NCBI RefSeq assembly: GCF_900107995.1
Contig: NZ_FNUM01000001.1
Location: 197,695 to 261,694, forward strand
Reading direction: 5' to 3'
Origin: Alcanivorax sp. DSM 26293
GTDB taxonomy: Bacteria > Pseudomonadota > Gammaproteobacteria > Pseudomonadales > Alcanivoracaceae
DNA length: 64,000 nucleotides
In this document: positions 1-64,000 of the stretch, in pieces
Position numbering within the stretch: the first letter of the stretch is position 1
Layout of the letters: each line of letters starts with the position of its first letter
Translations under genes and position numbers: made by a program
Notes under the pieces: model-generated
Databases searched by the model: none
Told to the model about the DNA's origin: nothing
What the model saw: the letters and a program-made list of their open reading frames with translations, nothing else

Positions 1-84
1 TTGTAGCTTGTAGCTTGTAGCTTGTAGCTTGTAGCTTGTAGCTTGTAGCTTGTAGCTTGTAGCTTGTAGCTTGTAGCTTGTAGC
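1..84. repeat. Heptanucleotide tandem repeat, 12 perfect copies of TTGTAGC
   Basis: Twelve uninterrupted copies of the 7-mer TTGTAGC (CTACAAG on the other strand) start at the window edge, so the array may be longer. It ends 7 bp short of the stop codon of the SLC13 permease and lies downstream of that gene. The same TAGCTACAAG string occurs once just after the pdxJ stop codon (about 47332-47345). A perfect array of this kind is likely to vary in copy number between strains; that is inference. Confidence 0.95.
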
Positions 85-90
85 TAGCCG

Positions 91-1863
91 CTAGAACCCC
101 CAGACAAGGGGAATCACCGTCAACGTAATCACCGCCACCACCACACTCATCGGAAACCCGATTTTCAGGTAATCGCGGAAGGTATAGCCCCCCGGGCCCA
201 TTACCATCAGATTGGTCTGGTAGCCCAGTGGGGTCATGAAGCTTGCTGAGGCGGCGAACATGACGGCGACGATGAAGGGCATGGGGCTGACGCCCAGTTG
301 TTCCGCTACACCCAGAGCGATGGGGAATACCAGCACGGCGGCGGCGTTGTTGGTGATCATCTCGGTGAACATGGCGGTCAGCAGGTAGACAATTACCAGT
401 GCCAGCCAGGGGGACAGCCCGCTGTCCGGGATCACCTGATCCACGATCCAGGCGGCAGCGCCGCTGCTTTCCATGGCTCGGCCCAGCGCAAAGGAGGCGC
501 CGATCACTACCAATACCGGCAGATTCACACTCACATTCATGCGCGAGCGGTTTACCGTGACACAGCGCGTTACCAGCAGCAGGCCCGCGGCCAACAGGGC
601 TGCTTCCAGGGTCGATGCCAGCCCCAGCACATTGGCCATCACCATGGCCACCAGCACCCCGACGGCAACCGGTGCGCGGCGGAAATCCGGCGGCGTGGAA
701 TCTTTCAGCGGGCTGACCAGCATGAAATCCCGGCGGTAGCGATACTGCTCCACAAACTGCTCGCTGGTTTCCAGCAACAGGGTGTCACCCACCTTCAACA
801 CCAGCTCGCCTACCTTGCCGGGCAAGCGCTGGCCACTGCGGCTGATACTGAGAATGGCGGCCTGGTACCGGGTACGAAAGCCCGTTTCCTTTACCGTCTT
901 ACCGATACCCGGGAACTCCGGGCTCAACACCACTTCCACCAAATGCCGCTGGTGATTGTTCAATGCCAGCTTGTGCGCACCGCCATGGGCCGCCTGCAGA
1001 CCATTGATTCGCTGCAATTCCCGGGCACATTCCGGCACCCCGACAAAGGCCAGCAGATCTCCTTCCTGCAGGGTCATCTCCGGCCCCACCGCCGGGAACA
1101 GGCGCTCGCCTCGCTGGATCTCGGTGAGATACCCATAGGTCAGGTTACGCAACCCGGCATCCTGAATGGAACGCCCCGCCAGCGGGCTGCCCTTGCCTAC
1201 CAGCATTTCCACATGGTATTCGCGGGCGTGCTCCCACTGCTCCACCATGCCCTCACGCTCAGGCAGCAGAAAACGGCCAGCCAGCAACAGAAACGCAGCC
1301 CCCCCCAGCAACACCGGAATGCCCACCCAGGCCACATCAAAGATTCCGAAGGCCTCCATGCCTCTTTCCTGCACCAGACCATCCACCACCAGGTTGGTAC
1401 TGGTGCCGATCAGGGTACAGGTACCACCGAGAATGGCCGCATAACTCAGCGGCAACAGCAGCTTCGACGCAGATAGACGCAGGCGCTGGGCCCACTCCTG
1501 CACCGCCGGAATCATCATCGCTACCACAGTGGTGTTATTCAGAAAGGCACTCAGCAGAGAGGCCGGCGCCACCAGCCGCAACTGGCTGGCAAACACGGAT
1601 TTCGGCTGGCCGAGTAGACGGTGCGCCACCCAGTAAATGGCCCCGGTATCCCGCAAGGCCGCCGCCACCACATAAAGGGCGGCAATGGTCATCAGCCCCG
1701 GGTTGGCAAAGCCGGACAGCGCCTCACCGGGAGACACTACCCCGGTGACCAACACCATCACCAGCGCGGCCATCATGGTGATATCCGCCGGCACCCGATT
1801 GCTGACCAGCGCGCCCAGCACCGAAGCCACAATCAACAGGGTTATCAGGATATCCATATTCAC
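91..1863 (-). CDS. SLC13 family permease with central TrkA-C (RCK_C) domains
   Basis: A 590-residue inner-membrane transporter of the divalent anion:Na+ symporter (DASS/CitMHS-like) superfamily. Hydrophobic segments fill roughly residues 1-200 and 395-590. The hydrophilic middle (about 205-385) looks like two tandem TrkA-C regulatory domains, the usual layout of the SLC13 permease with RCK insert. Pore-loop-type motifs are visible in both halves (NNTTVVAMMIP near residue 110, TEMITNNAAAVLVFP near 505). The substrate (sulfate, dicarboxylate or similar) cannot be read from sequence. It stands alone, with a heptad repeat array beyond its stop and a REP pair between it and the polysaccharide locus. 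Confidence 0.88.
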   Translation of the reverse strand: MNMDILITLLIVASVLGALVSNRVPADITMMAALVMVLVTGVVSPGEALSGFANPGLMTIAALYVVAAALRDTGAIYWVAHRLLGQPKSVFASQLRLVAPASLLSAFLNNTTVVAMMIPAVQEWAQRLRLSASKLLLPLSYAAILGGTCTLIGTSTNLVVDGLVQERGMEAFGIFDVAWVGIPVLLGGAAFLLLAGRFLLPEREGMVEQWEHAREYHVEMLVGKGSPLAGRSIQDAGLRNLTYGYLTEIQRGERLFPAVGPEMTLQEGDLLAFVGVPECARELQRINGLQAAHGGAHKLALNNHQRHLVEVVLSPEFPGIGKTVKETGFRTRYQAAILSISRSGQRLPGKVGELVLKVGDTLLLETSEQFVEQYRYRRDFMLVSPLKDSTPPDFRRAPVAVGVLVAMVMANVLGLASTLEAALLAAGLLLVTRCVTVNRSRMNVSVNLPVLVVIGASFALGRAMESSGAAAWIVDQVIPDSGLSPWLALVIVYLLTAMFTEMITNNAAAVLVFPIALGVAEQLGVSPMPFIVAVMFAASASFMTPLGYQTNLMVMGPGGYTFRDYLKIGFPMSVVVAVITLTVIPLVWGF

Positions 1864-2044
1864 GGGGCGAATTCCCTCAAAAGGCCAATGGGGCCACAGG
1901 TTGCGCAGAAAAGGGGCATTTTACAGGGAAAAGGACATATAAAAAGGGGCAAGCTAGTTCAAAATCTTATAAGGAAAGAGCGGAGGAATTGGGAAGGCGG
2001 GGCCAGAGTCGCCGGTGTGAGTGACCAAGCCTGGTTGCCGCGAC

Positions 2045-2134
2045 CTTCGTGATGCAAGCATCACTTCCCACAAAAATCAGAAGCCCTGCGACCGATTTGG
2101 ATTTTCTGTGGGAAGCGATGCTTGCATCGCGAAG
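2045..2134. repeat. Inverted pair of REP elements (GTGGGAAGC family)
   Basis: Two REP-type palindromes face each other: minus-strand copy 2045-2071 and plus-strand copy 2108-2134. Each reads GTGGGAAGC, a stem around GATGCTTGCATC, then GCGAAG. The pair could form a long stem-loop in the transcript 24 bp past the end of the nucleotide-sugar dehydratase gene. The same family flanks the first RAYT gene near 28.5 and 29.2 kb. The rest of the 294-bp gap (1864-2157) shows nothing else I can support. Confidence 0.9.
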
Positions 2135-2157
2135 GCTCCAGGATTCGATAAAGCCGA

Positions 2158-4155
2158 CTAGTCCGCCAAAGCCCGGTTATCCGACACCAACCTGGGCAAC
2201 TCCCGGGTCCGCATGCTTTCCAGCGGGCGGCTACCATTGGTGCCCGGCTCATACCCTGCCACATAGCTGCGCAGCAAGGCCTTCAGCGCCACTTTGTCAC
2301 CCTTCTCCAGGGCCTTGCGGAACGATTCCAGGGCAAACTGGATTTCATCCCAGCTCAGCCGCTCTTCGGTGGCCTGCATGATCATTTCATGCTCGGTGCC
2401 CACGCTGCACTCACCGATCAGCAGCTCTTCATAAAGCTTTTCGCCCGGGCGCAGGCCGGTAAAGGCAAGCTCGATATCCCCGTTGGGTGTCTCGTCGTCT
2501 TTCACGGACAGGCCCATCAGGTGAACCATGGTGCGTGCCAGATCCACGATTCGAACCGGCTCGCCCATATCCAGCACGAACACCTCGCCGCCTTTGGCCA
2601 TGGCACCGGCCTGAATCACCAATTGGGACGCTTCAGGAATGGTCATGAAATAACGGATCACATCCGGGTGTGTCACCGTCAATGGCCCACCGCGCTGAAT
2701 CTGATCCCGAAACAGTGGCACCACCGAGCCGGAAGAGCCCAGCACATTGCCAAAGCGCACCATGGAAAAAACCGTATCGGAGCCCCGGTCCGCCATGGCC
2801 TGCAGCACCATCTCGGCAAAACGCTTGGTAGCGCCCATCACATTGGTGGGGCGCACCGCCTTGTCGGTGGACACCAGAATAAAGTGCTTCACGCCTGCGG
2901 ACTCAGCCCCCTGAGCCGCTTCCAGCGTACCCAGAATATTATTGCGCACCCCGGCGGATGGGTTGGCTTCCACAATCGGCACATGCTTATAGGCGGCGGC
3001 ATGGTAAACCGTATCCACCCGGTACTCCCGGCACACCCGCTCGATGTGCCCCCGGTTCACCACCGAGCCCAGCATGGCAAACAGCTCCACCTGAAGCCCC
3101 TTCGAGTCGATAAATGCCGCCATCTCTTTTTCAATGGCGTACAGGCTCAGCTCGCTCTGTTCAAACAGAATCAGACAAGAGGGCTTCAACTTCAGAATCT
3201 GGCGACACAACTCGCTGCCGATAGAACCGCCGGCACCGGTAACCAACACATGCTTGCCGCTGATACAGCGATGCAGCAACTCCTGTTTGGGCGGCACCGA
3301 ATCCCGGCCCAGCAAGTCCTCAATGGACACATCCTTGATTTCTTCGATGCGCGCCTTGCCGCTGGCAATATCGGAAAAAGCAGGCACCGTCTGCACTTTC
3401 ACATTCAGGGTTTCCAGCCAGCGCACAATAGCCATTCGCCGGGAGCGGCTCAGCGACGGCACAGCCAACAATACCGAGGTCACCTTTCCGCGCCGGCAGG
3501 CTTTCTCCAGCGCCTTGCGATCCACCACCGGCACGCCGGCCAGCAAGGTGCCCTGCTTGTTATAGGCATCATCCACCACCATGGCAGCAAACATCTCGGC
3601 ACTGGACTGCAGGCCAGCCACCAGCTGGGCACCGGCACCACCGGCACCAAACACGGCCACCGGCTGACGATTCAACGCCCCACCCAGCACATGCACCAGG
3701 AAGCGCCGCATCACAAAGCGGCTACCACCCAGGTACAACATGCTGAGCATGCCCCAGATCAGGAACACCGAACGGGGTACAGCAGCATCCGGAATCATAT
3801 AAGACGCCGCAGCCAGCACCACCACCGAGGACAGCACCCCCGTCAGCATGGACCAGGCCACTTCCGCGCCCAGGTAGCGAACAATCGACTTGTAGAACCC
3901 CGCCAGGTAGAGAGCCGGAACCAGCACCAGCGGTGCAGCCAGGAAAATCCACAGGTCATGAATCGGCGGAGCAAAGGAGTTGAAGCGCAGGGAAAAGGCC
4001 AGCCAGACCAGCAGGGGGGCCGCCGCCACGTCGGCAGCCAGCATCACCGCACGCTTGGAACGGCGGGTAAGCGAAATCAGTCGGAAAACCGAAGGGTACA
4101 ACAATCTAGAAGTCATCGGGTCCATCCATGTGACCAAGCTGGCAAGCGTCAGCAC
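2158..4155 (-). CDS. Nucleoside-diphosphate-sugar 4,6-dehydratase, large membrane form (WbpM/PglF/CapD-like)
   Basis: At 665 residues this matches the large, membrane-anchored UDP-GlcNAc C6-dehydratase class. About four N-terminal membrane segments (20-140) are followed by a Rossmann motif GAGGAGAQL near 170 and a second, catalytic NAD-binding motif VTGAGGSIGSE near 307. In the active site STDKAVRPTNVMGATKR, Met replaces the usual Tyr of the YxxxK pair, as in WbpM/PglF-type enzymes. The expected product is UDP-2-acetamido-2,6-dideoxy-4-hexulose, the substrate of the downstream PglE-like aminotransferase, which fits a bacillosamine-type pathway. It is the last gene of the polysaccharide locus in the direction of transcription and has its own upstream promoter candidate. 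Confidence 0.9.
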   Translation of the reverse strand: MLTLASLVTWMDPMTSRLLYPSVFRLISLTRRSKRAVMLAADVAAAPLLVWLAFSLRFNSFAPPIHDLWIFLAAPLVLVPALYLAGFYKSIVRYLGAEVAWSMLTGVLSSVVVLAAASYMIPDAAVPRSVFLIWGMLSMLYLGGSRFVMRRFLVHVLGGALNRQPVAVFGAGGAGAQLVAGLQSSAEMFAAMVVDDAYNKQGTLLAGVPVVDRKALEKACRRGKVTSVLLAVPSLSRSRRMAIVRWLETLNVKVQTVPAFSDIASGKARIEEIKDVSIEDLLGRDSVPPKQELLHRCISGKHVLVTGAGGSIGSELCRQILKLKPSCLILFEQSELSLYAIEKEMAAFIDSKGLQVELFAMLGSVVNRGHIERVCREYRVDTVYHAAAYKHVPIVEANPSAGVRNNILGTLEAAQGAESAGVKHFILVSTDKAVRPTNVMGATKRFAEMVLQAMADRGSDTVFSMVRFGNVLGSSGSVVPLFRDQIQRGGPLTVTHPDVIRYFMTIPEASQLVIQAGAMAKGGEVFVLDMGEPVRIVDLARTMVHLMGLSVKDDETPNGDIELAFTGLRPGEKLYEELLIGECSVGTEHEMIMQATEERLSWDEIQFALESFRKALEKGDKVALKALLRSYVAGYEPGTNGSRPLESMRTRELPRLVSDNRALAD

Positions 4156-4208
4156 ATAATTCTAAGCGATCGAATGTGACAGAACGCACACTCCAGAATC
4201 GGGCCAGC

Positions 4209-4236
4209 ATTATAAGCGTTTTTTGGCATTATCCAA
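4209..4236 (-). promoter_or_regulatory. Candidate sigma-70 promoter for the 4,6-dehydratase gene
   Basis: On the minus strand a TTGGAT box (4231-4236) and a perfect TATAAT box (4209-4214) are 16 bp apart and lie about 55 bp upstream of the ATG at 4155. The rest of the 405-bp gap to the next gene (4156-4560) is AT-rich near this site and contains one REP copy at 4475-4501; I see nothing else in it. Confidence 0.5.
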
Positions 4237-4474
4237 TGATCATTCGCAGCATGAATACAATTCATGAGAAAGATTCATCACCACTATAACCATCCCGGTC
4301 CGGCCAAGTCTGCGAAGACATCAGCAACAGCCCGGGATTTTGCGATTGATTACAATGCAACCATTCGGGCACCGGCCGCCATGTAAGCCAAAACCCACAG
4401 AATTCCTCACCGTCCACCGACATCCAGCACACGCCAAACCCACTACCCTAAACAAAAACATCAGGCCCCTCCCT

Positions 4475-4501
4475 GTAGGAGCGGAACTTGGGCCGCGAAA
4501 G
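4475..4501 (+). repeat. Single REP element (GTAGGAGC family)
   Basis: GTAGGAGCGG, a short imperfect stem, then CCGCGAAAG: the common Pseudomonas-type REP layout (GTAGGAGC...GCGAA). It lies 60 bp upstream of a small hypothetical gene whose other side also carries a REP copy in the same orientation. Confidence 0.75.
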
Positions 4502-4560
4502 CACCACGCTTTCCAAATGGCCAACACACCAACACCCACCACATTCATCAAGGCCCCACC

Positions 4561-4767
4561 ATGCCCCTGTACCGCGCCAGCTTCCGCCACACCTTCAGCA
4601 ACGGGGACACCGTAGAGCTCACCTCCAAACCCTACCCCGCCAACAGCTGGGACCATGCCCGCCAACTGGCAGACGCCTTTGGCTACGAAGAGGTCCGCAT
4701 CGCCGTGGCGGATTACCCCCAACATGGAGTACGCAAGGAATACCCCCTGCTAACCGTCGTGGAATGA
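4561..4767 (+). CDS. Small hypothetical protein
   Basis: A 68-residue open frame on the strand opposite its neighbours, preceded by a possible AAGG ribosome binding site 8 bp upstream. The product is hydrophilic, with no membrane segment or signal peptide, and has a balanced composition (MPLYRASFRHTFSNGD at the N-terminus). Codon use is GC3-rich like the housekeeping genes. I do not recognise the family. REP elements flank it on both sides. A spurious frame in GC-rich DNA is possible, but third-position bias and composition favour a real gene. Confidence 0.5.
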   Translation: MPLYRASFRHTFSNGDTVELTSKPYPANSWDHARQLADAFGYEEVRIAVADYPQHGVRKEYPLLTVVE

Positions 4768-4787
4768 TCCCCTCCACCCCCAAAACT

Positions 4788-4811
4788 GTAGGAGCTTGCT
4801 TGCAAGCGAAC
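4788..4811 (+). repeat. Single REP element (GTAGGAGC family)
   Basis: GTAGGAGC followed by the palindrome TTGCTTGCAA and GCGAAC, between the small hypothetical gene and the convergent O-antigen-ligase-like gene. It may act as a terminator-like hairpin between convergent genes (inference). Confidence 0.75.
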
Positions 4812-4845
4812 CCGACAACCTTCCACAAAAAACCGCCACCGTGAT

Positions 4846-6117
4846 TCACCCCCCATCCGGTACAGAACGACAGCGCCCCTTAACCAGACACCAGCAGCCC
4901 ACGATCAGGCCCAGATACCCGGATAACCCTCGCACATCCCGCAACATGGACTGACTCAGCCCAAACCCGACAAACCCCACCACAATCAACACACCACACA
5001 ACGCCAAGGCCCTGGCTTGCTCATCGCCCCCCCTGCGCCAATGTCGCCAGAACAACCACAACGGCACCCCATACAAGGCCATCAGCGACAACAGCCCCGG
5101 CACACCCCGCCGGGCAAAGGTATCCACCAGATCACTATGCAGCTGGTCATAACGGCTAATGCCTGGATGAAAGCGCCCTTCCTTTACCCACAGATCGCGC
5201 TGCGCCTCCAGCCGCCCTTCCCCCCAACCCAGCCCAGGCTTTTCCTGGATCAACTGCCACCCTGCACGCCACATTTCCAAACGCACACCCAGAGATGACC
5301 CGGCATCGCCACCGGCATATTCCTGCAAATTCGCCACCCCCTGGCTAAGCCGCCCTTTAACCGGCGCGCCAGGCATCAGCGACATTGCCAACAGCACCGC
5401 CACAAGAACAGCCACCAGCCCCACCATGCTTCCCCGAAACCTCCCCCACCGGGGGCGGGTTGCGTGCAGCGCCAACAGCAGTATCAGCACCAACACCGGG
5501 AAGACCACCCAGCCACCCCGCGTACCGGAAAGCACCGAAGCCAGCAGCCCGCCCACTACCGCCAAGGCAAGCGCCAGACGTAGCCCGCTTCGAGCAGAAG
5601 AAAGGGACACCAACCCCGCCAACGACAACGAACCGAACAACAAGGCAAGATTCCCGAAGGGGATCGCATTTATCCCGTTACCCACACGCCAGCGCCCCAG
5701 CCACCAATGCTCGTACGCCGCAAGGCCAGCCACCAGAAAAGCCCCGCAGACCACGCCCCACCACCAGAAACCAGCCCGTGGAGGCGCCTTCCGCCAGGCC
5801 ACCAACACCAACGCAGCCAGCACAGGCCACAACGGTAACCACACCCCCTGGTTGCCCTCGCCCACCGGCCATACACCAGTGCGCCACACATCCCCTAGCC
5901 ACACCGCTGCAAACACAAGCAACGCCAACAGAAAGGCACCATCCTCCCGATCCAGCCGCCACCGGCTATCGCGGTTAACTATCCAGAAAAACACACAAAG
6001 CAAAGCCAGCCCCAAAGCCACCAACGGCAAGATGGCATAGGCGCCGTGAAACACCAGCAACAGGGAAAGAAACGAAAAAAGAAGGAGACTTGCCGAGAAC
6101 CGGCACCACCGAATCAC
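4846..6117 (-). CDS. O-antigen ligase/polymerase family membrane protein (Wzy_C domain)
   Basis: A 423-residue polytopic inner-membrane protein with about 11-12 hydrophobic segments and one large periplasmic loop before the last few helices. The loop carries the GLGWGEGRLEAQ and QLHSDLVDTFARRGVPGLL region typical of the Wzy_C/WaaL superfamily (H in the HSDLVDTFARRG stretch near residue 330). It could join undecaprenyl-linked glycan to lipid A core or to another acceptor, or act as a polymerase; sequence alone does not decide. It sits with the first flippase and the bacillosamine-type genes. The tight run of coding DNA is higher in GC than the central part of the locus. Confidence 0.8.
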   Translation of the reverse strand: MIRWCRFSASLLLFSFLSLLLVFHGAYAILPLVALGLALLCVFFWIVNRDSRWRLDREDGAFLLALLVFAAVWLGDVWRTGVWPVGEGNQGVWLPLWPVLAALVLVAWRKAPPRAGFWWWGVVCGAFLVAGLAAYEHWWLGRWRVGNGINAIPFGNLALLFGSLSLAGLVSLSSARSGLRLALALAVVGGLLASVLSGTRGGWVVFPVLVLILLLALHATRPRWGRFRGSMVGLVAVLVAVLLAMSLMPGAPVKGRLSQGVANLQEYAGGDAGSSLGVRLEMWRAGWQLIQEKPGLGWGEGRLEAQRDLWVKEGRFHPGISRYDQLHSDLVDTFARRGVPGLLSLMALYGVPLWLFWRHWRRGGDEQARALALCGVLIVVGFVGFGLSQSMLRDVRGLSGYLGLIVGCWCLVKGRCRSVPDGG

Positions 6118-6196
6118 ACCATCACCTCGACTGGAGGAAGCCGATCTTCCAAATCAAAGCACCGCACATGCTGCACTTGATTTAGCGCCACTCGAT

Positions 6197-7549
6197 TCAA
6201 CGATTCTCTGGACCACGAACACCCAGCAAGGCTAACCAGTTTGGGCCTGGCAAAGTCCAAATTCCAAGCTTCAGCCATACAAAACACATAGCCGCCAGGT
6301 TTTGAGCAACCAACACAAAAGCCAGCGCCAACGCGGCACCCAAAGCCCCAAGCCAAGGAGTAAGCATGAAGAACCCAAGCAAGCCCACGCTGCTACAAAA
6401 AAGAGCAATATTGCGCATGTAGCGCTCATTCCCGGTCATAGTAAGGAGAAAGCCGACAGAACCGGTTGCCACGTTAACCAACTGAGCCAGAGCAATAATT
6501 TGCAACAAGAGTGCTGCTGGCTCAAACCCCTCTCCTAACAGACTTAAAACCCATTCCGGCAATAGCAGGCATATCAACAAAAACGGTGCGGCCAACACAA
6601 TCCCTAATAGCGCCCCGTTACGTGCCAACCTTCCAAGACTATCCATTTTCCCTTGGTGATATAGCGCAGCAAAACGAGGCGGGAAAATAGCGTTAATAAC
6701 CATCAACACAAACCCAACTGAAATAGCGATCTGTTGAGCTGACTTGAACAAGCCAAGCTCTTCACTACCAAGAAACTTGCCTGCGATCATGACACTTAAC
6801 GCCGACTGCATAAATGCAGCCAGCCCCATAATAAAAAAAGCCTGCGATGCAACTCGAAACTCCCCCTTTTGGGAAACATCAAGCTGCGTGACGCCTGATA
6901 CAGCTCGATGCTCTCTCAGCCATAAGCCCGCCTGAAGAGCACCCTGTAGCGCCACGATGACAGCCGCTACAGAATAGGCCCATCCCAAGTAGACGAGCTT
7001 TTGCCCTTGATCCGGGAATACATATCCAACAGAAACAAGCAAAAACCCAGTTACGAGTGGAATCGACCCATTCTCAAGTAATGCGCCGGTTGCAGGCTTG
7101 TTAATCCCCTTGAAGAAACCAGCCAGCAAGAACGCCAACGTATAAAACGGGATCGCGAAACCAATACCAAGGAGAACTTCTGCCAAACTTGGCATGGCAA
7201 AAAAGTGCATCACTGGGTCACGCAGCAAAACCAACAGCAAAGACAATGGGACACTAATACAGAGGCTATGTGCAACCGCCCAGTAGAGGTAACCACTCAC
7301 CCTTGACGAACCAGCATCTCGGCCAACAAAACGCATGAGCGCATTATCCATGCCGCGCCTAGCGATAATGCCCGCGCTCAGCAAAATGCTTTGGGCCAGG
7401 GCAAATACACCAACACCCTCTGGGCCATATAACCGTCCAATCACAATAACCAGAGCTAACGCTCCCAGCGCAGCAACCGCCTTGGCTAAGAAAGTACGAA
7501 TCAACGCCCTACCTGTATCGCTACGCAAACGATACAGCACGGGAGACAA
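6197..7549 (-). CDS. Polysaccharide flippase (Wzx/MATE-like), first copy
   Basis: A 450-residue polytopic membrane protein with about 12-14 hydrophobic helices and the N-terminal FLAKAVAALGALALVIVIGRLYGPEGVG pattern (residues about 20-47) of the polysaccharide transporter (PST) family. It probably flips undecaprenyl-diphosphate-linked repeat units across the inner membrane. The frame opens with TTG at 7549; a downstream GTG at residue 4 is also possible, so the start is uncertain. A second flippase of the same superfamily lies at 17345-18670, so the locus may assemble two glycans. The 138-bp gap to the next gene upstream shows nothing notable. Confidence 0.85.
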   Translation of the reverse strand: MSPVLYRLRSDTGRALIRTFLAKAVAALGALALVIVIGRLYGPEGVGVFALAQSILLSAGIIARRGMDNALMRFVGRDAGSSRVSGYLYWAVAHSLCISVPLSLLLVLLRDPVMHFFAMPSLAEVLLGIGFAIPFYTLAFLLAGFFKGINKPATGALLENGSIPLVTGFLLVSVGYVFPDQGQKLVYLGWAYSVAAVIVALQGALQAGLWLREHRAVSGVTQLDVSQKGEFRVASQAFFIMGLAAFMQSALSVMIAGKFLGSEELGLFKSAQQIAISVGFVLMVINAIFPPRFAALYHQGKMDSLGRLARNGALLGIVLAAPFLLICLLLPEWVLSLLGEGFEPAALLLQIIALAQLVNVATGSVGFLLTMTGNERYMRNIALFCSSVGLLGFFMLTPWLGALGAALALAFVLVAQNLAAMCFVWLKLGIWTLPGPNWLALLGVRGPENR

Positions 7550-7687
7550 TAAGCGGCGGATAAAAAGTCCTCACAAATAAAATGGGTGACTGGAATCGTC
7601 AAAGGCCCCACGAGTTGAAATTAATCACAAGGGCATCAAAGGTATAGGTAGCGATCTCTTCTCAGACCTGCACAGGAAGGGACACTA

Positions 7688-8860
7688 TTAAGTCGCCATC
7701 GCCATTACCCCCTTCAGTACATCACAGGTTTTGGCAATCTCATTCTGATCCAATGTCGGATGAACCAAAAACATCAACGAAGACTCACCTAGCGCCTTCG
7801 CAACAGGCAACCGCTCTTTCGGCCCAAGCCCAAGATCCGTAAACGCCTTTTCCAGATACACCTCAGAGCAGGATCCGGAAAAACAAGGCACTCCATCAGC
7901 TACAATAGCATTCATGATGCGGTCCCGATCCCAGCCTTCAGCCAGCCTAGCCTCATCAACAAACACATAACATTTGTACCCAGCATGGCCAATCTCAGCC
8001 GGCACAACGGGCACACGAAACCCCGGCAGTGCCGCCGCAGTCTCCCAAATCGCCTTGCAATTTTCCTGGCGAGCAACAGTCCATTCCGGCATACGTTGTA
8101 ACTGAATACGCCCAATAGCCGACTGCATTTCCGTCAGGCGCCAGTTAGTCCCCACGGACTCATGCAACCAGCGAAACCCGGGCGGGTGATCGCGCTCATA
8201 CACGGCGTCCCAGCTTTTGCCATGATCCTTGAAGCTCCACATGCGAGACCAGAGATCACGGTCATTACAGGTGACCATACCCCCTTCTCCACCGGTGGAC
8301 ATGATCTTGTCCTGACAGAACGACCAGCACCCCACATGTCCCAAGCCACCCACTGGCTTGCCTTTATAGGTAGCACCGTGCGCCTGGGCACAATCCTCGA
8401 TCACAAACAGCCCATGCTCATTAGCCAGCGCCATCATACCGTCCATATCGCAGGGCCAACCCGCCAGGTGCACGCACAAGACCGCCCGGGTCTTCGGTGT
8501 GAGCACGGCGGCCACCGTCTCCGGGCTAATGTTCTGGGTATCCGGGTCCACATCAGCAAACACCGGGGTCGCACCGGCGTTAATCACCGATGTCGCAGAG
8601 GCAAGAAACGTCCTGGGTGTGACTACCACCTCATCTCCTTCACCAATATCCAGCCCTTTCAAGGCCAAGTCCAGAGCCAGGGTGCCATTCGCCACCGCAA
8701 TGGCATACTCAGTACCAGCAAAAGCCGCGAACTCTCGCTCGAATTCACGGCCTTCCTGACCAGTCCAGTAATTCACCTTGTTGGAAAGCAATACACGGGA
8801 GACCGCGTCGGCCTCTTCCTGGGTAAAGGAAGGCCAGCAAGAGAAAGGTCCGTTTAGCAT
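7688..8860 (-). CDS. DegT/DnrJ/EryC1/StrS aminotransferase (PglE-like)
   Basis: A 390-residue PLP-dependent sugar aminotransferase. Family motifs are all present: NGTLALDLALKGL, EDCAQAHGA near residue 155, the PLP lysine in CQDKIMSTGGEGG near 184, and NWRLTEMQSAIG near 240. The likely role is to transfer an amino group to C4 of the 4-keto sugar made by the dehydratase at 2158-4155. Its stop-to-start neighbour upstream is a PglD-like acetyltransferase 3 bp away, so the three form a coherent pathway for an N-acetylated 2,4-diamino-trideoxy sugar. Perosamine-type transamination is an alternative. Confidence 0.9.
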   Translation of the reverse strand: MLNGPFSCWPSFTQEEADAVSRVLLSNKVNYWTGQEGREFEREFAAFAGTEYAIAVANGTLALDLALKGLDIGEGDEVVVTPRTFLASATSVINAGATPVFADVDPDTQNISPETVAAVLTPKTRAVLCVHLAGWPCDMDGMMALANEHGLFVIEDCAQAHGATYKGKPVGGLGHVGCWSFCQDKIMSTGGEGGMVTCNDRDLWSRMWSFKDHGKSWDAVYERDHPPGFRWLHESVGTNWRLTEMQSAIGRIQLQRMPEWTVARQENCKAIWETAAALPGFRVPVVPAEIGHAGYKCYVFVDEARLAEGWDRDRIMNAIVADGVPCFSGSCSEVYLEKAFTDLGLGPKERLPVAKALGESSLMFLVHPTLDQNEIAKTCDVLKGVMAMAT

Positions 8861-8863
8861 AGA

Positions 8864-9496
8864 TCAGATAAACTCGGGAAGTTGTTTAAGTGGTTTTGCA
8901 GGAGAACCAACATAGATAGTATTTGCCTCAGTCTCTTTTGTGAGGATTCCGCCCATACCCAACATTGAGCCTTCAGCCATCTTAATTCCTTGGCGAATCG
9001 CCGCACCGGTTCCGACTTCGACACCCTGATCCAGAATCACATTCCCAGACAAGGCAACCATCGGGGCGACCGTCACATAATCGCGAATCACATCATCATG
9101 GCCAATAGTAACGTTTAGGTTGAGAATTACGTGATTGCCAATAGTAATATCAACTGTGACGATACAGCCCGCACAAATCATTGTTCCTTTGCCAACATTC
9201 ACGTTCTCGCCCATTCTTACTGAGGGGTGGACAAGTGTCGCAAAAGCATCTAACCCCCGGGCCATCAGCTTTTCAACGACCTGCTTCCTGACTCTGGGAT
9301 TACCAATTGCAACGACAAACTCTGAATCAGAGTAATCGGCCCAAGAGTCCAGGCCACCTAGAATCGTATAAGGGCCTTGTTTCCCTAGTTTCGCATTATC
9401 ATCAAGAAACCCTAAGACTTCTCGCTCACACTCTTTCGCCAACCAAGCAACTTCACGACCAAAACCACCGAACCCAACAATGACGATAGATTTCAT
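8864..9496 (-). CDS. PglD/NeuD-family sugar O/N-acetyltransferase
   Basis: A 210-residue protein with an N-terminal sugar-nucleotide-binding Rossmann motif (VIVGFGGFGREVAWLAKE) and a C-terminal left-handed beta-helix built from hexapeptide repeats (about 90-190: GKGTMICAGC, NHVILNLNVTIGHDDVI). The catalytic His is likely in TIGHDDVI. It most likely acetylates the 4-amino group made by the adjacent aminotransferase, using acetyl-CoA. Its start overlaps the stop of the upstream sugar transferase gene by 4 bp (ATGA), showing translational coupling. Confidence 0.9.
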   Translation of the reverse strand: MKSIVIVGFGGFGREVAWLAKECEREVLGFLDDNAKLGKQGPYTILGGLDSWADYSDSEFVVAIGNPRVRKQVVEKLMARGLDAFATLVHPSVRMGENVNVGKGTMICAGCIVTVDITIGNHVILNLNVTIGHDDVIRDYVTVAPMVALSGNVILDQGVEVGTGAAIRQGIKMAEGSMLGMGGILTKETEANTIYVGSPAKPLKQLPEFI

Positions 9497-10122
9497 GCAT
9501 CCTCCCTGATGACTTCTTTTGTATCCTGATATCCGCTAGGGCCTTCAAACCGAGGCATGGTTGCCTCTTCACCATGGCTGATGCCATCACGGCGGATAAC
9601 CTTCCATACCGTAAGAAACAGAATTTTTATATCTAACCAAATTGTCCGGTTTTCTACATACCAGACATCAAGTTCGAACTTCTCATCCCAACTCAACGCA
9701 TTGCGGCCATTGATTTGCGCCCAGCCAGTAACACCCGGTCGCACCTCATGGCGACGGGCTTGGCGATTGGAATAGAGGGGCAGATATTCCATTAACAAGG
9801 GGCGTGGGCCAACCAGACTCATATCACCCATCAATACATTCCACAGCTCTGGCAGCTCATCCAGACTGCTGGACCGCAGAAACTGGCCAAATCCGGTCAG
9901 ACGAGCTGCGTCGGGCAGCAGATCACCATTGGCATCGCGATCATCCGTCATGGTGCGGAATTTGGCCATCTGAAACGCCTTCCCGGCCCTACCCGGGCGG
10001 ATCTGCCGAAACAGCACAGGGCGGCCAAGCTTGAACCTGACAAGAAACGCCAACAGAACAATGACCGGCGCCAGCAGCAGCAAACCCGCCATCGCCCCAA
10101 GGATATCCATCAAACGCTTCAT
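9493..10122 (-). CDS. Undecaprenyl-phosphate phosphosugar transferase, small form (PglC-like)
   Basis: At 209 residues this is the minimal monotopic phosphoglycosyl transferase: one N-terminal re-entrant hydrophobic helix (about 8-28) and the soluble catalytic core with KFRTM, the DE catalytic pair in SSLDELPELWNV and MSLVGPRPLL. It starts lipid-linked glycan assembly by moving a phospho-sugar from UDP-sugar to undecaprenyl phosphate at the inner membrane. The linked dehydratase, aminotransferase and acetyltransferase genes suggest a di-N-acetylbacillosamine-type substrate. It overlaps both neighbours by 4 bp. Confidence 0.92.
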   Translation of the reverse strand: MKRLMDILGAMAGLLLLAPVIVLLAFLVRFKLGRPVLFRQIRPGRAGKAFQMAKFRTMTDDRDANGDLLPDAARLTGFGQFLRSSSLDELPELWNVLMGDMSLVGPRPLLMEYLPLYSNRQARRHEVRPGVTGWAQINGRNALSWDEKFELDVWYVENRTIWLDIKILFLTVWKVIRRDGISHGEEATMPRFEGPSGYQDTKEVIREDA

Positions 10123-11246
10123 TTAAGCCTCATTTCCCTGAGCATCACCGCATTCACCATGTGTACATCATACTTCTCTTCGGCAATCTGTCGCGAGCGA
10201 GCCCCCATGGCGGCCACTAGATCCGGGCTATCGATAAACTTCACCATCGACGCGGCCAGCGTTGCCGCATCCTGAACAGGCACAAGAAAGCCATTGCACC
10301 CATCCACAACCGTCTCACGACAGCCAGGTGCATCGGTAGTAATCACTGCTCGCCCCATGGCCATGGCTTCCAGCACAGTGCGCGGCGTTCCTTCACGGTA
10401 AGATGGCAATACATAGACGCTGCTATCTCTGATCGCTGGGCGCACATCAGAAAGCTTACCCAGGAACTCAATCGTACCCGCCCCTATCCAGCCATCCAGC
10501 TCAGCTTGGGAAATCGCATCCGGGTTATCATCGATCCAGCCAACCATCCGGAAAGTTACTTCTGGAAAACGTCGCTTGACCAGGGCCGCCGCCTGAGCAT
10601 ATTCACGCACTCCCTTGTCACCGAGCAAACGCGCAATCAGCAAAAAAGAGGGCTTCTCAGGCAGCGGTGTGGTTGTATATTCAGCCACATCTACACCCGA
10701 ACCATTGACTACACAAGAAGGGATGGCGGGGTCCAACAATGAGAGTTCCCGGAATAGCGCTTCATCGTCGGGGTTCTGGAAGAACACAAGTTGATTACGT
10801 GAAAGCGAAAACCGATACAGCTGCTGAATCAACCTACGCAGCACATTGCGCAAGCCTGTTGCCTCCCCGGTAAAGGCATAGCCTAGTCCGGTAATCAGGG
10901 CAAAGCGGTTCGTTACCCCCGCAATCCAGGCGGCCAGCGAACCATAGATCACAGGCTTAATGGTATAACCAAGCACATAGTCCGCACGAAGCTGTCGCAT
11001 CAGCTTTCGAAGAGCAAACAAAACAGACAGATCCTTTGCCGGATTCATGCCTGTCCGCTGGAGAGCAATATCATGGACCTGAACATCACGCGCTTTGAGC
11101 CAAATAGCAACATCTGAGTAGGGGTCAAGGCCTGGAACGGCCACATGTACTTTACAACCCACAGCAAGTAATGACTCGATCAGAGGACCACGAAACTTGA
11201 TCAACGAATCCGGAAAACTGGCAATCAGAAGGAAAGTACGGTTCAT
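10119..11246 (-). CDS. Glycosyltransferase family 4 (PglA/WbpT-like)
   Basis: A 375-residue GT-B glycosyltransferase. The N-terminal acceptor domain starts FLLIASFPDSLIKFRGPL; the C-terminal domain has the EX7E region in REGTPRTVLEAMAMGRAV followed by TTDAPGCRETV. Its position next to the PglC-like enzyme suggests that it adds the second sugar to the lipid-linked primer. Start and stop overlap the neighbouring genes by 4 bp and 1 bp. Confidence 0.9.
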   Translation of the reverse strand: MNRTFLLIASFPDSLIKFRGPLIESLLAVGCKVHVAVPGLDPYSDVAIWLKARDVQVHDIALQRTGMNPAKDLSVLFALRKLMRQLRADYVLGYTIKPVIYGSLAAWIAGVTNRFALITGLGYAFTGEATGLRNVLRRLIQQLYRFSLSRNQLVFFQNPDDEALFRELSLLDPAIPSCVVNGSGVDVAEYTTTPLPEKPSFLLIARLLGDKGVREYAQAAALVKRRFPEVTFRMVGWIDDNPDAISQAELDGWIGAGTIEFLGKLSDVRPAIRDSSVYVLPSYREGTPRTVLEAMAMGRAVITTDAPGCRETVVDGCNGFLVPVQDAATLAASMVKFIDSPDLVAAMGARSRQIAEEKYDVHMVNAVMLREMRLK

Positions 11247-12598
11247 CAGGTGCTCAGCCTATTCTTAACGATTCGAAACTTGCCACTCTTTTCCCGGGGG
11301 ATATCATTAACCACTTTAAGGTTAATCGACATCGTAGGGCCTACTCGCTCACGAAGAGCATCGATAAACTTTGCCCGTTCGGAGTCAGTAAACAAGTCTG
11401 AAGCCATTACATGAACATCAATCTCATCCTGAAAATCCTGGATGACCTGGAAGGCAATGATGCCGGACACACTTTTAGTGGAATTACTAAGATTACCAAG
11501 ATTGACACGCCCATTTTCTGGTGAGAGGACGTAGTCACTGGTTCGGCCATCAATGCGTTCCACAAGCGGAAAAGTAGAACCACATTCGCAACACTCCTCT
11601 GGGGGTGCCAATTTAATACGATCGCCCACTCTGTAGCGGATCAGAGGAGTTCCGTGAGTGGTGAAAGAGGTAACCAGCAATTCCCCCTCAAGAGCGGGTT
11701 TAAAATTTTCGTCGACAACTTCAAAAACACCACTCAATGGATGAATATGAAGCCGCCCAGAGGTACATTCTAAAATGAACGGCGCCCCCTCTGATGATGC
11801 ATACTGATCAACAAGTTGGCAGCCCAAAACACGACCAATAACTTCACGATGTTGCGGAAGAACCACTTCCGCCGTAGGAAAAAAAACCCTGACCCGGTTA
11901 TGGAGTTTTAGACCTTTCCTGTCTGCAATTTCACAAATATCAAAAACACTGGAGGGGAAGCCAACAATAAATTCGGGCGAAAACCTTTCAAGTGCATTCC
12001 AGTATGAGTTAAAATTTCTCTCGTTAATGTGAAAAGTCGAAAAAAAACGAATCTTGTTAATCAGATCATCACGATAACAACGACCTTTTTTGACATCTCT
12101 ATCTGTTGCAAGGTTTTTGCCACTGAACCATGCAACTTTTTTTCCAAGCTCATAGCCGTGACCAGCTCTGAAAGTATCCAATAATGCGAAACGCTCCTGA
12201 GTATCCTCAACGGTATATAGCACCTTCATAGAAGCGCCAGTAGTGCCACCAGTGAGGCTAACGACAGCATCTTTTTCATCAATCGTTTTTATTCTTTTCA
12301 AATTCTTGACCAAATCACTTTTTTCCAGCAAAGGAAAAAAGGAAAGAGACGATGAACCCACAGAGGAAAACCACATTGATTGGGAACAAGAAAATTGAAG
12401 AAAATCTGCCAATCGTACTTCTGACTCAGCCTTCCACAAGCGTTTATCAGAAGACCAGTCGCGAGAATAATACTTCCTATAAAAAGAGTACCTTCCTTTT
12501 CTTCGAATTCTATACTGATTTACATTTACAGCAGTAATTAGAAAATCCTGGAACCAAAAGGGGAGTTTTCTATAAAGAGACCAAAGATCCATGTTCAT
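11246..12598 (-). CDS. CapK/PaaK-like adenylate-forming enzyme
   Basis: A 450-residue member of the phenylacetate-CoA ligase (PaaK)/CapK branch of the ANL superfamily. Visible motifs are the AMP-binding P-loop SLTGGTTGASMKV near residue 113, YASSEGAPFIL near 265, and TPLIRYRVGDRI near 315 with the adjacent ECCECGS cysteines. Such genes are common in capsule clusters, where no reaction has been firmly assigned. Activation of an acyl or amino acid substituent for the glycan is plausible. Base composition drops from here into the AT-rich centre of the locus. Confidence 0.8.
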   Translation of the reverse strand: MNMDLWSLYRKLPFWFQDFLITAVNVNQYRIRRKGRYSFYRKYYSRDWSSDKRLWKAESEVRLADFLQFSCSQSMWFSSVGSSSLSFFPLLEKSDLVKNLKRIKTIDEKDAVVSLTGGTTGASMKVLYTVEDTQERFALLDTFRAGHGYELGKKVAWFSGKNLATDRDVKKGRCYRDDLINKIRFFSTFHINERNFNSYWNALERFSPEFIVGFPSSVFDICEIADRKGLKLHNRVRVFFPTAEVVLPQHREVIGRVLGCQLVDQYASSEGAPFILECTSGRLHIHPLSGVFEVVDENFKPALEGELLVTSFTTHGTPLIRYRVGDRIKLAPPEECCECGSTFPLVERIDGRTSDYVLSPENGRVNLGNLSNSTKSVSGIIAFQVIQDFQDEIDVHVMASDLFTDSERAKFIDALRERVGPTMSINLKVVNDIPREKSGKFRIVKNRLST

Positions 12599-13743
12599 TT
12601 CAACCGACCCAACTGTCGCTGATTGATATAACTAAGACAAAGGTAAATAAGAAATGGTGAGAACATCCATTTCTGTCGCAAGGCGATTCCCAGGTTAGTG
12701 GTAGTTAACGCGAGAACAGCCCAGGCACCAAAAAGATAAAACACGATAAAAATTATATTTCCATATTCCGGGTTAAGTTTTCGCCAAAAACCGAGACAGA
12801 TTCCATAGATGAACAAAAACATCAATATCAAGTTGTCAAAAGAGGCAGCCAAACCAAAAACTGACGTTGCCTCAAATATCATTGGTCGAAATGCATAACT
12901 TAATAGCTTAACGGGAAATGACATCGAAGAGATGTCTACTGAGCTCTCACCTTTAGTGATCGACTGCCTCTTATCGATAAAATCCATTACAGAGTCGATA
13001 TTAGCGCCACCCTTAACACCTGCATAATCAAGGGCAAAAGGCACAAGAAAAACGGCCCCCAAGGTAAAAACCGCTCCGAGAAAAACTTTTCTCAGGGTTC
13101 CTGCACGAGAATCGAAAAACAAAGCAACTGAAAGTGACATCACAAGAAGGCCCGCCATATGAGGTCGGACAACCAACATCAGAAGAATGGCAAGGTACAT
13201 AAGCGACATTCGTCGAGAGAAGTCCAGAGCTGACCACAAGGCCAGGTTAACGGCCAAAAATGATATGGCATCTTTTCCGAGAGCAGAAGACCAAAAACTA
13301 ACAGAAGGAAGAAGAAGCACAGAAAAAATCAAATAGTTAACCCATTTTTTTGAACCTATAGACGCACAACGAAGGCTTGAATAAAAAAACAAATAACCAA
13401 CAGCCCCTAGAAAATTAAAAAATAAAAAAACCCCCAAATACGACAGCGAAAAAACAGACGTCAGAAAAGAGACAACAATAACGATAGCATGACTGCCAAA
13501 CCATATCCTATCAATACCTAGCAAACCCTGATTGTAATAAGCAAAGGCATCAGAGCCATGCATTCCTGCATACCAGAAATACACTAAACACCAAAAGGAG
13601 TGATACAAATAAAGAAAAACAGAAAAGCGAAAACCAATGCCGATTTTTCTACCAATTAAAACACAGAAAAAAAGGCCCAAAAGGAAAACAATAGCAATTG
13701 ACACAACATGCCAAACAGTACTATACGCTACTGGCTCGGTCAC
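12595..13743 (-). CDS. Polytopic membrane protein, candidate Wzy polymerase
   Basis: A 382-residue protein with about 10-11 hydrophobic segments. No family is recognisable by eye. Its position among glycosyltransferases, its size, and a large loop around residues 225-290 (KRQSITKGESSVDISS) fit a Wzy O-unit polymerase, which is usually identified by topology rather than sequence. A short SSALGKDAISF motif near residue 150 resembles the conserved loop of EpsG/Wzy-like proteins. The gene is AT-rich and overlaps both neighbours by 4 bp. Confidence 0.65.
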   Translation of the reverse strand: MTEPVAYSTVWHVVSIAIVFLLGLFFCVLIGRKIGIGFRFSVFLYLYHSFWCLVYFWYAGMHGSDAFAYYNQGLLGIDRIWFGSHAIVIVVSFLTSVFSLSYLGVFLFFNFLGAVGYLFFYSSLRCASIGSKKWVNYLIFSVLLLPSVSFWSSALGKDAISFLAVNLALWSALDFSRRMSLMYLAILLMLVVRPHMAGLLVMSLSVALFFDSRAGTLRKVFLGAVFTLGAVFLVPFALDYAGVKGGANIDSVMDFIDKRQSITKGESSVDISSMSFPVKLLSYAFRPMIFEATSVFGLAASFDNLILMFLFIYGICLGFWRKLNPEYGNIIFIVFYLFGAWAVLALTTTNLGIALRQKWMFSPFLIYLCLSYINQRQLGRLK

Positions 13744-14804
13744 AGAATATTCCTATAAAGCGCCAAGTGGTCGGCAACACATCTATCAATACTGTAGTGG
13801 CGGGAGCTGTTGAGCGCATTGCGAGAAAATTCCCCACGCAAACCGGGGTTTTCAATAAGCTTTCTGATGTTTTCAGCATAAGCTTTTGTGTCACCAGGCT
13901 TTACAGTATAGCCATTTTTACACTTTTCAATAACCTCAGCACATCCACCAACATCCGTAACAATACTCGGCAACCCGGTTAACGCGGCTTCTAATAGTGA
14001 AATTGGTAAGCCCTCGCTGTTTGAAGAGAGTAAAAATACATCAGACTGAGAAAGGAGCGAGGCTGGATTGCTGACGTTACCCAAAAAAGATACCTTTCCA
14101 TTTAATCCGAACCCTTCTACCAAATCGGCAAGATACACCCGATCAGGCCCCTCTCCAGCAATATTAAGGTGAAAATCGTAATCCCGTAAAAAGTTAAATG
14201 CCTCAATAATCATGGCTACATTCTTTTCTGGCGATAGGCGGCCCAGAAATAAAAAAATCACGGTTCGTTTAGGAACCGACTTGATAGTGCAGACCCTATC
14301 CCGGGAAACACCATTGTCAATTTGCACAAGCTTCCCGCCAACAGATTCTCTAAATGCAGAAACACAAGCCTCGCAGATTGCAATAAATTTTTTCACTCTA
14401 AACAAAAACAAGGGTAGCAGCCAGCGGGGCAAGCCCAAACGAATACTATGCTTCGTAAAAACGACAGGAACCCCAGGAATGAATAGCAAAAGTAAGAGTG
14501 CAGGATAAAGATGAGCATGAACCACATCCGGGGAAAAATTGCTAATTATCCTGTTAAGCCTTGAAACCCCGAAAAATGGGTTTTTTCTTGCTTTTATGCC
14601 AACAAAGCTATACTCCACCCCACACTTTGAAATCGTAGACAGAAAATCTTTTTCGTAATTTTCATCTCTGCCTGTTTCTTTTGCTGACTGATAAAAAACA
14701 ATGTGGAGTTTATGACCGGCCTTCGCCATCTTGGTAGACATATCACGCACAAAGACTTCGGCGCCGCCTGCGCTAGGACTGCTAATGACGTGCATAATTT
14801 TCAT
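13740..14804 (-). CDS. Glycosyltransferase family 4
   Basis: A 354-residue GT-B enzyme: the N-terminal HVISSPSAGGAEVFVRDM motif is typical of GT4 proteins, FLFLGRLSPEKNV near residue 190 opens the donor domain, and SSNSEGLPISLLEAALTG near 270 carries the EX7E pair. Donor and acceptor sugars are unknown. It overlaps the candidate polymerase gene by 4 bp and lies 15 bp from the sulfotransferase upstream. Confidence 0.9.
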   Translation of the reverse strand: MKIMHVISSPSAGGAEVFVRDMSTKMAKAGHKLHIVFYQSAKETGRDENYEKDFLSTISKCGVEYSFVGIKARKNPFFGVSRLNRIISNFSPDVVHAHLYPALLLLLFIPGVPVVFTKHSIRLGLPRWLLPLFLFRVKKFIAICEACVSAFRESVGGKLVQIDNGVSRDRVCTIKSVPKRTVIFLFLGRLSPEKNVAMIIEAFNFLRDYDFHLNIAGEGPDRVYLADLVEGFGLNGKVSFLGNVSNPASLLSQSDVFLLSSNSEGLPISLLEAALTGLPSIVTDVGGCAEVIEKCKNGYTVKPGDTKAYAENIRKLIENPGLRGEFSRNALNSSRHYSIDRCVADHLALYRNIL

Positions 14805-14819
14805 AGAATGGAAACACCA

Positions 14820-15467
14820 TTATTCAAAACAATAACCAAATTTATTTACGTCATTCCTATACAGGGTCGATATTGCATCAATCATTTCATTTGAAGTGAA
14901 CGCGGATCTGTAGTCAGTTCCCGCCAATCGGGTTGAGTTTGATTTGCCCACTGAAATATTACGGCCAAGCCGTGCTGAGACAATCTGCATATCTTTATTC
15001 AGAGACTCAACCTTACCTACAAAATCGACCATTATCTCGCCATTAGCATCACAAGCAAAATGGGACTGAGGCTGAAAGATAAAATCTGTTTTCAATAAAT
15101 CCTGGGCAGGGAGCCAGTCGTTAACAAAGCGCTCAAACGAATCAAAACCCGGGATCTGGTACTGCCCGGGGTTTAGCACACCCATTGAGTCTGTCTGTCC
15201 TTGTCTGGCGAACCGGTAAGCCGACAAGGCTCGATCCCATGGATTTCTGACGAGAGTAAATGTAAAAGCACGTTCAAAAAGTCGAGGAAAAGTTTTTTCT
15301 ATCTCCAGCGCGGAATAGTGGCCAAGCGTCCGGCCATATAATGCATGATTAACACTGGTGCCGGCTGCCTTTGGCACATGAATGAAGATACAACCAGCAT
15401 CAGCCCAAAACTTTTTCCGGCGATACAGGTTTAATCTCCATTTAAATTTTGACATGATTCTATTCAC
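14820..15467 (-). CDS. Sulfotransferase family 2-like protein (PAPS-dependent)
   Basis: A 215-residue protein with the PAPS 5'-phosphosulfate loop IFIHVPKAAGTSVNHA (about 28-43) and the 3'-phosphate-binding motif TLVRNPWDRALSAYRFA (about 75-91), the two signatures of Golgi-type carbohydrate sulfotransferases. It probably puts sulfate on a sugar of the capsule or its lipid-linked precursor. The frame starts with GTG at 15467, overlapping the upstream gene by 4 bp (GTGA); an in-frame ATG lies four codons later at 15455. A second sulfotransferase follows at 16391. Confidence 0.82.
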   Translation of the reverse strand: MNRIMSKFKWRLNLYRRKKFWADAGCIFIHVPKAAGTSVNHALYGRTLGHYSALEIEKTFPRLFERAFTFTLVRNPWDRALSAYRFARQGQTDSMGVLNPGQYQIPGFDSFERFVNDWLPAQDLLKTDFIFQPQSHFACDANGEIMVDFVGKVESLNKDMQIVSARLGRNISVGKSNSTRLAGTDYRSAFTSNEMIDAISTLYRNDVNKFGYCFE

Positions 15468-16381
15468 AGGAACGCCGCCAACAGTATTCTATACATCTTT
15501 AATGGAAGGTATTTCATCCCAATTATCTCAGGATTGCGCAAAGCCTCATCAAGAAGGAGTTTCTGAAAAGAAAACTCCTCGAATTTTAAAAAACATTTTT
15601 TCCAGCAAGAAAGAGCATTTAGCGCCCTTCTATTCGACACTTCTTCACTCGAGAAATATTTTCCAGCCTCTGCTTTGTCAAGAAAATTCGAAACGTTCTG
15701 ATAAGCTGACTTATAGTTACCACCTCTAGTCAGCGATCCGCTTCGCAGGTTTCTGACATAGCCGATAAAATTATCACCCGCTACATTATATCCAGCGTGA
15801 ATCAGCCTCAAGACAAGATCAAAATCTTCATTTTGCTTTAAGGTAATATCAAAGCCACCTATTTCAACTAGCAAATTTCGCCTAAACAAATACATCGGTG
15901 CGCCACCAGGAAAACCGTTAACTTTGCCGATATCATCTGGTACGACTTGTGCTTTGCAATCTTTAAAATTCGATCTAAAGCCCCCTGGCTCTGAGACATA
16001 ACCGCCATAACAACCAAAATACTCTTGGGTTTTCTTCTTCAGCTTTCGGTATTTATATAACAGATTATCTTCAAGCCAGAAATCATCAACGTCAAGAAAT
16101 GCTACAAACTCGCCAGATGCCTTCGCGAGACCATAGTTCCTGGCTTCAGAAGCCCCCCCATTTTCTTTCTTATATGAAGAAACAGCGAATGGGTAAGATT
16201 TTCCAGAAACAAACTCTGAAGCGAAATCATCTTCAGAGCCATCATCTACAACAATCACTTCTGTCGGAATAAGCTTTTGCCTTCCAATGGAATCAAGTGC
16301 TTTAGGCAAATAACATGCATCGTTATACGTGGTAATTATTACTGACACACCATCAAGGCTAGAAGAATGTTTTTTTGACAT
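15464..16381 (-). CDS. Glycosyltransferase family 2
   Basis: A 305-residue GT-A enzyme with the N-terminal SVIITTYNDACYLPKALD motif, VVDDGSEDD near residue 42 and the metal-binding DVDDFW (DXD) near 97. GGAPMYLFRRNLL and QNEDFDLVLRLIHAG near 160-190 form the usual acceptor region. It is soluble or peripheral at the cytoplasmic face of the membrane. AT-rich, and coupled to the next gene by a 4-bp overlap. Confidence 0.9.
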   Translation of the reverse strand: MSKKHSSSLDGVSVIITTYNDACYLPKALDSIGRQKLIPTEVIVVDDGSEDDFASEFVSGKSYPFAVSSYKKENGGASEARNYGLAKASGEFVAFLDVDDFWLEDNLLYKYRKLKKKTQEYFGCYGGYVSEPGGFRSNFKDCKAQVVPDDIGKVNGFPGGAPMYLFRRNLLVEIGGFDITLKQNEDFDLVLRLIHAGYNVAGDNFIGYVRNLRSGSLTRGGNYKSAYQNVSNFLDKAEAGKYFSSEEVSNRRALNALSCWKKCFLKFEEFSFQKLLLDEALRNPEIIGMKYLPLKMYRILLAAFL

Positions 16382-16390
16382 AAAAAACCA

Positions 16391-17290
16391 TTACCTTTCA
16401 GTAACTTTTTTTCCAGTTATTTTTGACAGCAGCGCCATATCCTCTTGAAAAAAAACAGTCAGCGCTTGTTTCTCTTGATCGCTCAATGCATTAATCTTGC
16501 CTTTCTCGAAGGAAACATTACCTTTTTTCAAAAACCGCAAAAAACCAAGTGACGGAAGCCAACTAAAATATTTGTACCTTAGGGCTAAAAGTTTCTTATA
16601 AAGATTATCCAGGAGATAGTATTTTGGCTTTCTTGCTTCATTTTTAACATCTAAATTAACTGGAAATCTAGGCGCTTCTAAATTCAGAAAAGAAAATATT
16701 TCTTCAAGCGTAGCTCGAGGTGACTCTCTCATTTCATCAAGAGTAACAAAAAAAACTCGTTCGCTATCAGCCACCATCGACATCAATCTTTGTGTGTATT
16801 TCCCCAAACTGCATATATCTCTGTAAATAAGATGTTTAGGTTCGTGCGAGCTTGGCGGTATGTCTTTACCCTGCGCTCGATTATCTTGAAGGGACCAGGC
16901 CTCACGAAAATTTTTCACTGTCTCCGATCCTCCCATAAAAAGCTCTTGGTGCAGCGAAGGAGCCATTTCCACAGGATTTCTTAAGCAAACTATATACCTT
17001 GCTTTTTTTAATCTATTTTCTTCTTCAATATTACGTATCGCTGCTTCTGAATAAAGGTACCACACTGAAGCATCTAGCCTGTAATTTGCACTCTCAGACT
17101 CTAGCGATGAATACAGCTTGAGATAGTCACTTCTAACAGTAATGACGCGATGATTACTATCTGTATTATAAAAATGCGGTTCTTTTATAGCAGGCATAAA
17201 TATTTCTTCATGCTGACTTAGCCAGTATGCGAGAGTTGTAGTTCCGCATTTTGGTGCACCAACTATAAAAAGGTTTGATTCATTAAACAT
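16391..17290 (-). CDS. Sulfotransferase domain protein (PAPS-dependent)
   Basis: A 299-residue protein from the ATG at 17290, which has a GGA ribosome binding site; an upstream in-frame TTG at 17305 would add five residues. The PAPS loop LFIVGAPKCGTTTLAYWL is at about residues 6-23, followed by IKEPHFYN, and the 3'-phosphate-binding IVCLRNPVEMAPSLHQ lies near 100. This matches Sulfotransfer_1/heparan-type enzymes. Together with the gene at 14820 it implies a sulfated glycan. It is among the most AT-rich genes in the window. Confidence 0.85.
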   Translation of the reverse strand: MFNESNLFIVGAPKCGTTTLAYWLSQHEEIFMPAIKEPHFYNTDSNHRVITVRSDYLKLYSSLESESANYRLDASVWYLYSEAAIRNIEEENRLKKARYIVCLRNPVEMAPSLHQELFMGGSETVKNFREAWSLQDNRAQGKDIPPSSHEPKHLIYRDICSLGKYTQRLMSMVADSERVFFVTLDEMRESPRATLEEIFSFLNLEAPRFPVNLDVKNEARKPKYYLLDNLYKKLLALRYKYFSWLPSLGFLRFLKKGNVSFEKGKINALSDQEKQALTVFFQEDMALLSKITGKKVTER

Positions 17291-17344
17291 TACGCATCCA
17301 AACAATCAGATTCATGAAACAACAATAAAAACTGAAAACCATAT

Positions 17345-18670
17345 CTATCTGACTAAAAAACCATTCAGAATAGACAGCACACTACCATCTATCCCTGTTT
17401 TTACTTTAGCCGTTATCCAGAATCCGATATTCCATATACAAATTGACACTAACGAAGCGAATGCAGCGCCTGTCATGCCGCTCGAGGGAATTAAAATAAA
17501 ATTAAGAATAACATTAGCCGATGCAGCAGCAATCAACCAGTAAACGCTATATCTTTCATGGCCAGACATATTAAGCAACATGCCAACCGGGCCAAAAAAA
17601 GCATTTACCAATTGGGCCACAACAAGAATAGTTAAAGGTATATACCCTTCTGAGTATTCGCTACCAAAAACATGGTACAAAACCACATCACCCCAGAACA
17701 CCAAAACAAACACAGCAGGAACTGTAATAACGACTGTCAGAGCGCTCCCTAAAGTCACTATTTTTTGCAGCTTAACTAAATCTGACTTCGCATAATACTC
17801 AGCCAGCCGCGGGCCAATGACAGTATTTACTAATTGAATACCAAATAGAGTTAGTGCTGCACCAGACACTACCACCTTGTATATCCCAACTTCTTTTTCT
17901 TCTCTAAGTATCCCGAGCATAATGATATCAGTTTGAGCGCTAACTATCTGGAGCGCTCCTATCAGCCCGAGCGGCAGTAAAGACTTTAACCAGTGTCTCG
18001 ACTGGGAATAATCAATTTGAGCAGAGCTTAATTCTTTTGGCTTAAACAGATAAAACAACGTAAACCCTACGAAAAATGCAATCATTGCAGCTAGCACATG
18101 AAGCATCATCGCCGATGATGGGCTTATGGAAACGGCGAAAATTAACGGCAATCCGCCTACTAATATCGAAAGCAACAGAGGCCGTATAACAGAATCTGCT
18201 AACTGCCCTTTTATAATTTGTCTAAGGCCTCTTAAAGCTGCATCCCGACACTGGCCTATTGCCATGATTGGCACGAGGATTAGCCCGCCAATTAAGGTAT
18301 AAAAATACTCGTCCCCCATCTGGTCTCGCCACAGGAGTCCAACCGCAAGCCCCCCTATAGCAAGAATGAAGGATATGGCTAAAATCATGCGAGCCGCCCA
18401 GTACCAAACCCCCTTCATTATTGGCCATTGCTCAAGAGCTCGAGCCTTTGCGGTCTCCCTTACAATTAGTGTCGGCATGCCTACTTGTGCAGGTATTGCC
18501 AAAATAGTAACGATTGAAAAAATATAAGCGTAAATGCCATAGTCATCTGCGCCAAGAGTTCTTGCCAAAACCACCGAGCCAGCAAACCCAGCTGCCAAGC
18601 TGACAAGCCTTAATAGAAAGCTTCCTATAAAAGATTGCCTTAACCCGACATTAATCACGATTCCTTTCAT
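17345..18670 (-). CDS. Polysaccharide flippase (Wzx-like), second copy
   Basis: A 441-residue membrane protein with about 12-14 hydrophobic helices. It opens with the PST-family pattern RLVSLAAGFAGSVVLARTLG followed by ADDYGIYAYIFS (residues about 20-52). It probably exports the lipid-linked repeat unit made by the AT-rich gene block. Sequence similarity to the flippase at 6197 is limited to general family motifs, so this is not a recent duplication. Confidence 0.88.
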   Translation of the reverse strand: MKGIVINVGLRQSFIGSFLLRLVSLAAGFAGSVVLARTLGADDYGIYAYIFSIVTILAIPAQVGMPTLIVRETAKARALEQWPIMKGVWYWAARMILAISFILAIGGLAVGLLWRDQMGDEYFYTLIGGLILVPIMAIGQCRDAALRGLRQIIKGQLADSVIRPLLLSILVGGLPLIFAVSISPSSAMMLHVLAAMIAFFVGFTLFYLFKPKELSSAQIDYSQSRHWLKSLLPLGLIGALQIVSAQTDIIMLGILREEKEVGIYKVVVSGAALTLFGIQLVNTVIGPRLAEYYAKSDLVKLQKIVTLGSALTVVITVPAVFVLVFWGDVVLYHVFGSEYSEGYIPLTILVVAQLVNAFFGPVGMLLNMSGHERYSVYWLIAAASANVILNFILIPSSGMTGAAFASLVSICIWNIGFWITAKVKTGIDGSVLSILNGFLVR

Positions 18671-18739
18671 AATGGCTTTGTCACTTTCACAGAAAAACTA
18701 TTTGCGCAACAATGCAGGAAAGAAAAAAGGCAGATCATG

Positions 18740-19765
18740 TCATAAAATATTTTTGACATACCAAGTCATGGCCTCAGAAATACCTTCATATATTTCAAAA
18801 TTCGGATTATAACCAAGCAGAGTATTGGCCTTGGTAATGTCCGCTTGCGAGTGCCGAACATCACCCGCACGAAAATCGCGATAGCGCGGTTTTTTGCTGT
18901 AAGTCACTTGGTTCGAGGCTAACGCGGACTGTAATGCATCGAAAAGCATGTTAAGGGTTGTCCTGTCACCTACTGCAACGTTATAGACCTGGTTTCTGGC
19001 TTCACCTTCTGTTGTTGCTGCCAGCAGGTTCATCTGCACTACATTCTCGATATAGCAGAAGTCTCGACTGGTCTCACCATCACCATTGATATGAACGTCT
19101 TCTCCTTTGATCATGGCAGCTGTCCATTTGGGAATCACTGCCGCATAGGCTCCGTCGGGATCCTGGCGCTTGCCGAATACATTGAAATACCGCAGGCCAA
19201 TAGTCTGGAAATCATAGGCACGGGCAAAAACGTCCGCGTACAGCTCGTTGACATACTTGGTAACTGCATACGGTGAAAGTGGTTTACCAATTACATCCTC
19301 TACCTTTGGCAAGCCCGGGTGATCGCCATAGGTCGAGCTGGATGCGGCATAGGTAAAGCTGCTTACGGCCTCATCTTTTGCAGCGACAAGCATGTTAAGA
19401 AAGCCATCAATATTTGCCTGGTTGGTGGTGATGGGGTCTTCGAGGGAGCGAGGAACGGAGCCGAGTGCAGCCTGGTGCAATACATAATCCACTCCTTTGA
19501 CAGCTTGCCTGCAGTCTTCCATGTTTCGGATGTCACCATTAATAAAGGTGAACCCCAGCCAGTTATCTGATGAAACGGAGGATTGGACCTCATCCAGATT
19601 ATGCTGGTGACCGGTTGCAAAGTTATCCAGGCCAATCACCCTTTGCCCCAGATTGAGGAGGGTTTCAAGCAAGTTAGAACCGATAAAGCCGGCCACGCCG
19701 GTGACTAGCCAGGTTTTCGGGTTGGCTTCCAGATCGGCTTTTACCGTTTCGTAACGCGTGGTCAT
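18740..19765 (-). CDS. UDP-N-acetylglucosamine/glucuronate 4-epimerase, WbpP/TviC-like
   Basis: A 341-residue extended short-chain dehydrogenase: Rossmann motif [19 protein letters not shown] (about 19-37), [15 protein letters not shown] with catalytic Ser near 140, and the [15 protein letters not shown] YxxxK pair near 165. The N-terminal 18-residue extension is typical of WbpP/TviC. The neighbouring TviB/WbpO-like dehydrogenase suggests interconversion of UDP-GlcNAc(A) and UDP-GalNAc(A). The 86-bp gap to the dehydrogenase holds no obvious signal. Confidence 0.9.
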
Positions 19766-19851
19766 GGTGATTCCGCTCTCGTATTGTCTGGTTTTCGCTT
19801 TGCAAGGTTGTTGATCACAGCCTCTGCCATGGGGCCCTGGAATTTATAAGA

Positions 19852-21126
19852 TTACAGGCGCAGATCTACCGTGCTTTTAGGGAGGGTGTATTTCAGGTCG
19901 TAAAGTATATGTTCCGCTTTGCCAAAGCCGCGAATGTCTTCCGCCCCCATAGCTTTGAATTGATGATGCGCAACTGCCAGGATTATGCCGTCGTAGGTTG
20001 CCTGTTCCGGCTGGGCAACAGGAGTGATGCCATATTCATGCTGGGCTTCTTTGGCATCGATCCATGGATCATAAACATCCACAGTTATGTTGTAGTCTTG
20101 CAGTTCCTTGATGACGTCAACAACTCGAGTATTTCTCAGGTCCGGGCAATTTTCCTTAAAGGTAAGCCCCATAACGAGTACGCGCGCGCCATTGACCTGG
20201 ATAGAACGCTTCAACATGGCTTTGATAAGCTCACTGGCAACAAAGCGTCCCATGCCATCGTTGATTCGGCGGCCCGCAAGAATCACTTCAGGGTTATAAC
20301 CAATGGCCTGAGCTTTGTGGGTAAGGTAGTAAGGGTCTACACCAATGCAATGCCCGCCCACTAGCCCAGGTCTGAAGGGCAAAAAATTCCACTTGGTACC
20401 TGCAGCCTGCAGCACTTCCTCGGTATCGATGCCCATTTTCCTGAAGATCATTGACAGTTCGTTGACCAAAGCAATATTCAAGTCGCGCTGTGTGTTTTCA
20501 ATCACTTTTGCTGCTTCGGCGACCTTGATACTCGACGCTTTGTGGGTGCCCGCTACAATAATGGAGCCGTATAGCTGATCTACTAGCTCAGCGATTTCAG
20601 GTGTTGAGCCTGCTGTTACCTTGGTAATGGTTGTTACCCTGTGCTCTTTATCACCCGGGTTGATTCGTTCTGGGCTGTAGCCGGCAAAAAAATCTTTATT
20701 GAAAACAAGACCTGATGAAGCTTCCAGGACTGGCACACAATCCTCTTCCGTCGCACCTGGGTAAACGGTGGACTCATAAATGACCACGTCGCCTTTCTTG
20801 AGTGTCTTCCCAATGGTTTCTGATGCTTTGATCAGTGGAGTGAGATCCGGGCGTTTGTGCTCATCGATAGGTGTCGGCACCGTTACGATATATACATTAC
20901 ATCCTTCCAGATCACCTGGATCTGAGCTGAAAGCCAGGTTTTGAGCCTGCGCCAACTCCTGATCACTGACTTCCAGGGTAATGTCGTGCCCTCTCTTCAG
21001 GCCTTTAATTCGTTCTTTGCTGATATCAAAACCAACAACACGTCGCTGCTTACCGAATTCAACAGCAAGGGGAAGCCCCACATAACCCAAGCCAATGACT
21101 GCGATACTGATATCTTTCAGGTCCAT
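19852..21126 (-). CDS. UDP-N-acetylhexosamine 6-dehydrogenase (WbpO/TviB-like)
   Basis: A 424-residue nucleotide-sugar dehydrogenase that oxidises C6 of a UDP-HexNAc twice to give the uronic acid. Motifs are the NAD loop [17 protein letters not shown] (residues 10-26), SPERINPGD near 155 and the catalytic Cys in [16 protein letters not shown] near 260. [11 protein letters not shown] matches the TviB/WbpO branch rather than UDP-glucose dehydrogenase. With the adjacent epimerase it supplies an acidic amino-sugar precursor for the capsule. Confidence 0.92.
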
Positions 21127-21193
21127 TTTTTCAACCGGTCCATTTCTGTTGCAGTGAAATACTCTCTTCGAGTGCTATATCAATCCTTGAGGA

Positions 21194-23425
21194 TTAGTTC
21201 TCGCTACTGTATGCATAGGTATAATAGCCATATTCGTTAGTGGCACGACGCTCCATACAGTTAAGGATTGCACCTTTGATTTCCACGTTGTTCTGAGAGA
21301 AACGTGTCAAGGCTGCATCAATCTCTTTGACTGAATTCACTGCAAACCTTGTGACCAGAAGGCTGCTGCCTGCCGTCTGCCCCACGATGGCCGCATCGGT
21401 GACTGCAAGTATCGGCGGCGTATCAATAAGCACCAGGTCATATTCTTCACTCAGGGCATTCATGAGTATCTGGAAACGCTCATGCATCAGAAGCTCAGAG
21501 GGATTCGGTGGAGCCTTGCCTCTTGAAATAAAGTCGAGGTTTTCGGTACCTGACTCCTGAACGATATCGGATTTGTCACTCTGCCCTGACAAGTAGGAAG
21601 AGAGGCCAGGCTCATTATTCTTGCTAAAATAACGATGAAGATGCCCTTTGCGCATATCTCCATCTACAACAACAATACGTTGACCTGTCTGGGCTAAAAC
21701 AGCACCCAGATTTGCTGACAGGAAGGATTTCCCCACTCCCGGGCTAGGGCCGGTTACCATGAGGATGTTGTTGGCCGCATCCATCATTGCGAAATGAAGA
21801 CTGGTACGCAGGCTCCGTAGTGATTCAATGGCAAGATCATTGGGATCAACGTTTGCCAACAAGGATATAGACTGGCTGTGAGATGATTTTTTCCGGCTTT
21901 TCTTCAGTGCAGCAAGCCGATCAACCTTCAGTTGCTGACTGGAAAGAGGAACAGTGGCATAAACAGATATACCCTGCTCTTCCAGCTTTTCTGGCGACTC
22001 AATGCCCTTGTTGAATGCCGCCCTGACAAGCACGAAGGCCACTGCCCCCATGAAACCCAGTACGACCGCAATCATTGCAATGATTGCTTTCTGTGGCTTT
22101 ATTGGTGCGGGCTGCACCAGTGCCTCATCAATAATCCTGACGCTGCCTACTGTTCCGGCTTTGAGAATCCGTAATTCTTGCACTTTATTGAGTAGGCCCA
22201 CGTAAATCTGCTGGGTGACTTCCACATCCCGCATAAGCCTGAGAATATCCTGTTGCGTTTCAGGCAGCTGTTTAATCTGATCATTGAGCTCTTTCTTTTC
22301 CTGCATTAACGAGTTTCGCTGTTGCAGAAGGGTCTGATAGGCAGGATGCTCCTGGGTAAACCGGGTAGCGACTTCACTTTCACGGATCTTCAGCTCGTTA
22401 ATCTTTGCTTCAATACCAACTACACGTTCAAGAACAGACTGTGTTTCCAGCGTCAAATCAACTGACTCGCTCTTGAGGCGGTAAGCATTTAATTTCTCTT
22501 CTGCAGCGGTGAGCTTTTCCTTAATTTCAGGCAGTTGTTCATCCAGAAATTGCAGGCTGTTTTCAGCCTCAGCAGAACGACGCTCAATATTTTGTAGCAA
22601 ATAGGTCTGGCTTATGGCATCCAACGCTGCCTTTATTCGCTTTTTATCAGGCCCGGTCATTTCCATTGCCAGCATGCCTGTCTTGCCCAGCTCACTAATT
22701 GTCAATCGAGACCTGAGCTGACTAATCGCTTTGCTGTCGGGCAGTTTTACCAAGTTCAGTTGCTCATTACCGTGCTGCCAGTCCGTAAGCACCAGGCGGA
22801 TTTCCCCATCCTCACTGACAATGGTTTTGTCTTTTACCGCGGCGCCGACCTTATCTTCACCCAAATAGAGTACTGGAGAGCCCGCTTCTTCACGCAGGGT
22901 GAAGGTTCGACCTAATAGCTGCTCAGGGATATTGAAACTTTTTATATTAACGAACGTTTCACTGTCTCTGTAGCCGGCAAAAAGTGGCTTTGGCACGAAG
23001 GCAGGAGCAGGGGCAGGACTTGAAATATCACCCAAAACCGGCATCCTGTGGGGCGTAACCACGATATTCATTTTAAGCTGATCAATAACATCCTTCAGGA
23101 CCATTCTGGACCGAAGTATTTCCACTTCAGCAGCAGCAGATGCCTCCTGATCAAAAATCTGGTTTAGCTCTGAAAGCCCAGGCACTCCACTGCTTTTCTT
23201 TTCTATTTGCAGTAACGCATCACCTTTATATATTGGCGTTGCGGAAACGCCGTATAGCACACCCAGAAAAAGCGTCAGAATTGACGTTCCAATAATCAGC
23301 CAGCGATTGTCTTTCAGCAGTCCAAATAAATAACCAAAATCAATATCGTCTGGACTTTCCAGGGAACGCTTATTCGGCTTATTGTGTGTTAAAGATTCGC
23401 TCATTGAATTATTCGACTCACTCAC
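21194..23425 (-). CDS. wzc: Wzc-like polysaccharide co-polymerase / bacterial tyrosine autokinase
   Basis: At 743 residues this is the fused form. An N-terminal Wzz domain has two membrane helices (about 45-65 and 445-470), a coiled-coil periplasmic part (about 290-400), and a C-terminal BY-kinase. The kinase shows Walker A GPSPGVGKSFLSANLG near 560, Walker A' VVVDGDMRKG and Walker B LVLIDTPP. The C-terminus ends in a tyrosine cluster (NEYGYYTYAYSSEN), the autophosphorylation tail. It controls chain length and export with Wza and is reset by the phosphatase encoded just upstream (4-bp overlap). Confidence 0.95.
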   Translation of the reverse strand: MSESNNSMSESLTHNKPNKRSLESPDDIDFGYLFGLLKDNRWLIIGTSILTLFLGVLYGVSATPIYKGDALLQIEKKSSGVPGLSELNQIFDQEASAAAEVEILRSRMVLKDVIDQLKMNIVVTPHRMPVLGDISSPAPAPAFVPKPLFAGYRDSETFVNIKSFNIPEQLLGRTFTLREEAGSPVLYLGEDKVGAAVKDKTIVSEDGEIRLVLTDWQHGNEQLNLVKLPDSKAISQLRSRLTISELGKTGMLAMEMTGPDKKRIKAALDAISQTYLLQNIERRSAEAENSLQFLDEQLPEIKEKLTAAEEKLNAYRLKSESVDLTLETQSVLERVVGIEAKINELKIRESEVATRFTQEHPAYQTLLQQRNSLMQEKKELNDQIKQLPETQQDILRLMRDVEVTQQIYVGLLNKVQELRILKAGTVGSVRIIDEALVQPAPIKPQKAIIAMIAVVLGFMGAVAFVLVRAAFNKGIESPEKLEEQGISVYATVPLSSQQLKVDRLAALKKSRKKSSHSQSISLLANVDPNDLAIESLRSLRTSLHFAMMDAANNILMVTGPSPGVGKSFLSANLGAVLAQTGQRIVVVDGDMRKGHLHRYFSKNNEPGLSSYLSGQSDKSDIVQESGTENLDFISRGKAPPNPSELLMHERFQILMNALSEEYDLVLIDTPPILAVTDAAIVGQTAGSSLLVTRFAVNSVKEIDAALTRFSQNNVEIKGAILNCMERRATNEYGYYTYAYSSEN

Positions 23426-23850
23426 AATTTAGCTGCCCAAGCCAGCGTTGCTTGCTGCATCATGGGATAGATACGCTCGAACGCTTCTCTGCCTCGCTTG
23501 AATGGATCGGGAATATCATGCCCCCCATTCCAGTGGGTCAAAAGAAAGGTTTTCCCACTTGCTTCAGGAAAAGAGAGGCTTAGACGCTCTTTTTGTCTTG
23601 TCTCCATAACCAGAATCAGGTCATTCGCGCGGCATAATTCGCTAGTCAATTTACGTGCCACATGCTCACCACAATCCAGCCCGTTGACCAAGGCTACTTC
23701 TCTTGCGGTTGGCTCCATGTCATGCCCTTTCAGGCCGACCAGGCCTGCCGATTCAATGCTCTTCCCCGGCTTCTGTAGTTTCAACATGGCCGCTACTGTT
23801 GGGCTGCGGCAAATGTTGCCATCACAAACAACTAATATCCGGTTGAACAT
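23422..23850 (-). CDS. wzb: Low-molecular-weight protein tyrosine phosphatase (Wzb)
   Basis: A 142-residue LMW-PTP with the P-loop CDGNICRS (Cys9, Arg15) at the N-terminus and the general-acid loop DIPDPFKRGREAFERIY near 112-128. It dephosphorylates the tyrosine tail of Wzc, which capsule export needs. Order wza-wzb-wzc is the standard group 1 capsule arrangement; it lies 2 bp after wza and overlaps wzc by 4 bp. Confidence 0.95.
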   Translation of the reverse strand: MFNRILVVCDGNICRSPTVAAMLKLQKPGKSIESAGLVGLKGHDMEPTAREVALVNGLDCGEHVARKLTSELCRANDLILVMETRQKERLSLSFPEASGKTFLLTHWNGGHDIPDPFKRGREAFERIYPMMQQATLAWAAKL

Positions 23851-23852
23851 TG

Positions 23853-24992
23853 TTACTCCCTCAATGCCTCTTCAGTTTTACTACCCAGGAAAAGTGCGCT
23901 AACTGAAGGCAGAATAAGGCTTAATACACGATTCCATTTTGCCAATGGCGCGGCAGTGACATAAACGATATCTCTTTGCTGAAGATGGAAGCTATCTGCC
24001 AATACCAAAGCTGCCGCATCCTTGGCATTGAGCTGGTACACGTCAATGCCATGCTCCTCTCCCGGGGAAGCTTTCCTGAATACAAACACACCGGAAGCAT
24101 CAGATTGGCGTTGGTCGAACCCTCCATTCTCAGCAAGCGCTTCAGCAAGAGTCAGACCATTGCGTTTCATTTCGAGGCTGGACGGCTTTCCTACCTCACC
24201 AAGCACAAATACTTTTGCGTCAGTGACAGGAGAAACATTTACTACATCACCTGGCCGCAGAAGAACGTTATGCGCTTTATTACCACGCTGATAAACTTCA
24301 CGAAGTGAAAGTTCATAGTCTTTCCCTTCGCGGGTGAGGATCACCCTGCTCCAGTCAGCAGTTTTCAATATTCCACCAGCCTCCCCAATAGCATCCACAA
24401 GCCGCATCGGAACGTTAGTGATTGGATACACCCCTGGCTCATCGACTTCGCCAGTGACATAAATGCGTTTGTTTCTAAAGGCAGCAACACTGACATCGAC
24501 CTGGGGGGCTTCAATATATTTCCCCAGGCGCTCGGTAATAAGATCTCTTATCTGAGTTACTTGCAGTCCATCAACGTGAACAATACCTACATATGGGTAA
24601 AAAATAGTCCCATCACTATGAATCAGATTGCCTGATTCCGATGAGCTTCGCTGTGACCCGGCAGGTATTGTTAATTCCGGGTGATCCCAGACCGTAATTT
24701 GAAGTACATCGCCCGGACCTACTGTGTAATCATATTTCTTTGCATCTATTACAAGCCCCTCTGCCACTTCTTTGGGTGCCTTAAAGCCCGAATTTTGATC
24801 AAGAATTGCCGTATTTATTGAATGAACCTTGATTACATCCGGCAATGGTTTTGCATTTACATCTTCGTCCTGATCAATAAACCAGCCGGGTGTCGCGGTG
24901 TGATATGAACCGGGCACAACAGTACAACCCGCAATCGCGAGCAGAAAAATAGCGAGGAGGGTTTTGGAGAGATTTAAAATAGACAAATGCAT
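23853..24992 (-). CDS. wza: Outer-membrane polysaccharide export lipoprotein Wza
   Basis: A 379-residue lipoprotein from the ATG at 24992. An in-frame GTG at 25025 would overlap wzi and lengthen the signal peptide unnaturally. The signal peptide ends in the lipobox LAIAGC (Cys about 22). The Poly_export domain (VGPGDVLQITVWDHPEL near 90) and SLBB-type domains (VTGEVDEPGVYPI, VFVLGEVGKPSSLEM) follow. It forms the octameric outer-membrane channel through which the capsule leaves the cell. Confidence 0.93.
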   Translation of the reverse strand: MHLSILNLSKTLLAIFLLAIAGCTVVPGSYHTATPGWFIDQDEDVNAKPLPDVIKVHSINTAILDQNSGFKAPKEVAEGLVIDAKKYDYTVGPGDVLQITVWDHPELTIPAGSQRSSSESGNLIHSDGTIFYPYVGIVHVDGLQVTQIRDLITERLGKYIEAPQVDVSVAAFRNKRIYVTGEVDEPGVYPITNVPMRLVDAIGEAGGILKTADWSRVILTREGKDYELSLREVYQRGNKAHNVLLRPGDVVNVSPVTDAKVFVLGEVGKPSSLEMKRNGLTLAEALAENGGFDQRQSDASGVFVFRKASPGEEHGIDVYQLNAKDAAALVLADSFHLQQRDIVYVTAAPLAKWNRVLSLILPSVSALFLGSKTEEALRE

Positions 24993-25000
24993 ATGCTCTG

Positions 25001-26521
25001 TTACCAGTTTATGTGCCGGGTCCACTTTAGACCTGCAGTCAATCTTTCTCTTTCTTCGAATACTGTTTCAACGGGTTCATCGGTGGCTGATAACAGCCAG
25101 TCCAATCGCCCTCCCAGCATAGGGTGCTGAATTCGCAGCTCGGCGAGGAAAATGTCCTGCTCTTCAACGGACTGCAAGGTAGCAGCACCGTCCTCAGTGA
25201 TGACCGCACGTATCATGCCGTCCTGGTTCAGGGTGGCCTGGGACAAATTCAGCCCAACGGTGACATCGTTACGGAAGTATTGCTGTATGCCTAATGTGAT
25301 CGCGCTGGCATCACCTTCCCAAGTGGAAGTCATTGTACGTCCGTAGTGGCGAAACCCGGACTCGTAGGTGCTGTGCTCCAGAGCTGAATTCAGACGACGC
25401 TCACTGAGCCAGCTGCCTGACACAGTCTCCGTCGCCTCTACGAAAAACCGCTGAGAGCCTTGTCCTAGATCAGTGACCACATCAAAGCCGGCGAGTGAAG
25501 AATATTTGGAGGGCAAGCCCCCTGCTTCATCCTCGCCCATGAACTGACCGTAAACGCCCAACGGTACATCGCCCGGGGTCAGGGAAAGGCGGAAATCGAA
25601 ACCACCAATCTGATTACTTGGGTCTTCATCAGCGGAAAGACCCGACGTTTCACCATTATCGCGGCCGATGACGGCATTCCAAAAGTCATCCAGGCCCTGC
25701 GGCCGCCCTTCTCCGCCCCACTGGGCCAGGCGGGTCAGGCCGATTTGCAGGGAATCCAGCGGGTTGAACACGAAGCGAGCGCCGAGCAGGCGCGCTTCTG
25801 GTACCGCACGGTCACTTTCCAGCTGGCCGGCGATGACCTGCAGGTCCCAGGGGCCGATCCAGCTTAACCAGGGGCTTTCCGGTGCCAGGGGCATGTGCCG
25901 GGACATCCACAACCCGGGTACCGGGCGGGCGTTGTTGGAGAGCGTCAGGGAGCTCTGCCAGCCCGGGCCCCACCAACGGTCAACGGCGCCAACGCCGAGC
26001 TGCCAGTTGCCGACGATACCGGCCAGGTAGGTATCGTCGAAGCGCAGATGGGTGTCGTCACGCTCGCCATCCACGTAGCTCACTGCCAGGTTGGCGGCCC
26101 AGCGCTCACCCATGCTGTAGAGGGCGATCTGGCTGGTGGCTTCATCTTCGACCTGGGAGGAGAAACTGGTGTAGAGCGGTTCTTGCGTGGCACCACCCAG
26201 TGTCAGCTGGGCGCCGGTGGTGGCCTGGCGGGTAGTTTCAAGGGCGTTCTGCAGATAGGCGGAATGCTGATTTTTGCAGGCATTGGCCTGATCCGATGAT
26301 TGTTGCGCCAAGGCCAGGCGGTAGCCTTTCATGAGAGCCGCCCAGCTGATGGGCCAGGTGAGGGTAATGCCTTTCAGGCACCCCTGGCTTTGCAGGGCTT
26401 CAATATGATGGCGCGCCGTCAGATCGCCGGCTTGCACCCAGGGGGTAGCCGCCTGGGAAGATGCGCTAAGGCCGATGCACAGGGCTCCGAGCCAACGAAT
26501 TAGGGAGGGAGATAACCGCAC
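25001..26521 (-). CDS. wzi: Capsule assembly protein Wzi family, outer-membrane beta-barrel
   Basis: A 506-residue protein with a signal peptide (about 1-24, cleavage near ASSQAA) and alternating aromatic/polar strands of a large beta-barrel, with DRWWGPGWQSSL near 180 as in Wzi. Wzi is the surface lectin that anchors capsule to the outer membrane. The start codon is GTG, with AGGA upstream. It is the first gene of the locus in the direction of transcription, so the region above it should hold the main promoter. Confidence 0.88.
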   Translation of the reverse strand: MRLSPSLIRWLGALCIGLSASSQAATPWVQAGDLTARHHIEALQSQGCLKGITLTWPISWAALMKGYRLALAQQSSDQANACKNQHSAYLQNALETTRQATTGAQLTLGGATQEPLYTSFSSQVEDEATSQIALYSMGERWAANLAVSYVDGERDDTHLRFDDTYLAGIVGNWQLGVGAVDRWWGPGWQSSLTLSNNARPVPGLWMSRHMPLAPESPWLSWIGPWDLQVIAGQLESDRAVPEARLLGARFVFNPLDSLQIGLTRLAQWGGEGRPQGLDDFWNAVIGRDNGETSGLSADEDPSNQIGGFDFRLSLTPGDVPLGVYGQFMGEDEAGGLPSKYSSLAGFDVVTDLGQGSQRFFVEATETVSGSWLSERRLNSALEHSTYESGFRHYGRTMTSTWEGDASAITLGIQQYFRNDVTVGLNLSQATLNQDGMIRAVITEDGAATLQSVEEQDIFLAELRIQHPMLGGRLDWLLSATDEPVETVFEERERLTAGLKWTRHINW

Positions 26522-26578
26522 TAGGACGTCCTATCCTTCTTGTGGTGCATAACAAGAGGCGCATTATGCGTGCTTAAT

Positions 26579-26598
26579 CTTGTCAGCTATATGACAAG
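26579..26598. promoter_or_regulatory. Inverted repeat, possible operator upstream of the capsule locus
   Basis: CTTGTCA-6 bp-TGACAAG is a perfect dyad with 7-bp arms, about 60 bp upstream of the wzi start. The position fits an operator or activator site for the capsule operon, but no matching regulator is encoded nearby. The remaining part of the 380-bp gap (26522-26901) holds a 12-bp palindrome TAGGACGTCCTA at the wzi ribosome binding site and a REP pair near the next gene. Confidence 0.4.
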
Positions 26599-26780
26599 GG
26601 GCCGCATTTTACAGTTTGTTTACGGGAATGCGAACGGTTTACGACGCTGATCGAAATGAATTCAGGCGGACGCCTGAGCCGAGCCTGTTAATAGTAGCTT
26701 AGGGGGGTTTCGCGGGGTAAGTGGCTTGTCTGACAAAGCGGAGAACTTGCGCCTGAGCGACTCGGCAGGTTTACCAAACC

Positions 26781-26868
26781 GTTGGAGCCTTGCTTGCCAA
26801 GGCGAAGGGCTGGAAGCCGGCGCCGTGCCTGGCCCAAGGCTTTCGCTTTGCGAGCAAAGCTCCAACGG
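26781..26868. repeat. Inverted pair of REP elements (GTTGGAGC family)
   Basis: Plus-oriented copy GTTGGAGCC, stem around TTGCTTGCCAA, GGCGAAGGGC (26781-26810) and a minus-oriented copy ending GCTCCAAC (about 26843-26866) can pair into a hairpin. It is downstream of the NAD(P)-binding protein gene. This family matches the repeats around the RAYT gene at 32.2 kb. Confidence 0.9.
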
Positions 26869-26901
26869 ATTTTGGGGTTGGGCGGTCGCGGTTATTTTGA
26901 C

Positions 26902-27537
26902 TCAGAGCGCATCGAGGGCTTCCCGGATCGGGGTTGCGCCGGCGATGACGTCGAATTCCCGGTTGTCCAGCTCGGCTCGAGCAGTATCAGAAAGCACTTT
27001 TGCCACATCTTCGCGTGATATGTCACCGAAGTTCTTCAACTTCTCTGCAATTTCCACTTTCTCCAGGGGCGGTTCCTCGGTGAGCCGGCCCGGGCGAACG
27101 ATGGTGTAGTTGAGCCCGCTGGCGCGCAGGTGGTCGTCGGCCTTGCCCTTGGCAGTGAAGTAATGGCGTAGCTTTTCCGGGCCGGATGCCGGGTCGTCGG
27201 CGCGCATGGAGCTGACCATGATGAAGCGCCCTACTCCCTGTTCTTTTGCCTGGTCGATCAGGCTAATGGCACCGTTCTGGTCCACGTCGATGGTTTTCTC
27301 CGGGCCAGTGTGAGGGCCGGAGCCGGCAGTGAAGATGACCGTATCCTGGCCTTCCAGGGCTTTGCTGCAATCCCCTTCCAGATCCGCTTCCACGACTTCA
27401 TGGGCGCCCAGGGTCTCCAGGTCGGCTTTCTGGCTCAGATCACGGACCATGGCGCGCACCTGAATATTGTCTGCCACCAGATGGGGGATCAGGCGACGAC
27501 CGATTTTGCCGTTGGCGCCGGCGATCAGAACATTCAT
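26902..27537 (-). CDS. NAD(P)-binding atypical SDR (YwnB/NmrA-like)
   Basis: A 211-residue single-domain Rossmann protein with the N-terminal motif VLIAGANGKIGRRLIPHL and the fold of NAD(P)H-binding atypical short-chain dehydrogenases (SDR_a5). The usual catalytic YxxxK is not apparent, as expected for this group, which often acts as a redox sensor or reductase of unknown substrate. It is isolated between REP pairs. Function beyond nucleotide binding is unknown. Confidence 0.85.
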   Translation of the reverse strand: MNVLIAGANGKIGRRLIPHLVADNIQVRAMVRDLSQKADLETLGAHEVVEADLEGDCSKALEGQDTVIFTAGSGPHTGPEKTIDVDQNGAISLIDQAKEQGVGRFIMVSSMRADDPASGPEKLRHYFTAKGKADDHLRASGLNYTIVRPGRLTEEPPLEKVEIAEKLKNFGDISREDVAKVLSDTARAELDNREFDVIAGATPIREALDAL

Positions 27538-27621
27538 GGGGGCTCCTTGCTTGTCATGGCTGGTAGTTTAGTGATGGAGGGTTGGGGATGGATTTCAAGG
27601 GGGGGAGGGGCAGGAGCCGCC

Positions 27622-27690
27622 GTTGGAGCCTTGCTCGCAAGGCGAAGGGCTGCGTACCTACCAATTCGCTTTGCAAGCAAAGCTCCAACG
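27622..27690. repeat. Inverted pair of REP elements (GTTGGAGC family)
   Basis: GTTGGAGCC-TTGCTCGCAA-GGCGAAGGGC (27622-27650) faces a minus copy ending AGCTCCAAC (27665-27690). It lies between the SDR gene start and the lipocalin gene end, where it can form a strong hairpin in the lipocalin transcript. Confidence 0.92.
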
Positions 27691-27724
27691 AATAGTGGGG
27701 GCTTCTCGGCTTCTGCTCAGCGAA

Positions 27725-28249
27725 TCATTCATCCCACTGCTGTGGCACTTCTTGCAGTTCGTCCAGGTTGTAGCCCCGGTCCTGGGCGATGCTTTTCAGC
27801 TTGCTGTAGGTGGCGTCGCTGATATGCGGCTGGCGGGCCATGATCCAGAGGTAGTCGCGTTTTTCGCGGCCGATGATGGTGGTCTGGTAATCCTCGTCCA
27901 CGTACAGCACCCGGAAATCCGCCTTGAAGGGCCAGATAAAGCGCATACCCCAGATGGCCGGGTCCACATCGCTGACGAAGCCGGTGGGGGTCATGCGTTT
28001 GAACTCCCCGTCGAACCCGCCTTTGCGGAAGGTGAAGGTGGTGGCAATCTTGTTGGGGCCAATGCGTTTGTAGTTCTCCACCGCATTGTAGGCACCCTTT
28101 TCCGGCAAGGTGGGAATATTGGCGATCACGTACCAGTCGCCCATGAAACGGTCCAGATTCAGGTTGTCAGCAATCTGGATCGGGTCTTGCGGGTGGGTTT
28201 GGCAGGCTTGCAGCATGATCAGACTCACAATGATTAGGATGCGGCGCAT
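27725..28249 (-). CDS. blc: Outer-membrane lipocalin lipoprotein (Blc-like)
   Basis: A 174-residue lipoprotein with a short signal peptide ending in the lipobox IMLQAC (Cys16). The lipocalin signature NLDRFMGDWYVIANIP (about 30-45) and a C-terminal YLWIMARQPHIS strand are diagnostic for bacterial Blc. It binds fatty acids or lysophospholipids at the outer membrane and is usually linked to envelope stress or stationary phase. The 291-bp gap to RAYT1 is largely repeat sequence. Confidence 0.92.
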   Translation of the reverse strand: MRRILIIVSLIMLQACQTHPQDPIQIADNLNLDRFMGDWYVIANIPTLPEKGAYNAVENYKRIGPNKIATTFTFRKGGFDGEFKRMTPTGFVSDVDPAIWGMRFIWPFKADFRVLYVDEDYQTTIIGREKRDYLWIMARQPHISDATYSKLKSIAQDRGYNLDELQEVPQQWDE

Positions 28250-28370
28250 TGGGGATCTCCTTTATGGGGAGAATGCCGCATGGTGGGACAAGGCGGGGTG
28301 AATGTTGCCAAGGCAATCGGGCTGGATAACTCCGTAATCAGGCCCAAAACCATGGGGAACAATGAGCTGC

Positions 28371-28517
28371 GGGAACGGAGCGTTGCGAAGTAACGCCCGC
28401 AGGGCGGCCCGAAGGGCGGCCCGAAGGGTGAGCGAAGCGAATAACCGATGTTCACATCGCGAAGGGGTGCCGGGAAGGCTGTGCCAACGTCTTCGCGATG
28501 CAAGCATCGCTTCCCAC
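28371..28517. repeat. Left repeat flank of RAYT1
   Basis: A compound element. 28371-28396 and 28416-28445 are inverted copies of segments found right of RAYT1 (29179-29203 and 29141-29171), matching at about 23 of 26 and 29 of 30 positions. 28491-28517 is a minus-strand GTGGGAAGC-family REP. The segments CCCGAAGGGCGG occur in direct duplication. The element lies between the lipocalin start and the 3' end of RAYT1. Confidence 0.85.
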
Positions 28518-28540
28518 AAAAGGCGCGGGGGGGAAAGCCT

Positions 28541-28984
28541 TCAAAGCCAGGCGGCATTCCAGAATGGGTAATCTCGTACTGACTTTACTAGTCCCGCCCT
28601 GACCGGGTTGGCGATGATGTAGCGGGCTGTCGGCTTGAGGGCTTGTTCACTTCTCAGGGCATGATCATGGAAGCCCGGTTGCCAGATGGGCTGATCCTGA
28701 TACCGGGAAACCCTTGCCTTTACCATTCTGATTATTTGAGACAGCTCGTGCTTTTCCGTAGTAGATAGCAACCAGTGGATATGGTCAGGCATGACCACAT
28801 AGCACCAGGTATGGCTGGCGCCCTGGGTGTCAGACCGGGTGATGGCTCTGCAGGCCTGGCAGGCCGTAGTGAAATGGGAAAACCATGGGTACCTGCCTGC
28901 TGTGGTGAATGTGACCAGATAGGGTCGGCCTACCTCTGAGAACCGCCCTTTTCTCAGGGAATGGCTGTGGTATCGGTGAGTCAT
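28541..28984 (-). mobile_element. REP-associated tyrosine transposase (RAYT1, Y1_Tnp domain), coding sequence
   Basis: A 147-residue IS200/IS605-like Y1 transposase of the RAYT type. The metal-binding HUH motif is in VVMPDHIHWLL (about 63-73) and the catalytic Tyr is in ARYIIANPVRAGLV (about 121-134), with HTWCYV before the HUH motif. The C-terminus is FWNAAWL. RAYTs act on single-stranded REP hairpins and are normally single-copy and vertically kept. Both flanks carry GTGGGAAGC-type REPs, presumably its substrate. A paralogue of the same length lies at 32186-32629. Confidence 0.93.
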
Positions 28985-29121
28985 GAATGGAGAGGCTATC
29001 GGGTAGAGCCTGAGCTGGCTGTCAGTGATTGGGGGTGATGGGTGTCATCCAGGTGGGACAGTTGTCTGAGTTTGGGGGAGTTACAGATGGTTGGGGGGCT
29101 TGGGTAGGTGGGTGCCAACTT

Positions 29122-29261
29122 CTTCGTTATGCAAGCATGAGTTATTCGCTGCGCTCACCCTTCGGGCCGCCATCCTGGCGTTACTTCGCTGCGCTCTGTT
29201 CCCACAAAAACCATCCCAGGCGGCAACGGAGTTTGTGGGAAGCGATGCTTGCATCGCGAAG
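29122..29261. repeat. Right repeat flank of RAYT1
   Basis: From left to right: a degenerate REP (29122-29139), two segments inverted relative to the left flank (29141-29171 and 29179-29203), and a perfect plus-strand GTGGGAAGC-family REP (29235-29261). It ends 26 bp before the stop codon of the molybdopterin oxidoreductase. The rest of the 302-bp gap between RAYT1 and that gene (28985-29121) shows no gene or motif. Confidence 0.85.
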
Positions 29262-29286
29262 AAGTTGGCACGGAGCTATTACAGAA

Positions 29287-31536
29287 CTACCCCGCCTTCT
29301 TCTGGCTTTTGGCGGCGGTGGCGGGTTCCACTTTTACCGGGATGCCGTTGAGCTGGGCCATGGCGGTGACGGCTTCGACGCGGTTGCTGCCGATGATGTC
29401 GTTGACGCTCTGGCCAGCCACCCGGCGGGCAACACCCAGTTGTACGCCTTCCCGATCATGGCCCCAGCCGTGGGGCACGCTGATGACGCCGGGCATGATG
29501 TCATCGCAGAGCCAGGCTGGCAGGGTGATGGTGCCGGCGGGAGTGCTAACGACCACGTCGTCACCGTCGGCCACGGCCAGGCGTTTGGCATCGTCCGGGT
29601 GGATCATGGCGTTACAGCGACCCTTCCCTTTCACCAGACGCTGGCTGTTGTGCATCCAGGAGTTGTTGCTGCGGATGTGGCGGCGGCCAATCATCAGCAT
29701 CTGGTCAGGCTCCACCGGTTTGGGCGCGGGCAGGCCCTGCAGGGCACGGAAGTAGAGGGCCGGCACCAGGTTGATGCGCTGGTCCCGGGTGAACAGCCGC
29801 TCCGGGAGCATGGGCTCCAGGGGGCCGAGATCGATGCCGTGGGGCTCGGCCAGCAGCTTTTTCAGGGTCAGGCCCTTGCGCTCGCCTCTCAGGACTTTCC
29901 AGGCCACTTTGGGCAGGGAATGCAGGCCGTTGCGGCGCAGGTCGTCCAGCACCTTGCCGCCGGTGCCGTAGGGCCCCAGCCGCAGGCCCAGATCCACCAG
30001 ACCGCGATCGCCCAGTTTGCGGACAAAGCGGTCGGTGGCGGCGATTTGCAGGCGGGTTTTGCGGTCCCGGGCGCGCAGGCGATTGAGCCTTGTGGTCAGG
30101 CCATTGAGGATCTCCCAGTCGTGCAGGGAGCCTTCGGGTTTGGGCACCAGCGGCGGGGTGAATTTGACCACGTTGCGCACCGCCACGGCCTGGAAGATGG
30201 GGTCGAACTGGGCGTGTTCCAGCTGCCCGGTGGGCGGCAGAATGATGTCCGCGTGGCGGGTGGTTTCGTTGATGTAGAAGTCGATGCTGACCATGAAATC
30301 CAGGTTGCTCAGGGCCTGATCGAGCTTCTGGCCATCGGGACAGGACAGCACCGGGTTGCCGGCGTGGGAGACAAAGGCTTTCACCTGCCCCTTGCCGGGC
30401 GTGAGCATTTCGTCGGCCAGGGTGGTCACCGGGAATTCGCCGCCGAATTCCGGGTAGCCGTGCACCCGGCTGCGGTACCGGTCGAAGCTGCCGGTGTCGC
30501 CGCTGAGGGCACCAATGGCAACGATGTCGAAGGCGGGTTTGGTGAACATGACGCCGCCTTCCCGGTCCAGATTGCCGGTGAGGATGTTGATCACATAGAC
30601 CAGCCAGGCACTGAGGGTGCTGTGGGCACTGGTGGTGACGCCGACGCGGGAGTAGATGGCAGCGCGTGGGGCGGCGGCGATATCGCGGGCCAGTTTGCGG
30701 ATGGCATCAGCGGGCAGGCCCACGGTGTCTGCCACTTTTTCCGGTTTCCAGTTGGCCACCAGGCGGGCCAGGTCCTTTTTGCCATCGAGAATGTTGTCCA
30801 GCTGGCCTGGGGCCACCAGCAGCTCTTCGAACAACACCTGGACGATGGCCAGCAGCAGGTAGACGTCGGTGCCGGGGCGCACGAAGTGGTGTTCGTCGGC
30901 GACCTTGGCGGTTTCGGTGCGGCGCGGGTCGATGACCACTACCCTGCCCCCGCGTTTCTGAAGTGCCTTCAGGCGCCCTTTCACGTCCGGCACGGTCATG
31001 ATGGAGCCGTTGGAGGCCAGCGGGTTGCCACCGATGATGAGGAAGTAGTCGGTGCGGTCCACATCGGGGATGGGAAACAGGGCCTGGTGGCCGAACAGTT
31101 GCCAAGTGGCAAGCTGGTGCGGGAGCTGGTCGGCGGAGGTGGCGCTGTAGCGCTGGCGGCTGCGCAGGGCTTTCACGAACGGCAACAGGGTAAAGAGCGC
31201 CCCGTGGTTATGGGCGGTGGGGTTGCCGAAATAGAGCGCCACCGAATCCTTGCCGTGAGTCTCCTGGATGTTGTGCAGGCGCCGGGCGGTTTCGTCCAGG
31301 GCCTCGTCCCAGCTGATCGGCACCCAGCCATCGGCGGTGCGTTTCACAGGGTGGCGCAGGCGGTCCGGGTCGTGGTGCAGGTCCTGCAGGGCCACGGCCT
31401 TGGGGCAGATGTGGCCTTTGCTGAACGGGTCGTCCTTGTCGCCACGGATGGCCAGAATCTCGTCACCGCGATGCTCGATCTCGATGCCGCACATGGCTTC
31501 GCAGAGGTTGCAGGTGTGGTAATGCGTCTGTTTCAT
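29287..31536 (-). CDS. Molybdopterin-dependent oxidoreductase (MopB superfamily, [4Fe-4S])
   Basis: A 749-residue protein from the ATG at 31536, preceded by GAGGT 5 bp upstream. The open frame runs on upstream through a repeat array, but that part is not coding. The N-terminal cluster motif CNLCEAMCG plus HICPKA binds a 4Fe-4S centre. IIGGNPLASNG near 160-170 and VVVIDPRRTETAKVADEH near 190-210 bind the bis-MGD cofactor, and a C-terminal molydop_binding domain (DGDDVVVSTPAGTI near 665) is present. There is no Tat signal, so it should be cytoplasmic. No partner subunit is adjacent. The substrate is unknown; resemblance is to orphan BisC/formate-dehydrogenase-like proteins. Confidence 0.9.
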   Translation of the reverse strand: MKQTHYHTCNLCEAMCGIEIEHRGDEILAIRGDKDDPFSKGHICPKAVALQDLHHDPDRLRHPVKRTADGWVPISWDEALDETARRLHNIQETHGKDSVALYFGNPTAHNHGALFTLLPFVKALRSRQRYSATSADQLPHQLATWQLFGHQALFPIPDVDRTDYFLIIGGNPLASNGSIMTVPDVKGRLKALQKRGGRVVVIDPRRTETAKVADEHHFVRPGTDVYLLLAIVQVLFEELLVAPGQLDNILDGKKDLARLVANWKPEKVADTVGLPADAIRKLARDIAAAPRAAIYSRVGVTTSAHSTLSAWLVYVINILTGNLDREGGVMFTKPAFDIVAIGALSGDTGSFDRYRSRVHGYPEFGGEFPVTTLADEMLTPGKGQVKAFVSHAGNPVLSCPDGQKLDQALSNLDFMVSIDFYINETTRHADIILPPTGQLEHAQFDPIFQAVAVRNVVKFTPPLVPKPEGSLHDWEILNGLTTRLNRLRARDRKTRLQIAATDRFVRKLGDRGLVDLGLRLGPYGTGGKVLDDLRRNGLHSLPKVAWKVLRGERKGLTLKKLLAEPHGIDLGPLEPMLPERLFTRDQRINLVPALYFRALQGLPAPKPVEPDQMLMIGRRHIRSNNSWMHNSQRLVKGKGRCNAMIHPDDAKRLAVADGDDVVVSTPAGTITLPAWLCDDIMPGVISVPHGWGHDREGVQLGVARRVAGQSVNDIIGSNRVEAVTAMAQLNGIPVKVEPATAAKSQKKAG

Positions 31537-31642
31537 CCGTGACCTCGTCCTGGCGCTTTGGCTTGGAGTGTTCTTGATAACAGACGTGCAAAGAGGATGC
31601 CATGATTTAATCGGAAACGATGCCCCACCCCACCGTGAAACC

Positions 31643-32145
31643 GTTGGAGCCTTGCTCGCAAGGCGAAATGCTCCGCTGACCGCCCCAGCCGTGAATTCGC
31701 TTTGCGAGCAAAGCTCCAACGGTGGATTCGTGATTCGCTCGGAATGGGGGGGCCGGATCGTTGGTGCCTTGCTCGCAAGGCGAAGGGCCCCGTTACCCAC
31801 CCCGGGCGTGAATTCGCTTTGCAAGCAAAGCTCCAACGGCGGATTCGTGATTCGCTCGGGATGAGGAGGTCCGGATCGTTGGAGCCTTGCTCGCAAGGCG
31901 AAGGGCCCCGTTACCCGCCACGGGCGTGAATTCGCTTTGCAAGCAAAGCTCCAACGGCAGATTCGTGATTCGCTCAGGATGGGGAGGTCCGGATCGTTGG
32001 AGCCTTGCTCGCAAGGCGAAAGGCTCCGCTGCCCGCCACGGGCGTGAATTCGCTTTGCAAGCAAAGCTCCAACGGCGGATTCGTGATTCGCTCGGGATGA
32101 GGAGGTCCGGATCGTTGGAGCCTTGCTCGCAAGGCGAAGGGCTCC
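31643..32145. repeat. Tandem array of 118-bp REP-pair units (BIME-like), about 4.3 copies
   Basis: Units begin with GTTGGAGCC at 31643, 31760, 31878, 31996 and 32114, spaced 117, 118, 118 and 118 bp. Each unit has a plus REP (GTTGGAGCC-TTGCTCGCAA-GGCGAA), a spacer with GGGCGTGAATTC, a minus REP (CGCTTTGCAAGCAAAGCTCCAAC in two halves) and a second spacer with GATTCGTGATTCGCTC. The last unit is cut after its first REP. The array fills most of the 649-bp gap between the oxidoreductase start and RAYT2; 31537-31642 shows no other signal beyond the oxidoreductase RBS. Confidence 0.95.
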
Positions 32146-32185
32146 ATTAACTGACATAGCCAGTGTCTTCACTCACCGCGACAAT

Positions 32186-32629
32186 TTATAGCCAGGCCGC
32201 ATCCCAATAAGGGTACTCCCCTACACGCTCAACCAATCCCGCCCGGAGCGGGTTGGCGATGACATAGCGAGCGATAGGCAAGAGATCCTCATCCGAACGT
32301 AAGGCGCGGTCATGAAACCCCTTTTGCCAGAGATTAACTTCCACCAGACGAGAACATTTACCCTTGAACATCCTGACCGTCTGCTCAAGTGAATATTTGC
32401 CATTGAGGCAAAACAGCCAGTGGCAGTGATCCGGCATCACCACAAAACACCAAGTGTGGCTGGCTCCCATACGGTCAAGACTCTGGATTGTCCGGCAAGC
32501 CTCTCGGGCCGGGAGATGATTGGCAAAGTGGGGATATCTATGGCGGGTCGTACATGTCACCAGATAGACCTGGCCGGTAATAGATACGCGCCCTCCTCTC
32601 AAGCGCTGTGTTTGATATCGATATGTCAT
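32186..32629 (-). mobile_element. REP-associated tyrosine transposase (RAYT2, Y1_Tnp domain), coding sequence
   Basis: A 147-residue paralogue of RAYT1. The open frame runs upstream to 32857, but alignment with RAYT1 (both begin MT-RY-) and a terminator at 32827-32856 place the start at 32629. HUH motif VVMPDHCHWLF (about 63-73), catalytic Tyr in ARYVIANPLRAGLV, C-terminus YWDAAWL. It sits between the 118-bp GTTGGAGC array on its 3' side and a single inverted GTTGGAGC REP at 32726-32750 on its 5' side, so this REP family is the likely substrate. Confidence 0.92.
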
Positions 32630-32725
32630 ACCGAAATCATCGCCGTAGATGAAAGCGTAAACGACAGCAGAATGGACCAAACGCTGTAGGTCAGTTGAGA
32701 TAATCGACGTAATCCACGGCTGAGG

Positions 32726-32750
32726 TTCGCCTTGCGAGCAAGGCTCCAAC
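32726..32750 (-). repeat. Single REP element (GTTGGAGC family) upstream of RAYT2
   Basis: Minus-oriented copy: GTTGGAGCC, stem TTGCTCGCAAGG, CGAA. It is inverted relative to the first REP of each unit of the array on the other side of RAYT2, so the gene is bracketed by facing REPs. Confidence 0.88.
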
Positions 32751-32826
32751 GGCTTCGCTGGCCTGCCAGAGTAGTTCACGCGGCGGGTAGGTAGTGCTGG
32801 AGTTGCGAGGGGTAACAGGTCAAAAC

Positions 32827-32856
32827 AAAAAAAGCCGCCCATTTGCGTGGGCGGCA
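32827..32856 (-). terminator. Intrinsic terminator of the carbonic-anhydrase-like gene
   Basis: On the minus strand an 8-bp stem GCCGCCCA/TGGGCGGC with a 6-nt loop is followed by seven T residues. It lies 27 bp after the stop codon of the gene at 32883-33401. Confidence 0.9.
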
Positions 32857-32882
32857 ATGCTTCAAGATTGAGGGGGGAGAAA

Positions 32883-33401
32883 TTACTTCGCGTACGGCAG
32901 GGATGAGTGATGCAGGTTGATCAACAGCTCATCATCCACATGCGTATAACCGAAGCTGTATTCTACTTTGACTTCTTCACCCTCGACGGTGGTGAAGAAG
33001 TAATTTCCCATGGCAATGGCCTGATTGCCATTAATGATCACTTCTTCATTTTCAAAGCGGACATTGGTCCAGGGCTTGATGGCGAAGCCCTTGTCTTCTT
33101 CGATCATGCCACCGACGAAGTAGCTCAGTGCTTCATCAACGTCACCACGGAACTGGTCGTCGGCTGCCAAGGTAGGCTTGAAGGCTACCGAGCCATGGTC
33201 ATACGCGTACAGGTCATCAATCAGTTCTTTTGCCGCTTCGGTGTAATCACCACCATCAGTTTTGACTTTACCGATTTCAACAATGCCATCGCCCCATTTT
33301 TTCTGGGCCTCGATGATGTCTGCCTCCGAAATGCCGGAAGCGTAGACAGAAGCGGAAAAAAGAGACAAAGCCGAGAAAGTGAATAGAGACTGAATTTTCA
33401 T
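32883..33401 (-). CDS. Secreted SnoaL/NTF2-like protein, candidate iota-class carbonic anhydrase
   Basis: A 172-residue protein with a Sec signal peptide (about 1-21, cleavage after VYA). The mature part has AQKKWGDGIVEIGK, a D-rich middle with ALSYFVGGMIEEDKGFAI, PWTNVRFENEEVI and a C-terminal LHHSSLPY. The fold fits the SnoaL-like/CaMKII-association domain group. The HHSS tail and the WGDGI and FVGG blocks resemble the bacterial iota-carbonic anhydrases (COG4337), often mislabelled phosphoribosyl-AMP cyclohydrolase. If so it hydrates CO2 in the periplasm. It has its own terminator and follows the two-component genes by 80 bp. Confidence 0.62.
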   Translation of the reverse strand: MKIQSLFTFSALSLFSASVYASGISEADIIEAQKKWGDGIVEIGKVKTDGGDYTEAAKELIDDLYAYDHGSVAFKPTLAADDQFRGDVDEALSYFVGGMIEEDKGFAIKPWTNVRFENEEVIINGNQAIAMGNYFFTTVEGEEVKVEYSFGYTHVDDELLINLHHSSLPYAK

Positions 33402-33481
33402 GAATTGACTCCTGTTAAGTTTCAGGAGTTACTCTATCGACACAGCCATGAACAGGTACTTTAGGCAACATTAACAGAAGA

Positions 33482-34156
33482 TTAACGTTGATCAGAATTC
33501 GAGACTCGGTACCCAACGCCACGGACGGTTTCGATAAAAGAGCCATCGTCATTCAATTTGACGCGTATTCGGCGAATATACACATCGACAATATTTGTCA
33601 TGGGGTCTTCGCTGTTTGACCAAACTCGCGACAATATCTTCTCTCTCGAAAGAACCTTGCCCTGGTTAGTCAAAAAGTATCTTAGAAGATCAAACTCCAT
33701 TTGTGTCATCTTGACCACAATGTTGTTTTTCCACACCAGACGCTGGTCGACATCCATGACAACATCACCCGACTTCAGCAAGTCTTCAGCATGCTGGGAA
33801 AACCGTCGGGAGAGCGCCTCTATCCGCGCAAGAAGCTCCTCAAAATCAAAGGGTTTGCCCAGGTAATCATCCGCTCCGGACCTTAACCCCAGAATTCTGT
33901 CTTCAGTATCATCCAGGGCTGTGAGCATCAAGACTTTGGTTTCCGGCTTTTTTTCCTTGATTTTAGTCAGAACATACATGCCATCTTTTTTGGGTAGCAT
34001 ACGGTCCAGGATAACCAACTCATAATCGCCAGAAAGGCAAGCCTGCAGGGCTTTCTCTCCATCCGAAGCCACATCGCAAAAATACCCCTCAGCCTTGAGC
34101 CCCCGGAATAAAAAAGAAGCAAGCCTTTCTTCATCTTCTACGATAAGAATCTTCAT
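33482..34156 (-). CDS. OmpR-family response regulator
   Basis: A 224-residue regulator: receiver domain (phospho-acceptor Asp in VILDRMLP near 52, Lys in GKPFDF near 102) and a C-terminal winged helix (QMEFDLLRYFLTNQGKVLSRE, about 150-170, and VDVYIRRIRVKL near 195). It resembles the CusR/QseB/PmrA group. It overlaps the kinase gene by 4 bp and follows it, the reverse of the common regulator-kinase order. Likely targets are the neighbouring porin or the carbonic-anhydrase-like gene (inference from position). Confidence 0.93.
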   Translation of the reverse strand: MKILIVEDEERLASFLFRGLKAEGYFCDVASDGEKALQACLSGDYELVILDRMLPKKDGMYVLTKIKEKKPETKVLMLTALDDTEDRILGLRSGADDYLGKPFDFEELLARIEALSRRFSQHAEDLLKSGDVVMDVDQRLVWKNNIVVKMTQMEFDLLRYFLTNQGKVLSREKILSRVWSNSEDPMTNIVDVYIRRIRVKLNDDGSFIETVRGVGYRVSNSDQR

Positions 34157-35709
34157 ACACTCTCTTCACAAGGCAGCTCAATCTCAATGGAGGTCCCTTT
34201 GCCCAAATCGCTCTCAAGATTAATTTTCCCTTCATGGGCATCAATGATCGATTTGGCAACAGCCAGGCCCAGCCCAACCCCCTTACTTCGGGATGAGGAT
34301 CTTCCTCCTCGGTAGAAACGCTCAAAGACAAAAGGAATGTCCCGGGGATCGATACCAACGCCATCATCAGTAACACGAACAACCGCCTTGTCCTGTTGCT
34401 TCATAACAGAAACCTTCACTGATGACCCTTCACCAGCGTAAGAAAGGGCATTCTCTACCAGTATGATAAAAAGCTGCTTTATCCTGTCTGGGTCAATGAC
34501 CGCGAAAACCGGCACCGGATAACTTGCCTCAAGAGAGACATCATTCTTGTCTGCCAGGGATCGCATATCACGGATAACTTCATCTGCCAAAGCCGTGATT
34601 TCAACATTACGCTTGTCAATACGCATGGTGCCAGAGTCTGTGCGCGCCACAAACAATAGATCATCAACCAGGTGCGACAATGATATTGCCTGTTCATGGA
34701 TACAGGTAAGTGCATCCTGATAATCCCTCACATCCCTGTCTGAATGACGTAATGCCACCTGCGCTTCACCCCGGATAATAGTGAGCGGTGTCCTGAGCTC
34801 ATGGCTGATGTCCGCAAGAAAGCTCCGTCTGACTGAGTCACTCTTGGCCAGCTCTGCATTCACCGCCATCAATTCTGTTGTTCTTTGTGAAACTTTATAC
34901 TCCAGTTCCAGACGCGCCTGATCTTCAGACAAGTGCTGGATCTGTAATTTCTCGGTCATGACGTTAAATAGAACCGCTATCTGGTCAAATTCTCTGTCGA
35001 ATCCGCGAGGAACCCTGTATGAAAAGTCCCCTTTACCAATTGCATCTGCCGCATCACTGATTGCTGAAAGCGGCCGGGTTACGGAATTGACCAGAACCCA
35101 TACTCCCACACCCATCAAAACAACCGCGAGAAAACCCAGCCCAATCGAAACCCAGAATATGGTTACATTCATGGCATCAATGCGCGCATTGAATGCTTTG
35201 ACTACATTAGTTTGTCGAACAACCGCGGAATTAATGGAGTCTCTGAATTCAACATCGATCTTTTCTTCGAGAATAAACTTCATCTCATTTTCAATTTCAC
35301 TCAGTGGTAGCTTGGAGATACCTTCAAGTGAATAGATAATTGAATCGATGATTTTCTCAAGGTCATCTGTATCCTCTATAGTGCCCTGAGTATATTCCTC
35401 TCCTGCTGTTTCTCTTTGCTGGCGCTCCAGAACCTTGATTTTCCCCAGGGATTCAGAAACCAGCGCCCTTTTGTTTCTCACTTTTGCCTGATTTGCCTGG
35501 TCCCCGAAGAGAATCTCGTCGGTAAGCTGTTTGAAAAGACGATAAGAGGTACTGGATAGCTTGAGGTGTTCAGAAAGCAGAGAGTTTGCCATATTGATCT
35601 GCTGGATCTGCTTCGCGGTCACAAAGGATGACCAAACGATAGTAATCACCGCCAGCACAACGAGAACAATACTCAGGAAGGAAAAGGCAACAATTTTTCT
35701 TTTGTACAC
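34153..35709 (-). CDS. Sensor histidine kinase
   Basis: A 518-residue membrane kinase: TM helix (about 8-30), a periplasmic helical sensor (about 31-180), second TM (about 185-208), HAMP (about 210-262), HisKA with the phospho-His in FLADISHELRTPL near 305 and HATPase_c (VRVTDDGVGIDPRDIP, GVGLGLAVAKSI). The sensor is predicted all-helical, like a four-helix bundle, with no recognised ligand domain. The start codon is GTG at 35709. It is co-transcribed with the response regulator. Confidence 0.92.
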   Translation of the reverse strand: MYKRKIVAFSFLSIVLVVLAVITIVWSSFVTAKQIQQINMANSLLSEHLKLSSTSYRLFKQLTDEILFGDQANQAKVRNKRALVSESLGKIKVLERQQRETAGEEYTQGTIEDTDDLEKIIDSIIYSLEGISKLPLSEIENEMKFILEEKIDVEFRDSINSAVVRQTNVVKAFNARIDAMNVTIFWVSIGLGFLAVVLMGVGVWVLVNSVTRPLSAISDAADAIGKGDFSYRVPRGFDREFDQIAVLFNVMTEKLQIQHLSEDQARLELEYKVSQRTTELMAVNAELAKSDSVRRSFLADISHELRTPLTIIRGEAQVALRHSDRDVRDYQDALTCIHEQAISLSHLVDDLLFVARTDSGTMRIDKRNVEITALADEVIRDMRSLADKNDVSLEASYPVPVFAVIDPDRIKQLFIILVENALSYAGEGSSVKVSVMKQQDKAVVRVTDDGVGIDPRDIPFVFERFYRGGRSSSRSKGVGLGLAVAKSIIDAHEGKINLESDLGKGTSIEIELPCEESV

Positions 35710-35891
35710 ATTTTTTCCCCAATATCACTCTCACGACCCCAGTTTGGGCTCAGGGTGGAGGCCAGTAAACCCGCAGGCACGACTCTCAGGCATCAAGGAG
35801 AGACGCCTTCTGACAGAAACCGATAATCCTTACCGGCAGGCAAGAATAATCCGAACAGCTGCCTGTACAGGGAACCCATCCGCTTCCAAAC

Positions 35892-35922
35892 AAAAAAATC
35901 GAGCCCCAGAGGAGGCTCGATT
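35892..35922 (-). terminator. Intrinsic terminator of the porin gene
   Basis: On the minus strand AATCGAGCC pairs with GGCTCGATT around an 8-nt loop, followed by a run of T. It lies 58 bp beyond the porin stop codon and separates the porin from the two-component genes, which must have their own promoter in 35710-35890. Confidence 0.9.
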
Positions 35923-35979
35923 CTAGAAAATACCCTGAATCAGGGCAAGACTGCGTCAATAGACTTGTTAAGACATGCT

Positions 35980-37122
35980 TTAGAATGCCATCTGGGCACG
36001 CAGGGCCACCTGATTGGACTCATCACCAGTGAGGGTATTCTCACCCATCACGTAGTTAAGCATGAAGCGCATGGCAGGGTTGAGGTAGTAATTCACGCCA
36101 ACACTGGTCGTTTCTGCTTCCAGGTCTGTTACATCCTTGTTTTCAATGTAGTCATAACGTGCGGTCAGCTGGACAATGTTGTTGCCTTTAGCAGTGGTAA
36201 AGACACCTTTGCTGGACTTGTACGGCTTCATTTGACCAGTCAGCGTATACGCACCCTGGATGTAGTAGGTTTGAACCTCTTCATCATCACCGGTGGCATT
36301 GCCAAAATCTGCAATGGCATATTCAGCCTGCGCAAACACAGGGCCCGCTGAAATGGCGGCTTCAAGACCAACAGTGTTGACACTTTCGCCTTCTGTGGTC
36401 AGAGCGATCGTCTCGCTGGGACCACGGCGGCCCACATAGTCAGCCTCGGCTTCGAAAGCGGTGGTCATGCTGTTGGCATTTTCCACAGAGTAGGAAGCAC
36501 CCATGTGCACTACCATGTTGTCTTGCATGATCGGTGCAAATGTCGCCCGGGCAGAACCGCCCAGACCCTCGTTACGGTTATCCCCAGCTGACTTGGTATT
36601 GAAACCCGCTACACCCAGGGTGTACTGGTCATCAGAGATCAAATAGCCAACACCTTGCTGGAACTGACGGCCGTTGTAGATACCCGTGGCGGAAGCGTAA
36701 GGACGCTCCATCATCAGAATATCGTTGGAGCTGGTGATTTCTTCCATGCTTCTGTAAGGCTTGAACTGACCAATAGTCAGTTTACCGGGACCGACTTTGG
36801 TGTAGATGTTCATGTCACGGAAACCGGTACCCGTGGTGCCACTTTGACCGGCAAAGTCGTTTTCAAAGACATAGCCCCAGTTATACAGCTTGCCCTTCAG
36901 GGTGATACGGGCACGACGAAACTCAGAAGTACTTGTTGAATCAGTCAGGTCGTTATCAAAAGCATAAGCATCGAAATGAATACGACCACCAACAGAACCC
37001 TCGAAGGAGCCGTCAGAGGATACAATTTTCAGATTGCCGCGCGTAGACGCTTCGTCTGCAATAACCATTGCCGGGCTGGCAACAGCCGCCCCGACCAAAA
37101 CTGCTAACATTTGCTTCTTCAT
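35980..37122 (-). CDS. Outer-membrane porin, OprP/phosphate-selective porin-like
   Basis: A 380-residue porin from the ATG at 37122, with GGGAG upstream; an in-frame TTG at 37137 is less likely. Signal peptide about 1-21 (cleavage near MVIA-DEAS), beta-strands throughout, and a C-terminal Phe (QMAF) as outer-membrane barrels require. EFRRARITLKGKLYNWGYVFENDF matches the Porin_O_P family, trimeric 16-strand anion channels. The ion it passes cannot be told from sequence; phosphate or other oxyanions are typical. Strong terminator downstream. I found no convincing Pho box upstream. Confidence 0.85.
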   Translation of the reverse strand: MKKQMLAVLVGAAVASPAMVIADEASTRGNLKIVSSDGSFEGSVGGRIHFDAYAFDNDLTDSTSTSEFRRARITLKGKLYNWGYVFENDFAGQSGTTGTGFRDMNIYTKVGPGKLTIGQFKPYRSMEEITSSNDILMMERPYASATGIYNGRQFQQGVGYLISDDQYTLGVAGFNTKSAGDNRNEGLGGSARATFAPIMQDNMVVHMGASYSVENANSMTTAFEAEADYVGRRGPSETIALTTEGESVNTVGLEAAISAGPVFAQAEYAIADFGNATGDDEEVQTYYIQGAYTLTGQMKPYKSSKGVFTTAKGNNIVQLTARYDYIENKDVTDLEAETTSVGVNYYLNPAMRFMLNYVMGENTLTGDESNQVALRAQMAF

Positions 37123-37322
37123 TTGGTTCTCCCTCAATCAGGCAATTCAGACGTTTTAAACAGTACTGCTTATCCCTGCGCAAACAGGCTTTGTTACTGC
37201 TTGGTGACGCAGTATGGGGAGTTAGAGTGACGGAAAAGTTGCTCAAATGTGAAGTTTTTATTTCAGCGGGAACTTTTGGGCAGAGAACACAGCAACGCGC
37301 TTTCTATCAAGCCGTTGTAACA

Positions 37323-37485
37323 GTAGGAGTTCCCTTCCAGGGGACGAACCGCGCGTTGCGCGGAAATCGTCGCAGGACGACGAGGAGTACCACGACTCGA
37401 CAGGTTTATCAGCAGGCGATAGGCAAACGCTGCTACTTCTTTTCCTCGCCAAGGCTCGGATTCGCACCCCAAGCGGTGCTCCTAC
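37323..37485. repeat. REP pair (GTAGGAGTTC / GTAGGAGC) between porin and mazG
   Basis: A plus copy GTAGGAGTTCCC-TTCC-AGGGGACGAACC (37323-37350) faces a minus copy (37458-37485) reading GTAGGAGCACC-GCTTGG-GGTGCGAATCC. The TAG of the second copy is the stop codon of mazG, so the repeat overlaps the gene end. The remainder of the 359-bp gap 37123-37481 holds the porin promoter region, without a motif I can defend. Confidence 0.82.
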
Positions 37486-38273
37486 AGCGGCTCCGTAGAC
37501 ATCCTTTTTGCCTGCTGCCAGGCAGCTTCCAGGGCGTCGTCGTCGAGGGTGTCGAGCGGTTCTGGCTGGTCCTGCTCCATTTGCCGGAAGCGGCGTTCGA
37601 ATTTGGCGGTGGCCTTGCGCAGGGCCTGTTCCGGGTCCAGCTTCAGGTGGCGGGACAGGTTGACGAGGGTGAACAGCACATCGCCGAATTCATCCTCGAT
37701 GGCGGTCCGCTCGCCGCTGGCCATGGCCTCATCCAGTTCCGCCAGTTCATGGTCCACCTGGCGGCGTACCGGGGGTGTCTCCGGCCAGTCGAAGCCCACC
37801 TTGGCAGCTTTCTTCTGGACTTTGGCTGCCCGCTGCAGGGCCGGCAGGCCGGCGGGGACGCCATCCAGGGCGCTGTCATGGGCCCGGCCCTTGGCCGCCC
37901 TCTCCTGTTGCTTGATGGCCTCCCAGTTGACCTTCACGGCGGTTTCGTCGGCGGCGTCCGACTCGCCGAACACATGGGGGTGACGGCGCACCATCTTGTC
38001 GCACAGCACCTGAACCACCTGATTGAAATCGAACAGGCCCTTTTCCCGAGCTATCTGGGAATGAAACACCACCTGCAACAACAAATCCCCCAGCTCTTCC
38101 TTCAACTCCGGGTAATCCCGCTGGGCAATGGCCTCCGCCACCTCGAAGGCTTCCTCGATGGTATAGGGGGCGATGGAATCGAAATCCTGCTTCACATCCC
38201 AGGGGCAGCCGGACTCCGGGTCGCGCAGGCGGGACATGATGGATAGCAATCGGTCTATGGAGTGCTTTGGCAT
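37482..38273 (-). CDS. mazG: Nucleoside triphosphate pyrophosphohydrolase MazG
   Basis: A 263-residue protein with two tandem MazG domains. The N-terminal one shows CPWDVKQDFDSIAPYTIEEAFEVAEAI and the metal site KEELGDLLLQVVFH (about 55-70); the C-terminal one shows VDHELAELDEAM and EDEFGDVLFTLVNLSRHL. It hydrolyses abnormal NTPs and (p)ppGpp-linked pools to NMP and PPi. Next to relA, as in Pseudomonas and E. coli. The last codons (MSTEPL-stop) lie inside a REP-type repeat also found at 47.26 kb. Confidence 0.96.
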   Translation of the reverse strand: MPKHSIDRLLSIMSRLRDPESGCPWDVKQDFDSIAPYTIEEAFEVAEAIAQRDYPELKEELGDLLLQVVFHSQIAREKGLFDFNQVVQVLCDKMVRRHPHVFGESDAADETAVKVNWEAIKQQERAAKGRAHDSALDGVPAGLPALQRAAKVQKKAAKVGFDWPETPPVRRQVDHELAELDEAMASGERTAIEDEFGDVLFTLVNLSRHLKLDPEQALRKATAKFERRFRQMEQDQPEPLDTLDDDALEAAWQQAKRMSTEPL

Positions 38274-38330
38274 GCTTTCCCCTGATTCGTAGCGGCCATG
38301 CTTGTGATCAACGTGAGGGATTAAGTCGGC

Positions 38331-38428
38331 AGTTGATAGTGGACAGTTGACAGCTAAACCCCCGAAACCCTATCACGTGGCCGCTGGTTTTTAGCTGTCA
38401 ACTTTTAACTGTCCACTGTCAACTATCA
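38331..38428. repeat. Inverted heptad-repeat pair between mazG and relA (AGTTGAC family)
   Basis: Arm 1 (38331-38356) is AGTTGAT, AGTGGAC, AGTTGAC, AGCTA. Arm 2 (38392-38428) is its complement with one extra heptad (AGTTAAA). Arm 2 includes the TGA stop codon of relA. The 35-bp spacer has no strong hairpin. Confidence 0.92.
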
Positions 38429-40663
38429 TTTCTTATACCGCCGCACCTCAAGCACGCCCTTCAACTGGTCCATCTTGGCCAGCACCTTGCCCAGGTTGCC
38501 GAGGGTGGCGATTTCCAGGGTGAGGAGCATGGTGGCGGTGTTGTCGTCCTGGTGGGACTGGGTGTGAACGGCGGTGACGTTGACCTTTTCGTTGGCCAGT
38601 ACCGCGATCACGTCCTTGAGCAATCCCTGACGGTCCCAGGCGCGCAGGAAGATATCCACCGGGTAGGTGATGCGGTCGGCTTCCCCCCAGGTGACTTCGA
38701 TCACCCGGTTGGGGTCGTCGCCCTGCATGGCCAGCAGTTTTTCGCAGTCGGCCCGGTGCACCGTGACACCGCGGCCGTGGGTAATGAACCCCATCACCGG
38801 GTCGCCGGGAACCGGCTGGCAGCAACCGGCCATGTGGGTCAGCAGGTTGCCCACGCCCTGAATGGTCACATCGCCGGATTTCGAGGCCTTGGGCTTGGAG
38901 AGCACCAGGTCCAGCTCCCGCTGGCTGTCGTCCGGCTGCAGGGACTGGACCTGGTTGACCACATGCCCCGGGCGCAGGTCACCAGCCCCCAGGGCCGCCA
39001 GCACATCGTCGCCGGTCTTCAGATTCAGGTGCGGTGCCAGGGTATCCAGGTCCACCTTTTCCAGGGCCAGGCGGGACATCTCCTTTTCGAGCATGGCCTT
39101 GCCCTGAGTGATGTGCACGTCACGATCCTGGCGCTTGAACCACTGGTGGATGCGCGCCCGCGCCGAAGAGGTGGCCACATAGCCCAGTGACGGCGTCAAC
39201 CAGTCGCGGCTGGGGCCGCCCTCCTTGGCAGTGAGGATGGTGACCTGCTCGCCGGTGTTGAGGGTGTAGTTGAGCGGCACGATGTGGCCGTTGATCTTGG
39301 CTCCCCGGCAGCGGTGCCCCACTTCGGTATGGATGTGATAGGCAAAGTCCACCGGGGTGGCGCCGGCCTCCAGGTCCACCACGTGGCCATCCGGGGTGAA
39401 CACATAGACCCGGTCGCTGACCAGGCCATGGCGCAGCTCGTCCACCATGGTGTCCGGGCTGTCCTCGCCCAGCTCCTCATGCCATTCGAGTACCTGGCGT
39501 AGCCAGGCAATCCGCTGTTCGTAGTCGCTGACACCGCTCTTGCCCTTCTTGGCGCCTTCCTTGTAACGCCAGTGGGCACAGACGCCCAACTCCGCCTCTT
39601 CGTGCATGGTGAAGGTACGGATCTGAACTTCCAGCATCTTGCGTTCCGGGCCCACCACCGCCGTGTGCAGGCTCTGGTAGCCGTTGGCCTTGGGGCTGGC
39701 GATATAGTCGTCGAATTCCTTGGGCACGTGTTGCCACAGGGAATGGACGATGCCCAGGGTGGCGTAGCAGTCGCGCAGCTCCGGCACCAGTACCCGCACG
39801 GCGCGCACGTCATAGACTTCGCCGAATTCCAGATGCTTTTTCTGCATCTTCCGCCAGATGCTGTAGATATGCTTGGCCCGGCCGTGGACTTCGGCGCCGT
39901 GGATGCCGTTTTTCTCCAGGTAGCCACGCAGTTGCTCCAACACATTGTCGATGTACTGTTCCCGGTCCAGGCGTTTTTCATCCAGCAGCTTGGCGATCTT
40001 CTTGTAGGCGCCGGGTTGCAGATAGCGGAAGGACAGGTCCTCCAGCTCCCACTTGAGCTGCCCGACCCCGAGTCGATGGGCCAGGGGCGCATAGATATCG
40101 AAGATTTCCTGGGCCACCTTGCGCTGACGCTCGGGCTCGGATTCCTTCACGGCGCGGATGATCACGGTCCGCTCGGCCAGCTTCACCAGGGCCACGCGCA
40201 CGTCGTCGACCATGGCCACCAGCATTTTGCGCATGTTGTCGAGCTGGCCGTCCTGCTGGCCGAGCACGGCCTTGCGGGTAGGGTTCAGGTTGGTGCTGAT
40301 GGCCGCCATGCGCAGCACGCCTTCGATCAGGCGGGCCACGTCCGGGCCGAATTCCTTTTCCACTTCCGGCAGGGACATCTGCCCTTCGCGCACGGAGCGG
40401 TAAAGGATGGCTGCGGGCAGCACATCGGTGTCGGTGCCCAGATCCACCAGCACTTCGGCCATTTCCAGGCCGATATCCAGGCAGCCCTTACCGTAAGGCC
40501 AGTGGCGACCGGCCGCTTCCCCGGCCATCTGACACTGTTCCGCCCGCTCACAGGCCTGCTCCAGTGCCTCGCCGTTGCGTACCGGGGCCCGGGTGTCCAG
40601 GTTCGCCAGCCAGTCACGCCAGTGACCGGTGGTGCCTTCTGTGGGACGGCGTACCGTTACCAT
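38426..40663 (-). CDS. relA: GTP pyrophosphokinase RelA
   Basis: 745 residues from the ATG at 40663 (AAGGA RBS; N-terminus MVTVRR as in RelA proteins). The frame opens further upstream at 40738 without a good RBS. Domains: degenerate HD pseudo-hydrolase (about 30-190), ppGpp synthetase with FDDYIASPKANGYQSLHTAVVG near 300-322, TGS (VYVFTPDGHVVDLEAGATPVDFAYHIHTEVG near 410-440), a Zn-finger-like region GCCQPVPGDPVMGFITHGRG near 625-650, and a C-terminal ACT domain. It makes (p)ppGpp on stalled ribosomes. HD residues needed for hydrolysis are absent, so it is RelA rather than SpoT. Confidence 0.97.
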   Translation of the reverse strand: MVTVRRPTEGTTGHWRDWLANLDTRAPVRNGEALEQACERAEQCQMAGEAAGRHWPYGKGCLDIGLEMAEVLVDLGTDTDVLPAAILYRSVREGQMSLPEVEKEFGPDVARLIEGVLRMAAISTNLNPTRKAVLGQQDGQLDNMRKMLVAMVDDVRVALVKLAERTVIIRAVKESEPERQRKVAQEIFDIYAPLAHRLGVGQLKWELEDLSFRYLQPGAYKKIAKLLDEKRLDREQYIDNVLEQLRGYLEKNGIHGAEVHGRAKHIYSIWRKMQKKHLEFGEVYDVRAVRVLVPELRDCYATLGIVHSLWQHVPKEFDDYIASPKANGYQSLHTAVVGPERKMLEVQIRTFTMHEEAELGVCAHWRYKEGAKKGKSGVSDYEQRIAWLRQVLEWHEELGEDSPDTMVDELRHGLVSDRVYVFTPDGHVVDLEAGATPVDFAYHIHTEVGHRCRGAKINGHIVPLNYTLNTGEQVTILTAKEGGPSRDWLTPSLGYVATSSARARIHQWFKRQDRDVHITQGKAMLEKEMSRLALEKVDLDTLAPHLNLKTGDDVLAALGAGDLRPGHVVNQVQSLQPDDSQRELDLVLSKPKASKSGDVTIQGVGNLLTHMAGCCQPVPGDPVMGFITHGRGVTVHRADCEKLLAMQGDDPNRVIEVTWGEADRITYPVDIFLRAWDRQGLLKDVIAVLANEKVNVTAVHTQSHQDDNTATMLLTLEIATLGNLGKVLAKMDQLKGVLEVRRYKK

Positions 40664-40747
40664 GTGCTTTCCTTCTGGTTTAGGTGGCGAGCCAAGGCTG
40701 AAGCCACCCTCGTTGGCGCCTGAAGAGTCTGGCGTCAACGGCTCACA

Positions 40748-42088
40748 TCATTTCTTTTCGAACACCGCGATGGATTCCACGTGGGTGGTGTGGGGGAACA
40801 TGTCCATCACCCCCGCCGCTTTAAGACGGTATCCCAGGGCGGTGAGTTCCCCGGCATCGCGGGCCAGGGTGGCCGGGTTGCAGGACACATAGACGATCCG
40901 CTTTGCACCAAACCGGGGCATCAATTTCACCATCTCCAGCGCGCCGGTGCGCGGTGGGTCAATCAGGATACGATCATATTTGCGATTGGCCCAGCTCTGC
41001 CCGGCCACATCCTGACTCAGATCCCAGGCGTGGAATTCCAGGTTTTCCAGGCCATTGCGGCGGGCATTCTCGTAGCCGCGCTCCACCATGGCCTTGCTGA
41101 CTTCCACCCCGACCACCTTGCCGGCCCGCTTTGCGGCCGGAATGGTGAAATTGCCCAGGCCACAAAACAGGTCGAGCACGGTGTCATCGGGGGAGATATC
41201 CAGCAAATCCAGTGCCAAGGGCACCATCTTGCGGTTGATCTCCGCGTTGACCTGGGTGAAGTCCGTGGGGTGAAAGGCCAGCTCCACATCGGCGGAGGGG
41301 TGGCGGTAGTACAGGCGCTCCTCGTTCTCCGCCCCGGTGAGGGCCGGCCAGATGCGGTGCACGGTGCTTTCGTTGCCCGGTTGCAGGTACAGGTGCCAGC
41401 CCAGCGGCTGACAGAAATCCAGGAAGGCCTGCTGGTCTTCATCGGGCAGCGGGTCCAGATGGCGGATGATCAGCGCCACATCCTCATCGCCGGCGGCCAG
41501 TTCGATCTGCGGGATGCGGCTGCGACTCTTGAGGCCGTGCATCAGGGTACGCAGATCGGAGAGGCGATGGCCCACGGACGGAATCAGCACTTCGCACTGC
41601 TGCAGCTGGGCGATGAAACTGTTGCGCTTTTCCCGGAAGCCCACCAGGGTTTCGTCCTTGGCTTCCACATATTTCACGCCCATGCGGGCCTTGCTGCGAT
41701 AGCCGGTGACCGGGCCACTGAGTGGCGGCAGCCATTCCTTCGGCGCCAGACCCCCAAAGTGCTGGAGCTGCTCACGCAGTACCGCTTCCTTGCGGGCGAT
41801 CTGCACGTCCGGGTTCATGTGTTGCAGGCTGCAGCCGCCGCACAGGGTGCTGTGCTGGCAAGGGGGCTCCACCCGATCCGGGGAGGCACGCACGATCTCC
41901 ACCGCCTTGCCCTCGTCGAACTTGCGGCGCATGTAGGTGAACTTGAACATCACCTCTTCGCCGGGCAGGGCGTTGTCGATAAAGGTGGTCTTGCCATCAC
42001 GACGGGCAATGCCGCGGCCGTCGTGGCTGAGCGATTCAATGCTGGCGGGCTCCGGGGTTTCCGGTAACTGCTTGCGTTTTCGGGCCAT
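40748..42088 (-). CDS. rlmD: 23S rRNA (uracil(1939)-C(5))-methyltransferase RlmD
   Basis: 446 residues: an N-terminal TRAM RNA-binding domain (about 14-72), an Fe-S cluster in PCQHSTLCGGCSLQH (about 76-90) and a SAM methyltransferase domain (DLFCGLGNFTIPAAK near 300, ILIDPPRTGAL near 375, catalytic Cys in VSCNPATLARD near 402). It methylates U1939 of 23S rRNA. Conserved neighbour of relA and cysM. Confidence 0.96.
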   Translation of the reverse strand: MARKRKQLPETPEPASIESLSHDGRGIARRDGKTTFIDNALPGEEVMFKFTYMRRKFDEGKAVEIVRASPDRVEPPCQHSTLCGGCSLQHMNPDVQIARKEAVLREQLQHFGGLAPKEWLPPLSGPVTGYRSKARMGVKYVEAKDETLVGFREKRNSFIAQLQQCEVLIPSVGHRLSDLRTLMHGLKSRSRIPQIELAAGDEDVALIIRHLDPLPDEDQQAFLDFCQPLGWHLYLQPGNESTVHRIWPALTGAENEERLYYRHPSADVELAFHPTDFTQVNAEINRKMVPLALDLLDISPDDTVLDLFCGLGNFTIPAAKRAGKVVGVEVSKAMVERGYENARRNGLENLEFHAWDLSQDVAGQSWANRKYDRILIDPPRTGALEMVKLMPRFGAKRIVYVSCNPATLARDAGELTALGYRLKAAGVMDMFPHTTHVESIAVFEKK

Positions 42089-42100
42089 AATTCCAAATCA

Positions 42101-42263
42101 TAGTTGACAGTTGATAGTGGACAGTTGACAGCTACGCGATAGAAGTTTCAGTGACAGAAATGCCAGGGGCCGCGCGGAAAGTCTGAACGCGGCCTCTTGC
42201 CATCCAGATCCAACCCGCGTTGCCCGCGACGCTGTCAACTGTTAACTATCAACTGTCAACTGA
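42101..42263. repeat. Inverted heptad-repeat element with GC hairpin core (AGTTGAC family)
   Basis: Arm 1 42101-42133 and arm 2 42231-42263 are inverted. Between them 42166-42200 forms a GC stem (GGGGCCGCG... CGCGGCCTC). Arm 2 encodes the last residues (SVDS) and the TGA stop of the exonuclease gene. Confidence 0.92.
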
Positions 42264-43028
42264 TGTCCAGGCTTCCAGGAAGCCCAGAAAGTGCGGATGG
42301 CCTTCGGCTTTCAGGTAGTCCTGCAACAGGGTCAATTCCTGTTCGTAGCCGGTGGGGTCCAGCTCGCCGCGCATCAGCTGGAAGCGCAGGTAGACCAGCC
42401 AGGTGTTGAGCACATCGGTCTCGCAGTAATCACGAATACCCTTGAGGTTGCCTTCCTGGAAGGCGTCGAACACCTTGCCGCCGCTCATGCCCATCTTGCC
42501 GGGGAAGCCCAGCAAGGTGGCGATCTGGTCCAGCGGGGCGTTGGCCCGGGCGTTGAACAGGGCCAGCTGGTCCATCAGGTCCAGGTGGCGCTGGTGGTAA
42601 CGGCTCAGGTAATTGTTCCATTTGAAGCTGGAGTCTTCGTTACCGGTTTCCCAGTAACGGCGGGCCTGCACACCATGCTTGAGGGCACGGTAATGCAGCA
42701 CCGGCAGATCGAAGCCACCACCGTTCCAGCTCACCAGATTCGGGGTAAAGCGGTCGATACCGTCGTAGAAGCGCTCGATCAGCTCTTTCTCACTACTGTC
42801 CTCGTCCCCCAGGGACCAGACCTTGATGCCCTGGGTGGAGCGCAGCACCACAGAGATGGCAACGATGCGATGCAAATGCAGGCGCAGGAATTCGGTGCCG
42901 TTTTCCTGGCGGCGCAGATTCAACAGGGCACTGGCGGTGTCCTTGTCACTGAGGCCATCCAGATCGTAAATGCGGCGTCCGCCGTCCAGATCGGGGATGG
43001 TTTCGATGTCGAATACCAGTACGTTCAT
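42249..43028 (-). CDS. 3'-5' exonuclease, PolB-related (DNA_pol_B_exo2 family)
   Basis: 259 residues with DEDDy exonuclease motifs: VLVFDIETIPD (Exo I, N-terminus), SWNGGGFDLPVLHYRAL near 100 (Exo II) and YCETDVLNTWLVYL near 198 (Exo III). It is a stand-alone predicted 3'-5' exonuclease of unknown pathway, found next to cysM in several gammaproteobacteria. The C-terminal four residues are encoded by the adjacent heptad repeat. Confidence 0.9.
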   Translation of the reverse strand: MNVLVFDIETIPDLDGGRRIYDLDGLSDKDTASALLNLRRQENGTEFLRLHLHRIVAISVVLRSTQGIKVWSLGDEDSSEKELIERFYDGIDRFTPNLVSWNGGGFDLPVLHYRALKHGVQARRYWETGNEDSSFKWNNYLSRYHQRHLDLMDQLALFNARANAPLDQIATLLGFPGKMGMSGGKVFDAFQEGNLKGIRDYCETDVLNTWLVYLRFQLMRGELDPTGYEQELTLLQDYLKAEGHPHFLGFLEAWTSVDS

Positions 43029-43078
43029 TCAGCTCTCCAAAATGGCAAGGGCCCGCTTTAGGTGGCGGGCATCCAGCG

Positions 43079-43984
43079 TCAGGCTTGTTGCTGGAACACC
43101 CCGGTGGACAGGTAACGGTCGCCACGGTCGCAGATGATGGCCACGATGACGGCGTTCTCCAGTTCTTCGCTCAGGCGCAAGGCCCCGGCCACGGCACCGC
43201 CGGAGGAGACACCACAGCTGATACCCTCTTCCCGGGCCAGCCGGCGCATGGTGTGCTCGGCCAGGGCCTGATCCATGTCGATGACCCGGTCCACCCGGGA
43301 ATCATCGTAGATGGACGGCAGGTACTCCTTCGGCCAGCGACGGATGCCGGGAATGGAAGAGCCTTCGGTGGGTTGCAGACCGATGATCTGGATCGCCGGG
43401 TTCTGTTCCTTCAGGAACATGCTGCAGCCCATGATGGTGCCGGTGGTGCCCATGGAACTGACAAAATGGGTAACGCCACCCTGGGTATCGCGCCAGATTT
43501 CCGGGCCGGTGCTTTCGTAATGGGCCATGGGATTGTCCGGGTTGGCGAACTGGTCCAGCACCCTGCCCTCACCCCGGGCCTGCATGGCCTGGGCCAGATC
43601 TCGGGCGCCTTCCATGCCTTCTTCCTTGCTCACGGAAATCAGCTCGGCGCCGTAGGCAGCCATGGCGTCGCGGCGTTCCTGGCTCTGGTTGGCGGGCATG
43701 ATCAGTTTCATGCGGTAGCCGCGCATGGCAGCGGCCATGGCCAGGGCAATGCCGGTGTTACCACTGGTGGCTTCGATCAGGGTATCGCCGGGCTTGATCT
43801 CTCCGCGAGCCTCGGCCTTCATGATCATATTCAGGGCCGGGCGATCTTTCACCGAGCCTGCCGGATTGTTGCCTTCCAGCTTCACCAGAATGGTATTGGT
43901 GGTGTCGCCCGGCATCCGCTGCAGGCGAACCAGGGGCGTATTGCCCACGGTCTGTTCGATGGTTTTATGGTTCATGGCGCGCAT
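43079..43984 (-). CDS. cysM: Cysteine synthase B (O-acetylserine/thiosulfate sulfhydrylase) CysM
   Basis: About 301 residues. The frame extends to 44113 but the upstream part runs through a repeat. ATG at 43984 has AGG 7 bp upstream; ATG at 43975 (MNHKTIEQTVGNTPL) is the other candidate. The PLP lysine is in GNNPAGSVKDRPALNM near 45, the substrate loop TSGNTGIALAMAA near 75. The PLP phosphate loop SSMGTTGTIMG near 180 and SGGAVAGAL near 265 complete the set. It makes cysteine or S-sulfocysteine from O-acetylserine. Confidence 0.95.
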   Translation of the reverse strand: MRAMNHKTIEQTVGNTPLVRLQRMPGDTTNTILVKLEGNNPAGSVKDRPALNMIMKAEARGEIKPGDTLIEATSGNTGIALAMAAAMRGYRMKLIMPANQSQERRDAMAAYGAELISVSKEEGMEGARDLAQAMQARGEGRVLDQFANPDNPMAHYESTGPEIWRDTQGGVTHFVSSMGTTGTIMGCSMFLKEQNPAIQIIGLQPTEGSSIPGIRRWPKEYLPSIYDDSRVDRVIDMDQALAEHTMRRLAREEGISCGVSSGGAVAGALRLSEELENAVIVAIICDRGDRYLSTGVFQQQA

Positions 43985-44031
43985 TGTACCTAAAAGCTGG
44001 CACGGGGGAGACTCCCCAAAGGTGATCACTA

Positions 44032-44110
44032 CAGGAGCGAGGTACGAGGAGCGAGTTACGAAAAGCAAAACCGGTTTTATGCCTTTCGCTCCCCGTAACT
44101 CGTACCTCGA
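44032..44110. repeat. Inverted heptad-repeat pair between cysM and gacS (ACGAG family)
   Basis: Arm 1 44032-44066 reads as 7-bp units (AGGTACG, AGGAGCG, AGTTACG); arm 2 (44084-44110) is the inverse. The element fills the part of the 325-bp divergent gap 43985-44309 nearest cysM; 44111-44309 shows no repeat and should hold the gacS promoter. Confidence 0.85.
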
Positions 44111-44309
44111 CACTCTATTCCATAGCCATACACGACTGATGCCAGCGAAAAAGCGGCTCTGATACCGATGAGTCCAACAACAACAGGCGTTTTCTCCGTG
44201 TCCTCTGTGGCCTCAGCGGTGAAACAGGGTTCGGCAAAATGGCCGGGTTCGTGGCAGTGACCGGCATCTCGGGCATAATGGGCGAAAACAACAGCAACGA
44301 CGGGGATTC

Positions 44310-47018
44310 ATGGTCAACCAAAGCCTTCGCTCACGCCTGATGTTCATGACCATTCTGCCCGCTCTGATGGCGGCACTGGTGGTGGGCGGTTATTCCCTGG
44401 TGAGCCGGCTGGTGGACGTGCGCGATACCAATGCCCAGCGCCAACAGCTGGTGACCGACAGCTTTGCCGCCCGCCTGGAGAGCACCCCCGCCTCCGATAC
44501 CGCCCGCCAGCAACAGCTGCTTCGCCAGTTACTGGAAGCCACGGACGTGCGCGCCGCCACGCTGGAATTCGAGGATGATCGCCCTGCCCTGCATGCCGGG
44601 CCAAGACTGCGGCCGGTGACCGCTATCAATCAGGACGATGCCGGCCAGCGACGGGTGACCGACACCAGTTGGCAACTGACCCGGGATATCAACCCGGGAG
44701 AGCCAGCCAGACTGACCGTAGAGTTCACCCGCCAGGGACAATATGTGTCGACGCTGGAGGGGCTGATTACCCTGATTATGGTGATGGTGGCGCTGATGTT
44801 GCTGACCCTGGTGCCGGCACTGCGTTTTTCCCGGCAGCTGACCAGCCCGATCGGGGAAATGGTGGACGCGGTGCAGCGGATTCGCGATGGCGACCTGAGC
44901 ATGGCCATTCATACCCAGGCAAAAGGCGAGCTGGCAGAGCTGGAAACGGCCCTGCGCCAGATGGTGTCGGCGCTGGCGGATGCCCAGACCGAGCTGCAAC
45001 AGAACGTGGACCAGGCCACTCAGGATCTGCGCGAAACCCTGGAAACCATCGAGATCCAGAATATCGAGCTGGATATGGCCCGCAAGGAAGCACTCAAAGC
45101 CAGCCAGATCAAATCGGAATTTCTGGCCAACATGAGCCATGAAATCCGCACGCCGCTCAATGGCATTATCGGTTTCACCAAGTTACTGGAGAAATCGGCC
45201 CTGAGCGCCCGGCAGCAGGACTATCTCGGCACAATCCACAAGAGTGCCGATTCACTGCTGGCGATCATCAATGACATTCTCGATTTCTCCAAGATCGAGG
45301 CGGGCAAGCTGTCCCTGGAGCACACCCCGTTGAACCTGCACGACCTGATTGAGGACGTGCAGACCCTGCTGGCACCCATGGCCCAGGAACGGGGCCTGGA
45401 GCAGGCGGCCATCATCTATTCGGATGTGCCGGTGAATCTGCTCGGGGATCCGCTGCGCATTCGCCAGGTACTGACCAATCTGCTCAGCAATGCCATCAAG
45501 TTCACCGAACAGGGCTCGGTGGTGGTGCGCGCCATGCTGGAGGAAGACCGTGGCGCGGAGGCCATCATCAAGCTGACGGTGACGGACACCGGTAACGGCC
45601 TGAGCCCGGAAGCCCAGAAGAATCTGTTCAGAGCCTTTACCCAGGCCGACCAGAGCGCCCGCCGCCAGGAAGGTGGCACTGGCCTGGGACTGGCCATCAG
45701 CAAACGTCTGGTGGAAGGCATGGGCGGCGAAATCGGTATCGACAGCAGCGAAGGCCAGGGCTCGACTTTCTGGTTCACGCTGCGTGCCGAGCGGGATCCC
45801 AAACAACGCCCTTCTGCCCATCTGGAACACTTCCGGGGCCGCACCGTGACCCTGGTGGAAACCGACGAGTATGGCCGCCTGGGCCTGTATCACATGCTCA
45901 GCCACTGGCAAATGCGTATCAACGAATACCATAGTCTGGACGCCTTGATGGCCGCGCTGGACCGGGGGGAGTTGATCAGCAGCGATTTCCTGATCGTCGG
46001 CCTGCCCGCCCACCCGGAAAAGCAGGCCATGCAGCCGGTGCTGGATAATCTGGCGGCCCTGGGTCAACCCCTGCTCGCCCTGAGCAACAACCCGGAAAGC
46101 GTCTGCCGCTGGCTTGAGCATTACCCCCACTGTCAGGTGCAAGGCAAGCCCGCCACACGTCAGCGCTTATTCAACGCCCTGATGGCCCTGAGCGGTGAAT
46201 TGGAGGGCAAAGAACTGGATGCGGTCAGGGAAGATCCGCTGGCCTACCCGGTATCAGTGATGGTGGTGGACGACCACCCGGGTAACCTGAAACTGGCCCG
46301 GGTATTTCTGGAAGAGCTGGGCGCTACGGTTACCGCTTGCGACAGTGGCCAACAGGCACTGGATGCGTTCCGTGATCAGACATTCGATATGGTGTTCATG
46401 GATATCCAGATGCCCGGCATGGATGGCAAGACCACGGCCGCCAGAATGCGCGAACTGGAAGCCCCCGGCTGCCATACGCCGATTGTTGCCCTGACCGCCC
46501 ATGCCCTGGAAAGCGAACGCCGGGATCTGCTCGACAGCGGCCTGGATGATTACCTGAGCAAACCGATTACCGAAGGGCAGCTTCGCCATACCCTGGAACA
46601 GTGGGTGATGGACCAACCTGGCGGCCCCCTTGCTGAGCCGGGAGAGGAAAGCGAGCCGGTCAGCGACAGGGTGTTCGATGCGGACCTGGCCCGCCGACGG
46701 GCCGGCGGCCGACAAGCGCTGGCCGATGAAATGCTGAAGATGCTGCTGGACAGTCTGGCGGAAGACCGGCCTGCCATTTCGTCCGCTTTTGACAGTGCGG
46801 ATCAGGACGCCTTGCTGGAGCGTGTCCACAAACTCCACGGGGCAACCCGCTATTGCGGTACCCCCCGCCTGGAGCATGCTGCCAAGACTCTGGAAGAAGC
46901 CCTGAAAACCGGTACCGAACGGGAGGCATTGGCGTCGATGGTGTCCGCCCTGTGCGATGAGATCTGTGCGCTGGAACAGTTGTGGCAGGATCAGGGCGAG
47001 GAGGCTGCTAGCTCCTAG
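44310..47018 (+). CDS. gacS: Hybrid sensor kinase GacS/BarA
   Basis: A 902-residue tripartite kinase: TM helices at about 10-30 and 150-170, HAMP (about 172-225) and coiled-coil; HisKA with phospho-His in [19 protein letters not shown] near 272; HATPase_c ([18 protein letters not shown] near 465). The receiver domain has [10 protein letters not shown] and [11 protein letters not shown] near 700, and the C-terminal Hpt domain has [13 protein letters not shown] near 848. It phosphorylates the GacA/UvrY regulator (not in the window), which drives small RNAs that sequester CsrA/RsmA. The gacS-cysM-rlmD-relA neighbourhood is conserved in Pseudomonas. Confidence 0.95.
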
Positions 47019-47074
47019 TTTCGCGTCGCGACGCGGGCTCGACCGTGCAGGCTCGAGGTGCGTTGCCCGCGTTT

Positions 47075-47148
47075 GTAGGAGCGGCGCTCGCAGCGCGATT
47101 GGGGCCACCAGTACCCCCTCACCCGTTGGAGCCATGCTCGCATGGCGA
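47075..47148 (+). repeat. Two single REP elements downstream of gacS
   Basis: GTAGGAGCGG-CGCTCG-CAGCGCGATT (47075-47100) and GTTGGAGCCATGCTCGCATGGCGAA in two halves (47124-47148). A perfect palindrome CGCGTCGCGACGCG (47022-47035) directly follows the gacS stop. These and the element at 47242 fill most of the 324-bp gap 47019-47342 between gacS and pdxJ. Confidence 0.75.
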
Positions 47149-47241
47149 ATAGGGTTGGGGTGGTACGAACCCGGTGTTACCTGGATGACCTGTCGAGCCC
47201 TGAGATTCCTGATCGCCCTGCGGTCAATTCCGTGCTTCGCA

Positions 47242-47285
47242 CGGTTCGTCCCCTGGAAGGGAACTCCTACAGCGGCTTCGTAGAC
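47242..47285 (-). repeat. REP element (GTAGGAGTTC family) next to pdxJ
   Basis: Minus-oriented GTAGGAGTTCCC-TTCC-AGGGGACGAACC, preceded on the same strand by ACGAAGCCGCT. The same extended block forms the mazG 3' end and recurs at 62165-62204. Confidence 0.8.
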
Positions 47286-47342
47286 ATTCCAGTATCAGGG
47301 AAACTTTTCGACCCTTCTTAATCCTATCAGTGTGGCTTGTAG

Positions 47343-48083
47343 CTAGACGCCAGCCCCTGTCACCTGGTCCATCAGCGCTCGCATACTGCGAACGGCTTCG
47401 TCCAGGCCGGAGATCACCGCGCGGGCAATGATGCTGTGGCCGATGTTCAGTTCGTTGATGCCGGGGATCGCCGCAATGGGCAAGGTGTTGTGATAGTGCA
47501 GGCCGTGGCCGGCGTTGACCACCAGGCCCTGCTCCAGGGCATAGGCCACGCCCTCGCGGATTTTTGCCAGTTCCTGCTGTTCGCTGGCCGGGTCCGTGGC
47601 ATCGGCATAGTGGCCGGTGTGGATTTCGATGGTGGGCGCCCCGCATTCGCGAGCGGCACGGATCTGCGCCGGGTCCGCGTCGATAAACAGGGAGACATCG
47701 ATACCCGCTTCGGCCAACCGCTGGCAGCACTGGGCGACCCATGCCTGGTTACCCGCCACGTCGAGCCCGCCTTCTGTGGTCAGCTCTTCCCGTTTTTCCG
47801 GCACCAGACAGCAATGGGCCGGCCGGATGCGGCAGGCTATCCCAACCATTTCCTCGGTGGCCGCCATTTCCAGGTTCATGCGGGTTTGCAGCGTCTGTGC
47901 CAGTAGCTCCACATCCCGGTCATTGATGTGGCGACGGTCTTCGCGCAAATGCACGGTAATCCCATCCGCCCCGGCCTGCTCCGCCACCAGGGCAGCCTGA
48001 ACCGGTTCCGGGTAACGGGTGCCCCGGGCCTGGCGGAGAGTGGCGATGTGGTCGATGTTAACGCCGAGCAATACTCTGGACAT
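47343..48083 (-). CDS. pdxJ: Pyridoxine 5'-phosphate synthase PdxJ
   Basis: 246 residues, TIM barrel: [20 protein letters not shown] at the N-terminus, [13 protein letters not shown] near 40-55, and [13 protein letters not shown] near 190. It condenses 1-deoxyxylulose-5-phosphate with aminoacetone-3-phosphate to pyridoxine 5'-phosphate. It ends in TAG within a TAGCTACAAG string, a single unit of the heptad array seen at the window start. First gene of the pdxJ-recO-era-rnc-lepB-lepA group. Confidence 0.97.
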
Positions 48084-48112
48084 GGTGCTTTGCCTTCATT
48101 TCGTCGGTTACC

Positions 48113-48255
48113 GTAGGAGCCATGCTCGCATGGCGGAAATTACAGTCGCGAGGAACGAGTCACGAGAAGCGAAAGGCATAAACCCTCTTTTGCCCTTCGC
48201 AACTCGCTCCTCGTAACTCGCTTCTGATCTTTACCCTGCAAGCATGGCTCCTACA
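48113..48255. repeat. Nested palindrome: REP arms around a heptad-repeat pair
   Basis: Outer arms are inverted GTAGGAGCCATGC REP copies at 48113-48136 and 48238-48255. Inside lies an inverted heptad pair of the AGTCACG/AGAAGCG type (48144-48177 and 48193-48226). The whole is one long near-symmetrical structure between recO stop and pdxJ start. Confidence 0.9.
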
Positions 48256-48261
48256 ACGGAT

Positions 48262-48933
48262 TCATTTCTCCCGAAACAGCTCACGGCTTTTCAGGGGTTT
48301 GTCTCCCAGGTGCGGGGCCAGCAATGCCCGGCACAGGTGGAGAGCGGTTTTGCGGGCTGCCGGCTGCCAGTCGCCATTGACGATGGCCAGTAAATCATTG
48401 CCATGGTACCCCTCACCAGCGGGCAACAGCCCCTGCTGCGGGTCCAGCAGATAGTATCCGTCAGGACGCACAGCCTCGCCGTGAATATCGTACCCCAGGG
48501 CGATGCCGTAGCCCATTTCCTCCAGCAGGCCCAGCTCGAACTGACGCAGGGCCACATCCAGACACTGTCCCTCCATGAGCGCATTGAGGGCCTGCTCGTA
48601 AAGCGGCCAGAGTTCCGGATGAGGGTCGTCTCGATGCAGTAACCGGATGAGCAGTTCGTTCAGGTAAAACCCGCAGTAAAGGGGCTTTCCCTGCAAGGCC
48701 AGGCGCTGCCCTCGGGGTTCACAACCGCGAAAATTGTATAGCTCGCCTGCGCTTTTCAGTTCAATCCACAGGGGGGTAAAGGGTGCCAGCAACGGATCCT
48801 TGCGCCCGCCCCGCACCACTGCTCCCACGCGACCCAATGCGGGCACAAACAACTCCACGATCAGGCTGGTATTGCGGAAGGGCCGGCGGTGCAACAGCCA
48901 GGCGGGTTGCAGGGTGTTGTTGTCGGGGATCAT
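48262..48933 (-). CDS. recO: DNA repair protein RecO
   Basis: 223 residues: an N-terminal OB fold (PAWLLHRRPFRNTSLIVELF, about 9-28) and a helical C-terminal domain (YLNELLIRLLHRDDPHPELW near 90). It loads RecA on SSB-coated gaps with RecR. Length is slightly below the 240 residues of E. coli RecO. It lies 162 bp upstream of era's stop, separated by a heptad-repeat element. Confidence 0.93.
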   Translation of the reverse strand: MIPDNNTLQPAWLLHRRPFRNTSLIVELFVPALGRVGAVVRGGRKDPLLAPFTPLWIELKSAGELYNFRGCEPRGQRLALQGKPLYCGFYLNELLIRLLHRDDPHPELWPLYEQALNALMEGQCLDVALRQFELGLLEEMGYGIALGYDIHGEAVRPDGYYLLDPQQGLLPAGEGYHGNDLLAIVNGDWQPAARKTALHLCRALLAPHLGDKPLKSRELFREK

Positions 48934-48940
48934 GGGGGCT

Positions 48941-49102
48941 GTTGAAAGTTCAAAGTTTAAAGTTTAAAAGCACGGAATAGCCCGGCAGTCACAGCCAGGC
49001 CATGCCCGCGACTCACCCGGCATAGAAGCGCGGAGAACCGTCTTCATGATACGCAACAGGCTTGTCCGCGCGCTTCAACTTTGAACTTTAAACTTTCAAC
49101 TC
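48941..49102. repeat. Inverted heptad-repeat element (AGTTTAA family) between recO and era
   Basis: Arm 1 48941-48970 has units AGTTCAA, AGTTTAA, AGTTTAA; arm 2 49073-49102 is its inverse. Arm 2 contains the TGA stop codon of era (49096-49098). The spacer contains GCGGAGAACCG but no clear core hairpin. Confidence 0.9.
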
Positions 49103-50004
49103 CTCTCGTCATAGCCAAGGGAACGCAGGGCCCGGGCATCATCGGACCAGCCGGCCTTGATCTTCACCCACAGGTTCAGCATTACCTTGCGCTCGATAAG
49201 ACGCTCGATATCTTCCCGGGCCTGGGTGCCAATCTGCTTGATGCGATCACCGCCGTCGCCAATAAGAATCTTTTTCTGGCCACGGCGCTCCACCAGGATG
49301 GCAGCGGAGATTTCGGTGATACGGGGGCCGTCTTCCCACATTTCCACTTCCACGCTGACCTGGTGGGGAAGCTCCTGGCCCAGCTGGCGCACCACTTTCT
49401 CCCGAATGATTTCTGCCGCCATAAAACGCAGACTGCGGTCGGTGAGCTGATCTTCGTCGTACCAGAATTCGCCTTCCGGCAAACGCTCTACCAGCGCTGT
49501 TTCCAGCGCTTCCAAGTTCTGCTCTCGCAGCGCAGATACCGGCACGACCGCATCAAAGGGATAACGCTCGCTGAGAGTCTCGATATGTGGCAGCAGCTGG
49601 GCCTTGTCGTCCAGGCTGTCTACCTTGTTGATGATCAGCAGCACCGGCATTTCCGGGTGCTGTGGCAACAGTGACAGCACATGCTCGTCCGCCGGAGTCC
49701 ACTTGAGGCCGTCCACCATCATGCAGACCACATCCACCCCGCTGAGCGTGGAAACCGCAGCGTCGTTCATGGCCCGGTTGAGAGCCCGGTCCTGGCCGGT
49801 ATGGATACCGGGGGTGTCGGCAAAAATGATCTGGTAGTGATCCCGGGTATGAATACCGTGGATGCGGTGCCGGGTGGTTTGCGGCTTACGCGAAGTAATG
49901 CTGACCTTTTGCCCGATCAGGTGATTCATCAGGGTGGACTTGCCCACATTGGGCCGGCCAACGATGGACACCATGCCACAGCGGGTCGGTTTTACGTCAG
50001 TCAT
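49096..50004 (-). CDS. era: GTPase Era
   Basis: 302 residues: G1 IVGRPNVGKSTLMN near 15, G3 DTPGIHTG near 63, G4 LLIINKVD near 125, and a C-terminal KH domain (GQKKILIGDGGDRIKQIG near 235). It matures 16S rRNA and helps 30S assembly. It overlaps rnc by 8 bp. The last codon and stop (AGT TGA) belong to a heptad repeat. Confidence 0.97.
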   Translation of the reverse strand: MTDVKPTRCGMVSIVGRPNVGKSTLMNHLIGQKVSITSRKPQTTRHRIHGIHTRDHYQIIFADTPGIHTGQDRALNRAMNDAAVSTLSGVDVVCMMVDGLKWTPADEHVLSLLPQHPEMPVLLIINKVDSLDDKAQLLPHIETLSERYPFDAVVPVSALREQNLEALETALVERLPEGEFWYDEDQLTDRSLRFMAAEIIREKVVRQLGQELPHQVSVEVEMWEDGPRITEISAAILVERRGQKKILIGDGGDRIKQIGTQAREDIERLIERKVMLNLWVKIKAGWSDDARALRSLGYDERS

Positions 50005-50683
50005 ACTGCTGCTCCAGCCAGCTCAGGACATTGGCCGCCACCTGCTGCTCAGCCTTGCGACGGCTGGCTCCCTGAGCCTTGAAAGTTTGTTGCATCTGTT
50101 CCAGCTCACAGGTCACTTCAAAGGTCTGCTTGGGGGCAAGCCCTTCCACCTGGGTGACCTGATAGGTAGGCAATTCGAATTTGCGGGCCTGCAGCCATTC
50201 CTGCAAGCGGGTTTTGGCGTCTTTCTGGGCACTCTGCGGAGTAATGATGCGTAGCCGCTCATCGAACCAGTCCAGCACCACCTTGCGGCACGGCGATTCG
50301 CCACCATCCAGCAGGATAGCGCCGATAATCGCTTCCAGGGCATCTGCCAGAATGGAATCGCGACGAAATCCGCCGCTCTTCAGCTCCCCTCCGCCCAGCA
50401 CCAGGTAGTCCCCCAGCCCCAGCTCACGGGCCACAAGCGCCAGAGTCTGGCCGCGCACCAGCGACGCTCGCATCCGGGTGAGCTGCCCTTCCGCCGCGTC
50501 CGGGAAGCGCTCGAAAAGCGCGACGGAAATAATCTGCCCGAGCTGGGCATCGCCGAGGAATTCCAGGCGCTCGTAGTTGCGATGGCGACTGACACTGCGG
50601 TGAGTCAGTGCCAGCGCCAGGAGTTCAATATCATTGAACCGATAGCCCAACCGGGCCATCAAACGATCAAGATCATTATTCAC
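49997..50683 (-). CDS. rnc: Ribonuclease III
   Basis: 228 residues: endoribonuclease domain with YERLEFLGDAQLGQII near 38-53 (the signature; Ala replaces the usual Ser) and a second acidic site in ADALEAIIGAILLDGG near 115, then a dsRNA-binding domain (about 155-225). It processes rRNA precursors and structured mRNAs. It overlaps era and the DUF4845 gene. Confidence 0.96.
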   Translation of the reverse strand: MNNDLDRLMARLGYRFNDIELLALALTHRSVSRHRNYERLEFLGDAQLGQIISVALFERFPDAAEGQLTRMRASLVRGQTLALVARELGLGDYLVLGGGELKSGGFRRDSILADALEAIIGAILLDGGESPCRKVVLDWFDERLRIITPQSAQKDAKTRLQEWLQARKFELPTYQVTQVEGLAPKQTFEVTCELEQMQQTFKAQGASRRKAEQQVAANVLSWLEQQYD

Positions 50684-51060
50684 TGGCGAACGTCTTTGCT
50701 GAACTCGTCCTGAAAGGTCATCACGATGCTGACGTTGTAGAACATGGGCTCGCGAACCTCATAATCAGTACTGATTTTGAGAATGCCGCCTTCCTTGCTG
50801 ATCGCCAGGTCGTTGGCGGTGATCACGTTGACCTGGTTGATGGTAAAGCGCTTGTTCAGGGCATCCTGCACTTCACGGGGGGACATCAGCGCAGTCTTGC
50901 TGTCCTGCATCAACGACTTGATCGACGATGAAATCGTGTTGTGCTCCATGTACGCGGGCACCATTCGCAGGGCTGCGGTACCGAAGACCACGGCCACAAG
51001 CAGGATCACCGCCCAACCGATTAACGAAATTCCGCGTTGCTGTGATGGCATTGTCATCAT
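50680..51060 (-). CDS. DUF4845 family inner-membrane protein
   Basis: 126 residues with one N-terminal membrane helix (about 12-32) and a small periplasmic domain (YMEHNTISSSIKSLM, YEVREPMFYNVSIVMTFQDEF). This gene is conserved between lepB and rnc in Pseudomonas-type genomes; its function is unknown. It starts 2 bp after lepB and overlaps rnc by 4 bp. Confidence 0.9.
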   Translation of the reverse strand: MMTMPSQQRGISLIGWAVILLVAVVFGTAALRMVPAYMEHNTISSSIKSLMQDSKTALMSPREVQDALNKRFTINQVNVITANDLAISKEGGILKISTDYEVREPMFYNVSIVMTFQDEFSKDVRQ

Positions 51061-51062
51061 TA

Positions 51063-51857
51063 TTAATTCGCCTCCACCTTGTCTATGGCGCCATTACGGG
51101 AAAAACTGGGTATGGAGAAGATCGGTTCCCAATGCATCCAGATCAGGAACGCTTCGCCGACCACCAGCTCTTCCGGGACTATACCCCAGAATCGGCTGTC
51201 GTTACTGTTATCCCGGTTGTCGCCCATCACAAAGTAGGCGTCTTCCGGCACCTGCCATTCGCCCTGGGTGCGGCTTTGCGGCAGTTTGCGGCCGGTAAAG
51301 GGGTTGATCTTGCCTTCTTGCCAGATGAGGTGACGGCTGTCCCCCAGCTGTTCCACATACTCACGCCGCCAGGCCCCGGAGCCTTCCCACTCGCGCACCA
51401 ACTCGCGCTGAATCGGCTCGCCGTTCACTGTGACCACATTGTCTTTCACCTGAACGGTATCGCCGGGCAACCCGACCACCCGCTTGATAAAGTTCTGGCT
51501 GCGGTTTTCCGGAAACTTGAACACCAGGACATCGCCTCGCCGGGGCTCACCGGTCTCGACAATTTTGGTATTGGTCACCGGCAACCGCAGGCCATAGGCG
51601 AATTTATTCACCAGGATGAAGTCGTGTACCTGCAGGGTGGGCAGCATGGAACCGGAGGGGATGGTAAACGGCTCGACAATGAAGGAGCGAATGACCAGTA
51701 CCACAAAGAAAACGGAGATAAGGGAATTGGAGGTCTCCACGGCGCCTTCCACGCGCCCGCCCTTCTGCTTGAGCTTGAAGACCTTGTCGATAACCCAGAT
51801 CGCAACGGTGACCAGCAGCGCAAGGGACAGCCAAAAACCGATATCAATATCCATCAA
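51063..51857 (-). CDS. lepB: Signal peptidase I
   Basis: 264 residues: two membrane segments near the N-terminus, catalytic Ser in [18 protein letters not shown] near 90 and catalytic Lys in [13 protein letters not shown] near 145, then the [12 protein letters not shown] box near 220. It removes Sec signal peptides on the periplasmic face. It follows lepA with a 4-bp overlap, the usual lepA-lepB pair. Confidence 0.97.
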
Positions 51858-53653
51858 TCATCCACCTTGAGTACCGCAAGGAACGCTTCCTGGGGAATTT
51901 CCACATTGCCCACCTGCTTCATGCGCTTCTTGCCTTCTTTCTGTTTCTGCAACAGTTTTTTCTTGCGTGATACGTCACCGCCATAACACTTGGCGGTCAC
52001 ATTCTTGCGCAATGCCTTGACGGTCTGACGGGCAATGATCTTGCTGCCGATGGCGGCCTGGATGGCCACATCGAACATCTGGCGCGGCACCAGTTCCTTC
52101 ATCTTTTCGCACAGGGCGCGGCCCCGGTAGGCGGACTGGTCCAGATGACAAATCATGGCCAGGGCGTCCACCTTGTCACCATTGATCAGGACATCCACCC
52201 GCACCAGCTTGGTGGCTTCGAAGCGCTCGAAGGCATAATCCATGGAGGCAAAGCCCCGGCTCACGGACTTGATGCGATCGAAGAAATCCAGCACCACTTC
52301 CGCCATGGGAATGTCGTAGGTCAGCGCTACCTGCTTACCCAGGTACTGCATGTTGATCTGCGAGCCCCGGCGCTCCACACACAGGGTGATCACATTCCCC
52401 ACAAACTCCTGGGGCACCAGGATATTCACCCGGGCGATGGGCTCGCGGAATTCCTCGATTTTGTTGCCTTCCGGCAGCTTTGAGGGGTTGTCCACGTACA
52501 GCACGCTTTCATCGGACAGGACAATTTCATAGACCACGGTGGGCGCGGTAGTGATCAGGTCCAGATCATACTCACGCTCCAGGCGCTCCTGGATGATTTC
52601 CATGTGCAGCATGCCCAGGAAGCCCACCCGGAAGCCGAAGCCCAGGGCATCGGAGGTTTCCGGCTCGTAGAACAACGAGGCGTCATTCAGGGTCAGCTTG
52701 GCCAGGGCATCGCGGAAATCTTCGTAATCATCCGCACTCACCGGGAACATGCCCGCATACACCTGCGGTTTCACTTTCTTGAAGCCCGGCAGTGCCGGCA
52801 CATCCGGGGTCTTGGCCAGGGTCAGGGTATCGCCCACCGGCGCCCCATGAATGTCCTTGATGCTGCCACTCACCCAGCCCACTTCCCCGGCTTCCAGGTG
52901 CTTGGTCTCGGTGCGTTTCGGGGTGAAGATGCCCAGCTGGTCCACCACGTGGGTCTGGCCGGTGGATTTCACCAGAATCTTGTCGCCCTTCTTCAGGCGG
53001 CCATGCTTCATCCGTACCAGGGAAATCACGCCCAGGTAGTTATCGAACCAGGAGTCGATGATCAGTGCCTGCATATCGCCATCACGCTCCCCTTCCGGGG
53101 CCGGAATACGCTCCACCAGCTGTTCCAGCAGATCATCCACACCAACGCCGGTCTTGGCGGACACCCGGCAGGCATCATGGGCATCCAGACCGATGATCTC
53201 TTCGATCTCGTTGATCACCATCTCCGGCTCGGCCTGGGGCAGATCGATCTTGTTCAAGACCGGCAGCACTTCCAGATCCTGTTCGATGGCGGTATAGCAG
53301 TTGGCCACGGACTGGGCTTCCACGCCCTGCGCCGCATCCACGACCAGCAGGGCCCCTTCACAGGCCGACAGGGAGCGGGAGACCTCGTAGGAGAAATCCA
53401 CATGCCCCGGAGTATCAATGAAATTCAGCTGGTAGGTTTCCCCATCCCGGGCCTTGTAGTAGAGCGTCACGCTCTGGGCCTTGATGGTGATCCCCCGCTC
53501 CCGTTCCAGCTCCATGGAGTCCAGCACCTGCTCCTTCAGCTCGCGCTGGGTCAGGCCACCGCAGACCTGGATAAAACGGTCCGCCAGGGTGGATTTGCCA
53601 TGGTCGATATGGGCGATGATGGAAAAGTTACGAATATTCTTGATGTCAGTCAT
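51854..53653 (-). CDS. lepA: Elongation factor 4 (LepA)
   Basis: 599 residues: G1 [14 protein letters not shown] near 12, G2/G3 region [15 protein letters not shown] near 80, NKIDLP near 135, then EF-G-like domains and the LepA-specific C-terminal domain ([20 protein letters not shown] near 555-575). It is a ribosome-associated translational GTPase. The first gene of the lepA-lepB-DUF4845-rnc-era group. Confidence 0.98.
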
Positions 53654-53799
53654 AGGGCCTGTTGCACAAAAGGGTGTTGCCGGGAAAACGGCACGCAGTG
53701 GGGCGCGATTCTAGCCTGAACGGGAGGGGGTTGCACGGGCGTTGGTCCAGACGGGTGGCAGAGACAAGTTCCAGGCGCCCCGGGATGCTGTCAGGCTTG

Positions 53800-53880
53800 A
53801 GTTGCGAGGCGCGAGTCACGAGAAGCGAAAGGCACACGGCCGGTTCTGCTGTTCGTTACTCGCTCCTCGTGACTCGCGAC
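53800..53880. repeat. Inverted heptad-repeat pair between lepA and mucD (AGTCACG family)
   Basis: Arm 1 53800-53832 reads AGTTGCG, AGGCGCG, AGTCACG, AGAAGCG in 7-bp steps; arm 2 53854-53880 is its inverse with an 11-bp perfect stem CGAGTCACGAG/CTCGTGACTCG. It occupies most of the gap between the mucD stop and the lepA start. Confidence 0.9.
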
Positions 53881-53924
53881 GGATTCAGCGCCAGCAAGCC
53901 CCCCGCTCCATCCCAAACCGCCCC

Positions 53925-55373
53925 TCAGGGCAGCTTGATGGGCAGGAAGCGGGGGTTGCCGTCCCGGTTGATCAGGGCGGCGACTGTGCCGCTATCGGGC
54001 AGCCCCGCCACCACCTCACTGAAGGACTCCGGGTCATTCACGGGCTTGTTGTTCAGGGTGACCAGAATGTCGCCGCTGGCAATACCGGCCTTCGCTGCCG
54101 GGCCATCACCCACTTCGGTGACGATCACCCCGGCTTTCAGATCCAGGCGGCTCAGTTCCGTGGCACTGGCAGCGCGGACTTTCAGCCCCAGGGCATTGGC
54201 GCCGTCTGGTGCGGCCTGGCCGCCACTACCACGCAGGGCCATCTCCGGGTCGTCTGGCAACAGGCCGATGGTCACCTCCAGTTCCTTTTCCTTGCCATCA
54301 CGAATCACCACCATGGACGCTTCCGTTTCCGGGGTAACTCGGCCCACCCAGCGGGGCAATTCGGAGGACCGATAGATCGCTTCGCCATTGAAAGAGACGA
54401 TGATATCGCCGGCCTGTACACCGGCCGCCTCGGCGGGAGAGCCCTCCAGCACCTGGGAGACCAGCGCCCCTTTCGGCTGATCCAGCCCGAAGGACTCGGC
54501 CAGGTCCCGATCCACTTCCTGAATCAGCACACCCAGCCAGCCGCGGCTGACCTTGCCGTGCTCCTTGATCTGGCTGACCACGTCCATGGCCATATCGATG
54601 GGAATGGCAAAGCTCACGCCCATGTAGCCACCGGAACGGCTGAAGATCTGGGAATTGATGCCCACCACTTCCCCGCTCAGGTTGAACAGCGGGCCACCGC
54701 TGTTGCCCGGGTTGATGGCCACATCTGTCTGGATAAAGGGCACATAGCTGTCGTTGGGCAGGCTGCGGCCCTTGGCACTGACAATTCCGGCGGTGACGCT
54801 ACTGTCGAAACCGAAAGGTGCCCCGATGGCCAGCACCCATTCACCCACCTTGAGATCCTCGGAGGAGCCGATGTTGGCCACCGGCAGGTCTTCGCCATCC
54901 AGTTTCAGCAGAGCCAGGTCACTCTGCTCGTCGGCACCGATCAGTTCCGCTTTCAGTTCGCGACGGTCCTGCAGGCGCACAATGATTTCGTCCGCCTCGG
55001 CCACCACATGATTGTTGGTCAATACATAGCCATCCGCGGAGATGATGAACCCGGAACCCAGCGAACGGGCCTCCCGTTCCTGCGGCATTGAGGGCACGCC
55101 GTCTTCACCGCCAAACTGCTCAAAAAAACGACGAAAGAATTCCGGCAGCTGCTCCAGCTGGTCACGGACCGAGTCTTCATCCTGGCGGGTGATGGTGCTG
55201 ATGTTCACCACCGCCGGGCCCTCTTTTTCCACCAGGCGGGTAAAATCCGGCAGTCCGGTCACCAGGGGTTCAGCCCGCTCCCGGGGCGCCTGGCTCTCCG
55301 GCTCGGTGCAGGCCACCAGCAGACCGGTGAAAATCACCAGACACAGTGTTGCCACTCGCTGAAATCCGCTCAT
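53925..55373 (-). CDS. mucD: Periplasmic serine endoprotease DegP/MucD-like
   Basis: 482 residues, HtrA family: catalytic triad His in YVLTNNHVVAEAD near 122, Asp in EQSDLALLKLDG near 152 and Ser in INPGNSGGPLFN near 226, then two PDZ domains (about 275-365 and 395-475). It degrades misfolded envelope proteins and tunes the AlgU/RpoE response. The signal peptide ends in LLVAC (Cys about 22), a lipobox, so this copy may be a lipoprotein. P. aeruginosa MucD has a plain Sec signal, as I recall it. Confidence 0.95.
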   Translation of the reverse strand: MSGFQRVATLCLVIFTGLLVACTEPESQAPRERAEPLVTGLPDFTRLVEKEGPAVVNISTITRQDEDSVRDQLEQLPEFFRRFFEQFGGEDGVPSMPQEREARSLGSGFIISADGYVLTNNHVVAEADEIIVRLQDRRELKAELIGADEQSDLALLKLDGEDLPVANIGSSEDLKVGEWVLAIGAPFGFDSSVTAGIVSAKGRSLPNDSYVPFIQTDVAINPGNSGGPLFNLSGEVVGINSQIFSRSGGYMGVSFAIPIDMAMDVVSQIKEHGKVSRGWLGVLIQEVDRDLAESFGLDQPKGALVSQVLEGSPAEAAGVQAGDIIVSFNGEAIYRSSELPRWVGRVTPETEASMVVIRDGKEKELEVTIGLLPDDPEMALRGSGGQAAPDGANALGLKVRAASATELSRLDLKAGVIVTEVGDGPAAKAGIASGDILVTLNNKPVNDPESFSEVVAGLPDSGTVAALINRDGNPRFLPIKLP

Positions 55374-55385
55374 TGGGCTCTCCTT

Positions 55386-55862
55386 TTATTTTGCAGGCTG
55401 TACGACCACCGCCTGGCAACCGTCGTCCCCGGATGCCACCAGATACGGCTGATAGGCCCGATTATGACTGGCCCGTCGACTCAGTACACGGTTGATCACA
55501 AACCCCAGCACCAGACCGCCCATGCCAAACAGGGCCGAGGCGTCAAAGGCCGTCACTGGCAGCAGGGTCCCCAGCACGGCTCCGGCCACCAACAGTGCCA
55601 GAGGCAGGCCATAGACCCACAGGGCGCCACGCATGAGGGCCCCTTCCGGCAGTGCCAGTTGCACGGTATCGCCAACCTGGTGACTCTCACGAGAAGAAAC
55701 AGGAACGCGCAGATGGGCACGCTGCCCACTCTGCTGTTGATTCACAAGATGGTGGCCGCATCCGGCCTTGGCCTTGCAAGCACCGCAGGTGGAGGCACGC
55801 ACGGTCTCCACCCAGATAGCGTCAGCTTCCACCGCCACTACTGTGCCTTGCTCAAGCAGCAT
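55386..55862 (-). CDS. rseC: RseC/MucC-family positive regulator of sigma-E activity
   Basis: 158 residues: an N-terminal soluble part with the conserved cysteine cluster STCGACKAKAGCG near 22-34 and two membrane helices (about 78-120) separated by a short loop. It belongs to the SoxR-reducing/RseC family, and its place between rseB and mucD is typical. Start overlaps rseB's stop by 1 bp. Confidence 0.9.
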   Translation of the reverse strand: MLLEQGTVVAVEADAIWVETVRASTCGACKAKAGCGHHLVNQQQSGQRAHLRVPVSSRESHQVGDTVQLALPEGALMRGALWVYGLPLALLVAGAVLGTLLPVTAFDASALFGMGGLVLGFVINRVLSRRASHNRAYQPYLVASGDDGCQAVVVQPAK

Positions 55863-56827
55863 TACGGCTGATTTTCCCTGACGCTGATGCCCTCGATGAC
55901 GCGCAGCGCCGTACTCTGCGGCACTTCACCCACCAGAGTCACCAGATAGACACCGCTGGGGGCGGCCAGCCGGCGGCTGACGGCCACCGTGGGCCCGACC
56001 CGGCTGACGCCTTCTTCCACGCTGTTCTCGCCAATGGCTTCCACGAACACCGTGAAGGCGGCCAGACCATCGCTGAAGCCCCGGGCAGCCACCGGCGCAC
56101 GGTCTGTGGTCGCCTGTCGCCAGTCCTGCTCCATGGCACGGAAACCGGCGGGCAACCACTCCGGGGTCACCGTCAATGTGAGGGAGGGATGGGAATCCGG
56201 CACCGGCGCCAGGGCTTTTTCATGGCGGGCTTCCGGGACTGCGAAGTGGTCCAGGCCCAGCTGCGGCGACAGGTTGAGGGTGACAAACTCCACCCGCTCC
56301 AGAGCCACACCGCTGCCATCCACCACTTCGGATTTCAGCAGCAGTCGGGATTCCTGATCCAGCCACAGGCGATAACCATAACGGTGGGTATCCAGGGGAG
56401 CCACACGCATACGCGTTGTCGTGCGTCCGGCTACCCGGCCATCGCCATCAATGAGGATGTTGTATTGTTCCGGCAAATCACTGGCCAGGCGGTCGCCCAG
56501 GGCCAGGGGGCCCATCTGTTTGCTGCTCAGACGGGTAAGACTGCGGTCCGGGTGCAGACAGAGCACCTCGTAACCACGTCGGATTACCTCCACCAGGCGA
56601 CCATCCAGATGGGTCAGACGCTGGTACTGGCGGCCATCGATCAGCGCGTGGCTGACTTCCATGGTGCTGATTTCCGCACCGAACTGATAGAGGAAACGGC
56701 CGGTATAATTGAGGGAGCGATTGGCCTCGGCCATGGCCTGGAGCTGGTCGTGCGCCGGCGATGCTTCCGCCAGCGCAACCAGAGGCGAACAAAGAGACAG
56801 GGAAAGGGCGAGTGCGCGCAGCATCAT
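55862..56827 (-). CDS. rseB: Sigma-E regulatory protein RseB/MucB
   Basis: 321 residues with a signal peptide (about 1-21) and a periplasmic two-domain MucB/RseB fold: SLNYTGRFLYQFGAEISTMEVSH near 37-60, RLTHLDGRLVEVIRRG near 70-85. It binds RseA and shields it from DegS/AlgW until envelope stress or mislocalised lipids displace it. It lies 3 bp after rseA. Confidence 0.94.
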   Translation of the reverse strand: MMLRALALSLSLCSPLVALAEASPAHDQLQAMAEANRSLNYTGRFLYQFGAEISTMEVSHALIDGRQYQRLTHLDGRLVEVIRRGYEVLCLHPDRSLTRLSSKQMGPLALGDRLASDLPEQYNILIDGDGRVAGRTTTRMRVAPLDTHRYGYRLWLDQESRLLLKSEVVDGSGVALERVEFVTLNLSPQLGLDHFAVPEARHEKALAPVPDSHPSLTLTVTPEWLPAGFRAMEQDWRQATTDRAPVAARGFSDGLAAFTVFVEAIGENSVEEGVSRVGPTVAVSRRLAAPSGVYLVTLVGEVPQSTALRVIEGISVRENQP

Positions 56828-56830
56828 CCG

Positions 56831-57397
56831 TTAGCGGGCTCCACTGCGGGCATCCATACTCACCAGACGGGCAAAAGGCATCATCCCCTGACCGCTGTTG
56901 CGGGCAGCAAACTCACTGTGCCGCAGGAGCATATCGTTACCGCGGGGCTGAACCTGGGCCGCCGGCGTGACCACCGCATTGTTGGCGGTGAAAGACCGGG
57001 ATACCAGCGACGCCTCGGCAAACGGGCGGCTCATGCGGCTGTCCTGGGCCGACGCCATCACCGGCGCAGCACCGGAAGACTGGGTCGCATCCCAGCTCTG
57101 CCAGCCCACCACCGTGGCAGCAGCCACAGAGGCGGCAACAGCCAGCCGGCTCACACTGCCCAACCAGGCCGGACGACGGGACGGCGCCTGCTCAGCCGCC
57201 AGCGCCGCAGACAGGCTGGCATTGAAGCCCGCCGGCACACTCATGGTGGACTGCTTATGCATCACATCCCGGGCCAGCTGCCAGCGGGACAATGCATCCA
57301 GATCCGCATTGTCGATATCACGCATGACCCGACGGGTTTCCAGCTCGCTGGTTTCCCCGTCAAGGAAAGCGGACAGTGTTTCCAGGTCCCTGTTCAT
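56831..57397 (-). CDS. rseA: Anti-sigma-E factor RseA/MucA
   Basis: 188 residues from the ATG at 57397 (GGGTG-type RBS; the frame opens earlier within rpoE). The N-terminal anti-sigma domain (MNRDLETLSAFLDGETSELE, WQLARDVM near 40) binds RpoE. One membrane helix lies at about 85-105 and the periplasmic tail binds RseB. It holds the sigma factor inactive at the inner membrane until proteolysis. Confidence 0.93.
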   Translation of the reverse strand: MNRDLETLSAFLDGETSELETRRVMRDIDNADLDALSRWQLARDVMHKQSTMSVPAGFNASLSAALAAEQAPSRRPAWLGSVSRLAVAASVAAATVVGWQSWDATQSSGAAPVMASAQDSRMSRPFAEASLVSRSFTANNAVVTPAAQVQPRGNDMLLRHSEFAARNSGQGMMPFARLVSMDARSGAR

Positions 57398-57401
57398 ACA
57401 C

Positions 57402-57986
57402 TCACCCTTTGTCGCCACGCTGGGAGCCCAGCAGTGGGCGCACAGCATTATCAATTGCTTCCCGAGCCCGGAAGATACGGGAACGAACCGTACCCACCGG
57501 ACACTCCATTACCGCCGCAATGTCCTCATAGCTGAGGCCCTCGAATTCCCGCAGGGTAACGGCAGTTTTCAGTTCATGGGGCAGCTCATCAATGGCTTCA
57601 TGGATAACTGCCTCTAACTCCTGTGACAACACGAGGGACTCCGGGGTTCCAATCTCGTGCAGCATTTCTGCTCCGGCATATTGCTCGGCCTCGGCCGCAT
57701 CCAGGTCGGAACCCGGCGGACGCCGACCAGCGGCCACCAAATGGTTCTTGGCGGTATTCACGGCAATACGATAAAGCCAGGTGTAAAAGGCACTGTCACC
57801 CCGGAAACGGGGCAACGCACGCCAGGCTTTGAGAAAGGCTTCCTGGGCCACGTCCTGCACTTCATCCGAGTCACGCACGTAACGGCTGATCAGGGCGAAA
57901 ATACGCTGCTGATATTTGCGTACCAGCACTTCAAAGGCACGCTGATCGCCGGTTTTGGCTTTCTTGACCAACTCTTCGTCTGACAC
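57402..57986 (-). CDS. rpoE: RNA polymerase sigma factor RpoE/AlgU
   Basis: 194-residue ECF sigma factor: region 2 (QDVAQEAFLKAWRALPRFRG near 45-64, AFYTWLYRIAVNTAKNHL) and region 4 (FEGLSYEDIAAVMECPVGTVRSRIFRARE near 150-178). It directs the envelope-stress regulon. Transcribed first in rpoE-rseA-rseB-rseC-mucD. The 208-bp gap to divergent nadB should hold both promoters. I found no clear sigma-E box for autoregulation. Confidence 0.96.
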   Translation of the reverse strand: MSDEELVKKAKTGDQRAFEVLVRKYQQRIFALISRYVRDSDEVQDVAQEAFLKAWRALPRFRGDSAFYTWLYRIAVNTAKNHLVAAGRRPPGSDLDAAEAEQYAGAEMLHEIGTPESLVLSQELEAVIHEAIDELPHELKTAVTLREFEGLSYEDIAAVMECPVGTVRSRIFRAREAIDNAVRPLLGSQRGDKG

Positions 57987-58194
57987 CGATCCCCCGGATC
58001 TTTCGCGAAACGCGGATACATGGCTGTGGTCGCATCGGAACCCGGGTTGCCGAGGTGAATGGGCAAATCGGGTCTATGACCAATTAAAGCGGGCCATTGT
58101 AGCAGGTGTGAGGGTCCCGGCTATACTATGGGGCTGTTTTGCCTACCCATTTCACATTGCTTGAACATTTGTTCGGGCGTTCTAAGGATTGTTC

Positions 58195-59811
58195 ATGGCC
58201 ACCTTCCGACACGATGTACTCATCATTGGTTCCGGAGCGGCAGGATTAACCACCGCCCTGCGCCTGCCCGATGATTGCCGGATCGCCCTGTTGTCCAAAG
58301 GCGAGCTGACCAGCGCCAGCACCTATTACGCCCAGGGCGGCGTCGCCGCGGTGCTGGACCAGGAAGATTCCCTGGAAAGTCACGTGGCCGATACGCACGT
58401 GGCCGGGGGTGGCCTGTGCCATGATGACGCGGTCCGTTACACGGTGGAAAACGGCCCGGATGCGATCCGCTGGCTGATCGATCTGGGGGTGGATTTCACC
58501 CGACTGACCGGCGATAACGACAGCGCCCTGCCCTACCACCTGACCCGTGAGGGCGGGCACAGCCACCGCCGCATCATTCATGCCGCCGACGCCACCGGCA
58601 AGGCCATCTCCGGCACCCTGATCGGCCAGGTGCGTAAAAAAGACAACGTGACCCGCTTCGAATATCGGGTGGCCGTGGACCTGATCCTGCAGGAGCACAA
58701 CGGCCCCAACGGGCAAAAAGGCAAAGAAAAGCGCTGCTGCGGCGCCTATGTGCACAATATCGAGACCGGCGAAACCGACGTCATTCTGGCCAGAGCCGTG
58801 GTGCTGGCCACCGGCGGCGCCTCCAAGGTCTACCTGTATACGTCCAATCCGGATGTGGCCACCGGCGACGGCATCGCCATGGCCTGGCGGGCCGGCTGCC
58901 GGGTGGCCAACATGGAATTCATGCAGTTCCACCCCACCTGCCTGTACCACCCCAAGGCCAAAAGTTTTCTGGTCACCGAGGCCATTCGCGGCGAAGGTGG
59001 GCACCTGCTGTTGCCCAGCGGTGAGCGCTTCATGCATCGCTTTGATGAACGCGGAGAACTGGCCCCCCGGGACGTGGTGGCCCGCGCCATCGACCATGAA
59101 ATGAAGCGCCTGGGGGCGGACTGTCTGTATCTGGATATCAGCCACAAGCCGGCGGATTTCATTATCGAGCACTTCCCCACCGTCTACGCCAAGTGTCTGC
59201 AACTGGGCCTGGATATCACCCGTGACCCCATGCCGGTGGTGCCCGCCGCCCACTACACCTGCGGCGGCGTTATGATCAACGAAAACGGCCAGACCGATGT
59301 GCCCGGTCTTTACGCCATCGGCGAAACCAGCTTCACCGGCCTGCACGGCGCCAACCGCATGGCCAGCAACTCCCTGCTGGAGTGTCTGGTCTATGGCAAG
59401 GCCTCAGCCGAACATATCGGCGCCACCCTGGCCGACGTGCCGGAACCCCGCGAGCACAAGGAATGGGATGAATCCCAGGTCACCGATTCCGACGAGGACG
59501 TGGTGATCAGCCATAACTGGGATGAACTGCGCCGCTTCATGTGGGATTACGTGGGTATCGTGCGCACGGAAAAACGCCTGGAGCGGGCCCTGCACCGGGC
59601 CGAGCTGCTGAGAAACGAAATCGCCGAGTATTACAGCAACTATCACATCAGCAACGACCTGCTGGAGCTGCGCAACCTGGTGGTGATCGCCGAACTCATC
59701 ATCCGCTCCGCCATGCAACGCAAGGAAAGTCGGGGGCTGCATTTCATGCGCGATTATCCCGGCACGAATGACGAGGTGGTGGATACGGTGTTGACACCGC
59801 CAATCAGTTGA
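58195..59811 (+). CDS. nadB: L-aspartate oxidase NadB
   Basis: 538 residues from the ATG at 58195 (AAGGA 7 bp upstream; TTG at 58189 is in frame but weaker). FAD-binding motif [17 protein letters not shown] near 8-24, succinate dehydrogenase/fumarate reductase-like active site [13 protein letters not shown] near 120-133, HYTCGGV near 355 and [18 protein letters not shown] near 385-402. It oxidises aspartate to iminoaspartate for quinolinate and NAD synthesis. Divergent from rpoE, as in Pseudomonas. The stop codon comes from a heptad repeat. Confidence 0.97.
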
Positions 59812-59971
59812 CAGTTGATAGTGGACAGTTGACAGCTAAAACCCGCGATTGAGGTTTCCTGTTTCAGAACGCAAGAGGCCGCGCCCACCGTTTTGGCGCG
59901 GTCTCTTGCGTTTCAAATTTCACTCATTCCGTATCGCGCCGCTGTCAACTGTCCACTATCAACTGTCAACT
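59806..59971. repeat. Inverted heptad-repeat element with GC hairpin core (AGTTGAC family)
   Basis: Arm 1 59806-59837 and arm 2 59941-59971 are near-perfect inverses. The core hairpin 59869-59912 has a long stem starting ACGCAAGAGGCCGCGCC. The element joins the convergent genes nadB and ygfX and supplies both stop codons (TGA at 59809 and, on the minus strand, at 59966-59968). Confidence 0.95.
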
Positions 59972-60361
59972 ATGTTTCCTGTTCGTCCACAGCCACTGAT
60001 AAAAGGGCTGCAGCTGCGCCCGGGGGGCCTGGTCGTCGAACAGGTGCAACCAGCCTTTCGGGGTCTGGATGGCCATCCAGGGGCCGACGCGCAGTACCCG
60101 GCGAGGTTGTTCCAGTTCCTGCCAGTGACGGCCGATGAGGGTGAGACCCTGTTCGTGGAGTTCCATCTGGGACAGCTGCGGCGGCTGCCAGCCCCGCACA
60201 AGCAGCGGTAACGCCAGCAATAGCAGCACCAGCGCCCACCAGGGCATTTGCGTCAGCAGGATTGCCGGCACCACCCCAATCACCGCCAGCCACTTCAGCC
60301 GGGCGGGATAGCGGGACGGGGTCAGCTCAAGCTTTTTTCGCGGAGACCAGGGCAAGGACAT
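59966..60361 (-). CDS. ygfX: YgfX family inner-membrane protein
   Basis: 131 residues from the ATG at 60361; the open frame extends further inside sdhE. Basic N-terminus (SLPWSPRKKLELTPSRYPARL), two adjacent membrane helices (about 25-62) and a C-terminal strand-rich part with GPWMAIQTPKGWLHLF. YgfX (CptA) is the usual partner of SdhE; a toxin role was proposed in E. coli but is debated. It overlaps sdhE by 35 bp, as is normal. The final Ser and stop are encoded in a heptad repeat. Confidence 0.85.
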   Translation of the reverse strand: MSLPWSPRKKLELTPSRYPARLKWLAVIGVVPAILLTQMPWWALVLLLLALPLLVRGWQPPQLSQMELHEQGLTLIGRHWQELEQPRRVLRVGPWMAIQTPKGWLHLFDDQAPRAQLQPFYQWLWTNRKHS

Positions 60362-60584
60362 GGCGTACATACTCGCGCAGCGCCGGGTCTTGCGGCTCAC
60401 TGCGATAGGTAAACCACTCGAACATGTCGGCATCTTCGCAGGCGAGCAGCTTGGCGAACCAGGCCTGATGCTCCGCCGAGTCGTTATCGAAATGATCATC
60501 CAGGTAACCGTACAGCACCACCTCCACTTCCGAGGCGCCGCGGCGGCACTGCCAACGATACTTGCGTTTCAGGTCTTCACTCAT
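60327..60584 (-). CDS. sdhE: FAD assembly factor SdhE
   Basis: 85 residues from the ATG at 60584. The RGxxE motif is present as RRGASEVEVVL (about 12-22), with CEDADMFEWF (about 50-59). It helps attach FAD covalently to the SdhA flavoprotein subunit of succinate dehydrogenase. Small helical cytoplasmic protein; its 3' end overlaps ygfX. Confidence 0.93.
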   Translation of the reverse strand: MSEDLKRKYRWQCRRGASEVEVVLYGYLDDHFDNDSAEHQAWFAKLLACEDADMFEWFTYRSEPQDPALREYVRHVLALVSAKKA

Positions 60585-60701
60585 GCATTGCTTGCCGTAT
60601 CTTCCAGACTGAGCCTGCATTATCTATCATGTCCGATGATTTCTCATTCCCGATGTGGTGAAGTGCGAGCCTCATTTCGAATGGTGTGCTGTTAACGGGT
60701 T

Positions 60702-60729
60702 GTTGGGGCCTTGCTGGCAAGGCTCCTAC
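60702..60729 (+). repeat. REP-like palindrome between sdhE and ygfZ
   Basis: GTTGGGGCCTTGC-TGG-CAAGGCTCCTAC is an imperfect palindrome of the REP type in the 214-bp divergent gap. No further signal is evident in the gap apart from the ygfZ RBS. Confidence 0.65.
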
Positions 60730-60798
60730 GATCTTCAACATTGCGACTATATGCACCATTATTCGCCCCTTCGCGACAGTCCGTTTCACAGGAGCCCC

Positions 60799-61737
60799 AT
60801 GAGCTGGTCCGATTTTATCGCCACCCAAGACCTGACCGACAGCGCCCAAGCCCCCTATCTGAGCCATTGCGACCACCTTGCCGTCATCCGCGCCCACGGC
60901 GAGGAAGCGGGCCACTATTTGCAGGGCCAGGTGTCCTGCGACCTGCGTGAAGTGGACCAACAGTGCCACCGCACCGGTATGCACCTGACTCTGAAAGGAC
61001 GCGGCCTGGTCAGCGTACGCATTGTCCGTGACGGCGACGACTATCTGCTGCTCTGTCCTGCCGGCCTGAGCGAGGCGGTGATCAAGGCACTGATGAAATA
61101 CCGGCTTCGCGCCAAGGTGGAATTCACCGTGGACCCGAATCTCGTGGTGTTGGGTCTGGCCGGTCATCTCCCCGCCTCGGTCCCTGATCACGGCAACAGC
61201 GCCGAGACCGATCAGGGCCTGTGGCTGCGTTACCCCTTCACCGACCACGCCCTGCTGATCGTGCCGCAGGACAACGCCGAGCCGGTCTGGCAGACCCTGG
61301 CCAGCGACCGGGCGCTTACCCGCGCCAATGGCTGGCAGCTGGCCGACATCGACGCCGGTGAGGGCATGGTTTACCCGGGCTCGGAAGATCTGTTTCTGCC
61401 CCAGGTGCTCAATTACGACGTCACCGCCGGAGTGAACTTCAAGAAGGGCTGCTACACCGGCCAGGAAGTCGTCGCCCGCATGCACTTCAAGGGCAAGCTC
61501 AAGCAGCGTATGCAGCGGATCGACTACACCGCGGACGTGGACCTGTTGCCGGGCGAAACCCTGCGCGACAGCAACGGCAAAGCCGCCGGCGAAGTGGTCA
61601 GCGCTGCCCGCACCCCACAGGGCCGTGCTGCGTTGGTGGTTCTGCGTCGGGATACGGATGGCGTGCTGTTCCGGGATGAACAGGCCCTGGACAGCCAGTT
61701 GGGAGCACTGCCCTACTCATTGCCGTGGAAAGAGTGA
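60799..61737 (+). CDS. ygfZ: tRNA-modifying folate-binding protein YgfZ
   Basis: 312 residues from the ATG at 60799, with AGGAG 5 bp upstream. GcvT-like fold with LQGQVSCDLREV near 42-53 and the diagnostic KGCYTGQEVVARMHFKG motif near 216-232 with its conserved Cys. It takes part in folate-dependent Fe-S cluster maintenance and tRNA modification (MiaB partner). Divergent from sdhE-ygfX, as in Pseudomonas. Confidence 0.95.
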   Translation: MSWSDFIATQDLTDSAQAPYLSHCDHLAVIRAHGEEAGHYLQGQVSCDLREVDQQCHRTGMHLTLKGRGLVSVRIVRDGDDYLLLCPAGLSEAVIKALMKYRLRAKVEFTVDPNLVVLGLAGHLPASVPDHGNSAETDQGLWLRYPFTDHALLIVPQDNAEPVWQTLASDRALTRANGWQLADIDAGEGMVYPGSEDLFLPQVLNYDVTAGVNFKKGCYTGQEVVARMHFKGKLKQRMQRIDYTADVDLLPGETLRDSNGKAAGEVVSAARTPQGRAALVVLRRDTDGVLFRDEQALDSQLGALPYSLPWKE

Positions 61738-61742
61738 GAATT

Positions 61743-61834
61743 CAGTTAAAAGTTAACAGCGACGCGGGCTCGCATCGTTGCGGCTTTCAAACGTAAGAGG
61801 CCGCGCCCAGGCATTGGGCGCGGCCTTTTACGTT
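61743..61834. repeat. Heptad arm plus GC hairpin core after ygfZ
   Basis: A heptad arm AGTTAAA-AGTTAAC-AGC (61744-61760) is followed by a strong hairpin (61789-61834) whose stem begins AACGTAAGAGGCCGCGCCCA. The matching second arm is missing here and appears instead at 62341-62375, beyond a block of other repeats. Confidence 0.88.
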
Positions 61835-61860
61835 GTTAAGCAGGAAATCGGGCATGGCGG

Positions 61861-61937
61861 TAGGGTGTACTGAGCCTACGAACTGCACCATCAAACGCCG
61901 GCTCGGTGCAGTTCGCCTTAGGCTCAGTGCACCCTAC
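61861..61937. repeat. Long palindrome, GTGCACCCTA family
   Basis: Arms 61861-61889 and 61906-61937 are inverted (TAGGGTG-ACTGAGCCTA.. against ..TAGGCTCAGTGCACCCTA) with a 16-bp loop. It belongs to none of the REP or heptad families described elsewhere in the window. Confidence 0.88.
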
Positions 61938-61969
61938 GAAAACCTGAATCGGCGGTTGCCGCCCTCTCC

Positions 61970-62255
61970 GTAGGAGCGTCGCTGGCGGCGCAATCACCAG
62001 GTATCGACAAGGCCGATGCAGGAGTTCCGATTGAGGGACGAATCCGAGCCTTGGCGAGGAAAAAGGCGATGTGGATGTCACATGGCCACTCTGGAGAGCC
62101 CGATTGCTCTGCTGCTCCGGACCGAATCAGGGGTAGATCGGCGGATGATTTCCACGCTGACGCGTGGTTCGTCCCTCAAGCGGAACTCCTACAGTGGCTT
62201 CGTCATAAACATGCGGGCATGACTCTAGTGATCGCGCCGCCAGCGACGCTCCTAC
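61970..62255. repeat. Nested REP pairs (GTAGGAGC outside, GTAGGAGTTC inside)
   Basis: Outer REPs 61970-61998 and 62228-62255 are inverted copies of GTAGGAGCGTCGCTGGCGGCGC. Inner REPs 62018-62044 and 62165-62204 are inverted copies of the GTAGGAGTTC..GGGACGAA family. The middle, 62045-62164, shows no gene. This is part of the 636-bp gene-free gap 61738-62373. Confidence 0.88.
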
Positions 62256-62270
62256 GGAGAGCCCCCCCTT

Positions 62271-62375
62271 ACGCAAAAAGCCGTGCCCAAACATTGGACG
62301 CGGCCTCTTGCGGGGCAAAACCGGAAACCCCGTTTCGCGCGCTGTTAACTGTTCACTATTAACTGTTAACTGATC
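62271..62375. repeat. GC hairpin core plus heptad arm before the enoyl-CoA hydratase-like gene end
   Basis: Core hairpin 62271-62312 (GCCGTGCCCAA against TTGGACGCGGC) followed by a heptad arm 62341-62375 (on the minus strand AGTTAAC, AGTTAAT, AGTGAAC, AGTTAAC). The arm touches the TGA stop of the minus-strand gene at 62374. Confidence 0.9.
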
Positions 62376-63483
62376 AATCCAGCTCTGCCAGCGGGTGCTT
62401 CGGCGCCGGGCACCGGAAGAAGCCCTCAATATACGACCGGGGTACATCGTTGACGCTGCGGTGGCGGAAGGCCGGTTTGCCATCCTTGTCGATCAACAGG
62501 GCGCGCACCCCTTCGCGGAAGTCGCCGTGCAGGGAACACTGCACTGCCAGACACCATTCCATGCGGAAAATATCGGCCAGGGACAGATAGGTGGACCGGG
62601 CCAGCTGCTCCCAGACCAGGTGTGCGGTTTGCGGGCAGCCCCGCTCCAGGTTACCCAGCGCCTTGTCCAGCCAGCTGTCGCGATCCTTCGCGGCGAGCAA
62701 CTGCTCCACCACCACTGGCAAGGTCTCGCCATCGCACAGGCGATTGATCTGCGGCAGGTGATCAATCAGTGGATGATTCAGCTCACTCATGTCAGCGGCC
62801 TGCTGCTTGAACAGACGATACAGCACGGCCCGGTTGTCGGTGACATCATCGGCAAATGCCTGCTCTGCCAACGCCGCCAGCAGGGACTCTGCATCGCCAT
62901 CCACCATGCGGTCGGCCATGCCGATTTCCACCGCTTCACGACCGTTGATGTGCACGCCGGTCAAGCCCAGGAACAACCCGGCCCGGCCCGGCAGCCGGTT
63001 CAGGAACCAGCTGCCGCCCACATCCGGGAACAGACCGATGGTGATTTCCGGCATGGCCATGCGTGAGCGCGATGTCACCAGGCGGAAATCCGCGCCCTGC
63101 AGCAGCCCCATGCCGCCCCCCATGACGATGCCATCACCGAACACCACCACCGGAATCCGGCTGGTGTGGATGCGGTAATCCAGGGCGTATTCCTCGGCGA
63201 AATACTGCTCGGTAAAGGGGTTTCTGCCTTCCCCGGCATGTTTCACCATGGACTTGTGCATCTGCACGATGTCACCGCCGGCACAGAAGGCCTTGCCTCC
63301 GGCCCCATCCAGCCAGATCGCTACCACATCATCACGCTGCTCCCACTGATCCATCTGCTGGCTCAGGGCCTGGATCATTTCCAGGCTCAGGGCATTGAGC
63401 GCCTTGGGGGCATTCAGGGTAGCGCGGGCGATCACTCGACCGCAGCGGGTTTCGATTTCGGAAAACAACACGCAGTCAGACAC
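62374..63483 (-). CDS. Enoyl-CoA hydratase/isomerase family, 3-hydroxyisobutyryl-CoA hydrolase-like
   Basis: 369 residues, longer than plain enoyl-CoA hydratases and matching the HIBYL-CoA hydrolase group. Crotonase oxyanion-hole motifs AFCAGGDIVQMHK near 65 and GDGIVMGGGMGLLQGADFR near 112-130, and catalytic Glu in MAMPEITIGLFPDVGGSWFL near 142-160. It probably cleaves 3-hydroxyisobutyryl-CoA in valine breakdown, though other short acyl-CoA substrates are possible. It is not linked to other valine genes here. Confidence 0.9.
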   Translation of the reverse strand: MSDCVLFSEIETRCGRVIARATLNAPKALNALSLEMIQALSQQMDQWEQRDDVVAIWLDGAGGKAFCAGGDIVQMHKSMVKHAGEGRNPFTEQYFAEEYALDYRIHTSRIPVVVFGDGIVMGGGMGLLQGADFRLVTSRSRMAMPEITIGLFPDVGGSWFLNRLPGRAGLFLGLTGVHINGREAVEIGMADRMVDGDAESLLAALAEQAFADDVTDNRAVLYRLFKQQAADMSELNHPLIDHLPQINRLCDGETLPVVVEQLLAAKDRDSWLDKALGNLERGCPQTAHLVWEQLARSTYLSLADIFRMEWCLAVQCSLHGDFREGVRALLIDKDGKPAFRHRSVNDVPRSYIEGFFRCPAPKHPLAELD

Positions 63484-63499
63484 GAAAACTCCATAAAGC

Positions 63500-63660
63500 A
63501 GTGAATAGTTAATAGTGAACAGTTAACAGCGCGCGGGCTAGCGTCGCTGATGTTCACAGCCAAGAGGCCGCGCCAACATTCTGGGCGCGGCCTCTTGGGC
63601 TGAGAAACAACAGAATCTCTCGCGAGCTATTCACTGTTAACTGTTCACTATTAACTGATC
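63500..63660. repeat. Inverted heptad-repeat element with GC hairpin core (AGTTAAC family)
   Basis: Arm 1 63500-63530, arm 2 63627-63660, core hairpin 63557-63600 with stem CCAAGAGGCCGCGCC. Arm 2 provides the TAA stop codon of ung and its preceding Ser codon. It lies between the ung stop and the start of the crotonase-family gene. Confidence 0.94.
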
Positions 63661-64000
63661 GTCCAGTCGATGGCCGTCTTGCCCTGCTGCAACAAGTACT
63701 GATTGGCACGGGAAAAATGGCCGCAGCCGAGGAAGCCCCGGTGGGCGGATAGCGGCGACGGGTGCGGGGCCGTGAGCACGCAGTGTTTATTGCGGTCGAT
63801 CAGCTTGCCCTTCTTCTGGGCATGACTGCCCCAGAGCAGAAACACCAGCCCCTCACGCTCACGATTCAGATGCTCGATGGCCTGGTCGGTAAACTGCTCC
63901 CAGCCCTGCTTCTGGTGGGAGGCAGCCTGGCCGGCTTCCACGGTAAGCACCGCATTGAGCAGCAGCACGCCCTGCTCTGCCCAATGGGTCAGGTTGCCAT
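63651..64000 (-). CDS. ung: Uracil-DNA glycosylase, C-terminal part (cut by window end)
   Basis: The frame is open to the window edge, so the start is missing. The visible part reads [23 protein letters not shown], then [12 protein letters not shown] and the DNA-intercalation/catalytic His motif [18 protein letters not shown] (HPSPLS near 78 codons before the stop region). This is the family-1 UDG signature. It removes uracil from DNA. The last residues (WTIS-stop) include a Ser codon and stop from the heptad repeat. Confidence 0.95.

Follow-up and report, generated by a model that had tools for sequence, protein, structure and literature searches.

Inverted pairs of heptad arrays at gene 3′ ends in Alcanivorax and their relation to known heptanucleotide repeats

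Heptamer repeats are over-represented in bacteria, for a reason that is still unsettled. In Xanthomonas, GGGAATC repeats form convergently oriented pairs, 70 in Xcc and 75 in Xac (Rehm et al., 2015; PMC4692102). Four units are preferred, the repeats lie close to or over stop codons and are under-represented between divergent genes, most are transcribed, and they are found mostly between the same genes in the two species, with varying length and sequence; the authors related the four GGGAATC units to G-quadruplexes (PMC4692102). Degenerate heptads also pair as a transcribed hairpin of variable copy number in P6b of the Nostoc trnL intron (PMC3488679), and TAACTGA repeats occur in marine Beggiatoaceae as 169 direct sets and one indirect set (MacGregor, 2015; PMC4679880). 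A terminator role has been inferred for inverted DNA-uptake motifs, which are enriched in tail-to-tail gaps (Kingsford et al., 2007; PMC1852404), and stable intergenic stem-loops show a preference for 3′ ends and convergent gaps (PMC1590033). The elements described here come from a 64-kb stretch of Alcanivorax sp. DSM 26293 DNA, the whole of which is referred to as the window, and from related genomes.

Heptad elements of the window

Period-7 arrays were called in 28-nt segments in which at least 15 of 21 bases agreed with the one lying seven nucleotides further along. The window contains 14 such arrays and five inverted pairs, against zero to two arrays and no pairs in 20 dinucleotide shuffles, which bears out the original observation of paired period-7 arms. 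No inverted pairs were found in the window at periods 4–6 and 8–12; at looser absolute thresholds, periods 9 and 12 gave 19 and 48 arrays. Period-7 arms are readable at all nine places where they had been claimed, the family C pairs at 44032, 48144 and 53800 being called only at a looser threshold (13/21), and the pair 61743/62341, with its weak left arm, by none of the tests used. The elements had been said to fill most gaps. This applies to the housekeeping block, where a pair is present in 8 of the 13 gaps of at least 100 bp between 37 and 64 kb (9 of 13 if 61738–62373 is counted by eye), but not to the rest of the window, as none of the 12 gaps before 37 kb has a pair by the same test. No Rfam family matched the window above the gathering threshold.

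Heptad families are more numerous than the minimum of four foreseen: AGTTGAC, AGTTAAC, AATTGAT, AATTAAT, AGTTTAA/AGTTGAA, AAGTTGC, AGTCACG, AGCTACA and AGCTTCT, with a further type, GTCTGAC/GTCGGAC, in genome G004. The proposed common form, AG followed mostly by pyrimidines, does not describe AGTTGAC, AGTTAAC, AGTCACG and AGCTACA, which are mixed. The AGCTACA-type arms thought to be paired were not recovered as such: at the window start there is a single perfect tandem array (TTGTAGC, 12 copies; 1–85), unpaired by the test used and adjoining the 3′ end of ORF 91–1863 (minus strand), and at the end of pdxJ (47330) only a weak single array (13/21). At locus L117, the window-start array continues across 10 N, and a scan to 700 nt joins it to an array about 450 nt away.

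A short A1 element (38324–38436; pair 38324/38393), with AGTTGAC arms around AAACC...GGTTTT, is flanked by ORF 37482–38273 and relA; in G004 this gap is occupied by an element of the long type with AGTTAAC arms. A long A1 element (42097–42265; arms 42102–42138 and 42225–42261, with a diverged core at about 42164–42199) lies at the 3′ end of an exonuclease gene (42249–43028, minus strand). Three elements are short members of family C. The first (44033–44109), with AGGTACG/AGGAGCG arms and called by the looser pair test, is absent from the orthologous gap of G004; the second (48145–48224), with AGTCACG arms, is flanked by REP-like palindromes within the pdxJ/recO gap, which holds other heptad families in relatives; the third (53802–53879), also with AGTCACG arms, occupies the lepA/mucD gap and is absent from G003, G004 and G016. 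The REP-like GTAGGAGC/GTTGGAGC palindromes of the genome are sequences separate from the heptad elements. A family B element (48936–49105) has AGTTTAA/AGTTCAA arms, the right one containing the era stop codon. A long A1 element (59802–59975) fills a convergent gap; its arms (59806–59836 and 59941–59971) are 100% complementary, and its folded core hairpin (59868–59912) has matches in 17/17 genus genomes. Another convergent gap holds an A2 element with a weak left arm below the array threshold (61744–61760), a core hairpin (61790–61834) that is terminator-like on the minus strand (61826–61798), a second core-like hairpin (62274–62312) touched by a terminator-like site (62299–62285), and a right arm called as a period-7 array (62342–62371). 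A long A2 element (63496–63660) with AGTTAAC/AGTGAAT arms and a folded core hairpin (63560–63598) lies at the 3′ end of a gene on the minus strand (63651–63968), and is present also in G003, G004 and G016.

A common architecture at gene 3′ ends

The main family (A) consists of elements of about 160 bp with two inverted heptad arms, the length distribution peaking at 165–180 bp, flanks included. The arms are of exactly four heptads (28 nt) in 97/113 A-type elements on the left and 100/113 on the right, in a scan that required three heptads; these are fairer figures than the 166/196 arms with four units obtained by counting hairpin units, a method that cannot return fewer than four. The longest arms reach 11 heptads. 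The element borders share a context (A-rich, then GC|ARTT), and the arms give way at an inner CGCG boundary to two spacers of about 20 nt, the inner distance between arms having a median of 105 nt. A GC-rich core hairpin was found in 88/113 A-type elements, some of whose loci were fetched by their core, and in none of the shuffled interiors. The spacers are nearly unrelated between loci (0.447 vs 0.385 shuffled; 26 elements) and alike between orthologues. A single subfamily accounts for both arms in 100/101 A-type elements whose arms are complete (42 on average and at most 57 in shuffles), and a single family does so in 91/98 elements of all families. No G-quadruplex motif was found in 196 arms. 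Reversed heptads do not make a clean control for such counts (AGTKRAY, 262 vs 81 reversed), because reversed AGTKRAY can spell the AATTGAT subfamily. Family C elements are short (median 86 bp), with AGTCACG arms and a weaker link to 3′ ends, and may be a class separate from the A-type elements.

Two explanations of the arms found little or no support. That subfamilies are lineages with their own spacers is hardly supported across loci (0.428 for the same subfamily vs 0.416 for different ones). Were one arm of an element copied from the other, the two should resemble each other, but likeness is 0.891 within elements vs 0.908 between them (p = 1.0) and, in a second subfamily comparison, 0.835 vs 0.848 (p = 0.94); the arms of one element are thus no more alike than arms across the subfamily, unlike what arm copying or tight selection for pairing would give.

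Convergent gaps hold 34 element rows, tandem gaps 38 and divergent gaps 4; among gaps of at least 60 bp, the corresponding numbers are 90, 260 and 106 (two elements are counted twice, and genes were called by an in-house script). The distance from an arm end to a gene 3′ end is at most 25 nt in 13/14 A1, 31/34 A2 and 8/9 B elements, and that to a 5′ end is as short in 2, 8 and 4 of these, respectively. The stop codon is inside the period-7 block at 49 of the 108 3′ ends having a block nearby. Where stretches were picked without regard to elements, a paired element is present in only 6/39 convergent gaps of at least 100 bp. A supply of backup stops in all frames was considered as the cause of period 7 (2.23 vs 0.91 of three frames with a backup stop), and is not the general reason, because there is no stop in GGGAATC, nor in the heptads of families C and D when these are read away from the gene. 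A chromosome-orientation bias in G004, where only plus-strand arms were seen among the matches listed for 1.18–2.99 Mb, was also discarded, as good minus-strand arms occur in this region (e.g. L197 6023).

A core lies downstream of the DUF2333-like gene in 17/17 genus genomes, with four arm subfamilies. At this site, the interior looks reversed between species, both by eye and in the pair L749/L755. Arms of different subfamilies differ by two-sided changes that keep the pairing: such changes were found in 15/31 arm pairs across 11 selected sequences, in 40 cells vs 15.5 in shuffles, which related sequences can exceed without structure, and 0–7 in slid controls. One of the five arm-change measures points the opposite way (22 further pair types vs 25.9 shuffled). 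Among the 18 genomes readable behind the AraC-type gene, the armed element occurs in 4 and the core alone, followed by a T run, in 2 (G006 and G009); the remaining 12 have neither, several of them having a different neighbour there. Of the nine window gaps that hold an element, comparison with G003, G004 and G016 was possible for five, and with G004 only for the other four; at one of the five, all three genomes have the same element. Different families do, as had been suggested, occupy equivalent positions, orthologous gaps in relatives holding a different family or none.

RNA hairpins, mobile DNA or by-products of replication

The explanation that we prefer, with a probability of about 0.5, is that the A-type elements represent old 3′-end hairpins of Alcanivorax and its near kin, inherited for the most part vertically and acting in RNA. 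RNA folding gave z values of -14.7 for element 59802 and -10.9 for element 63496, and the central GC-rich hairpin that A-type elements usually have appears to resemble a bidirectional terminator. The hairpins would end or protect the transcripts of the genes that they close and selection would keep the arms paired, while the heptad word could drift between "dialects" because any heptad would serve if both arms agree. A role at transcript ends, in line with the initial proposal of convergent terminators or RNA stabilisers, fits the location at gene 3′ ends, but a terminator scan of 46–64 kb remained at background: it gave 18 sites, three of which touch elements, and shuffles gave 14.4 ± 4.6. 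By eye, the U run is interrupted after most armed cores; a clear T run follows the armless cores of G006 and G009, and is also seen at L129 8683.

It is possible, if doubtful, that the elements are instead MITE-like mobile DNA, in which the arms would be terminal inverted repeats carrying transposase sites in series, and copies would survive chiefly at gene 3′ ends, the places where an insertion is least harmful. The elements have terminal inverted repeats, a small and fixed size, and the inner distance and common border context described above; 164 kb of G000 picked without regard to elements contained 12 pairs, the core is widely dispersed, with 77 matches in G000 (where a palindromic core is often counted on both strands), and the same gap may hold different elements or none in close relatives. 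Against mobility, there is no excess of direct repeats, and thus no sign of target-site duplication, at the borders of 113 elements (the strongest of 200 tests of offset and length reached z 2.2). For element 59802, no near-identical paralogue was seen among the matches listed for G000, in which 40 of 69 first-look candidates were scored, and 16 congeners; nor was there one for element 42102 among the 40 of 63 G000 candidates scored, the best of which reached 72% across the length of the element. For one element, the phage records yielded no match and the plasmids a single match of 33 nt, and the spacers, as noted, are alike between orthologues rather than between loci.

We consider it unlikely that a sequence-independent rule (four heptads and an inverted partner at a gene end) is kept in several bacterial lineages by a process that rewrites all eight heptads jointly. 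Were this so, the word would change while period, number, pairing and place stayed, the Xanthomonas repeats would be one dialect, and their quadruplex explanation would be secondary.

Quite unlikely, too, is that heptads are a by-product of replication, with slippage favouring 7-bp units, template switching giving the inverted partners, and survivorship accounting for the 3′-end position. Slippage has been proposed for heptamers (Mrazek, 2007, as cited in PMC4679880 and PMC4692102). In viral contigs, four heptad designs gave 81, 66, 28 and 92 stretches vs 20 for an octad design with the same number of fixed bases, and an inverted partner lay within 300 nt in 21/69, 15/64, 9/32 and 28/84 viral arrays, at most 80 loci having been kept per design; octads have partners as well (5/21), so pairing is not specific to heptads. 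Long perfect arrays exist, arms may reach 11 heptads, and one arm differs by two heptads between G017 and G028. These differences agree with the slippage suggested at the outset, but arms of exactly four heptads, with one subfamily in both, exceed the prediction of free slippage, and the stop-codon location also speaks against it. In a 2.64-Mb sample of 138 loci lying outside the family, raw pair counts do not single out period 7 (2 pairs, vs 6 at period 6, 1 at period 10, 9 at period 13 with a looser threshold, and 0 at periods 5, 8 and 11). Only the share of arrays with an inverted partner does so (7/36 at period 7 vs 7/259 at period 6 and 2/56 at period 8), two of the seven partnered arrays being halves of the L333 element, two halves of the L081 element, and L317 lying inside a gene. 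This sample covered 60 of 123 other genomes of the class, picked for contig room, with the Alcanivorax-type loci L031 and L032 left out.

That the arms are site arrays for a DNA- or RNA-binding protein with drifting specificity, like the DNA-uptake dialects known in Neisseriaceae (PMC3630211), is improbable. In its favour, the repeat number is fixed, subfamilies are common to many loci of one genome and several dialects occur across the genus; against it, several dialects coexist within G000 and within G004.

Comparison with described repeats

No account of these elements in Alcanivorax was recognised among the papers listed by literature searches. To our knowledge, REP/BIME and MITE families are not built from 7-bp tandem units. 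They are, like the present elements, dispersed high-copy intergenic palindromes (PMC2817692, PMC3733652, PMC10969869), but REP/BIME sequences are palindromes of 20–40 bp (PMC3733652), far from the peak at 165–180 bp. The passages found in a paper on small RNAs of A. dieselolei (PMC9788540) do not mention the elements. Uptake-sequence terminators share with them the inversion of a short genome-wide motif in tail-to-tail gaps, with a 9–11-nt motif present once per arm rather than four tandem heptads (Kingsford et al., 2007; PMC1852404). The TAACTGA repeats are likewise intergenic heptamer arrays of gammaproteobacteria, known also from cyanobacteria and Bacteroidetes, but lie mostly just upstream of start codons (PMC4679880), and the Nostoc P6b heptads lie within an intron (PMC3488679), whereas the Alcanivorax elements are at gene 3′ ends.

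The inverted-arm form had been thought undescribed, but it is published for the GGGAATC repeats of Xanthomonas, which share with the Alcanivorax elements the 7-nt unit, usually in four copies, the close inverted pairs, the position at or over stop codons and the rarity in divergent gaps (PMC4692102). Unlike the G-rich GGGAATC (PMC4692102), the Alcanivorax heptads are many and unrelated and show no quadruplex motif, the elements have a repeated core hairpin, and orthologous sites carry different heptad subfamilies. New features are the lack of quadruplex motifs in the heptads, the core hairpin, and arms that change together on both sides. The same four-by-seven inverted layout at stop codons is found with many unrelated heptads, and the word differs between related species; as place and pairing are kept under another word, period, number and pairing are separable from sequence. 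About twenty genomes thus offer naturally varied orthologous sites on which RNA 3′-end function can be tested against slippage and transposition, and hairpins that stay in place while the word of both arms is swapped between related species may help to explain why seven-letter repeats are so common in bacterial genomes.

Period-7 inverted arms in the window and in related genomes

Paired arms of degenerate 7-mers (heptads), noted at nine places in the window, were found by reading at all nine. A mechanical count of the 64 kb gave 14 period-7 arrays and five inverted pairs, compared with 0–2 arrays and no pairs in 20 dinucleotide shuffles; at periods 4–6 and 8–12 the window contains no inverted pairs. 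The original observation that most gaps of the housekeeping block are occupied holds: at 37–64 kb, 8 of 13 gaps of at least 100 bp carry paired heptads at a looser threshold. At positions 1–37,000, none of 12 such gaps does. Genes identified in this region from their Pfam domains, with names inferred, include relA, an rlmD-type methyltransferase, a barA-like kinase, pdxJ, recO, era and a mucD-like protease; the closest named relatives of PdxJ are from Alcanivorax hongdengensis (84%) and Alloalcanivorax xenomutans (82%), although very near records may be missing from this comparison.

Other repeats occur in the window. The 3' end of one gene has a perfect array of TTGTAGC units (1–85; 17591–17792 of locus L117) that runs on across 10 N, probably an assembly gap due to the repeat, to a total of about 24 units. 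At 31642–32149, a 118-bp unit is repeated 4.3 times, with REP-like palindromes (CGTTGGAGCCTTGCTCGCAAGGCG). A short element of family C (AGTCACG-type arms) at 48145 is flanked, by eye, by two inverted GTAGGAGCC...GGCTCCTAC REP-like palindromes (48115–48255), as if placed within a BIME. Positions 61744–62372 hold two core-like hairpins between arms (61790–61834 and 62274–62312) and other inverted repeats (61964–62261), and represent either two elements or a single interrupted one.

In the host genome (G000; 3.7 Mb, 22 contigs), four consecutive AGTKRAY heptads with up to three mismatches were found at 262 places; the reversed pattern, which is not a clean control, occurs at 81. The pattern is present in 26 of 46 family genomes, belonging to three of eight genera. 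Twenty stretches of 20 kb, several of them centred on AGTKRAY arms, yielded 28 period-7 pairs versus one each at periods 6 and 9 and none at periods 5, 8 and 10. Stretches not selected for elements gave 12 pairs in 164 kb of G000 and 0 to 12.5 pairs per 100 kb in 12 other family genomes. The related genome G004 has three near-identical elements at 8.4 to 8.6 kb spacing (L207, 2154, 10541 and 19112), perhaps a duplicated gene block, and, alone among four close genomes compared, a further heptad family with inverted arms, GTCTGAC/GTCGGAC (L190, 11755–11874).

Anatomy of the A-type element

Among 98 elements gathered from family genomes, length including flanks peaks at 165–180 nt, and both arms belong to the same family in 91. 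In the usual long element of the main type, family A, a four-heptad arm is followed by AGC or AAC and, a few bases on, by CGCG; then come a variable stretch of about 20 bases, a core hairpin (AACGCAAGAGGCCGCGCCCA-N6-TGGGCGCGGCCTCTTGCGTT), another such stretch, a second CGCG and the second arm; a shorter form has, by eye, AAAACC...GGTTTT inside. The core is present in 88 of 113 A-type elements, a set in which some loci were fetched via the core itself and orthologues were counted separately, and in none of their shuffled interiors. The distance between the arms (median 105 nt) is 95–115 nt in 83 of those 88. Although the scan required just three heptads, 97 of the 113 left arms had exactly four, as did 100 of the 113 on the right. 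The core is partnered by AGTTGAC (A1), AGTTAAC (A2), AATTGAT or AATTAAT arms, the four subfamilies differing at heptad positions 2, 5 and 7, and the same core is found with AGCTTCT-type arms in G004 (L201, 12259). Of the 101 elements whose arms are both complete (the other 12 of the 113 were set aside), 100 have the same subfamily on the two sides, against a shuffle mean of 42 and maximum of 57. Two window elements fold as RNA at -102.2 kcal/mol (z -14.7) and -88.1 kcal/mol (z -10.9).

Gene 3' ends and orthologous gaps

Genes were called with a codon-usage script that recovers the Pfam-checked window genes, with some starts shifted. Of 76 rows (two elements entered twice), 34 fall in convergent, 38 in tandem and four in divergent gaps; the corresponding totals for gaps of at least 60 bp are 90, 260 and 106. 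An arm end and a gene 3' end are no more than 25 nt apart in 13/14 A1, 31/34 A2, 8/9 family B (AGTTTAA/AGTTCAA) and 5/9 family C elements. A period-7 block is found near 108 of 761 gene 3' ends, and in 49 of these the stop codon lies inside it (e.g. ...cagtTGAcagttgat). In gaps of at least 100 bp, arrays occur at 29/66 convergent 3' ends versus 3/92 divergent 5' ends in G000, and at 42/80 versus 3/96 in G004; these fractions are inflated because stretches were partly chosen around arms, and periods 6 and 8 gave almost no arrays in such stretches. Where stretches were not so chosen, a paired element occupies 6 of 39 convergent gaps.

Gap content varies from species to species. Of 30 genomes, 24 could be read across the recO/pdxJ gap, and they bear out the idea that relatives may hold another family or none: the arms are AGTCACG (host), AGCTACA (G003, G012, G014, G015), GCTAGAA (G004, G016), AAGTTAC (G005), AGTTTAA (G007), AGTTAAC (G017, G028, a common element with one arm two heptads longer) and AGTTGAT (G029); some genomes have tandem arrays that are single or worn (G001, G008, G010, G011, G013), and no array was seen in others (G002, G006, G009, G022, G024, G027, G037). 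Of the nine occupied gaps in the window, five allowed comparison with G003, G004 and G016, and four with G004 alone. The gap at 63472–63650 holds the same element in all four genomes; at 59812–59965 the arms are AGTTGAC for G000 and G003, AATTAAT for G004 and AGTTAAC for G016; the remaining three gaps differ more.

One core lies downstream of a gene that we take to be DUF2333-like, convergent with a conserved neighbour in most genomes. It is present in 17/17 genus genomes, G018 and G028, and absent at this position in G020 and G034. Its arms are A1 in G010 and G018, A2 in G004–G007, G009, G013, G015, G016 and G028, A3 in G002, G003, G011 and G012, and A4 in G000, G008 and G014; G001 has the core but no clear arms. 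Where the subfamily changes, all eight heptads of the element differ together. By eye, the spacers are alike in G000, G004 and G016 despite their A4, A2 and A2 arms. Eleven of 19 sequences, 10 of them distinct, had arms that were complete or almost so and were kept (8 dropped); in these, 91.9% of cells pair and 15 of 31 arm pairs have two-sided changes, with 40 two-sided-change cells versus 15.5 in shuffles and 0–7 in slid controls; further pair types are fewer than in shuffles (22 versus 25.9). By eye, the interior is apparently reversed in G006, G007 and G009 versus G005, G013 and G015, and in G012 versus G002, G003 and G011; this seeming flip between species (L746–L763 and L785) resembles an invertible segment. 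Behind another gene, presumably AraC-type, armed elements occur in G000 (A1), G012 (A3), G004 (A2) and G005 (A4), and an unarmed core with a T run occupies this place in G006 and G009; the other 12 of 18 readable genomes have neither, and several of them have a different neighbour.

No target duplication was found at the borders of 113 elements, and spacers are nearly random between loci. For element 59802, the matches listed from G000 (40 of 69 candidates scored) and 16 other genomes include no near-identical copy beyond the G003 orthologue (91%), the others covering the core only or matching partially at about 80%; for element 42102, the 40 of 63 G000 candidates that were scored include no match above 72% across the whole element. 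One element used as a query had no match in a phage collection and one 33-nt match in a plasmid collection, of an A1 arm (93.9%) to the end of a restriction subunit S gene on the cyanobacterial Crinalium plasmid NC_019737.1 (L347, 1501–1533).

Proposed role and comparison with known systems

From their location, the two-sided changes and the bare-core variants, we take A-type elements to be 3'-end devices probably acting in RNA. The core hairpin would terminate transcripts arriving from either side, and the arms would form a long stem hindering read-through or decay. The terminator scan and the interrupted U run do not support this reading.

Outside the family (2.64 Mb, 138 other loci around pdxJ), 7 of 36 period-7 arrays have an inverted partner, versus 7/259 at period 6 and 2/56 at period 8, with heptads including TTAATGG (L333), AGTTTGC (L081) and TTGAACC (L110); in absolute counts of pairs, period 7 does not stand out there. 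Four heptad designs matched 81, 66, 28 and 92 stretches of viral contigs; there were 20 matches for an octad with an equal number of fixed bases, two for an octad with one extra fixed base per unit, and at least 120 for a hexad. Inverted partners were found for 21/69, 15/64, 9/32 and 28/84 heptad arrays, 5/21 octad arrays and 1/70 hexad arrays (up to 80 loci per design). Inverted pairing therefore looks general for 7–8-bp arrays, and not peculiar to the AGTKRAY heptad.

The inverted-arm form, originally thought to be undescribed, is already known from Xanthomonas: Rehm et al. (2015; PMC4692102) describe a heptamer that prefers four units, forms 70 and 75 inverted pairs, lies close to or over stop codons and is under-represented between divergent genes. 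The authors link the four units to G-quadruplexes. Among 196 arms from the present elements there is no G4 motif, and quadruplexes are therefore unlikely to be what generally sets the number at four. PMC1590033 describes stem-loops at 3' ends and in convergent gaps as a general feature.
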